Origin: a virus
Virus record (IMG/VR): IMGVR_UViG_3300013089_000002
Span: 1 to 29,980 of that record
Strand: one strand, 5' to 3'
Length of the DNA stretch: 29,980 nucleotides
Shown here: piece after piece, positions 1 through 29,980 of the stretch
How positions within the stretch are numbered: the stretch's first letter is position 1
Layout: every line of letters begins with the position of its first letter
Notes under the pieces: model-generated
Databases searched by the model: none
Told to the model about the DNA's origin: nothing
The model's input: only the letters and a program-made list of their open reading frames with translations
Program-made: the position numbers and the translations under genes

Positions 1-123
1 CTTAAAGTTGCTGTCCCATACATTCTCTGCTGGGGTGCTTCCCGTCAAGCCCACATAACTATCATTATCGGCGTGGTCATTGTCAAAGTAGATTCTAACC
101 TTGTTCTCTACGCCGCCGTTAAG
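1..123. repeat. Terminal direct repeat (left copy), circular-genome overlap
   Basis: The first 123 bases are identical to the last 123 (29858-29980). A coding frame runs through the join without interruption, so this is the usual sign of a circular or circularly permuted genome assembled as a linear contig. Unique length is then about 29,857 bp. A true short terminal repeat of a linear virus is possible but less likely, because the repeat lies inside a gene. Confidence 0.9.
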
Positions 124-402
124 TGTCCAGCCCGATTTGCTGACCCAAAGCTCCGCATACTCATCTCCGCTGCTCCAGCTAACCACTTCACAGTAAAGCT
201 GAGTAACCCCATCCTCCGCCGTAACTGCAATCTTCTTGTAGTTTGCTCCCACCTCATCAAAGATAGGCGTCAAGTCTGCACTATTGATTCCCGCGCCGTC
301 CCGAATCTGAATGCAAACGGGAAAATGGGCTAGGTCGTCGGTGACCTTAGCTGCTGGAACTGTCAGGTCGATGTAGTGCTGCCAGCCCGCAAGCAAACCC
401 AA
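1..402 (-). CDS. DUF2341-LamG protein, N-terminal part (continues at 29857 across the join)
   Basis: This is the upstream part of a gene whose remainder is read from 29857 down to 29126; together they give 377 residues. The start is a TTG at 402 with GGAGG eight bases upstream. The region translates to a beta-rich stretch with the DUF2341 pattern: WQHYIDL near the start, then HFPVCIQI, then AELWVSKSG and KVRIYFDNDHADND, which match the family's FPV and W(V)K..IY.YYGN-type blocks. DUF2341 is often found next to LamG/concanavalin-like domains on surface proteins and is thought to bind ligand or carbohydrate. The gene lies between the head-tail connector genes and the HK97 gp10-like gene, so it is probably a virion surface or neck decoration. 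The domain name comes from pattern recognition and is moderately sure; the exact binding role is inference. Confidence 0.8.
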   Translation of the reverse strand, partial: MGLLAGWQHYIDLTVPAAKVTDDLAHFPVCIQIRDGAGINSADLTPIFDEVGANYKKIAVTAEDGVTQLYCEVVSWSSGDEYAELWVSKSGWTLNGGVENKVRIYFDNDHADNDSYVGLTGSTPAENVWDSNFK

Positions 403-403
403 A

Positions 404-544
404 CTATCGTTCCTCCAAAAGCTTATTGATTAATTTGTGAACTCTGCAGTTGGCAGCCATGTCATAGCTTCTGCACACGTCACGATATGTGCATCTGACC
501 GTGCAGATTTGCTTCTGAAGCTCACGAAGGATCTGCTTACTCAA
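404..544 (-). CDS. 46-residue Cys-rich small protein
   Basis: The TTG start at 544 overlaps the TGA of the upstream connector gene, with AGGAAAGGA just before it. The TAG at 404-406 sits one base before the TTG of the DUF2341 gene, and the GGAGG for that gene lies inside this ORF. The peptide starts LSKQILRELQKQI and has four cysteines (C14, C18, C24, C33) and ends KLLEER. Tight coupling on both sides and the embedded ribosome site argue that it is translated. It resembles a small metal-binding or helical peptide, but I do not recognise a family. Function unknown. Confidence 0.5.
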   Translation of the reverse strand: MSKQILRELQKQICTVRCTYRDVCRSYDMAANCRVHKLINKLLEER

Positions 545-1191
545 AGAGTGTCCTTTCCTATCACAATAGGCAAACTATTCGATGCAGTTGACTGCAGATA
601 CTTGATGTACTCGTTAATGTACTCGTCTGCAACTGTTTTATAGGGATGGGTTTCCTCGTTTGGACTGTTGGATTTCATGTTGAAGCTTGCAGCCAAAAAG
701 TTAGAGGCTCTCCTTATCTCGTCAGGAACATTTGAAAGCGGAACAGTTGCGTAACGTTGTAGTTTGGCATTAATGTATGCGGTTGCGTCATCCATACTCT
801 CAAGCAGTTTATCATCTTCAGTATCATCGTCTACGCTGCAGAGCTGGCGAACTCTTGTGAGGCTGCCATACGGCATTGGATTGACGCTGAAAAGAAAGGT
901 TTCGCTGTTGGTTACTGAATTATAGATTGCCGTGATTGTGTAACTCCATGTGCCAGCCTCAGCGTCTTCAGGCAGGTCATAGGCAAGTATCCAGATTCCG
1001 GTATCATCCTGTGAAAGATCATCGATGTCTAGTGTTTCCACTGTTTCGCCGTCAGGGTCTCGGATAATCACATCTATGCTTGTGGGATCAAAATATTCGT
1101 CATCTTCATCCTTGAAATATAAAGTCTCATTTAGAGTATCTGATGGATGGTACTTCTTTTCTGTTTTAGTCAAGCTTCTAGTCTCCTCCAT
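541..1191 (-). CDS. Head-tail connector protein with N-terminal beta domain
   Basis: A 216-residue acidic protein. Residues 10-105 look like a single beta-sandwich domain (VIIRDPDGETVETLD, then GTWSYTITA), similar to the Ig-like or BppU-like N-domains on phage tail and neck proteins. The C-terminal 100 residues are helical, with the pattern LCSVDDDTEDDKLLESMDDATAYIN and a later tail of conserved helices, which matches the gp6/gp15-type head-tail adaptor family (short helical proteins that form a ring under the portal). It follows the capsid and glycosyltransferase genes and overlaps the latter by 14 bp. An ATG at 1191 is used here; a TTG at 1173 is an alternative because GGAGGAG lies inside the first codons. 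The adaptor role is inferred from fold pattern and position. Confidence 0.7.
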   Translation of the reverse strand: MEETRSLTKTEKKYHPSDTLNETLYFKDEDDEYFDPTSIDVIIRDPDGETVETLDIDDLSQDDTGIWILAYDLPEDAEAGTWSYTITAIYNSVTNSETFLFSVNPMPYGSLTRVRQLCSVDDDTEDDKLLESMDDATAYINAKLQRYATVPLSNVPDEIRRASNFLAASFNMKSNSPNEETHPYKTVADEYINEYIKYLQSTASNSLPIVIGKDTL

Positions 1192-1909
1192 GCTCGCAAA
1201 TTACATAGCCGTCAGCTGCACCGCTGAAGCCAGCTTTTGCGACGTCACGCCAGAATATGATGTCATAGCTTGCATGATCGTAATCGCAAACGAATCTGAT
1301 TCCAGACTCAAACACTCTGCGTTTGATGAGGACGCATCCTGTGCCCGCCAAAAGTGGACCGTCCTCAAAAGTTAATATTTTGTCTTTGACTTCTTGCATG
1401 GTGCAGCTTCTGAACCAGTAATGTTTGGGGTCGCGGAACCATGCCACGCAAACAAGGTTCTTGTGTAGTTCATGTAGCCGCTGATGGTTGGGGTAGCTGT
1501 GGTTTGGGACGGTGGCAACCGCCACGTCCACGTCTAAACTCAGTAAATGGGATAAAGTGTTTTCTGCAATGAACACGTCTGATTCTACAAGCAAAACATA
1601 ATCGTAATTTTCTGTCACTACCTTGTCAGCGACTAGATTGAATTGGTCAACTACATGCTGCCAGCCTAACTCGTTGGCTTCTCCGACATGCAAATCGTAT
1701 GTGAAGCCTTCAGCAGCCTTTTTGATACAGTCGAGAACTCTAGGTTGTTCGGGCAGGTGGCTGGTTTTTGTGGCTGGAACGGCAATCAGCAGCTTAAAAT
1801 CTTGATTGCGAACGGGTAATACTGGCTTCACCGATGTCACTGGCTGTTCTGGCTGAATCATTGCTGACTTAGCTTTTTTTGATGGTTTACTCTTGGTTTT
1901 TCGCGTCAT
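1178..1909 (-). CDS. Glycosyltransferase-like protein inside the head module
   Basis: About 243 residues. The start is the ATG at 1909, five bases after a strong AGGTGA; the in-frame GTG at 1918 lies within that ribosome site and is probably not used. The first 30 residues are Lys-rich and disordered. A GT-A type Rossmann-like domain follows: FKLLIAVPATKTS (first strand), YDYVLLVESDVFI (the ESD is the DxD-like metal/nucleotide-sugar site), VDVAVATVPNH, and the acceptor-loop block LLAGTGCVLIKRRVFE. The C-terminal YDIIFWRDVAKAGF is typical of GT2-like enzymes. It would transfer a sugar to a virion or host acceptor. It sits directly downstream of the major capsid gene, an unusual place for an enzyme, beyond a likely terminator. 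The acceptor is unknown. Confidence 0.75.
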   Translation of the reverse strand: MTRKTKSKPSKKAKSAMIQPEQPVTSVKPVLPVRNQDFKLLIAVPATKTSHLPEQPRVLDCIKKAAEGFTYDLHVGEANELGWQHVVDQFNLVADKVVTENYDYVLLVESDVFIAENTLSHLLSLDVDVAVATVPNHSYPNHQRLHELHKNLVCVAWFRDPKHYWFRSCTMQEVKDKILTFEDGPLLAGTGCVLIKRRVFESGIRFVCDYDHASYDIIFWRDVAKAGFSGAADGYVICEHGGD

Positions 1910-1934
1910 ATCTTTCACCTAATTGTTTATTTCC

Positions 1935-1982
1935 AAAAAAATGGGGGGAGAGTTAAGTGAAACTAATGTGCTTCGCTTAACT
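1935..1982 (-). terminator. Hairpin plus T7 tract after the major capsid gene
   Basis: An 11-bp stem with one G-T wobble (1951-1961 with 1972-1982, 10-base loop) overlaps the stop codon of the capsid gene. Read leftward it is followed by a C-rich stretch and a run of seven T (1941-1935). A T-run is the main archaeal termination signal. It would let the capsid gene be expressed far above the glycosyltransferase that follows. The hairpin and T-run are seen; termination is inferred. Confidence 0.6.
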
Positions 1983-2864
1983 GATGTCGGTTATTGCGCA
2001 TAGAGCGTTTGCGTCGTAGATGACTGGCAAGCCTCGCACGTAAACCTTCGCGAAGAGTCCTTCGCCTTCGCGGACGCTCTGCAATTCGGTTTTGACTCTG
2101 AGGTCTTCGGCGATTACGTACTTGTATGCGCCAACGTTGTTTGCTTTGCTCAATAATGCGGTGCCTGTTGCCATTGCTTCTGTCTCGAAGATTTGCCCGC
2201 CTATCCGTTTCTGAACCCACTCGCCGTATGTGGCGGGTCCATCATTAACTAGCACGGACAAGTATCCTGCTGCTTCTGCGCCTATTGTCAGGTCGTAGGG
2301 TCCGAATATGTGGTCTGCTTTGAGTAGTGTGATTGCGGCGTTGATGCTTGTGATTATGTGAGCTACTGTTGCCCAGTCATAGTTTGTTTCGTCTTTGTTG
2401 CCTGATGCTACCGCCTCGTTGTAGAGTCCATTCACGACGTAACCGTTTGTGAGGGCGGTGCCAATCAACAGCATCGTGTCTTCGAGCAATCCTACCTTGT
2501 AGGTTAGACTGTCGATTACTGCGGTGTCGAGTGGTGCGCCTGTCATTCGGCTAGCGTCAAGGTCAGCTTTTGGAATCACTGTTTCTTTGTGGAGAGTCGG
2601 GATGTTTAGGCTTGTTCTGTCTGCGCTTGTCAAGTCAAGGTTTTCTGCTCCTGGGTATTTGGGGTCGATGCGGGCGTTGCTTACTTCTGTCAAGACGTCA
2701 AAGCTGTAGGTCTGTGTTCCTTCTGGAACAAACTGTACTGCTGTTCCGAAAAGTTTTCGTCCGATGAATTCTCTGCGTGCAATGTCAACCATGCTAGGCA
2801 GCACATACGCGCCTTGTTCTGCTTGTAGTGGTTCGTCTCTTCCAGCAAATCTTAGTGCCTTCAT
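1977..2864 (-). CDS. Major capsid protein, HK97 fold (encapsulin-like family)
   Basis: A 295-residue protein in the position of the major head protein, after protease, scaffold and decoration genes. The pattern resembles the encapsulin/linocin-type branch of the HK97 fold: an N-terminal REFIGRKLFGTAVQF block, TYSFDVLTEVSNARIDPKYPGA (E-loop and spine region), a P-domain with DASRMTGAPLDTAVIDSL, and the A-domain block VAHIITSINAAI then YDLTIGAEAAGYLSVL. The C-terminal YKYVIAEDLRVKTELQSVR and VKYVRG-like block match the usual end strand. It would assemble into the icosahedral shell. Its ATG is one base beyond the stop of the decoration gene. Family placement is by pattern only, with good confidence that it is the major capsid protein. 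Confidence 0.88.
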   Translation of the reverse strand: MKALRFAGRDEPLQAEQGAYVLPSMVDIARREFIGRKLFGTAVQFVPEGTQTYSFDVLTEVSNARIDPKYPGAENLDLTSADRTSLNIPTLHKETVIPKADLDASRMTGAPLDTAVIDSLTYKVGLLEDTMLLIGTALTNGYVVNGLYNEAVASGNKDETNYDWATVAHIITSINAAITLLKADHIFGPYDLTIGAEAAGYLSVLVNDGPATYGEWVQKRIGGQIFETEAMATGTALLSKANNVGAYKYVIAEDLRVKTELQSVREGEGLFAKVYVRGLPVIYDANALCAITDIS

Positions 2865-2865
2865 T

Positions 2866-3417
2866 TTAGATCAACATCCTCGCCATTATCCAGTCTGCCG
2901 CGCCTGATGTGGTTACTGATTCTTCTGCTATTGCGATGGGTATGCCTTCTGTTGGTATGCTTCCTGCCATTGTTGGTTGTGCGCTTGTTGATACTACTGC
3001 TTCTGTTCCTGATGGGGGAGCTGCGGCTGTGGCTGCGACTACTTCTCCGCCTGCTGCAGACACTAGCTTTTCGCCTTTGGTGACTGTTTCGCCGTCAGCA
3101 AGTTTCAGCATCAGAACGGTTCCAGGCCCTGATAGGACAGGTGCTCTAACTGCGGTGTAGATTGTTGCTCTTGTTGCTGGTCTGTCAAGTTTTTGGCATT
3201 GCTCGTAGCCTAGTACGCCGATTATGTCTGCGCCTGCTGTGCCAACTACGATTTGGTGATCTGCTGTGCCTTTTTGAACGAGGTGTCCGGGGTACATGGT
3301 TGTGACTGTTTCGATGAGTAGGTGCTGAATTTTAGGTGTTCCCTGAACTACGATGCTGTTTGTTGGTTGTGGTCCGACTCCGCCGTCTGCGGTTGCTGAG
3401 CCATAGGTTGTTACCAT
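2866..3417 (-). CDS. Head decoration protein (DUF2190-like)
   Basis: 183 residues from the ATG at 3417, which overlaps the scaffold stop (TAATG) and follows GGGAGGAT. The protein has a beta-rich core with VKAGTAD-like features: LVQKGTADHQIVVGTAGADIIGVLGYE, then APVLSGPGTVLMLKLADGETVTKGEKLVSAAGGEVV, which is the typical shape of DUF2190/gpD-like capsid cement proteins. An Ala/Pro/Ser-rich segment follows, then an invariant-looking end DWIMARMLI. It would bind the outside of the capsid at threefold axes. Position just upstream of the major capsid gene supports this. Confidence 0.75.
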   Translation of the reverse strand: MVTTYGSATADGGVGPQPTNSIVVQGTPKIQHLLIETVTTMYPGHLVQKGTADHQIVVGTAGADIIGVLGYEQCQKLDRPATRATIYTAVRAPVLSGPGTVLMLKLADGETVTKGEKLVSAAGGEVVAATAAAPPSGTEAVVSTSAQPTMAGSIPTEGIPIAIAEESVTTSGAADWIMARMLI

Positions 3418-3842
3418 TAGACTCCATCCTCCCACTTTTTAGTTGAGGGATTATAGATTCCGACGGTGCCATGTGGTTTCGGAGGGCTTGCTTTGTCTTT
3501 TTCTTTTTGGCGCATGACTGACACAAAAGTTTTTGGTTCGGCTTGCGCGATTGCGTCTTTGATGAGGTACAGTTCTGTTAGTGTGCGTGTTTCTAGACTG
3601 TCTTTTGATAGTTTGCCGTTGCTGTCTCTGAAGAGTTCGTTGATTAAGTCGGTTTTTTCGGCTTTTTCTGCTGTGTCAAATTTTGTTTTCAGTATTTGCA
3701 TTGCGTCGGTTGATTCTGACAGTTGAGCCTTGAGTTGCTTGTTTTCGGTTTCCAACGCCGAGACTTTTGCTAACGCTTCGCCAAGCTGCACTTGGCATTC
3801 TGCTGCCGTCATCTGATTGTTTGGTTCGCTCATTTTGTTCAT
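3417..3842 (-). CDS. Scaffold-like coiled-coil protein
   Basis: 141 residues, strongly charged. Residues 15-75 form a predicted coiled coil (LGEALAKVSALETENKQLKAQL). The C-terminal part is basic and ends in KKWEDGV. The gene lies between the protease and the decoration/capsid genes, where siphoviruses encode a scaffold that is digested by the protease. Alternative start is the ATG at 3833 (AAAGG is about 11 bases away from it). No enzymatic motif is present. The scaffold role is inferred from position and coiled coil. Confidence 0.6.
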   Translation of the reverse strand: MNKMSEPNNQMTAAECQVQLGEALAKVSALETENKQLKAQLSESTDAMQILKTKFDTAEKAEKTDLINELFRDSNGKLSKDSLETRTLTELYLIKDAIAQAEPKTFVSVMRQKEKDKASPPKPHGTVGIYNPSTKKWEDGV

Positions 3843-3868
3843 TTTCCTTTTGTTCTTTTTTTCAGCCT

Positions 3869-3941
3869 TTATGTCCCATGCTGGGGGGAAGCCTCAGTTA
3901 TGTCCCATGAGGCAAAGGGGGAACCCTTCACCGTGGAAGGG
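3869..3941 (-). other. Non-coding gap with 12-bp direct repeat and two hairpins
   Basis: Between the protease stop and the scaffold start lies a 113-bp gap. It holds two copies of TTATGTCCCATG (3869-3880 and 3898-3909), the second sitting in the loop of a 6-bp hairpin (GCCTCA 3891-3896 with TGAGGC 3908-3913). Another 6-bp hairpin (CCCTTC 3924-3929 with GAAGGG 3936-3941) lies next to the protease stop. It may be an RNA processing or translation control element between protease and scaffold. Function unknown. Confidence 0.45.
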
Positions 3942-3955
3942 AGAAGCGTAAAAAG

Positions 3956-5353
3956 CTAGAAGACGTCCAAAAAAACTTTGATGTCTTCTAGGGCTTTGCG
4001 GTTTCGCATGATGCGGTCTTTTGCGTCTGAGGATGTTGTGTTGTTGCGTTTTGTGCCTGCAGGCGGAAGCTTCGCAATTAAAGCCTTTTTTTCGTCTTCT
4101 GACAGTGCGTTCCATTCCTCGTCAGATAAGCCGAAGTGCTGTTTTGCTCGTTCCACGTCGGTTTTTGGTGGCTGGTCTTTGCCTTCAACCTTCTTTTTTA
4201 TTTTTAGTTCTTTATACGTTTTAATTTCAATGTCAAGGTCTTCAATTTGGCGATACAGTTTCTCTGCTTCTGGATTAGGCTTTTCAACAGCATAAAATTT
4301 CTTTTGAGCCTCAATAAGTTTGTCTTTTTTGTCATAAAGTTCCTTAATTTTGTTCTCGATTTCTTCGTTAGACATTTCGTCTTTGCCTTCGATCACACGC
4401 ATGACATCGACTCCATAAGCGATAATCAACCGTTTGCCAACCTCGAGTACCCCAATCTCGTCTAGCTTCTGGCAGACTGGACACTTAAAGTAGGCTTCAA
4501 GCTCTGCGCTGTCTTTAGTTTGATGCTTAGTGAACCATGCCTTAGCCTCTTCCATCGTGAACTTTGTCTTGTCGAAGATGAAGCTTTGTGTTTCCATGCC
4601 GACTTTGCATTTGCCGTTTTCGTATTCGCCTTTTGGGCATCCGACAACGGCTTTTATGCCTTCGGTGATGTCTATTGTTTTGAAGCTGTCAGGGTCAAAC
4701 TTGTCTTTGTTTCCATGTCCGCTTCTGATTGATTCTTCGGTTGTCTCCCAAGTGTCCTGTTCATCTATTGAGTCTACGGCTATTCCACAGTAGGGACTTG
4801 GACATCTGCCTTTCGGTATTGGCGCAGCAAGATGGTTAATCAAGATTTTTCTTTGCACAAAATCGTAATGTTTGCCCTGAAAGTCTCCCTGACTGTAGTC
4901 TTTGTTGCAGCTGAATCCTATGCTGTTGTCTCTGAGTTCCCCTTTCCTTATCGCCTCTGCTGTCGCGTCAGCGATTGGCTTGAATGGCCCCGCAGTGACT
5001 TCAGGAGCGTTTGCACGGAAGAATTTCAGGTGTGTTTCTATGCCTCGTCTGCATGGTCTTTTCGTTTTGGGGTCTATCAGGTCTTTGCGGAATCGGGGGT
5101 TTTCTACTCTGCCGTTTACGTCTTCAACGTCGTCTATGTGGCTGCCTCGCGGGTGCGCAAGTGCTCTGATGGGTACTCCCGCTGCTGTCCATGTGGCTTT
5201 TTCGAGTTCTTCTGCTGGCTTGTATGCCCAGCCGTCGCTGTATTGCTGAACTATTTCCGATGCTATGACTGCTTGTACGACTAGATACTTGTCGTCGTCC
5301 TGTATTATTTTCGCGTCCTCGAGAGGCGCATAGTCGTTTACTATTGTTCTCAA
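3956..5353 (-). CDS. Prohead protease, DUF2213-like, with long C-terminal extension
   Basis: About 465 residues from a TTG at 5353, eight bases after GGAGGAAC; the longer frame to 5401 lacks a ribosome site. The N-terminal 200 residues match DUF2213 phage proteins, which are thought to be capsid maturation proteases: IRALAHPRGSHIDDVEDVNG (the conserved EHP-like block), KGELRDNSIGFSCNK (the ELSIGYSC block) and the HYDFVQRKILINHLA block (the NHLA/VALV block), ending GIAVDS. After this come a Cys-containing segment (CPKGEYENGKCKVG and KCPVCQKL) and a Lys/Glu-rich coiled coil (about residues 330-420), ending in DIKVFLDVF. The extension may serve as an internal scaffold. It sits upstream of the scaffold gene. 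Protease assignment is by family pattern; catalytic residues are not proven. Confidence 0.75.
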   Translation of the reverse strand: MRTIVNDYAPLEDAKIIQDDDKYLVVQAVIASEIVQQYSDGWAYKPAEELEKATWTAAGVPIRALAHPRGSHIDDVEDVNGRVENPRFRKDLIDPKTKRPCRRGIETHLKFFRANAPEVTAGPFKPIADATAEAIRKGELRDNSIGFSCNKDYSQGDFQGKHYDFVQRKILINHLAAPIPKGRCPSPYCGIAVDSIDEQDTWETTEESIRSGHGNKDKFDPDSFKTIDITEGIKAVVGCPKGEYENGKCKVGMETQSFIFDKTKFTMEEAKAWFTKHQTKDSAELEAYFKCPVCQKLDEIGVLEVGKRLIIAYGVDVMRVIEGKDEMSNEEIENKIKELYDKKDKLIEAQKKFYAVEKPNPEAEKLYRQIEDLDIEIKTYKELKIKKKVEGKDQPPKTDVERAKQHFGLSDEEWNALSEDEKKALIAKLPPAGTKRNNTTSSDAKDRIMRNRKALEDIKVFLDVF

Positions 5354-5385
5354 TTTTTGTTCCTCCAATTGTTTTTGTTTTGTGA

Positions 5386-5688
5386 CTATGAGAAGAGCCA
5401 ACTTAGCATGTTAGGAGGCTCTCCAATCCTTAAGGGAGTGAAGAAGTGCGGGCAATGCGGATGACGCGGAAGATAGGGCATGAACATCCCAAGATGATAA
5501 ATTCGCCCAACATGCGATCTGCACCAGCTACAGCTTGTGGCTTTCAATGCTCCACTAACTTGAAAATCTGTTGCTCCGACTGCTGTGCCGTAAACTTTGG
5601 TGGCATTATTGAATGTGCCAAGTCGGACGTCTTCAGCTAGCAGGTCAATGCGGTTCATTATGCCCTCTTCAGATTCCCAGAAATTCAA
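5386..5688 (-). CDS. MuF-like minor head protein C-terminal domain
   Basis: 100 residues from a TTG at 5688, seven bases after a perfect AGGTGA. The C-terminal half has the hallmark of the MuF/SPP1 gp7 minor head family: SCSWCRSHVGRIYH followed by LPRHPHCPHFFTPL, i.e. C-x2-C, GR-Y, then a HP-x-C-x-H block. The usual family has 250 or more residues, so this is only the terminal module. The upstream half of the function may be carried by the broken gene at 6113-7109, separated by two small genes. It would sit inside the head near the portal. It overlaps the extended protease frame but not its likely true start. Confidence 0.65.
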   Translation of the reverse strand: MNFWESEEGIMNRIDLLAEDVRLGTFNNATKVYGTAVGATDFQVSGALKATSCSWCRSHVGRIYHLGMFMPYLPRHPHCPHFFTPLRIGEPPNMLSWLFS

Positions 5689-5735
5689 AAGAGATTCACC
5701 TAAATTGTGGTATTACAATAGAAGAATAATTCCCT

Positions 5736-5746
5736 AAAAAAAGGGA
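5736..5746 (-). terminator. Possible T7 terminator after the AbrB gene
   Basis: Right after the AbrB-type stop (5752) a GGGA/TCCC pair flanks a run of seven T on the minus strand (5742-5736). T-runs end transcription in archaea. It could lower read-through into the MuF-like and protease genes, though the late operon must continue, so partial attenuation is more likely. Weak evidence. Confidence 0.3.
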
Positions 5747-5751
5747 GGGAT

Positions 5752-5919
5752 TTATTGTTTGGTGATTTGTATGTCTAGCAAGTCGCCATGCTCTAGGTCT
5801 AGTGCCTTTTTGATTTCATCTGTGACTGTAATGACTAGACTATTACCCGATCTGGTGAGTGCTTTTGTGAACTTGTATGTTTTTGGCTTTATTTTTGCGC
5901 CACAATTAGGACAATCCAT
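5752..5919 (-). CDS. Small zinc-knuckle SpoVT/AbrB-like DNA-binding protein
   Basis: 55 residues. The N-terminus is MDCPNCGAKIKPK, a CPNCG half zinc ribbon. The rest is a single AbrB swapped-hairpin domain: RSGNSLVITVTDEIKKALDL followed by HGDLLDIQI, the conserved GNS..V.(I/P)....K.LDL..GD pattern. Such proteins are transcription regulators or antitoxins and are very common in archaea. No toxin gene is adjacent. It lies within the head module between the 57-residue gene and the MuF-like gene, so it may regulate late genes. The domain call is firm; the target is unknown. Confidence 0.82.
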   Translation of the reverse strand: MDCPNCGAKIKPKTYKFTKALTRSGNSLVITVTDEIKKALDLEHGDLLDIQITKQ

Positions 5920-5933
5920 CGTTATATTACCTT

Positions 5934-6107
5934 TTATTTGATTCCAAGTTGGCGTAACAGATTCTGGAACTCAGGGTCTTTATCAGTGTGTTCAGAAAGG
6001 GTTTTAGCTAATCTCTTCGATGTTTCCCAATCGCCTCTAGCGGTAGCATACAAATATTGAGTGTAAAGTAAATTATGTTCTTCATTATCAAAGATTTTCA
6101 GTGTCAT
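5934..6107 (-). CDS. Small helical protein of unknown function (57 residues)
   Basis: The best start is the ATG at 6107, five bases after AGGTGA, which overlaps the stop of the previous gene; ATG or GTG at 6113-6116 are alternatives. The peptide has a tandem helical look: NEEHNLLYTQYLYATARGDWETSKRLAK, which resembles one repeat of a TPR-like hairpin, then a short acidic end. No motif recognised. It is in the late operon between the minor head gene and the AbrB gene. Confidence 0.6.
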   Translation of the reverse strand: MTLKIFDNEEHNLLYTQYLYATARGDWETSKRLAKTLSEHTDKDPEFQNLLRQLGIK

Positions 6108-6112
6108 TTTCA

Positions 6113-6976
6113 TCACCTATAGTTAGCGTAAGTGTCTTTTACGCGTTCTTCTGCGACTCTTCTCCGAAACAGTTGGCAGATGGGGCAAGAACACGTTTGT
6201 GTTACGCGTCTGCGTGCATCACCAGTATAGTCTCCATACAACTCGTTTTTGAGTTTTGAATGGCTACAATGTTTTTGTGCTTCTGCTTCAAACTCACGGC
6301 GTGTTGCCTGTTGACCTAAGTTGATGCCTTCAAATTCTGGGTCAAAATACCCATATTTGTTTGGTTTCTCCATTTTGACGCCGTTGGCGCGATCCATTAG
6401 TTTTTTCGCTAATTCATCATTTCCATCCGTGTCTGGAATGTTAACTGGTTCAAGCTTATTTGCAAGTTTCTTGTATTCAGGGTCTAAGTCTGCATAGTCA
6501 GGCGAGTTTTTCACTTTGATTTTTTCAGGAACACTCAATTTTTTGAATTGTTCTTCTCTTTGTCTTTGTGGCTTTTCGAGTTTTGTGTAATATTCGTTTT
6601 TCTGAGTTTGGAGTTCTGTTATAATCGCTGATTTGTTCTTTCTGATATTTGCGATTTCTTCAGGTGTTGGTTTTCCTCCCACACCGAGTTGCTCTACGCC
6701 GTTTGCACCTGTTGTTAGGAACAGTTTGTGTTTTTCGATTAGTTTTTGTTCTTTAGTTTTCAAGTCTTTCCCTGTCTTATACTTTGTTTTCGCAACATTT
6801 AAGTCTTCTGGAGTCTTATTCTTGTTTTCTGTTTCTCCACTACCACCAATCTTTTTTCCTGTGGTGCGCTCAAACGCCTCCGCAGTAGACTCACCCTCCT
6901 TGATGCAAACATGGGTACCCCTGATTGTTCGCCAAACTCCGCCCTCTGCAGTGCAGGTGTCCTCATCAAAAAAATG
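6113..6976 (-). CDS. Minor head protein, downstream part of a broken frame
   Basis: The open frame runs from just after a TAA at about 6988 to TGA at 6113 and has no good start codon at its head; TTG at 6763 would start too late. Conserved-looking sequence begins at once: HFFDEDTCTAEGGVWRTIRG, then THVCIKEG, a block common at the end of virus head proteins (W-x-TI-x-G-x-H-V-x-I-x-G). After this it is Lys-rich and helical, then has a Cys/His cluster (HCSHSKL, TCSCPICQLF), ending KDTYANYR. The frame joins the upstream ORF (6966-7109) if one T is removed from the T7 run at 6968-6974. The join would give a protein of about 330 residues just after the portal gene, the usual place for a minor head protein. 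Could be an assembly error, a true mutation, or transcriptional slippage. Confidence 0.7.
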   Translation of the reverse strand, partial: HFFDEDTCTAEGGVWRTIRGTHVCIKEGESTAEAFERTTGKKIGGSGETENKNKTPEDLNVAKTKYKTGKDLKTKEQKLIEKHKLFLTTGANGVEQLGVGGKPTPEEIANIRKNKSAIITELQTQKNEYYTKLEKPQRQREEQFKKLSVPEKIKVKNSPDYADLDPEYKKLANKLEPVNIPDTDGNDELAKKLMDRANGVKMEKPNKYGYFDPEFEGINLGQQATRREFEAEAQKHCSHSKLKNELYGDYTGDARRRVTQTCSCPICQLFRRRVAEERVKDTYANYR

Positions 6977-7109
6977 AGCATTGTCTCGTTAGTATCTGGG
7001 CTTTCGCTATCAATTCATTAGTGCGAATAGTTAGCTTGTTAGCGGCGTCATTAATTCGTTCACTTTTGAGTCGCCTCTCTGCTTCTGCAATCGCATCCTC
7101 ATAATTCAT
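6966..7109 (-). CDS. Upstream part of the broken minor head gene (47 residues)
   Basis: ATG at 7109 with TGGAG about ten bases upstream, right after the portal stop. The product starts MNYEDAIAEAERRLKSERI and is helical, and ends at TGA just after a T7 run (residues CSFF). One base less in the T7 run would extend it in frame into FFDEDTCTAEGG of the following frame. On its own it is a normal helical peptide with no recognised family. It is probably the N-terminus of the following gene. Confidence 0.65.
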   Translation of the reverse strand: MNYEDAIAEAERRLKSERINDAANKLTIRTNELIAKAQILTRQCSFF

Positions 7110-7125
7110 TTTCGATTACTCCATT

Positions 7126-8856
7126 CTATAGATTGTTCCTTGTTTTCAGCTTCTCTGCGTCCTCAAGCATCCGAGCATAATTCTTCAGGAACCGTTGCCG
7201 CTGGTCTTCCAGTTCCGCCTGCATCTCAGGACTAAGACTAATTGGTCCCGTGGTTTGTGTGCTTCTGCGGACCCAACCGATTGCCTGCTCTTCCTCAAAT
7301 TTGCTGTAAACGTCAATCACGCCCGCGCCCTCTTCAAGAGCTGTCTGTTTGGTGATTTCTCCTTTGATTACTTTCTGTGCAAGGCTTTTGAGGGTTGATA
7401 CGAAGGTTTGGTTTGGCTGAATATTGGCTGTCTGGTCAGCCTCTTGTTGCTGGTTTGGTTGAAAGCTTGAGAATGGGTTTTGTGGTTGCGCGGCGGCTTT
7501 CAGTTTTGCGCCTTCACCTTCAGGCAACGCCTCTAACTCGTTCATGTCCCGGACTTCGTCGATTGTCCTGTATTCTAATCTGGTCTGGTTAGCCTGCTCT
7601 ACCAGCAGGGTGGTTCTTGCCTCATCTAAAGCGTTAAGTTCAAATGCGCTGTTCCATTCTATAGTGTAGTCGATTGGCTCAGCATCTTGTTCATCATGAA
7701 CTATGACTCTTTGTAGTATGCGCTTCAGCACCGAACCTGCAGGCTCGTGTTCGTCAGCTACGGTTTTGGCTCCTGAAACCATGCCCGCGTCTATGCAAGC
7801 GTCTATAACCCATTTTATTGGTTCTTCGTAGTCTGTTTGGAATCCGCTGATTTTCTTGTAGTATTGTTGATTGTTTAGTTCTGAGCCTGTAAGTGCGCCT
7901 GCTTCTGCGCCCTCTAGAATGCTTTTTGGGATGCCTGTGGCTTTGGCGATTTGTTTTGTGTTGGTGTCAAAGAAGGGTTCAGGATTCAACGCTGCGCCTT
8001 GTGCGCCTTCAAATTTGAAGTCCATAACCTCATTTAGTATTCCGATGTATGTGCGGTGTGTTATGTCGCTCCATTCTTTTGCGTTGCCCCATGCTTGCAG
8101 TTGCTCTCGGGTTGTGGCTACTCCATTTATTTCTTTGGGGAATTTGATTACTGCGAAGCCTCCGCCTGTCCTGAAAATCCACTGCGCGACTCCCCAGCGT
8201 ATGTTGCGTCCGCATGTGAGATCATCCCAGATTAGCTCTAGGATGCTTTTGCCGTTTGTTCTGGTTTGAATTTCGTTGCATCGGCTCCAGTGAAGAGTGT
8301 AGGTTACTCCGCCGAATGCGTTGATGTTGTAGGTTTCTGGTTGCCCGAATCTGGGGCTTTGCGGGTTTTTGTTGTGGCTTAATATTTTGTATTGTGTGGG
8401 TGGGTAGGCTATGAGCTGTTTAGGTTCTGCTCCCTTCTTTCTTTCTTTCTGCAACTGCGTGATGTTTGATGCGTCGTCGAAGCTTGCTACAAGAAGAGCT
8501 TTGCCGTAGAGTCTTTCGTACTCGATTAGCTGCCTTAAAGTCTTCTTGAATTTTAGGCTGCTGAGAACTTTTTGAATCTGCAAATCGAAGTCGGGGTCTT
8601 CGCCTTCCGTTTTTGACTTGTTAAGTTTGAACCATTTCTCTATGATGTCTGAGGCGATGCCATAGATGAGGAAGCCTGCGATGGGTTCTCTGGTTGAAGC
8701 GTATTCTAGGTCGTCGGTGTTGATTGGGTCGCCGAATCCTGCGCCTAAGCTTGTGCTTGTTTGCGGAATTCTGACGCTTCCTGACTCTTCGCTGTCCGCT
8801 ACTGTAGGATAGACTATCAGCCCGTCTTTTGTGTATGTTACAGTTTTTTCGCTCAT
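7126..8856 (-). CDS. Portal protein (DUF1073-like)
   Basis: 576 residues from the ATG at 8856, two bases after the terminase stop. Clear portal features: IAGFLIYGIASDIIEKWFKL near the N-terminus, LIEYERLYGKALLVA (the R.fGga.i/l block), then Trp-rich ILELIWDDLTCG, and TGIPKSILEGAEAGALTGSE followed by NNQQYYKKISGFQ, the G-x-P-x-x-x-L-x-G....SGE-x(2)YY-x-x-I pattern of the DUF1073 portal group. C-terminal 100 residues are Gln/Glu-rich and helical. It forms the dodecameric ring at one vertex through which DNA enters and to which the tail binds. It lies directly after the large terminase, as expected. Confidence 0.9.
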   Translation of the reverse strand: MSEKTVTYTKDGLIVYPTVADSEESGSVRIPQTSTSLGAGFGDPINTDDLEYASTREPIAGFLIYGIASDIIEKWFKLNKSKTEGEDPDFDLQIQKVLSSLKFKKTLRQLIEYERLYGKALLVASFDDASNITQLQKERKKGAEPKQLIAYPPTQYKILSHNKNPQSPRFGQPETYNINAFGGVTYTLHWSRCNEIQTRTNGKSILELIWDDLTCGRNIRWGVAQWIFRTGGGFAVIKFPKEINGVATTREQLQAWGNAKEWSDITHRTYIGILNEVMDFKFEGAQGAALNPEPFFDTNTKQIAKATGIPKSILEGAEAGALTGSELNNQQYYKKISGFQTDYEEPIKWVIDACIDAGMVSGAKTVADEHEPAGSVLKRILQRVIVHDEQDAEPIDYTIEWNSAFELNALDEARTTLLVEQANQTRLEYRTIDEVRDMNELEALPEGEGAKLKAAAQPQNPFSSFQPNQQQEADQTANIQPNQTFVSTLKSLAQKVIKGEITKQTALEEGAGVIDVYSKFEEEQAIGWVRRSTQTTGPISLSPEMQAELEDQRQRFLKNYARMLEDAEKLKTRNNL

Positions 8857-8857
8857 T

Positions 8858-10156
8858 TTACACCAAAAACCATGAAGGCGCAACACCCTCGTTTTTGCTG
8901 ACACACAACATCAAAGAATCGCTATAGTCTGGGCTCTTTGCTGTTGGGTCTATAATCCTGATTTTTCCTGCCGAAGTGAACTCGTAGCGCATCTGCCCAA
9001 GCTGACTCATAAGCTTATCTTCCGTTCTGATTGAAATTAGTCCTTGCTCAAATAGGGTTCTGAGGCGCCAGTAATTTTGTGCTTTCAAATTAAGGTAACG
9101 TTCTCCATGACTTGTTGGACTCATGCTCACTCTGACCGAAGCGGCTTTGTGCCCCAGCTCCGCAAGTCGGCTGTGAACACCTGCGCCAACTCCTATGCTG
9201 TCAACGTTGATTTGCTCGTTCTTCGGTACGATTGTGGATACTTTGTTGGCTATGGGCATTGTGTCTTTTTCTTTTATGACATAGGTTTCTTTGTGAACAT
9301 ATCTTATGCCGTCACTCAAACATTTTGTTAAGACGGTGAGGTCTGGTCCCTGTTCGCCAACATCTAAGCCCCACACATTAAGGGTGGGAGTCCTGAATTC
9401 GATTTTGCGTTTTGTCGCTGTTTCTATCCAGCTCCATCGAATAAGCGTGTCTTCACTGTCTTCCGCAAACACTGAATCGTACAGGACCTTAAACTCATAC
9501 TCTGACAGTTCTTCTCTTTGCTCGTTGATGTAGGTTTCTGTGACTCTGCCCTCACGAAGAGCTTGCCGCCAGTCTATGTGGATTTTTTTGAATCTTGGAC
9601 TTTGCCAGTGACGAAAGGCGAAGTTGTGCCTGTGCCACGGGTTCACCATCTCCACAAGCTTAGAATCAGGCGAATCTCCGAGCATTCGGCTGATGCGACT
9701 GCGGTAAACTTCATCGTCTATCAGACAAGCTTCATCTAGCACTACGATGTTGGCTCCGAAGCCCATCAGCTGCTCGCCTGTGCCATGCGCGGTGAGGGTG
9801 ATTATTTCTGAACCGTTCTTGAAGGTGACCCGCTTCTTGCTCATTTCTTTTCTGAGTTGCTCGGGGTCTCCGCGGCTTGGGCTGTCAACAAGGGCTGAGA
9901 GGATGGGTGTGGTAGCGATGTGTTCGGCAATGTAGTTTCTGAGTATGGCGGTTTGGTCTCTTGTCGGTGCGATAAGGGCGATTTTGGTTTTGGGGTGCGC
10001 GAGGATGTAGAGTAGTATGGCGATTGCTACGGCTCTTGTTTTGCCGTATCTGGTTGTGGCGCAGACTGTTAGTCTTTGGTGTTTTGGGTTTAGGATTGCG
10101 CTTACTATTCTGGTTTGTCCGCTTGTGAGTTGCCAACCAAAGATTTCACTCTTCAT
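8858..10156 (-). CDS. terL: Terminase large subunit
   Basis: 432 residues. ATPase part: Walker A CATTRYGKT (residues 32-40), the coupling block ALIAPTRDQT (59-69), and Walker B NIVVLDEA (136-143) with the Glu at 142. Nuclease part: RNase H-like first strand VWGLDVGEQGPD with D265, second acidic site NVDSIGVGAG (D319), and D413 in SPDYSDSLML. All three metal ligands are present. It pumps DNA into the prohead and cuts it. The ATG overlaps the end of the small subunit gene. Function is secure. Confidence 0.95.
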   Translation of the reverse strand: MKSEIFGWQLTSGQTRIVSAILNPKHQRLTVCATTRYGKTRAVAIAILLYILAHPKTKIALIAPTRDQTAILRNYIAEHIATTPILSALVDSPSRGDPEQLRKEMSKKRVTFKNGSEIITLTAHGTGEQLMGFGANIVVLDEACLIDDEVYRSRISRMLGDSPDSKLVEMVNPWHRHNFAFRHWQSPRFKKIHIDWRQALREGRVTETYINEQREELSEYEFKVLYDSVFAEDSEDTLIRWSWIETATKRKIEFRTPTLNVWGLDVGEQGPDLTVLTKCLSDGIRYVHKETYVIKEKDTMPIANKVSTIVPKNEQINVDSIGVGAGVHSRLAELGHKAASVRVSMSPTSHGERYLNLKAQNYWRLRTLFEQGLISIRTEDKLMSQLGQMRYEFTSAGKIRIIDPTAKSPDYSDSLMLCVSKNEGVAPSWFLV

Positions 10157-10508
10157 CGTCGGTCAACTTTATCAGTTCGTCAAGTTTCTGGGTTATGTCA
10201 AGGTTGCCTGACAGTTCGGTTCTGACTTCCCTTTTCTGTGTTACCATTTTGCTGAATAGCTTGGTTATCTGTTTGTAAGCCTCTTCAGGATTTTTGGAGA
10301 CAATTTTGCCATGCAGTTCTATCCACTGTGTTTTAATCCAATCATAGAAGTCTCCCGACTGTAGCCATGCTTTGACGTCTCGGTCGATTGTGCGGGATGT
10401 AACCCCACAGACTTTTCCAATGGCTTCATAGCTGTCTCCTTTGAGGAGTCCCTGTTTGATTGTTGGGAGTCTACGAAGAGTCTGATAGGATAGCTCAGAG
10501 ACTGACAT
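10146..10508 (-). CDS. Terminase small subunit (putative)
   Basis: 120 residues. The N-terminal half contains a helix-turn-helix: LPTIKQGLLKGDSYEAIGKV followed by CGVTSRTIDRDVKAWLQSG. The C-terminal half is helical (ITKLFSKMVTQKREVRTEL), as in small terminases that form rings and bind DNA. It overlaps the large subunit start by 11 bp and directly precedes it. One copy of the dispersed 10-bp word lies in it (10473-10482). Function is by position and HTH; a plain regulator is the alternative. Confidence 0.75.
   Translation of the reverse strand: MSVSELSYQTLRRLPTIKQGLLKGDSYEAIGKVCGVTSRTIDRDVKAWLQSGDFYDWIKTQWIELHGKIVSKNPEEAYKQITKLFSKMVTQKREVRTELSGNLDITQKLDELIKLTDDEE
10473..10482. repeat. Dispersed 10-bp word ACGAAGAGTC (first of at least 11 copies)
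   Basis: Exact copies on the + strand at 10473, 13596, 16367, 23757 and 28629, and as reverse complement (GACTCTTCGT) at 19259, 21791, 23814, 25417, 25541 and 29007. Near copies sharing the CGAAGAG core lie at 2051, 8783, 9554, 10716, 11355, 14477, 19440, 21839 and 23510. In a genome of this size about 0.06 exact copies are expected by chance. Copies inside genes fall in different frames (for example TLRR in the small terminase, ATKS at 16367, DEES at 25417), so selection seems to act on DNA, although Leu-Arg codon preference explains part. Function unknown. Confidence 0.75.
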
Positions 10509-10706
10509 TTACCGACATTCCTTCTTGAGTGTTAAGATTAGATACGCTATGTATATGAGTGCCGCTCCGACTAGGTAATGATGCGGGGTTGGAGGTCCCC
10601 ATGTTCCGCTCCATATTGGCTGTCCGTTCTGGTATGCTTGCTCATAGGCTCCCCAGAAGAATGTCATGTAGCCGAGGTTGAATAGGATGTGTGTTAGCAG
10701 TTTCAT
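10509..10706 (-). CDS. Small membrane protein, 65 residues
   Basis: Two membrane segments are likely: about residues 4-21 (THILFNLGYMTFFWGAY) and 45-61 (YLVGAALIYIAYLILTL), with a Pro/His-rich loop (WGPPTPHHY) and a basic end KKECR. The stop is joined to the start of the small terminase (TAAATG). The 164 bases upstream (10707-10870) hold no convincing gene. It and the next two membrane genes sit just before the terminases, where lysis cassettes are found in some viruses, so a holin-like role is possible. No proof of function. Confidence 0.65.
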   Translation of the reverse strand: MKLLTHILFNLGYMTFFWGAYEQAYQNGQPIWSGTWGPPTPHHYLVGAALIYIAYLILTLKKECR

Positions 10707-10870
10707 CTTTTTTTCACGAAGAGTTTTTCTGTTAGGCTCTAGGATAGAACTCTTCTGCCCTCAGTCTCCCGTAATCAATAGAACTTCAAACATAAGAGTG
10801 GTCTTCGTCGTCAACGTCTTTGAGACGGTTTTGGGCTTGCTGGAGAGTCTACTTTCCCGCCTAACAGAAG

Positions 10871-11182
10871 CTAATCGTCGAATAGGATGAAGTCCTTCAA
10901 GTTCAGCTTTTCGAGAAAACGCGTAAACGCGGAAAGACTGCTTGTGACTGTGCCATCTGAGTTCTCTCCTGTAGCTTGTTCTAGTGTTTCTTCAGCTTTT
11001 TTCCACTCGTTGCAGAATGCCATCGCCGCTTGTATCAGCGCGGGGAACGTTGCGAGAATCAGGATTTCATGGGGGGTTATGTCGAGTCTGATTAGTCCGT
11101 TTGCGGTTACGATTCCAGCGAATGTGCTGATGAACACTGCGGAGGCGTTTGCTAGGATTTTTCGGAAGTTGATTTTCTTCAA
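10871..11182 (-). CDS. Small membrane protein with holin-like layout, 103 residues
   Basis: TTG start at 11182, six bases after AGGTGA, which overlaps the stop of the preceding membrane gene. Basic N-terminus (MKKINFRK), two membrane segments (about 12-32, ASAVFISTFAGIVTANGLI; and 39-57, EILILATFPALIQAAMAF), then a charged soluble tail of 45 residues ending KDFILFDD. Two helices with a charged C-terminal tail is a common holin arrangement, but many other small membrane proteins look the same. Confidence 0.65.
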   Translation of the reverse strand: MKKINFRKILANASAVFISTFAGIVTANGLIRLDITPHEILILATFPALIQAAMAFCNEWKKAEETLEQATGENSDGTVTSSLSAFTRFLEKLNLKDFILFDD

Positions 11183-11192
11183 ACAAGTTCAC

Positions 11193-11645
11193 CTATGTTA
11201 GAACCAGAATCCAGCATGTGAGATTTGGAATCCACATTAAAGCCGTGTAGACAGCCCAATGCTTTGTGGTTGGATGGTCGAAGCTGATTTTTCCTTTGGT
11301 GATGTAGGGGAAAATGCGGGGCATCCAGTGCCATATGAACTGCCATTCGGGTATCTCTTCGTTGTGCACTAGCTTTCTGAAGCCAAAGTATATCCAGTCG
11401 AGAGATCCGCCGATCCAGCAGAGGTAGATTGTCCATGCCTTCAAAGCTGCAATCAATACATTGGGTTCGGTTAATGCAGCCAATGTAGCCAATACAGTGA
11501 CTTCAAGAGTGGTTACAATGCAATAGGTGTGGAATCTCCAGTCTGGGGGTAGTCCTTTTGCTAGGATTCCTGTGACGGTGAAGTCGCGGGCTGCTAGGAT
11601 TAGCTGATAGCAGACAATAATCAGGAGGAATGTTTGATGAAGCAT
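11193..11645 (-). CDS. Membrane protein with about four transmembrane segments
   Basis: 150 residues. Hydrophobic segments at about 4-20, 40-62, 64-90 and 130-150 (the last is WIPNLTCWILVL). A Trp/Tyr/Phe-rich loop (DWIYFGFRK, WQFIWHWMPRIF) lies between segments 3 and 4. Its start overlaps the small Cys-rich ORF at 11621-11746 in another frame. Not recognised. Grouped with the two other membrane genes before the terminases. Confidence 0.7.
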   Translation of the reverse strand: MLHQTFLLIIVCYQLILAARDFTVTGILAKGLPPDWRFHTYCIVTTLEVTVLATLAALTEPNVLIAALKAWTIYLCWIGGSLDWIYFGFRKLVHNEEIPEWQFIWHWMPRIFPYITKGKISFDHPTTKHWAVYTALMWIPNLTCWILVLT

Positions 11646-11746
11646 GACAGGTCACATTCTGCTAGGATAGGCTTGTCTATTGCGCAGAACCTTTGTCCCC
11701 GAAAGTTAGAGTATATTCTCAAGTGGCAGCATCTGGGGGTTACCAT
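11621..11746 (-). CDS. 41-residue Cys-rich peptide (zinc-knuckle-like)
   Basis: ATG at 11746, just after the stop of the preceding gene; the last 25 bp overlap the membrane gene in another frame. The peptide has five cysteines: RCCHLRIYSNFRGQRFCAID, then AECDLSCFIKHSS. The spacing (CC-x(13)-C-x(8)-C-x3-C) with aromatic residues resembles small zinc-binding peptides of archaea and their viruses. It also recalls the Cys peptide at 404-544. Too short to prove; the tight position supports it. Confidence 0.5.
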   Translation of the reverse strand: MVTPRCCHLRIYSNFRGQRFCAIDKPILAECDLSCFIKHSS

Positions 11747-11750
11747 TTTT

Positions 11751-12041
11751 TCATGTTCCAAAGCGGTTGAGGACTTCGCCATATTCATGGTTTAGGGCGT
11801 GGCTGGGCACAAATCCAAAAGTCTGCTTCAGCTTGTTTTTTAGGAGGATTTTGTAGGTGTAGATGTTGCCTTCGGGGTCTTTTCCGCATGGCTGATCTGT
11901 GTACACGATTTCTCCATTAATGATGTCTCGCCAACTATAGTCAAGGACAATGTTTCGGGAGAGCGCAAGTTCTTGTTGGTGGCGTGTTAGGCGTTCTTGA
12001 TCTTTTATTCGCTTTGATTTAGCTCGTGTCATCTTACTCAC
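11751..12041 (-). CDS. Unknown 96-residue basic protein, first gene of the late operon
   Basis: Start is GTG at 12041 or ATG at 12032. The N-terminal 30 residues are basic (TRAKSKRIKDQERLTRHQQEL); the remainder looks like a small folded domain (SWRDIINGEIVYTDQPCGKD, then YTYKILLKNKLKQTFGF). It lies about 60 bases after a likely late start site. Not recognised; a nucleic-acid binding role is possible from charge only. Confidence 0.65.
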   Translation of the reverse strand: MSKMTRAKSKRIKDQERLTRHQQELALSRNIVLDYSWRDIINGEIVYTDQPCGKDPEGNIYTYKILLKNKLKQTFGFVPSHALNHEYGEVLNRFGT

Positions 12042-12125
12042 GTCGATACTTTACAGAGGATTTTCACCCCGCTTTCGTTCTGAGTGGATTGCAGGAGAAG
12101 GGAACGGGCTTAGCTGGGACAGAGC

Positions 12126-12133
12126 TATATATT
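12126..12133 (-). promoter_or_regulatory. Candidate TATA box for leftward late genes
   Basis: The minus strand reads AAATATATAG here, in a 102-bp gap (12042-12143) between two leftward genes. A start about 25 bases downstream (near 12103) would give a leader of about 60 bases for the gene at 12041 and could drive the terminase and head genes. The box is seen; use as the late promoter is inference. Confidence 0.45.
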
Positions 12134-12143
12134 TGTTTAGAAG

Positions 12144-12254
12144 CTATTGGTATTTAAGTTTTTCAAAGATTAACGATGCTGAATAGTCTTGCAGATACAA
12201 TTCCTTGAATTTTTCTTTCTGTTCCTCTGTTAATTTTTTTCTATGTTTTTTCAT
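12144..12254 (-). CDS. 36-residue basic peptide
   Basis: ATG at 12254 overlaps the stop of the zinc-ribbon gene (ATGA). The peptide is MKKHRKKLTEEQKEKFKEL followed by YLQDYSASLIFEKLKYQ. It looks like the start of a helix-turn-helix but is short. Coupling to the gene before it supports translation. Function unknown. Confidence 0.45.
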   Translation of the reverse strand: MKKHRKKLTEEQKEKFKELYLQDYSASLIFEKLKYQ

Positions 12255-12496
12255 TCTTTTTTGTTTCTCCTTTTCATAATTCGCAAATACATTTCACGAT
12301 CTCTTCTTTCTATTTCATCGAGCCTATCCAATAAACGGATTGCCTCGTTTCTAGGCACATCTACTGATATCTCATCAGCTAATACTATGTGAAATAGTAG
12401 TCTTTCGCCGCATTTTTGGCAACAGTAGCGTGTTGTGTTCATGTATAACGTTTCACAGTTCATGCAGTAACTATCGAGTTTTCTATGAGTTGGCAT
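12251..12496 (-). CDS. Zinc-ribbon protein, 81 residues
   Basis: The N-terminal part has two Cys pairs: YCMNCETLYMNTTRYCCQKCGERLL reduced here as C-x2-C ... C-C-x2-C, a classic zinc ribbon (about residues 11-33). The C-terminal part is a charged helix (AIRLLDRLDEIERRDREMYL) that may form a coiled coil. The ATG overlaps the upstream stop (TAATG). Likely a regulator or adaptor of the leftward early transcript. Confidence 0.7.
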   Translation of the reverse strand: MPTHRKLDSYCMNCETLYMNTTRYCCQKCGERLLFHIVLADEISVDVPRNEAIRLLDRLDEIERRDREMYLRIMKRRNKKE

Positions 12497-12675
12497 TATT
12501 CAATTCGTTCCTCCTTTTGTAGCAGCTGTTCAATCAACCCTAAATCCTCCTTGATTTGAGGCAGATTATATTTACATCTGTGAAGCAGCACCGAGAAGCC
12601 GTCTAGGCATTCCCCTGTTTCTAGGTATCTTTTGATTGTGCGTTTTTCTTTTGGTGATAGTATGTAGAGTCTCAT
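12496..12675 (-). CDS. 59-residue protein, first leftward gene after the divergent promoter
   Basis: ATG at 12675, about 31-38 bases from a strong TATA box (12706-12713 on the minus strand), giving a very short leader. The product MRLYILSPKEKRTIKRYLETGE is followed by a helical part ending in LLQKEERIE with the ribosome site for the next gene inside (AAAAGGAGGAA). The region LSPKEKRTIKRYLE resembles a small helix-turn-helix end. Probably a regulator, but not recognised. Confidence 0.65.
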   Translation of the reverse strand: MRLYILSPKEKRTIKRYLETGECLDGFSVLLHRCKYNLPQIKEDLGLIEQLLQKEERIE

Positions 12676-12698
12676 GGTTGTTCAGTATTTCTATGGTT

Positions 12699-12750
12699 GT
12701 ATTATCTTATATAGTTTACTCTCAGGGTAATGTTTATAAGACGATAATAC
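12699..12750. promoter_or_regulatory. Symmetrical divergent promoter region
   Basis: Two TATA boxes face away from each other: CTTATATA at 12706-12713 (leftward) and TTTATAAG at 12733-12740 (rightward). Each is joined to one arm of a perfect 8-bp inverted repeat, GTATTATC at 12699-12706 and GATAATAC at 12743-12750. Predicted starts are near 12684 (left) and 12763 (right). The rightward leader holds GGTGAT before the ATG at 12776. One dimeric repressor could bind both arms and switch both operons. Confidence 0.6.
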
Positions 12751-12775
12751 CATTACAGTAATCGGTGATGCGGAA

Positions 12776-13078
12776 ATGAAAGTAACATTACAGTGGAAAG
12801 ACGGCGATGTTTGGCGTGAGGTGAAGTGTGAGCTTCGCTACAGCCGAAACGGTAACATGTTTGTGAAGCATGATGGAAAGGTGTATGTTTTCCCCAACCT
12901 CAAAGAGGACAACGATGTTGTAACCAAGATAGATGGTAAATGGGAGAAGGCGGGCAGGGTAACTAGCGGCGTGATTTTTCTTGGTGAGGGCGAAAGCTAC
13001 AGGGAATATAACCACAGAATGTATTTGGAAAGAAAGGCGAGAGGCGAATCCCGATGGATTCCACCAAAAATGAGTTGA
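12776..13078 (+). CDS. Unknown 100-residue basic protein, first early gene
   Basis: ATG at 12776 with GGTGATGCGGAA just upstream and a TATA box 36-43 bases before. The product is beta-rich: MKVTLQWKDGDVWREVKCEL, GNMFVKHDGKVYVFP, then WEKAGRVTSGVIFLGEGE and a basic helical end. It may be a small SH3- or Sm-like fold. Not recognised. As the first gene of the early operon it is a candidate early regulator or host-takeover protein. Confidence 0.7.
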   Translation: MKVTLQWKDGDVWREVKCELRYSRNGNMFVKHDGKVYVFPNLKEDNDVVTKIDGKWEKAGRVTSGVIFLGEGESYREYNHRMYLERKARGESRWIPPKMS

Positions 13079-13085
13079 TGCGGAA

Positions 13086-13184
13086 ATGAGTAGTTTAGAT
13101 AAGATGGATGAGAGGCTTAAGGCGATTCTGGAAGCGGGAAAAAGGCTCACTAAAGAATCGTTGTTCAAGGAGGCAACAGCGTGA
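13086..13184 (+). CDS. 32-residue helical peptide
   Basis: ATG at 13086, preceded by a copy of TGATGCGGAAATGA (also at 12766 and 15684). The peptide MSSLDKMDERLKAILEAGKR is followed by LTKESLFKEATA. AAGGAGGC in the KEA codons is the ribosome site for the next gene, whose GTG overlaps the stop (GTGA). Function unknown. Confidence 0.55.
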   Translation: MSSLDKMDERLKAILEAGKRLTKESLFKEATA

Positions 13185-13348
13185 CTGTTGACGATCTAAC
13201 GTTAGATGAGCTTCTGAAATCCATTGAGAACAAAACTGGTCCATACAGTATGGATCACCTCAAACACGCTGAGAACGTTATCAATCAAAGCAGTAAGTAT
13301 GCGAAAGAAATCAGAAAACGGTTGCTTCATGGAGAGACACTGAAATGA
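13181..13348 (+). CDS. 55-residue helical protein
   Basis: GTG at 13181 overlapping the previous stop, ending in ATGA overlap with the next gene. The product has helices DDLTLDELLKSIEN and MDHLKHAENVINQSSKY and a basic end. Not recognised. Tight coupling on both sides supports translation. Confidence 0.6.
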   Translation: MTVDDLTLDELLKSIENKTGPYSMDHLKHAENVINQSSKYAKEIRKRLLHGETLK

Positions 13349-13569
13349 AGACAACACTAAAACAACGTTTAGCGGAACTTTATCCTGATAGAACTTTGTT
13401 AATTGATTCTATCTTATATGAGGTCATAGAGTGGCTACAACAAAAACAAGGAACAACAACAGGAAAAATCTATCAGGAATATGACAACTGCAATTATTCA
13501 ATGTTTCACGGTAGCCAAAGATGGTTAAACAAAAAAGAGCTTTTGGAGGAGCTAGAGGAGGCAAAATAG
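13345..13569 (+). CDS. 74-residue protein, related to the one at 20656
   Basis: ATG at 13345 within ATGA. The product has YEVIEWLQQKQG near the middle and ends KKELLEELEEAK. The gene at 20656-20826 shares the layout TLK..(L/I).E at the start, EWLQQ in the middle and ELLEELE/K at the end. An 18-bp stretch is identical (13537-13554 and 20797-20814). They look like diverged paralogues. Function unknown. Confidence 0.65.
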   Translation: MKTTLKQRLAELYPDRTLLIDSILYEVIEWLQQKQGTTTGKIYQEYDNCNYSMFHGSQRWLNKKELLEELEEAK

Positions 13570-13779
13570 TTGAGGTTGGATTGGAGAGCGCTTTCACGAA
13601 GAGTCTTGGCTGTTGCAAAAGAGGGAGGCTGTTCTGATTGGGGTTGTTACATTGATGCTGTTGCTGGTAACAACCATGAAGCCGAAGTTGAAGACGTGTA
13701 TCGTTATGGCGCAAAAGTTTCTAAGGAAATCGCTGAAGTGTTGTTCCCTAATTTCAAGGATTTACGATACCGAGGATAA
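13570..13779 (+). CDS. 69-residue protein of unknown function
   Basis: TTG start at 13570 directly after the previous TAG, with GAGGAGGC 8-14 bases upstream. The product RLDWRALSRRVLAVAKEGG is followed by CSDWGCYIDAVAGNNHEAE and a helical end (VSKEIAEVLFPNFKDL). A copy of the 10-bp word lies at 13596-13605. Not recognised. Confidence 0.6.
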   Translation: MRLDWRALSRRVLAVAKEGGCSDWGCYIDAVAGNNHEAEVEDVYRYGAKVSKEIAEVLFPNFKDLRYRG

Positions 13780-13796
13780 TAGTTAGGTGAAATAGC

Positions 13797-14015
13797 ATAA
13801 TTTGCGGATGCTGTGGGTACGATAAAAAACCTGTAATAAAAACTGCAACGGCTTCAATTCAAGCATATTTCTGTAAGCGCTGTTTCTATGATCCTAATCT
13901 TTTCTTTGCTTGCAGACGAGTTATTCCAACCGATTTTCTTGTACAGAAGGTAAGTCGCAGAAAATTCAAGTCAATTAACAATCTGGGTCAAATGACATTA
14001 GCCAAGGAGGCTTAG
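13797..14015 (+). CDS. Zinc-ribbon protein with non-standard start codon
   Basis: The open frame begins after TGA at 13788 and has no ATG, GTG or TTG before the conserved part. A perfect AGGTGA (13785-13790) points to ATA at 13797 or ATT at 13800 as the start. The product IICGCCGYDKKPVIKTAT then has FCKRCFYDPNLFFACRR: C-x-CC and C-x2-C pairs forming a zinc ribbon, then a basic helical end ending in KEA. Translation from a rare start is inferred. Confidence 0.55.
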   Translation: MICGCCGYDKKPVIKTATASIQAYFCKRCFYDPNLFFACRRVIPTDFLVQKVSRRKFKSINNLGQMTLAKEA

Positions 14016-14020
14016 AGAGG

Positions 14021-14176
14021 TTGCAGTTTTTGAAGTTCACCAAAACCGAGCATGACGGGGTTATGCGGCACACGATGGTTTCAGCCAGGATAGAGCTTCC
14101 AGAAGAAAACTTCCGGGAAGTCGAAGAAGTACTTAAACCGTTGGGAATCAGCTTCAGAAATCCATCGGGACGCTGA
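14021..14176 (+). CDS. Small protein of about 50 residues
   Basis: TTG at 14021, ten bases after GGAGG (in the previous gene's KEA codons), or TTG at 14030. The product contains KFTKTEHDGVMRHTMVSAR followed by IELPEENFREVEEVLKPLG, a beta-alpha pattern like part of a small ferredoxin-like fold. Last gene before the recombinase promoter region. Not recognised. Confidence 0.5.
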   Translation: MQFLKFTKTEHDGVMRHTMVSARIELPEENFREVEEVLKPLGISFRNPSGR

Positions 14177-14210
14177 TATACTCCTGCATGTTTGTATTTT
14201 ATTAATAGAT

Positions 14211-14218
14211 TTTATATA
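14211..14218 (+). promoter_or_regulatory. Candidate TATA box upstream of the recombinase
   Basis: TTTATATA stands 46 bases before an ATG at 14258 and about 190 before the preferred start of the recombinase (14402). A transcription start near 14241 is expected. The stretch 14177-14401 holds no convincing gene; short open frames there (from 14252 and 14258) look unlike protein. It may be a long leader or hold an attachment site. Confidence 0.5.
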
Positions 14219-14401
14219 CCTGATATGTAGATGAAAGAGGCGGACACGGTTTGAAGCATGGTAGTTCATCCACTTGCATCTTACAAAATGGATCGGCATA
14301 CAATAGTTTCAGTTGTCTCTCTCCACTATCCGCCATTACTTTCCACAAACTATCTTTTAGACATATCTCTAATTATCATAAGGCATTTCGGAGGTATTTT
14401 T

Positions 14402-15199
14402 TTGAGTCATAAAGCAGCATTCCGTTTCGTTCTACTACGCCAACAAGACATAAACAAGCTGATTGCCCACCCCAAAACTCTTCGTGACCAGATAATCATT
14501 GACTTCAGCCGACTGCAAGGACTGAGAACCCACGAGATCACAACTCTACAGTGGAACAACATCAGCGTCGAAAACGGCTTCATCTACATGTTAGACAGCA
14601 AAAAACACGTGCGCGTGCTGCTTCCGCTGCATTGGCATCTCGCTGAACAACTGCAAATACATAAAGAGGAAACAAGCCCCGACGAGGACGATTGGATAAT
14701 TCGCCCAGCCGAGGGAGTTAACATAAAAAAATCTGCGTGGGGCAAACCCATCAGCAACGACACTATTCACGATGTTGTCAAGAGAACCGCAAAAGAAGCT
14801 GGAATCTTTGATTGGCGCCGCTACAACAGCACTTTACTGCGTGCCTATTTCGCGGCTGACTGGTATCGAAAGGGACGCAGCCTAAAGATACTGCAGTACA
14901 TGATGCGCCACAACAACTTAGCTATGACCTTCCGTTACGTCAGCAAGATACTTTTCTGGAGTGAGGTAAGCCGCGAGTTCGACCGCGTCCAAAACGATAG
15001 GAGAACTGAAAAGAAGTTGAGCATAAAAGAAATTTTGGAGAGCCCTGTAGCTCGGCAGTGCTTAGAGTGTCCAGCCGTCCAAGTGTGCAAGTACACCGAC
15101 GAGGCTATACACAACGAGTATGCTGACGGCTGCAGGTTTTTCCGTGAAATCGTGAAAAAAGCGCAAAGAATCAAATTGAGCGAGGTGGTGCAGACGTGA
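14402..15199 (+). CDS. Tyrosine recombinase (integrase), archaeal type
   Basis: About 265 residues from a TTG at 14402, six bases after GGAGGT; the longer frame from ATG 14258 adds 48 unlikely residues. Catalytic domain: RDQIIIDFSRLQGLRTHEITTLQW (first Arg in GLRTHE), KKHVRVLLPL (Lys region), YNSTLLRAYFAADWY (second Arg; the usual first His is replaced by Thr), LQYMMRHNNLAMTFRYV (His and the likely nucleophile Tyr in FRYV). The N-terminal arm- and core-binding domain is short. After the catalytic domain there is a Cys cluster (CLECPAVQVCKYTDEA, then a later Cys) that could bind zinc. It would integrate or resolve the viral genome. An attachment site was not found. Confidence 0.82.
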   Translation: MSHKAAFRFVLLRQQDINKLIAHPKTLRDQIIIDFSRLQGLRTHEITTLQWNNISVENGFIYMLDSKKHVRVLLPLHWHLAEQLQIHKEETSPDEDDWIIRPAEGVNIKKSAWGKPISNDTIHDVVKRTAKEAGIFDWRRYNSTLLRAYFAADWYRKGRSLKILQYMMRHNNLAMTFRYVSKILFWSEVSREFDRVQNDRRTEKKLSIKEILESPVARQCLECPAVQVCKYTDEAIHNEYADGCRFFREIVKKAQRIKLSEVVQT

Positions 15200-15351
15200 A
15201 GCAGCAGGTGAATTTTCTGTGTCCCTCTAAGCTGCTGCAGGACTTTGATTCTGCAGTTGAGAGAAACGGCAGGATTCCAAGCCGCACGGCTGCGCTTCAC
15301 AGGGTGATGGAGCGCTTCATAGAAGAAAACAGAAAGGAGGCTAAGACATGA
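15196..15351 (+). CDS. Ribbon-helix-helix DNA-binding protein, 51 residues
   Basis: GTG at 15196 overlapping the recombinase stop. The fold pattern is clear: strand QQVNFLCPSKLLQDFDSAVE, then GRIPSRTAALHRVMERFIEE, the CopG/MetJ type. Such proteins act as dimeric repressors. It lies directly after the recombinase, so it could control the recombinase or the divergent promoter. AAGGAGGCT near the end is the next gene's ribosome site. Confidence 0.75.
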   Translation: MKQQVNFLCPSKLLQDFDSAVERNGRIPSRTAALHRVMERFIEENRKEAKT

Positions 15352-15554
15352 CCAGAGTGAATAATATTGACATACAGCAAATAGACAATGGATACACAGT
15401 TTACGTAAGCTACACTTTTAGCAGTTCAAAAGAATTCTACAAAACAGAAGAAGAAGTTATCGAAGCAGTTGCAACAGCATTAAGCAATAACACTGCAGAA
15501 TGGCTGAAGGTCCACACAACAAGAGAAGAGCTTAAAGAAAAGGAGGCTGATTGA
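15348..15554 (+). CDS. 68-residue protein of unknown function
   Basis: ATG within ATGA overlap. Product: IDIQQIDNGYTVYVSYTFSS, then FYKTEEEVIEAVATALSNN and a charged end with KEAD. The pattern (beta hairpin followed by helix) is common in small virus proteins. Not recognised. Next gene starts in the TGATG overlap. Confidence 0.65.
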   Translation: MTRVNNIDIQQIDNGYTVYVSYTFSSSKEFYKTEEEVIEAVATALSNNTAEWLKVHTTREELKEKEAD

Positions 15555-15697
15555 TGCAGACTATAAAACTGTTCAAACTAGCAGACCTCAAAGGCAAGAT
15601 AAACGATAACGACTGGCAAATCAAAGAACTCAGAAAGGCGATGCGTGAGCGGGATCACAGAACCGCAGAAGCCCTCCGTTTGGTGATGCGGAAATGA
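15554..15697 (+). CDS. 47-residue helical peptide
   Basis: ATG at 15554 (TGATG overlap), ending in the ATGA overlap with the nuclease gene. MQTIKLFKLADLKGKINDND is followed by WQIKELRKAMRERDHRTAE. Its last codons form the third TGATGCGGAAATGA copy. Function unknown. Confidence 0.55.
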   Translation: MQTIKLFKLADLKGKINDNDWQIKELRKAMRERDHRTAEALRLVMRK

Positions 15698-16065
15698 GCT
15701 ACACACGATTCGTTGACCCCGCCCAAGACTACAGTGTTTCGGATGTGGAGATAAAGATTTTCTCTGAACTTTGTGTCTCTGGAGTAGGCTTACAGCCGAT
15801 AGAGACGCAGAAAGAGTTCTGTCTCTTATCCACAAAACCAGACTTCTATTTTCCAGATGTGAACTTGGCGGTTTACATCGACGGAGAACAGATTCACAGG
15901 AAACGGGAAGCCAGAGACCTTGAACTTAGGGAGCTGCTGAAGAAGCGGTACGGTTGCACGGTACGAAGCTACAGTTACAAGGCTCCGATAACGAAGAAGC
16001 GACTGTCTGAGATTGTTGATGCGATTCGAGACGACGTTCAGGGGCTGAAGAGGATGCGGGCATAA
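15694..16065 (+). CDS. DUF559/Vsr-like PD-(D/E)xK nuclease
   Basis: 123 residues. The pattern of small Vsr/DUF559-type endonucleases is present: SDVEIKIFSEL with E19, KPDFYFPDVNLAVYIDGE with P49-D50 and D63-G-E65, H68 and R74-D75 (QIHRKREARDLELRELL), then YGCTVRSYSYK. These would give the metal site of the restriction-like fold. It may act in DNA repair, host DNA degradation or recombination. ATG overlaps the previous stop. The nuclease family is likely; target unknown. Confidence 0.75.
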   Translation: MSYTRFVDPAQDYSVSDVEIKIFSELCVSGVGLQPIETQKEFCLLSTKPDFYFPDVNLAVYIDGEQIHRKREARDLELRELLKKRYGCTVRSYSYKAPITKKRLSEIVDAIRDDVQGLKRMRA

Positions 16066-16121
16066 TGGCAAAGAAGTACGAGTGTGAGGACTGCAACAGA
16101 AAGTTCCAGAGCCGAAGCTGA
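16065..16121 (+). CDS. 18-residue peptide, remnant or micro zinc finger
   Basis: ATG at 16065 overlaps the nuclease stop (TAATG); TGA overlaps the next ATG. The peptide MAKKYECEDCNRKFQSRS looks like the first half of a C2H2 zinc finger (C-x2-C, F) cut short. It may be a truncated zinc-finger gene or a coupling peptide. Confidence 0.4.
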   Translation: MAKKYECEDCNRKFQSRS

Positions 16122-16585
16122 TGGATGTTATGCGGGAAATCAAAACCCTCAGAGCAGATTTTGGCGTTTTAAGTCAAGCGGTGAAGGCGCTCGGAAAAGA
16201 TGTGTTAGCCAAGAATGAACGCGCAGAAGCGGTTTACGGTGACATGGTTGCGAAGATGAGTAACTTGCAGGACGCTTTCATCAAAACGTTGACTGTAACG
16301 AAAGTATCGAATGTTACGAATGTATCGAAAGTTACGAAGCAGCCACAAAACAGCCACAATGTAGCTACGAAGAGTCAGTTTGACCCCGCCGACCTCATGC
16401 AACATCAATGGAAGAGAGGCAAAAAAAAGCCAGACGGCACATACGATAGAGGCAGCCTTTCTTATGGTTGGGATTTCAAGAAGAACTTTAAACCCGAAAC
16501 AGTAGCAGTTCTTCCCTTAACTATTGCTGGCTACGATTTTGGTGTGAACGGCGATTTCGTGAACACGAAGAAGGCGAAACAATGA
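16121..16585 (+). CDS. 154-residue protein with Val-Thr/Ser repeat segment
   Basis: N-terminal helix with coiled-coil look (MREIKTLRADFGVLSQAVKA), then an internal repeat VTKVSNVTNVSKVTK at about residues 58-73, made by near-tandem ACGAA(A/T)GTATCGAA DNA. The C-terminal part FDPADLMQHQWKRGKKKPDG and GSLSYGWDFKKNFKPETV may be folded. The 10-bp word lies at 16367-16376. Not recognised. Confidence 0.65.
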   Translation: MDVMREIKTLRADFGVLSQAVKALGKDVLAKNERAEAVYGDMVAKMSNLQDAFIKTLTVTKVSNVTNVSKVTKQPQNSHNVATKSQFDPADLMQHQWKRGKKKPDGTYDRGSLSYGWDFKKNFKPETVAVLPLTIAGYDFGVNGDFVNTKKAKQ

Positions 16586-16725
16586 AGTTTTGGAGAAAAA
16601 AGTCAAAGTCAGACGAAACCGAGATTTCCATCACCAAAGCGGATTTGAAATCCCAGAAGTCTTTCTATGTGAAGGCTCAAACATCTGAAAAAGCAATGGA
16701 AATTATCAGGAAGCTACAGACATGA
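16582..16725 (+). CDS. 47-residue basic peptide
   Basis: ATG at 16582 within overlap, TGA in ATGA overlap with the next gene. MKFWRKKSKSDETEISITKAD is basic at the start and ends in a helix (SEKAMEIIRKLQT). Unknown. Position between coupled genes supports it. Confidence 0.55.
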   Translation: MKFWRKKSKSDETEISITKADLKSQKSFYVKAQTSEKAMEIIRKLQT

Positions 16726-17018
16726 GTCTTTCCGATTTTTTCAGAGGCAGCGACTACAGTCCCGAACTTGACGGCAAACGGTTGACAGGGCAAATCCGCA
16801 GAATCCACGATCTAATGAAAGACGGAAGATGGAGAACCCTGTCTGAAATCGAATTTTACACGGGAGACCCACAAGCAAGCATATCCGCTCAGCTGCGGAA
16901 TCTTCGTAAGCCAGAGTTCGGAAGCCATATCATAGTGAAACGTCGCAGAGGCGAGCCATCGCATGGACTGTGGGAGTATCGCATGGCAAAAGGAGAATTG
17001 AAAATTGAGGATGAGTGA
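16722..17018 (+). CDS. Winged-helix protein, 98 residues
   Basis: The core IRRIHDLMKDGRWRTLSEIE, then TGDPQASISAQLRNLRKPEF and HIIVKRRRGEPSHGLWEYRM match a winged helix: helix 2, recognition helix and basic wing. Archaeal and viral versions act as regulators or replication adaptors. The gene overlaps the ATPase gene, so it may serve that protein at a DNA site. Confidence 0.7.
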   Translation: MSLSDFFRGSDYSPELDGKRLTGQIRRIHDLMKDGRWRTLSEIEFYTGDPQASISAQLRNLRKPEFGSHIIVKRRRGEPSHGLWEYRMAKGELKIEDE

Positions 17019-18681
17019 GATAAAGTTAGGCTACGAGGTTGGAACAGGAGAAGCCGTGTATATTAAGCCCAGCCATCTGATTGCCACTGGAGTTTCTCAA
17101 CTGTCGGGAAAAACCACCACTCTTGAGGCTTTGATTAAGCGCAGCGGAAAAAAAGCCATTGTCTTTAAAACCAAAGTTGGCGAGAAAGGATTCAACGAAG
17201 GAACTCTGATTCCCCCCTACTTCAAGGAACGCTCAGATTGGCAATATGTGTCTAGCCTCTTAGAAGCTACTTTAAAGGAGAAGCTGAAGTTTGAGAGAGC
17301 ATGGATAATCAAAGTGTGCAAAAACGCTGATTCCCTTTTGGAAGTTAAAGCCAACATTGACAAGCAACTCGCAGAAACTAAACTAAATCAGCTTTCAAGG
17401 AACATCTACACCACATTACAAGCATACTTTGAGATGGTGCTACCTCAACTACAGTATGCCAAATTCTCCAAGTTTCTCACTCTTCATGACGGAATCAACA
17501 TCATGGATTTAGAGCGATTCAAAGAGGAAATCCAGAGCCTAGTCATAAGAAGTGTCCTAGAAACGGTTCTCCAAGAGTTCCATGATGTGATAGTGGTTAT
17601 TCCCGAAGCATGGAAGTTCATCCCACAGGGAAGAGGAAACCCCTGCAAGTGGGCAACAGAATCTTTTATCCGACAAGGAGCAACAAACGGAAATTTCCTA
17701 TGGGTTGACAGCCAAGACATGGCAGGGGTCGATAAGACAGCACTCAAACAGGTCAGCACATGGATTCTCGGTTTACAATCCGAAAGAAATGAAGTTAAGC
17801 ACACGATTGACCAGATTCCACTTCCACGAAAAATGAGGCCAAAAGAAGACGAAATCATGACACTTTCTAAGGGACATTTTATTTTGGCTACCCCAGACCA
17901 GACCATTAGAGTTTATGTTCAGCCTAGTTGGCTTGATGACGAAACCGCAAAGAAGGTTGCAGCTGGAGCGGTTAATGTTGAATCGCTACAGAAGCCAGAA
18001 AACAGTATCTCATTAAGCGAGGGAGTATCTGAAACCAAAGTTTTGCCCGATTTTGAATCAAGAAAATTCTATGCAAGAGTTTCACAAGATGTGATAGAGT
18101 TACGCAATGATTTTTTTGAGAAAATAAGTCAACTGCAAAAGCAAGTGGACAGTCTAGGCGAAAAAATGTTGACGTTACAGTCCAGCAAACCTAAAATTGA
18201 CAAAGGCGAAATCGTTAGCCTAGTTCTCCAGAAAGTTCCTCTACTGAACAAAAATGAGATTGTTGAAGAACTTGTTAAACGAATCCCAAAGATGACTGGA
18301 ACAGTCACATACGAAGTTGCACCACTAGAGAAGCTTCAGAGAGACTTTCAGGAATCAGCTAAAAACAAAATCCTGCAGGACATCAGCAGCTTAGACCAAG
18401 AACAGAAGCAGATGCTCAAATTCATAGAGTCAATCGACAAACGAACAAACATTAGCGAAGTTATGGAAAAATGTCTTTTCTTGAATCCCTCCAGTGGTAG
18501 CCGTTCTAGGGTTACAAAGAAGCTTTCGGATTTGGAGAGTCTAAGTCTAATTCGGAAAGACAGGGGACACATTTACGCTAACTTGAAACCCCAAATCGCA
18601 AAACTGATGGAAATTCACCAAGCCACGCCAAGCGAAATTGACGATGTTTACAATCACACAATAATGGAGATTGAAATTTGA
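17005..18681 (+). CDS. HerA/FtsK-type ATPase with coiled coil and C-terminal winged helix
   Basis: 558 residues, the largest early gene. Walker A GVSQLSGKTTT at about 29-39 and Walker B VIVVIPEAW at 195-203, then FLWVDSQDMAGVDKTALKQV at 231-250 (the sensor region of HerA-like pumps) and GLQSERNEVK. The N-terminal IKPSHLIATGVSQLSG layout is that of archaeal HerA-type enzymes. After residue 330 there is a coiled coil (ELRNDFFEKISQLQKQVDSL) and a charged region, then at 465-530 a winged helix (NISEVMEKCLFLNPSSGSRS, KKLSDLESLSLIRKDRG). This fusion suggests a DNA-binding translocase in replication, segregation or processing; DNA packaging is already covered by the terminase. Start could be TTG 17005 or ATG 17011. 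Confidence 0.82.
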   Translation: MRMSEIKLGYEVGTGEAVYIKPSHLIATGVSQLSGKTTTLEALIKRSGKKAIVFKTKVGEKGFNEGTLIPPYFKERSDWQYVSSLLEATLKEKLKFERAWIIKVCKNADSLLEVKANIDKQLAETKLNQLSRNIYTTLQAYFEMVLPQLQYAKFSKFLTLHDGINIMDLERFKEEIQSLVIRSVLETVLQEFHDVIVVIPEAWKFIPQGRGNPCKWATESFIRQGATNGNFLWVDSQDMAGVDKTALKQVSTWILGLQSERNEVKHTIDQIPLPRKMRPKEDEIMTLSKGHFILATPDQTIRVYVQPSWLDDETAKKVAAGAVNVESLQKPENSISLSEGVSETKVLPDFESRKFYARVSQDVIELRNDFFEKISQLQKQVDSLGEKMLTLQSSKPKIDKGEIVSLVLQKVPLLNKNEIVEELVKRIPKMTGTVTYEVAPLEKLQRDFQESAKNKILQDISSLDQEQKQMLKFIESIDKRTNISEVMEKCLFLNPSSGSRSRVTKKLSDLESLSLIRKDRGHIYANLKPQIAKLMEIHQATPSEIDDVYNHTIMEIEI

Positions 18682-18695
18682 AGGGGTTAACAAAA

Positions 18696-18788
18696 GTGAA
18701 ACTCATAATCATTCTGTTTCTTCCCCTAATCATTTTCCTGTGGATGCTGGGCTGGACTCTTGCTTGGATAGGAGAACACAAACAATGA
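18696..18788 (+). CDS. Single-span membrane peptide, 30 residues
   Basis: GTG at 18696 after AAGGGG, or TTG at 18678 overlapping the previous stop with GGAG eight bases before. The peptide MKLIIILFLPLIIFLWMLGW and TLAWIGEHKQ is almost all membrane helix. A short single-span peptide may be a holin or membrane anchor. Function unknown. Confidence 0.5.
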   Translation: MKLIIILFLPLIIFLWMLGWTLAWIGEHKQ

Positions 18789-18908
18789 CCTCTATTTCCA
18801 CTCCAACGAACCCATCAATCTACCCTCTCAATCTGCAGTATATTATCTATCTATCTATCTACCCTCAACCAAAAACGCCAAAAAAACACAACAAGAACAC
18901 ACCAAGAC
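18789..18908 (+). repeat. Non-coding gap with a TATC microsatellite
   Basis: About 120 bases without a convincing gene. A run of TATC units (18844-18861) lies within an A/C-rich stretch. An open frame from 18785 is low in sequence complexity (Thr, Pro, Lys, Asn) and overlaps the next gene, so it is not called. It may be a leader for the following operon. Confidence 0.5.
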
Positions 18909-19382
18909 ATGACAAGCATTCTTTTAGACAAGAAACGAAAGGGGCTTCTTTTTTTGAGAGCAATTGATTGGAGCTATAGACTATACCTCGACCGCAAACT
19001 GTACCTAGCAGCCATTCGATTACAAGCAGACAGAAAACTTTCAAAATCCAAAGCTGGATTACTCGCCCTAGTTGAAGGACTGCACAATCTCGGCTATCTT
19101 GCGAACGCAGACTATGAAGTATACAAGAACAAGTACTCGGTTTCGCTTGACGAAGAGGCTAACAAGCTTTCGCCGTCAGAGATTTTGAGAAAGGAGACGA
19201 AGGAAGCGCGATATCGGCAACTGAACAACCTCTACAGACAGGTTATTGCGCAGTGGGAGACTCTTCGTGTAGACGTGAAGTATTATCATGTCAAGGATGC
19301 AAAAAGTAACCTGAACCTGAAGTATGCGCGGAAGCTTGTGGAGTTGGCTGAACAGGAGACGCTGGAGCTGACCCAAAAATGA
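18909..19382 (+). CDS. 157-residue helical protein
   Basis: ATG at 18909. Almost entirely helical: KGLLFLRAIDWSYRLYLDRK, then KSKAGLLALVEGLHNLGYL, and long charged helices to the end. The LSKSKAGLLALVEGL part is like a winged-helix or helical bundle start. Its stop overlaps the next ATG. Not recognised. 10-bp word at 19259-19268. Confidence 0.65.
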   Translation: MTSILLDKKRKGLLFLRAIDWSYRLYLDRKLYLAAIRLQADRKLSKSKAGLLALVEGLHNLGYLANADYEVYKNKYSVSLDEEANKLSPSEILRKETKEARYRQLNNLYRQVIAQWETLRVDVKYYHVKDAKSNLNLKYARKLVELAEQETLELTQK

Positions 19383-19714
19383 AAGTGTGCCCAAAATGCG
19401 GATATCGAGATCCACCAATTTGGAGAAACACTTTAAGACGACTCTTCGCTGAACACTGTCATATTTCAGACCTCGAGATCTGGAATCCAGAGTTAGCTGC
19501 TGCACTAAAAGAAAAAAGATATCTCTGCATTAAAGGAGTGAAATATCGTCTAAACAAAAAAGGAGCTTATGTTCACCGTATTGACGCTTTTCTTTGTAAA
19601 TATCCAAATGAGAATGATCCACGAATTACGGAGCCTGATACTGAAAGTGGCCGTGCTAAGGCATTAGGTGTCAGAAGGAAAGGACAAACAGTTCTGGGGG
19701 AGGCTACACGATGA
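19379..19714 (+). CDS. Zinc-finger protein, 111 residues
   Basis: ATG overlaps the previous stop. MKVCPKCGYRDPPIWRN has C-x2-C; a second potential metal site is EHCHIS and later YLCIKG and FLCKYPN. The fold could be a split zinc ribbon. The C-terminal segment is basic and polar (GRAKALGVRRKGQ). Ends with GEATR, whose GGAGGCT codons are the ribosome site of the next gene. Role unknown. Confidence 0.65.
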   Translation: MKVCPKCGYRDPPIWRNTLRRLFAEHCHISDLEIWNPELAAALKEKRYLCIKGVKYRLNKKGAYVHRIDAFLCKYPNENDPRITEPDTESGRAKALGVRRKGQTVLGEATR

Positions 19715-19923
19715 CTTTTAAGCATCGAAAAGACGATGTGGCATTCGGAGTTAGATTCCGCAAAGACGTGTGGAATTTCATCGACGCGAAGATGCATAAC
19801 CGAAAGTACAATCCAAATAAACGATACAATTGGAGTGTGGCTGGCTCTCATCTTCCCTCTAAAAGTATTCACACAATCATTGATGAGTTGTTGCGGAAGC
19901 TGATGGAGGCTGAAACAGAATGA
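19711..19923 (+). CDS. Possible ribbon-helix-helix protein, 70 residues
   Basis: ATG within ATGA overlap. DDVAFGVRFRKDVWNFIDAK is a strand-helix start typical of RHH proteins, with an inserted basic loop, then SKSIHTIIDELLRKLMEAE as the second helix. Not certain. Coupled on both sides. Confidence 0.6.
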   Translation: MTFKHRKDDVAFGVRFRKDVWNFIDAKMHNRKYNPNKRYNWSVAGSHLPSKSIHTIIDELLRKLMEAETE

Positions 19924-20117
19924 GAGGTCAGGTAAAGAGAGTAACGACACACAAATCGGCTTGCCGTAGATGTAAGGGAACAGGAGAAGTTGACATCTGT
20001 GATAGATGTGGAAGCGAAATTTACAGGTACGAGAATGGAGTTGCTATTTGTCATGTTTGCACAACCCCAAAAGGAATCAGGTGGGCTATGAATCTAAAGG
20101 AGGCTGAAGTGAAGTGA
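19920..20117 (+). CDS. Zinc-ribbon protein, DnaJ-type, 65 residues
   Basis: CRRCKGTGEVDICDRCGSEI with C-x2-C-x-G-x-G and a second C-x2-C, then ICHVC: three Cys pairs like a DnaJ or rubredoxin-type cross-brace. ATG within the previous stop. The AAGGAGGCT near its end is the ribosome site of the next gene. Role unknown, probably nucleic acid or protein binding. Confidence 0.7.
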   Translation: MRGQVKRVTTHKSACRRCKGTGEVDICDRCGSEIYRYENGVAICHVCTTPKGIRWAMNLKEAEVK

Positions 20118-20266
20118 AGGTTTCTTCGGTGGGTAACATGGGGCAACTGCGCACATTTTTGTATGCCGTTTGTAACTTTGGCGGGGAGATTCTCCACTAT
20201 AGACACTCGTTAGAAGGTGGGACAGACCGTTTATGGAATATACAGTTAGCAGAAAAGGAGGGTTGA
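20114..20266 (+). CDS. 50-residue protein
   Basis: GTG at 20114 overlaps the previous stop. MKVSSVGNMGQLRTFLYAV and NFGGEILHYRHSLEGG followed by WNIQLAEKEG. Ends in AAGGAGGGTTGA, the ribosome site for the next gene. Not recognised. Confidence 0.55.
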   Translation: MKVSSVGNMGQLRTFLYAVCNFGGEILHYRHSLEGGTDRLWNIQLAEKEG

Positions 20267-20272
20267 ATAAAT

Positions 20273-20521
20273 ATGTTTAAGCGACATGAAAGAGATTTGG
20301 AGTTGCTGGATTTGATTGCTGTTGAGCCAGTGAAGCTGATTTCAGAGAACATGAATAAAACCGAGGACGACATTTACAAGCACCTGAAAAGAATCAGAGC
20401 CAGAATAACCGAATATCAGCAATACTTGAACACCATCTACGCTAAGCAGAGACGCAGCAAGAGAGTGCGAAAAATGACGATTGACGGCTCATTAGACGAA
20501 GACGAGCAACTCACTATATGA
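20273..20521 (+). CDS. Helix-turn-helix-like protein, 82 residues
   Basis: ATG at 20273 with AAGGAGG upstream. ELLDLIAVEPVKLISENMNK followed by TEDDIYKHLKRIRARITEY, which looks like a HTH (IAVEPVKLISENMNKTEDDIYKHL). The end is basic then acidic. Likely regulator; no family named. Confidence 0.6.
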   Translation: MFKRHERDLELLDLIAVEPVKLISENMNKTEDDIYKHLKRIRARITEYQQYLNTIYAKQRRSKRVRKMTIDGSLDEDEQLTI

Positions 20522-20534
20522 GGTCTGACAGAAA

Positions 20535-20681
20535 ATGAGTTCTGAGTTGGGTTGTAAGGATTGTAGCGGTAACAATGACGAGTTTGTTTGTAAGCTTAGG
20601 CGAGCAAAGGGTTCATGTCTCAAAGGGTATCTCCTAGAAGATGGGTTGACAGAAAATGACAACACTAAAACGAATCTTTGA
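20535..20681 (+). CDS. 48-residue Cys-containing peptide
   Basis: ATG at 20535 in a TGACAGAAAATGA context shared with the next gene (20647-20659). The peptide has GCKDCSGNNDEFVCKLRRAK and then GSCLKGYL, i.e. C-x2-C-x8-C-x8-C, a possible zinc site. It overlaps the next gene by 26 bp. Moderate support. Confidence 0.5.
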   Translation: MSSELGCKDCSGNNDEFVCKLRRAKGSCLKGYLLEDGLTENDNTKTNL

Positions 20682-20826
20682 AGAAAATGGGGTGTATGTG
20701 ACAACTTGGGCAACCAAAGCGGTCAGGGAGTGGTTGCAACAACAGCGAGAAGACGATACACAAGACCCTTACAAACACAGAGCAGATACATTTGATGAGC
20801 TTTTGGAGGAGCTAAAAAATGAGTGA
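20656..20826 (+). CDS. 56-residue protein, paralogue-like of 13345-13569
   Basis: ATG at 20656. MTTLKRIFEENGVYVTTWAT then AVREWLQQQREDD and FDELLEELKNE. It shares with the gene at 13345 the MKTTLK start, EWLQQ and ELLEEL; the DNA of the last part is identical for 18 bases. Stop overlaps the next ATG. Function unknown. Confidence 0.6.
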   Translation: MTTLKRIFEENGVYVTTWATKAVREWLQQQREDDTQDPYKHRADTFDELLEELKNE

Positions 20827-21145
20827 ACCAAAACTGGAAAGTGAACAATCACTAAAAGAACAGATTAGATATAATTTCGATTGCAGTTCTGACAAAGAGT
20901 TCTTACTTCAAGACATGCTTAGATTAGTCGATGAACTTGTTACAAAGATTCAAATCAAGATTGATAAATACAAAAAAGAGTTAATGTACGGCTCTTTTTG
21001 GGCAAAAACGTTTGAAGAATATAAACAATGGTATGACGATGAGTTCCCCGACTCAGACAATCACGGAGATACCGCGTATGTTGCGGGCATGATGAATAGT
21101 ATTTCTGAACTCGAAGAAGTTTTGAGGTTGTTAGAAAATGAGTGA
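20819..21145 (+). CDS. 108-residue acidic helical protein
   Basis: ATG at 20819 within the previous end. Sequence includes SDKEFLLQDMLRLVDELVTK and IQIKIDKYKKELMYGSF, then WYDDEFPDSDNHGDTAYVAG and ISELEEVLRLLENE. Strong acidic charge suggests a protein or DNA-mimic partner, but not recognised. Overlaps the next gene by 8 bp. Confidence 0.65.
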   Translation: MSEPKLESEQSLKEQIRYNFDCSSDKEFLLQDMLRLVDELVTKIQIKIDKYKKELMYGSFWAKTFEEYKQWYDDEFPDSDNHGDTAYVAGMMNSISELEEVLRLLENE

Positions 21146-21425
21146 AAAGAAAGGAACTTCTTTAGAAAAGAATTTCCATCAAGAAAACGGAGATGAAGTG
21201 CCTTTGTATCTGAAACAACCATTAATGACACGGAAAGCTGCACATGATATGATAGAAAAACTTGGAAAACTAATTCAAGAAAACCCATCTGCTAACTGGG
21301 CTTATCAATGGATTACTTGTTTGTCCTATTTCTGTTCTTGTGTTGGATGTAACGGATATTTGCGTTTCCATGAAATTGATGTGAAAATGCTTGACAAACA
21401 CTTACTAGAACAAGGAGAGGGGTAA
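21138..21425 (+). CDS. 95-residue protein with Cys cluster
   Basis: ATG overlapping the previous end. Helical; contains ITCLSYFCSCVGCNGYLRF (C-x6-C-x-C-x2-C) in the C-terminal part, maybe a metal site or disulphide cluster. Rest: PLMTRKAAHDMIEKLGKLI. Not recognised. Confidence 0.65.
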   Translation: MSEKKGTSLEKNFHQENGDEVPLYLKQPLMTRKAAHDMIEKLGKLIQENPSANWAYQWITCLSYFCSCVGCNGYLRFHEIDVKMLDKHLLEQGEG

Positions 21426-21447
21426 TGTTGGAGGTTCAGAAACAAAA

Positions 21448-21543
21448 ATGATTATGCGAAAGTCAGAGTTTGATCGAATGATAAAACGGTTACATAGGCA
21501 AGTTGGGCAATTTAAATGTAAAAAGTTGGAGGCTCAAAAGTGA
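21448..21543 (+). CDS. 31-residue basic peptide
   Basis: ATG at 21448; GGAGGT lies about 14 bases upstream. MIMRKSEFDRMIKRLHRQVG followed by QFKCKKLEAQK. Basic helix. TTGGAGGCT in the last codons is the ribosome site for the next gene, whose ATG overlaps the stop (TGATG). Confidence 0.5.
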   Translation: MIMRKSEFDRMIKRLHRQVGQFKCKKLEAQK

Positions 21544-21701
21544 TGTTCTGGATTGGAGCGTTAACGGGCATAATTGTGATTGGATTCATAGTAGTTCCGT
21601 TTTTTGTGTGGGTGACTGGAAAAGCGTATGATCTTGGAAAAGAGGATGCAGAAAAGGAAAGGGCGGAAAGATTATGTCGAAGGGTCTTAGCAAAACAATA
21701 A
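21543..21701 (+). CDS. Single-span membrane protein, 52 residues
   Basis: ATG at 21543. Hydrophobic N-terminus FWIGALTGIIVIGFIVVPFF (residues 2-22), then a charged helical tail (YDLGKEDAEKERAERL). Type III membrane orientation likely; resembles Rz/spanin or holin-like small proteins only in layout. Function unknown. Confidence 0.6.
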   Translation: MFWIGALTGIIVIGFIVVPFFVWVTGKAYDLGKEDAEKERAERLCRRVLAKQ

Positions 21702-21802
21702 AGCGGCTAATCGTTAAACTGCATCAAGGAGAATCGCTTACACAAGAAGAGGACAGTTTCTGTTTAGGGTTAAAGGAGGAGTTAGAAAGTGACTCTTCGT
21801 AG
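21674..21802 (+). CDS. 42-residue helical peptide, last early gene
   Basis: ATG at 21674 overlapping the previous gene. MSKGLSKTIKRLIVKLHQGE followed by SLTQEEDSFCLGLKEEL; ends SDSS. The stop codon lies at the end of a copy of the 10-bp word (GACTCTTCGT). Unknown. Confidence 0.5.
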   Translation: MSKGLSKTIKRLIVKLHQGESLTQEEDSFCLGLKEELESDSS

Positions 21803-21870
21803 CTATCGTTGACTTAGAATAAACAACAAAAAAAGCTTACGAAGAGCCTTTAGGGGGTTTCTATTTTTTT
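21791..21870. terminator. Bidirectional terminator between convergent arms
   Basis: An inverted repeat CTCTTCGTA (21793-21801) with TACGAAGAG (21838-21846) sits between the rightward stop (21802) and the leftward stop (21850). T7 runs follow for each direction: T7 on the + strand at 21864-21870 and T7 on the minus strand at 21834-21828. The stem is made of two copies of the dispersed 10-bp word. Confidence 0.6.
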
Positions 21871-22062
21871 GGTTGGTTCCAGTGGAAAGTGAGCGTCCAA
21901 GTGTTCATGTATTGCCTTGAGTTGATTAGCTATCACCAGCTCTCTAATCATAATAACTGAAATTAACTCTTTCATCTTTATCCCCGTCTTTTTGGAGATT
22001 CGCTTGTATCCATTATGGATTTGCTTAAGTTCTTCCTCAAACGACATTTTCTTTTCTTCCAT
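21850..22062 (-). CDS. Helical protein after the tail fibre gene, 70 residues
   Basis: ATG at 22062 after GGAGGGG; the longer frame to 22101 would overlap the fibre gene. Helical: MSFEEELKQIHNGYKRISKK followed by KMKELISVIMIRELVIANQL and KAIHEHLDAHFPLEPTKK. Last late gene. Function unknown; it could be a fibre chaperone or a short tail helper, as such genes often follow fibre genes. Confidence 0.6.
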   Translation of the reverse strand: MEEKKMSFEEELKQIHNGYKRISKKTGIKMKELISVIMIRELVIANQLKAIHEHLDAHFPLEPTKKIETP

Positions 22063-22079
22063 CCTTTCTTTTCCCCTCC

Positions 22080-23735
22080 TTACGCTGGAATCGCCATCCA
22101 CTCAAAATTTACTGCTACACCAGCAGCAGCAGTTTCTTCCGTGTATAAGTCAACTGCTGGTTCGTCAGAGTTGATTAAGACTGCACCGCAAATCTCGCTT
22201 GTTCCACCTATATTTCTGAGGTCTAAAGCTCTGATATAAGGCGCAATTTGCGTGCTCCCCGTTGCTCCATTGTGGTTGTGCGCCTGAACGGTGTGGCTGT
22301 GGACGCTTGACGCTACTGTTGTAGTGCCGCTGTCGGGGCCAGATGTCTGGCTCTGGTTCTCTGTAGGTATAGTGTGGTTGTGTTGACCAAGTGGATGAGC
22401 ATGAGACGCTACGGTATGGATGTGTGTTCCGGAGGCGGGATACACCTGATAACTGCTCGTAACCTTGCATAGTGCATGCCCAAGCTCGCAGGGACCAGAA
22501 AGCGGCACATTAACTTCCTGTGTTGCGGATGGGGTACCAGTCGCTGGTGCAGAGTACCCAGTTGATGTAGGTCCGCCCGTTCCCGTTGATCCGCCATGAT
22601 TATGCGCCTGAACGGTGTGGCTGTGTATGGGACCAGCAACATCTTCTGTTCCGCCGGGCATGTCTGGTCCGCTAGTCTGTGATTGGTTCTCGGTATTTAT
22701 GGTGTGGCTATGGGTTGCTCCTGCTCCGCTTGCTCCGATAGCGCCTATTTTGTGTTTATGGGTTTCTAGGATTTTTGCTTTTACAACAAATTGAGTGGTA
22801 GACTTGGAAACAACAACGATAGTTATCATCCTTCCAGCTGCATCTATTACCGACGGAAGAACTTTAGGCACATTATCGAACTCTTCATCAAAGGTTACTG
22901 TTCTGTCTCCATTAGCGTCTGTAGTGTTTGCACCTGATACAATTTCTCCTCCGGGTGGCGCGCCATTGATTGTTGTTAATTCTATATCTCTTACGGCAAT
23001 ATCGACTAAATTGCTTTCTATGTCAACGAAATGGTATCTGTCGAATCCTAGAAACGCGGAGGAAAGAATCGTTTTAGGCGGGTCATCTGGTCCCGTAAGA
23101 CCATGACTAACCATAACAGCGCCGCCTCCCGGTTGTGTCGCCCAATCAGCGTTAGTTACTCCGCCGCCTGTGCCGCTTGGAATCGTTATAGTGGAGCCTG
23201 AAGCAATCGGGTAATACCCGACTAGCCACCATGTGGGAGCGGTTGGGTCTTCCGGATCTACGCTTGTGGGAAGATTAAGGTAGTCGGTTTCGCTGTTCCA
23301 GTATCCTACCAGAGTGCCGCTGTATACGCCATCGTCTTTTACGGTTCTGCCTATGTCCTCGGGGACGGCGGGCGTGTATGTTCCGCCAAAAGTTATGTAA
23401 ATTCTGCTTGCGGAACCTAAGAATCCTTGACTGAAAACGTCCTTCTGGCACCAGAATCCCTGCTCAATATGAAAGAATGGGTTGTATTCGTCGGGATAAG
23501 CCATGTCCTCGAAGAGTTGAATTTGCAGGTCTAACCAGTTGTTTTTATCGGTTTCTTTTAGTCTAAGAAAACCATCAACGATTTGTATGCTCGGAAGATT
23601 CCAGAGGTCAATATTATTGGATGCTGCTGCCGTCGCCGATATTGTGCCGCCCTGTTTGGATTGCTGATTTTCTAGTTTCTGTAGTCTGTCCAGTATCTCT
23701 TTCAATGTTTTTTCTAGACGCTGTAGGTCAGTCAT
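22080..23735 (-). CDS. Tail fibre / receptor-binding protein with HxH repeats
   Basis: 551 residues with GAGGT seven bases before the ATG. N-terminal coiled coil (LEKTLKEILDRLQKLENQQS). Residues 60-250 are beta-rich. Residues 279-320 (TVTFDEEFDNVPKVLPSVID and the following VVSKSTTQFVV) look like an H-type lectin domain. Residues 322-490 hold nine HxH motifs (HKH 326, HSH 342, HSH 371, HNH 378, HIH 438, HAH 445, HNH 452, HSH 479, HNH 486). In phage fibre tips (such as T4 gp37) HxH motifs of three chains bind iron. The unit is duplicated: ENQSQTSGPD then HSHTVQAHNH occurs twice (about 350-380 and 460-488). It is the last large tail gene and is likely the host-recognition fibre. Confidence 0.82.
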   Translation of the reverse strand: MTDLQRLEKTLKEILDRLQKLENQQSKQGGTISATAAASNNIDLWNLPSIQIVDGFLRLKETDKNNWLDLQIQLFEDMAYPDEYNPFFHIEQGFWCQKDVFSQGFLGSASRIYITFGGTYTPAVPEDIGRTVKDDGVYSGTLVGYWNSETDYLNLPTSVDPEDPTAPTWWLVGYYPIASGSTITIPSGTGGGVTNADWATQPGGGAVMVSHGLTGPDDPPKTILSSAFLGFDRYHFVDIESNLVDIAVRDIELTTINGAPPGGEIVSGANTTDANGDRTVTFDEEFDNVPKVLPSVIDAAGRMITIVVVSKSTTQFVVKAKILETHKHKIGAIGASGAGATHSHTINTENQSQTSGPDMPGGTEDVAGPIHSHTVQAHNHGGSTGTGGPTSTGYSAPATGTPSATQEVNVPLSGPCELGHALCKVTSSYQVYPASGTHIHTVASHAHPLGQHNHTIPTENQSQTSGPDSGTTTVASSVHSHTVQAHNHNGATGSTQIAPYIRALDLRNIGGTSEICGAVLINSDEPAVDLYTEETAAAGVAVNFEWMAIPA

Positions 23736-23756
23736 GGTTGTACCTCACATAAAGTT

Positions 23757-23823
23757 ACGAAGAGTCTATCTCTCATTGAATCAGATAGAATTTACTTCCA
23801 CAAAAGGCATATAGACTCTTCGT
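23757..23823. promoter_or_regulatory. Inverted repeat of the 10-bp word in a divergent gap
   Basis: A perfect 13-bp inverted repeat, ACGAAGAGTCTAT at 23757-23769 and ATAGACTCTTCGT at 23811-23823, lies between the fibre gene (leftward) and the small membrane gene (rightward). The 41-base loop holds an AT-rich stretch and GCATATAG, a possible TATA for the rightward gene. It may be an operator, a terminator hairpin or a recombination site. Confidence 0.6.
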
Positions 23824-23847
23824 GGAATAGGAGTATAGGGGAAGAGA

Positions 23848-24096
23848 ATGAGGAAAGAAGTTGTAGTCTTGGGGTTTATTCTACTGGTGATTGCATGGAT
23901 ACTGGCTGTTTTTCCAGAGCGAACGCCCGAGTCTCTTTATTATGAAAGAACAATTGATGGCTTTCATGCGAATTTCCCTGATGATTATTGGTGTCCATAT
24001 AAAAATTGGGGGATTATTGTTGGATTAATAGGGTTTGTCACTTTCATTATCGGCAGTTACATGCCAAATCAAAGTACTTCAGACACGGTTAATTGA
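23848..24096 (+). CDS. Two-span membrane protein, lone rightward gene in the tail module
   Basis: 82 residues; ATG at 23848 with AGGGGAAGAG upstream. Membrane segments at about 4-22 (EVVVLGFILLVIAWILAVF) and 54-73 (WGIIVGLIGFVTFIIGSYM); the loop between (YYERTIDGFHANFPDDYWCP) is aromatic and acidic. It overlaps the 3' end of the hub gene by 28 bp on the opposite strand. A self-contained gene with its own promoter in a late module is typical of a moron; superinfection exclusion is a common role for such membrane proteins, but this is inference. Confidence 0.65.
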   Translation: MRKEVVVLGFILLVIAWILAVFPERTPESLYYERTIDGFHANFPDDYWCPYKNWGIIVGLIGFVTFIIGSYMPNQSTSDTVN

Positions 24097-26066
24097 GCCT
24101 TCCAATTCACGCCAACAATCAAATGCTCAACCGCTATGATACGAAAGCTATCAACTCCGTCACTCATAATATCTCCAACTTGGTAACGTGCATCCCCTTC
24201 CACAATGAACGGTTCAATTGTAATCGGAACGTCTTTTTTAGATGCTATGACTGCGTTTGCTTTCGATTCACATTCTGCGTCGCTCATTAGTGTCTGGTCG
24301 ACTATCGGTTCAGCTTCATTGACCCCATGCTTGGCTATACTGTCAGTGTCCTCAGTACTTGCACTAAAGGGCATATCGCAGAAGTATAAGCCATCAATTA
24401 AAACCGCTATTCCCAAAGCATATTGAACTTTGAAGCATATCTGAGTTAATTGTTGCCAACTTGGATTTCCAACTTTTGTCCATTTGCCATTAGAGTTAGA
24501 GTCGGTGATTTCGCTATTAACACCCAGCGGCAAATCGATTTGTTTCCAGTCCAAGTCGAAACCTCCATGAAGCTCGATTCCTGCACTAAAATAGTTACTT
24601 GAATCTGGTGCCCATAACTGTACAACTGCGCTGTCAGGTCCAAGCCCTGTGTATCTTCGCTTTCTATGAAATTTGAGTCTTTTAGCTGCACGTTTGCCGA
24701 AACCGTAAACTGTAGGTGAGATGCTTCTGCGAAACTGTAGTGTGCCTGAAATAAAGTCTGCTTCGATTGAGCCTGTTCCTTCCACGTAATAGTCAGTGTT
24801 AAAGACCAGAGGTTCGCCACTATCTACTGTCCATCCGTCCGTTGACTCCGTCCAAGACTCATCAGAAGGAATCTTCTTTCCTGTTGCTCCGTACACTTTC
24901 TGTCGGTTGACTACTCGGTGCGGATCTATTACTTTCACTGCACTCTCTAATGTCGGCGATACTGGACAGATGAAATCTTGGCTCTCTCTGAGATGTCCTA
25001 TAAGACATCCTGAAGCTGTCTCGAAAACGTCGAAGCCTATCACATCAGACGGGTTAGATGCCTTCTCGGCGATTTCCTGAACACCCTTAAGCGGCTGAAC
25101 CTCATCATATTCTACACTGTGCTGCGATGACATGCGGTCGTCGGTGTCTGCGATTTGGCTTCCAGAATGTCCGCCGTCGAACCATCCCACCGCATGAGGA
25201 TACTTGGATAGGTAACCGCACAAGTCTAAGGTGTCATCTATGATTGTGTCGCCGTACTCACCTTCATACAGTTTGTACACCAGTTCTGGTGAGGCGAACA
25301 GCTCCGAGGCGTGACCCAGCAATTCAACAATAACATCTGCAACGTTGTAGGCGTAGTAGTCCTGTTTGATGGAAGCTATCTTGCCGCCGAAAAGTTTGCT
25401 GTCCAAATCAGTTAATGACTCTTCGTCGCGAGCCGCCCAGATTATGCCAAAGCCGCAGTCATCCAAGTTCAGGTATGTGTCGCCCAGATCAAGAAAGTTG
25501 CTTAGCGTAACCGTTGCGCTGCTCACCTCGTCGTTAAGGAGACTCTTCGTGACTGTTATCGTGTCCTCCAGGTCTGCGCTTGTTGGGAAAAAGGCTTTCT
25601 TGCATATTACGAGATAATCGACGGTGACTGTGTCGTCTGGGCTTCCCGTACAGTAGATTCTAAGCCCCTTGATTGCTCCCTCATAAAACTCTGTCAAGTC
25701 CTCAACCGTGAATCTTTCGGCTTCTGTGCCCGTGTAGACTGAAACCCAACCACTATCTGAAGCCTTCTGGATTTGCACCACAAAGTTGGTTGCGCTGAAG
25801 CTTGTGACTCTGCCGACAAGCACAGGATAATCTACCGTGCTAAAACTGTCAAAAGAAGTCGTGAGAAACTGCTCTGTCTCTCCCGCCTGAATCGTCAAAA
25901 CCGCAGAATCAGCTTGGTTGCTCAATCCAGCCGAAGGCGAACCAGCCCAGTCACCCTTCAAAAAGTGATCCCAAAACGCATGAACCACACGATCATTAGA
26001 GTCTGTGTATGTGGGGCACTCCACAAAAAATTCTGCATTCACTTTTGCGGGGAGAACAGCAGTCAC
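24069..26066 (-). CDS. Baseplate hub / tail-associated protein with carbohydrate-binding insert
   Basis: 665 residues. GTG overlaps the tape-measure stop. Residues 190-260 have the shape of tail hub proteins: ITVTKSLLNDEVSSATVTLS, then KLFGGKIASIKQDYYAYNVA and VIVELLGHASELF. A middle beta domain at about 400-540 (GSIEADFISGTLQFRRSISP, PSWQQLTQICFKVQYALGIA) resembles a carbohydrate-binding jelly roll. The end returns to the hub pattern: ARYQVGDIMSDGVDSFRIIA and VNWKAQLTVSEVL. It would form the tail tip after the tape measure. The long length and the inserted domain suggest that it also contacts the cell surface. Confidence 0.75.
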   Translation of the reverse strand: MTAVLPAKVNAEFFVECPTYTDSNDRVVHAFWDHFLKGDWAGSPSAGLSNQADSAVLTIQAGETEQFLTTSFDSFSTVDYPVLVGRVTSFSATNFVVQIQKASDSGWVSVYTGTEAERFTVEDLTEFYEGAIKGLRIYCTGSPDDTVTVDYLVICKKAFFPTSADLEDTITVTKSLLNDEVSSATVTLSNFLDLGDTYLNLDDCGFGIIWAARDEESLTDLDSKLFGGKIASIKQDYYAYNVADVIVELLGHASELFASPELVYKLYEGEYGDTIIDDTLDLCGYLSKYPHAVGWFDGGHSGSQIADTDDRMSSQHSVEYDEVQPLKGVQEIAEKASNPSDVIGFDVFETASGCLIGHLRESQDFICPVSPTLESAVKVIDPHRVVNRQKVYGATGKKIPSDESWTESTDGWTVDSGEPLVFNTDYYVEGTGSIEADFISGTLQFRRSISPTVYGFGKRAAKRLKFHRKRRYTGLGPDSAVVQLWAPDSSNYFSAGIELHGGFDLDWKQIDLPLGVNSEITDSNSNGKWTKVGNPSWQQLTQICFKVQYALGIAVLIDGLYFCDMPFSASTEDTDSIAKHGVNEAEPIVDQTLMSDAECESKANAVIASKKDVPITIEPFIVEGDARYQVGDIMSDGVDSFRIIAVEHLIVGVNWKAQLTVSEVL

Positions 26067-26779
26067 TTGATGCCAACCTTCCGTAACGCGCCCATAAGCT
26101 GCTCAGCGTTGCCGCCATAAACGTTGATGGTGACGTTGTTGCTGGTCTGCGTTGACGATGTGCGAAAGCTGTTTTCGGTGATGCTTTGAAGCTGTGCTGG
26201 CTTCAGAATCAGCTCATCGGGAAGCACATTGACTAGTCCGCCCGTGACGGATTGTTTCAGTCCAGTGTGCGCGGTGGGTGTTATCGCTGAGATTGTTGCG
26301 GCGGCTGTGGTTGCTGCTGCAAGCATGACGGGCAAGAAAAGGGGGTTTGCTACTGCGTTGGCGATTGCGGTTGCGACTGCCCTTGCATTTGTCGCCACTG
26401 TATTGGTGATTTGCGCTGCGGTGTTCATCCACGTGGCTGAGGTTAGGGCATCCATGACGCGTATGACGCTTCCGCCGACGGTCATTATGCTGCCCATCAG
26501 CTGAAAGGCTTTAGCTTGTTCTTCGTTGAGGAATCCGAAGGCTTTTCCGAGGTTGGCTACTCCCATGGCTGCTGTGCCAAAAATTGCGATGTCACGGCTT
26601 ACCTCTTTCAAGTTCATGCTTGTTTCTTTGAGAGTGTTATTGATTGGTTTACCCCAAAGGTCAACTTGCCGCATTTTAGCTGCCATATCTTGGCTTGCGG
26701 CTGCCATAGACGCGAATCCCGCATTCACCTGTTCAGTGCCCACTAACTCAGCATCTATTTCTACTCTTTCGCTCAACAT
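26063..26779 (-). CDS. Tape measure protein, very short (238 residues)
   Basis: ATG at 26779 overlaps the chaperone stop. N-terminal helical part (VGTEQVNAGFASMAAASQDM), a long Ala/Thr-rich hydrophobic middle (residues 70-170, with AVATAIANAVANPLFLPVML), and a polar end with NVTINVYGGNAEQLMGALRK, common at tape measure C-termini. At about 0.15 nm per residue the tail would be only about 36 nm, much shorter than most siphoviruses. Position after the chaperone pair and before the hub supports the role. Confidence 0.72.
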   Translation of the reverse strand: MLSERVEIDAELVGTEQVNAGFASMAAASQDMAAKMRQVDLWGKPINNTLKETSMNLKEVSRDIAIFGTAAMGVANLGKAFGFLNEEQAKAFQLMGSIMTVGGSVIRVMDALTSATWMNTAAQITNTVATNARAVATAIANAVANPLFLPVMLAAATTAAATISAITPTAHTGLKQSVTGGLVNVLPDELILKPAQLQSITENSFRTSSTQTSNNVTINVYGGNAEQLMGALRKVGIK

Positions 26780-27027
26780 TTACGCCTCTTTTTTCTTCTG
26801 AGAGCCTCTTCTAAGCGCTTGTTCTGTTCTTCCTCTGTTTCCTGTCCGCCGCTTTGCTGTTGATGTAACTCAGCCATGATTAGATTATAGTCAAGCTCGA
26901 AAAGGAACATTGGCGTTTCGTGGATGTTCAGCAGCTCGGAGGGTCTACGGTGCAGAATTAGCCCCATCTGGGCAGCCTTTTTCAGGGTGTTGTTTTTGGT
27001 CTCGAAAAAACTGTTCAACCCGCTCAT
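26773..27027 (-). CDS. Tail assembly chaperone, second frame
   Basis: 84 residues from ATG 27027, or fused to the upstream chaperone by frameshift in the 83-base overlap. The product MSGLNSFFETKNNTLKKAAQ contains later HRRPSELLNIHETPMFLFEL, typical of GT-type tail chaperones (a pattern like P.E....E.P..LFE.D), and ends KRLEEALRRKKRRKC. No clear ribosome site precedes the ATG. The shift needed from the first frame is +1 or -2. Confidence 0.65.
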   Translation of the reverse strand: MSGLNSFFETKNNTLKKAAQMGLILHRRPSELLNIHETPMFLFELDYNLIMAELHQQQSGGQETEEEQNKRLEEALRRKKRRKC

Positions 27028-27274
27028 TCTGAGCTAACGTCAGCTTGTTTATGGCTATGTGCAATAACGTTTCGTGTTCTGGCTTTGGAGTTGGCGATAC
27101 GCAGTCCTGCAAAAGCAGTTTGCGGATTTCAACAAGTTCTTTTCCGCGTGTTAGTCCATCCTCTATACTTTTCGCTTTCTGGTTCGCCTTCTCCGCATAC
27201 AAGGCGCTTATATAGCTGAGTTCTAGGGGAAGCGGCTGAACATCGTATTCTATGTTGTCTAACTCGATTTTCAC
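26945..27274 (-). CDS. Tail assembly chaperone, first frame
   Basis: About 109 residues from a GTG at 27274, eight bases after AGGTGA (overlapping the stop of the tail tube gene). The product starts MKIELDNIEYDVQPLPLEL and is helical (SYISALYAEKANQKAKSIED), as in gpG-like chaperones that guard the tape measure. It lies between tail tube and tape measure and overlaps the next frame by 83 bases. Confidence 0.7.
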   Translation of the reverse strand: MKIELDNIEYDVQPLPLELSYISALYAEKANQKAKSIEDGLTRGKELVEIRKLLLQDCVSPTPKPEHETLLHIAINKLTLAQNERVEQFFRDQKQHPEKGCPDGANSAP

Positions 27275-27288
27275 TTCTATTTTCACCT

Positions 27289-28248
27289 CTAGTAGGCACT
27301 TATACTATTCCGCAACAAGCCCTCAATCTCCAGTTCTTCGCTGCTGTCGTAGAATGCCCTGAATGGCGCCGAAATCTTCAAGGTCTCATTCTGGGCTCTC
27401 AGCGGCGGTGCCCCGCTACGTAGGATTTGAAGGTTATACAGATTCAATCCTAACGTGTGATAGTATGTTTCGCTGTCTCCGATGAGACTGCTTGCCACCG
27501 CAATAATCAAATCAAAGCTTGCGCTGTTTTTGAAGTTGTCAAAGTCTGTTGTGTCCTCGAATTTGAGGGTGACATTTCCCGTCACATCTCTTACCCCCAC
27601 CTCGATGTCGTTGAAGTTTCTGCCGCTTAGGTCGCCAGTGTTGAAAGGGATATTGTTTTTGATGGTTACGTCCAAGTCACAGACTACGCTGGCGCGTGTA
27701 GCATCACCATCAATGGTTATGTTGACAAGATCGTCGATTTGTGTTAGCCACTGCAGACTATCTAATGTTGGTGAAGCCACTATATCGTCTGTTGTTTCTG
27801 GGAAGCCGCTGTATATCATGGCGTTTGCCCGTACAACGTCTCCTGCCTTCCACTTCAGCTGCAACGATTCAACAAGACATCCGGGCAGAACCCGTTCAGT
27901 CTGTTCCACGCCGATTCGCACGGTGTAGCTGGGTATGGTGTCTGCGGGCGTGAAGGTGTGTGTGTAGACGCCTGTTTCTGGGTTTGCTGGTGTGCCCTCT
28001 GCGCCGAAAACAGCCATCATCAAGTCTCCTATTATGTTTTCTGGAGATACTGGAAGGTCGATTGGTCCTTGTGCCCTGTATAGTCCTCTTGTGCGTTTGC
28101 TGTATGATCTTCGTGACGTTGGGGTGGGGATTATCCAGTTTGGGTCTGCTTGGATGTTGGATGTGGCGTAGCCGTCGTAGCGGATGCTTGGGTCTGTTTC
28201 GGCTGTGCCATATTCGCCTTCTTTTCGGAATCCGATGTATCTGCTCAT
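27289..28248 (-). CDS. Major tail tube protein
   Basis: 319 residues; GGAG lies ten bases before the ATG. The beginning MSRYIGFRKEGEYGTAE and the block RTRGLYRAQGPIDLPVSPEN are typical of tail tube proteins of tailed viruses of archaea and bacteria. Many beta strands follow (TVRIGVEQTERVLPGCLVES, VNITIDGDATRASVVCDLDV). It forms the hexameric rings of the tail. Position between tail terminator and chaperone agrees. Confidence 0.82.
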   Translation of the reverse strand: MSRYIGFRKEGEYGTAETDPSIRYDGYATSNIQADPNWIIPTPTSRRSYSKRTRGLYRAQGPIDLPVSPENIIGDLMMAVFGAEGTPANPETGVYTHTFTPADTIPSYTVRIGVEQTERVLPGCLVESLQLKWKAGDVVRANAMIYSGFPETTDDIVASPTLDSLQWLTQIDDLVNITIDGDATRASVVCDLDVTIKNNIPFNTGDLSGRNFNDIEVGVRDVTGNVTLKFEDTTDFDNFKNSASFDLIIAVASSLIGDSETYYHTLGLNLYNLQILRSGAPPLRAQNETLKISAPFRAFYDSSEELEIEGLLRNSISAY

Positions 28249-28262
28249 GTTTTTTTTTCTCC

Positions 28263-28679
28263 TTATTTTTTGCGTTTTGTGTGGAGTGTGATGAAAACCG
28301 CTATGATGTTGTGGTCTTTCATGCGGTCTTTGATTTTTTCTCTGTTTTCAACCCAGCTATAAGCCACATTGCCGTCCAATGTCCTGTCTGAAGCTAATGC
28401 GGATTCGATTGCTTCGACGTAGGCGACTACTGACCTTTCCGCGGTTTCGGGGTGCTTCATGACAGGCACGATATAGAATCTGTCTTCTGTAGTCATGCTG
28501 TTGGATGCGGTTCCGGGAGTTTGTCGTCCTCCTATCCACTCTATCCATCCCCACGGGCTGGAAGGGTACTGTGTGGCTGGAGGTTCTCCGAGAAACCACT
28601 TTTTGAAGTCTGAAAGGTGTGAGTCTTCACGAAGAGTCTCAAGGATATAGTCAAGTATCGTATTCGGTGTAACACTCAA
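28263..28679 (-). CDS. Tail terminator-like protein
   Basis: 138 residues from TTG 28679 after AGGAG. Helix (ILDYILETLREDSHLSDFKK) then beta strands (EDRFYIVPVMKHPETAERSV, VAYVEAIESALASD, HNIIAVFITLHTKRKK), the alpha-beta layout of gpU/gp17-type tail terminators. It follows the HK97 gp10-like gene and precedes the tube. Good by position and pattern. Confidence 0.68.
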   Translation of the reverse strand: MSVTPNTILDYILETLREDSHLSDFKKWFLGEPPATQYPSSPWGWIEWIGGRQTPGTASNSMTTEDRFYIVPVMKHPETAERSVVAYVEAIESALASDRTLDGNVAYSWVENREKIKDRMKDHNIIAVFITLHTKRKK

Positions 28680-28691
28680 ACTTTTTTTCTC

Positions 28692-29129
28692 CTAATGATG
28701 CTGTAGCCAAATAAATCTCCACAAATCGGCTAGGTAGCCTCTGCATTGCTCCGCGGTTCTCCGTATGAAATGCTGGCCCTTGGTACCTGGGTGATGTACT
28801 TGCTTTGCGAATATGGGCTGTCCCCACTGTCCGAACCATCTGAGGGCTTTGGCGTTTCTGGGTCTGATTATGTGCGGTCGTGTGTCTTTGTCTACGTACT
28901 TGGCGTAGTCTATGTCGGGGTATGTGGTGAATCCCCGCGGAGTGTTTACTGTGGTCACGGATTCTCTGAGCATGAAAGACTTGCCGAGCGGAATCAGTTG
29001 CCGCATGACTCTTCGTGTCTCAGCCCCGCCTTCTTCCCGCCATTGAGCTAGGATAGCTTCCTCCTTTTCTGGTTCGGCATACAGGAAGGTTTGCAGTTGC
29101 TCGTCTCGGACTCTGATTCTTACGCTCAT
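28692..29129 (-). CDS. HK97 gp10-like neck / tail-completion protein
   Basis: 145 residues. N-terminal helix (EEAILAQWREEGGAETRRVM), strand TPRGFTTYPDIDYAKYVDKD, then PHIIRPRNAKALRWF and the hallmark block QVHHPGTKGQHFIRR, which is the GT/PG.P..FL.-type end of the HK97 gp10 family. These proteins fit the tail on the head. ATG within the overlap with the previous stop (ATGA). Confident family call. Confidence 0.82.
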   Translation of the reverse strand: MSVRIRVRDEQLQTFLYAEPEKEEAILAQWREEGGAETRRVMRQLIPLGKSFMLRESVTTVNTPRGFTTYPDIDYAKYVDKDTRPHIIRPRNAKALRWFGQWGQPIFAKQVHHPGTKGQHFIRRTAEQCRGYLADLWRFIWLQHH

Positions 29130-29980
29130 CGGCTTTCGCTCTCTATGCTGATTGTGTGTCGAGGCTCAGAGCTTATGTGAATGGCTACTGGGCGGGTTAC
29201 GAAGCCGCCGCAATTATAGAACTGGTCTCTCTGGGTTTCGTAGCTTGCACCAACCCCAGCAGAAGAACGACCAACATCCTTAGAAAACTGGATTTCATCA
29301 ACATCGCCTTCTATAGGATAGACGTATGCTGGATAATATGTTCCTAAATAGAGAGTTGTTCCAGCATTGTTTTTTGGGGTTATCCCAGTTAAATCATCTG
29401 AAACCGCTACTTGAGCGCCATTTTTGTATATACGCTGATAGCTTCCATCCCATACACAAGTCCAAAGGTTGTCGATTCCCACATCAGTACAAAGTGCAGA
29501 AATAAAATGATTAACATCAAGGGTGTCATAAAATGAAAAGAAAAACTGATTACCCGATTTATAACAGTAATAATTGTTTTTTCCAGCAGACACCTTATGA
29601 AAAAGTATGTTTGTGTTTTGGTTAACCGTTCTTTTCCACCATAAACTAATCGTGAAAGCACCATCAAATCGAATACTCTCAGCATCGGCAACACTAATAT
29701 ATTCGTCTGTTCCCGCACCCGCAAAATCCTGTGCCTTCCCAATTTGTCCATCAGTTTCTATTGGCTCGTTTACACCCTTCTTTGTTCCATCATTATCGTT
29801 ACTCGTAGAATCTTTGATGTGGCTTGTGTCGGGGTTGTCGTTCATGTGACAGACTAACTTAAAGTTGCTGTCCCATACATTCTCTGCTGGGGTGCTTCCC
29901 GTCAAGCCCACATAACTATCATTATCGGCGTGGTCATTGTCAAAGTAGATTCTAACCTTGTTCTCTACGCCGCCGTTAAG
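29126..29980 (-). CDS. DUF2341-LamG protein, C-terminal part (continues at 402-1)
   Basis: The segment that continues the N-terminal part across the join. After the DUF2341 region (ends near YFDNDHADND) there is a LamG/concanavalin-like jelly roll: FKLVCHMNDNPDTSHIKDS (the L-x-x-H/YMND start), AQDFAGAGTDEYISVAD, FTISLWWKRT, then WTCVWDGSYQRIYKNGAQVA and GDVDEIQFSKDVGRS (DEVRIS pattern). These domains bind sugars. C-terminus is short and polar. It sits before the HK97 gp10-like gene with an ATGA overlap. The likely role is a virion surface or neck protein that binds the cell surface; the sugar is unknown. It is full length only when the ends are joined. Confidence 0.85.
   Translation of the reverse strand, partial: LNGGVENKVRIYFDNDHADNDSYVGLTGSTPAENVWDSNFKLVCHMNDNPDTSHIKDSTSNDNDGTKKGVNEPIETDGQIGKAQDFAGAGTDEYISVADAESIRFDGAFTISLWWKRTVNQNTNILFHKVSAGKNNYYCYKSGNQFFFSFYDTLDVNHFISALCTDVGIDNLWTCVWDGSYQRIYKNGAQVAVSDDLTGITPKNNAGTTLYLGTYYPAYVYPIEGDVDEIQFSKDVGRSSAGVGASYETQRDQFYNCGGFVTRPVAIHISSEPRHTISIESESR
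29858..29980. repeat. Terminal direct repeat (right copy)
   Basis: Identical to bases 1-123. It lies within the DUF2341-LamG gene. Only one copy should be counted in the circular genome. Confidence 0.9.

Follow-up and report, generated by a model that had tools for sequence, protein, structure and literature searches.

A ten-letter DNA word repeated in a temperate tailed virus is concentrated at the orc1/cdc6 locus of a group of Bathyarchaeia

The ten-letter word ACGAAGAGTC occurs in 11 exact copies, against 0.06 expected, in a 29,980-base virus record from IMG/VR (the window, meaning the whole stretch analysed), and the same word is concentrated at the orc1/cdc6 origin locus in a group of Bathyarchaeia. 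While the sharing of the word between virus and archaea is a direct observation, we infer the protein that would bind it and the function of that protein; our tentative reading, to which we give slightly less than an even chance, is that the copies are docking sites for a host origin-associated DNA-binding protein, which the virus would exploit to maintain or replicate itself. The window carries genes for a large terminase, a portal, a major head protein and a tyrosine integrase, and is a temperate tailed virus.

Abundance and placement of the word in the window

Among all words of 8-12 bases in the window, ACGAAGAGTC was the most over-represented, and with at most one mismatch allowed its count rose to 20 copies compared with 2.25 expected. 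A preliminary description of this DNA had counted at least 11 exact copies, and we recovered 11 at the stated places; it had counted nine or more near copies (we found nine with one mismatch), and had reported two intergenic inverted pairs, 21791/21839 and 23757/23814, both of which are present. It had also argued that codons explain only part of the copies and had suggested a codon-shuffled control, which did not reproduce the counts: codon-preserving shuffles of 43 ORFs gave 0.12-0.24 copies compared with 8 coding copies observed, and no 10-mer of any kind exceeded 5 copies in any shuffle. Some copies do match Leu-Arg and Glu-Glu-Ser codons, and nothing further speaks for codon usage or chance; the shuffles refute that explanation, falling at least 30-fold short, and with intergenic copies and independent enrichment in relatives and host loci also against it, its probability is negligible. 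The sites discussed below are as follows.

10473..10482, plus strand: exact word, in ORF 10146-10508(-), a terminase small subunit-like HTH protein
13596..13605, plus strand: exact word, 26 bp inside ORF 13570-13779(+), a small protein shared with the viral genomes L009 and G259
16367..16376, plus strand: exact word, in ORF 16121-16585(+)
19259..19268, minus strand: exact word, in ORF 18909-19382(+)
21791..21800, minus strand: exact word, in the intergenic space where convergent genes end, forming a diverging pair with 21839
21839..21848, plus strand: near copy ACGAAGAGCC, partner of 21791 in the intergenic pair
23757..23766, plus strand: exact word, within the divergent promoter region 23736-23847 (112 bp)
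23814..23823, minus strand: exact word, in the same divergent promoter region 23736-23847
25417..25426, minus strand: exact word, in tail-region ORF 24069-26066(-)
25541..25550, minus strand: exact word, in tail-region ORF 24069-26066(-)
28629..28638, plus strand: exact word, about 50 bp inside ORF 28263-28679(-)
29007..29016, minus strand: exact word, in ORF 28692-29129(-)
2050..2059, plus strand: GCGAAGAGTC, in the major capsid gene, kept in L009
7705..7714, minus strand: ACAAAGAGTC, within the portal gene; the homologous position of L009 carries the exact word (a Gln/Arg difference)
8783..8792, minus strand: GCGAAGAGTC, in the portal gene, kept in L009
19440..19449, minus strand: GCGAAGAGTC, in ORF 19379-19714(+)
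10716..10725, plus strand: ACGAAGAGTT, between genes, some 10 bp upstream of ORF 10509-10706(-)

The virus consensus was RCGAAGAGKCW; base 1 of the word tolerates G, C or T predominates at base -1, and all 11 exact copies have T or A at base 11. Two positional claims of the preliminary description fared less well. Nearly even spacing between 10.5 and 21.8 kb does hold for the exact copies (post hoc P 0.005) but vanishes once one-mismatch copies are included. Exact copies are indeed absent from 1-10.4 kb of the window, yet this is not a trait of the virus group, the closest relative (L009) having five copies of the related 9-mer CGAAGAGTC in the homologous stretch; a gap of this length anywhere in the window has a P of 0.11. 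We therefore discarded both the spacing and the gap as functional features. A scan of viral contigs for a convergent pair of words found nothing.

Two divergent genes flank the pair at 23757/23814, and each copy immediately follows the TATA-like element of one of them. The first copy, read on the minus strand, forms GAGATA-GACTCTTCGT ahead of the gene starting at 23735, and the second forms GCATATA-GACTCTTCGT, immediately 3' of the TATA-like element, ahead of the gene starting at 23848. Because of this placement, a protein bound at the pair may also control the two promoters. These positions would suit stoperators like those of cluster A mycobacteriophages, at which a virus-encoded repressor would shut promoters and block transcription genome-wide in the latent state; the tyrosine integrase of a temperate virus, an asymmetric site of 10-12 bp in many, mostly intragenic copies, and a gene start no more than 60 bp away from 5 of the 11 exact copies (P 0.03) agree with this explanation, and two encoded proteins are candidate viral readers.

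16722..17018, plus strand: winged-helix protein with a weak ArsR-type match
19711..19923, plus strand: ribbon-helix-helix-like protein (recognised by eye), 68% identical in L009

By tblastn the winged-helix protein was not found in L009 or G259, and the ribbon-helix-helix-like protein has no sequence relative in the PDB. Orientation of the word relative to gene transcription was mixed, which argues against stoperators, and a host chromosome carrying the same word at conserved core-gene and origin-spacer positions would stay unexplained by them; we regard this alternative as unlikely.

Several other features of the viral genes were recorded. The terminase small subunit was rejected as reader of the word, being only 36% identical between the window and L009 while the word itself is identical, and the AlphaFold model of the small early protein shared by the window, L009 and G259 (13570-13779) had no PDB match. 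A 14-mer, TGATGCGGAAATGA, occurs three times in the window (12766, 13076, 15684), with two of the copies right at a predicted gene start, and is possibly a repeated translation-start context. At the 5' end of the integrase ORF, 28 of the 29 bases at 14266-14294 match a YHS-domain-like coding stretch of the archaeal genome G046 (C11:2094-2122), either as an attachment-site remnant or as a conserved-motif coincidence. Vsr-like nuclease genes are present once in the window (15694-16065) and twice in L009 (855-1226, 3812-4162), where the second lies directly downstream of the ribbon-helix-helix-like gene.

The word in related viruses

In L009, the closest relative of the window (portal 87%), the most enriched word was the 9-mer CGAAGAGTC, with 7 copies compared with 0.11 expected. 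Only two CGAAGAGTC sites are common to both genomes at the same place, and others differ by point substitutions, one of which alters an amino acid. The short relatives L011-L013 contain two copies of the word each. For G259 (TerL 71%, 37.9 kb), the top words include ACGAAGAGGC and AGACTCTTC(G) / AGACTCTTCG, representing a drifted form, RCGAAGAGKC, which is also the consensus of the virus family when G259 is included. By comparison, no CGAAGAGTC, or at most a single one, was found in G268 (MCP 83%, with a different TerL), in L040, or in those viruses related only through a HerA-like ATPase that were searched whole. The word is therefore a DNA site maintained within one virus clade with its positions turning over, since it is enriched in L009 and G259 and absent or nearly so from more distant relatives. 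The preliminary description had looked to close relatives for the word at the same places; the word is there but mostly elsewhere, as expected of a position-tolerant DNA site. In G268 a different word, ACGTAGTA, is clustered on one strand throughout and looks regulatory.

Bathyarchaeia carrying the word

Relatives of the virus point to Bathyarchaeia as the host class, with TerL homologs in a Bathycorpusculum MAG (L039) and in the genome G090. On the provirus terminase contig of G090 (L048; G090:C94:35655-37050) there is a repeat-rich stretch with units like GGCACAATAAACAAC. When the exact word was counted across 257 Bathyarchaeia genomes, with the reversed word as control, the adjacent entries G046-G053 contained 13-28 copies compared with 0-9 for the reversed word. 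These eight entries probably represent one lineage, judging from their adjacent listing and from Cdc6 identities of 83-100% (no Cdc6 match was found in G050). One of them, G051, is a complete chromosome of 2,152,501 bp and appears to be the assembly of Bathyarchaeum tardum M17C-01 given in PMC10477458. No provirus of the window's TerL type was found in G046-G053, and when the CRISPR spacers of 19 genomes between G042 and G066 were compared with the first 20 kb of the window, no match emerged; the two best short hits lay outside arrays. The shared word, together with related TerL proteins in other Bathyarchaeia, suggests that the G046-G053 group contains the host of the virus.

Concentration at the origin locus of the probable hosts

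Searching the host for the word, as the preliminary description had proposed, revealed that it marks the origin locus in this group. Copies in G047 and G051 cluster at the locus of orc1/cdc6, nurA, herA and the polymerase D small subunit (DP1), the herA and polymerase genes being assigned by eye. In G051, 11 of the 46 ACGAAGAGNC sites are found no further than 10 kb from orc1/cdc6, compared with 0.42 expected. An unbiased word search of the cdc6 locus (11-20 kb) in 22 genomes ranked ACGAAGAG or an overlapping word first in G046, G047, G049 and G051, and in none of the outgroup loci; the codon-shuffle controls were passed at the host loci also. Pooled host sites gave the consensus CACGAAGAGBCT, with T61/C19/G19 at base 9. 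Two other cdc6 loci have enriched words of their own, CTCGTAGTA in G054 (L103, 7447-10638) and ACATGTGAT in G061 (L099, 2927-14524), which may be lineage-specific counterparts.

Across the species that carry the word, site positions at the cdc6 locus are conserved, and one conserved site sits between origin recognition boxes in an otherwise diverged AT-rich origin spacer. These boxes are present both in lineages with the word and in lineages without it. Because the sister genomes G055 and G065 (about 80% Cdc6 identity) keep the boxes and have no site in the spacer, the word is not the Orc1 box.

Some host copies occur upstream of cdc6; others lie within or next to nurA, herA, a primase replication module and surface-glycan genes. 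Such a set of genes, along with the promoter position of the viral pair 23757/23814, would fit an operator of a host transcription factor, such as a replication-stress or DNA-damage regulator, through which the virus senses or exploits the state of its host. Most copies are intragenic, often several in one gene, and a dispersed regulon would not usually gather within 10 kb of a single locus; we consider a host regulon improbable, about on a par with viral stoperators. A wHTH gene between nurA and cdc6 was not favoured as reader, since it is kept in nearly all cdc6 loci examined, including those without the word. None of the ParA-like genes of G051 is near the word clusters, and ParB_N (PF02195) was not detected in seven of the eight genomes G046-G053 (G046-G048 and G050-G053), several of which are incomplete MAGs.

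Sites in G051 also show polarity: 34 of the 46 ACGAAGAGNC sites read towards the presumed origin near 1.748 Mb (P 0.0008, calculated without a strand-composition control), as do 9 of 9 exact sites on the right arm. Polar words behave in this manner and the clusters adjoin nurA-herA, as might be expected of a Chi-like or uptake-like host word gained by viruses through amelioration. However, the 2.15-Mb chromosome has 22 exact copies compared with 11 in the 30-kb virus, and its density is not genome-wide; since the host genome overall is not rich in the word, the recombination stimulator considered in the preliminary description is disfavoured and this origin of the word very unlikely. A packaging mark, considered there as well, is unlikely because the host chromosome also carries the word, while its remaining suggestion, a binding site and possibly a segregation mark, fits the evidence.

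At the scale of 3-5 kb, further clusters were found among glycosyltransferase genes in G052 (7 exact copies) and in a restriction-modification/primase region of G053 (5 exact copies). Neither has a counterpart in the G051 site list, and for that reason they are probably accessory loci or islands. Seven exact words lie in three adjacent genes of the G052 glycosyltransferase cluster (L058, 8807-11744 of G052:C8), with a codon-shuffle expectation of 0.08.

Proposed role of the word

Taken as docking sites for a host protein, the copies would form a double-stranded DNA recognition site that functions on either strand and inside genes. The reader would most likely be a sequence-specific DNA-binding protein of the host that occupies the origin region at many sites, because the word is concentrated at the orc1/cdc6-nurA-herA locus in Bathyarchaeum-type Bathyarchaeia, and the many copies on the virus and on some chromosomal islands would recruit that protein. 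Once recruited, it would probably segregate or tether this DNA with the host nucleoid, or alternatively couple replication or expression to the host origin machinery. What is observed is that the word is enriched, that related viruses maintain it while its positions turn over, that it is both enriched and conserved in position at the origin locus of the host group, and that it differs from the origin recognition boxes. One host protein that reads viral and host sites alike, and that would act in segregation or in control of the origin, would account jointly for the origin cluster, the islands and the virus. Weighing against this reading, the glycosyltransferase cluster of G052 is no obvious origin or centromere, and about 20 sites in the virus is high for a plasmid centromere. 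The more specific proposal, that Bathyarchaeum has an asymmetric centromere-like word centred on its origin and that tailed viruses and islands carry arrays of it to be handled as chromosome, is possible, though we hold it with appreciably less confidence than the general one.

Bathyarchaeia are an abundant archaeal class in which, to our knowledge, chromosome segregation and origin organisation are unexplored. Since the word both clusters at an origin and forms an array in a virus, it could (for example as CACGAAGAGTCT) serve directly as bait in a search for its reader, and Bathyarchaeum tardum is available as a cultivated enrichment. For viruses without a CRISPR or provirus trace, such a word is a sequence clue to host assignment, and it provides an example of a virus and its likely host sharing what would be a chromosome-organising signal.

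Comparison with known systems

Unlike Chi-like words, the word is not frequent chromosome-wide and is concentrated at one host locus. The archaeal origin recognition box is the site of Orc1/Cdc6 (PMC4010727). The host word resembles it in lying upstream of cdc6, and its ACGAAG slightly resembles the end of the box, but it is without the dyad plus G-rich end (TTTCCAGTAGAAAC.AAGGGGT type), and the true boxes are separate sequences in the same spacer, present also where the word is not. In cluster A mycobacteriophages, numerous asymmetric stoperator sites are scattered across the genome of a temperate phage (PMC9283540). The window similarly has multiple asymmetric sites spread over a temperate virus genome. 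Stoperators are mostly co-oriented with transcription, whereas the orientation of the word is mixed, and they are not expected on a host chromosome. With bacterial parS/ParB the word shares several origin-proximal sites that are tolerated within genes; parS is a palindrome and the word is not, and ParB_N was not found in most genomes of the host group.

SegB sites of Sulfolobales number in the tens, are short, over 80% intragenic and clustered at or near oriC1/segAB, and consist of 13-bp palindromes, TCTAGASTCTAGA, with the core AGAsTCT (PMC12284271). The word differs from them in being asymmetric, with no right half in pooled sites, and in host variation at base 9 that breaks AGAsTCT; it clusters at the cdc6 locus, and no ParA-like (SegA-type) gene was found beside the clusters. 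Like SegB sites, it is a short, mostly intragenic word clustered at an origin locus, and its 11-mer ACGAAGAGTCT contains the SegB core AGAsTCT.
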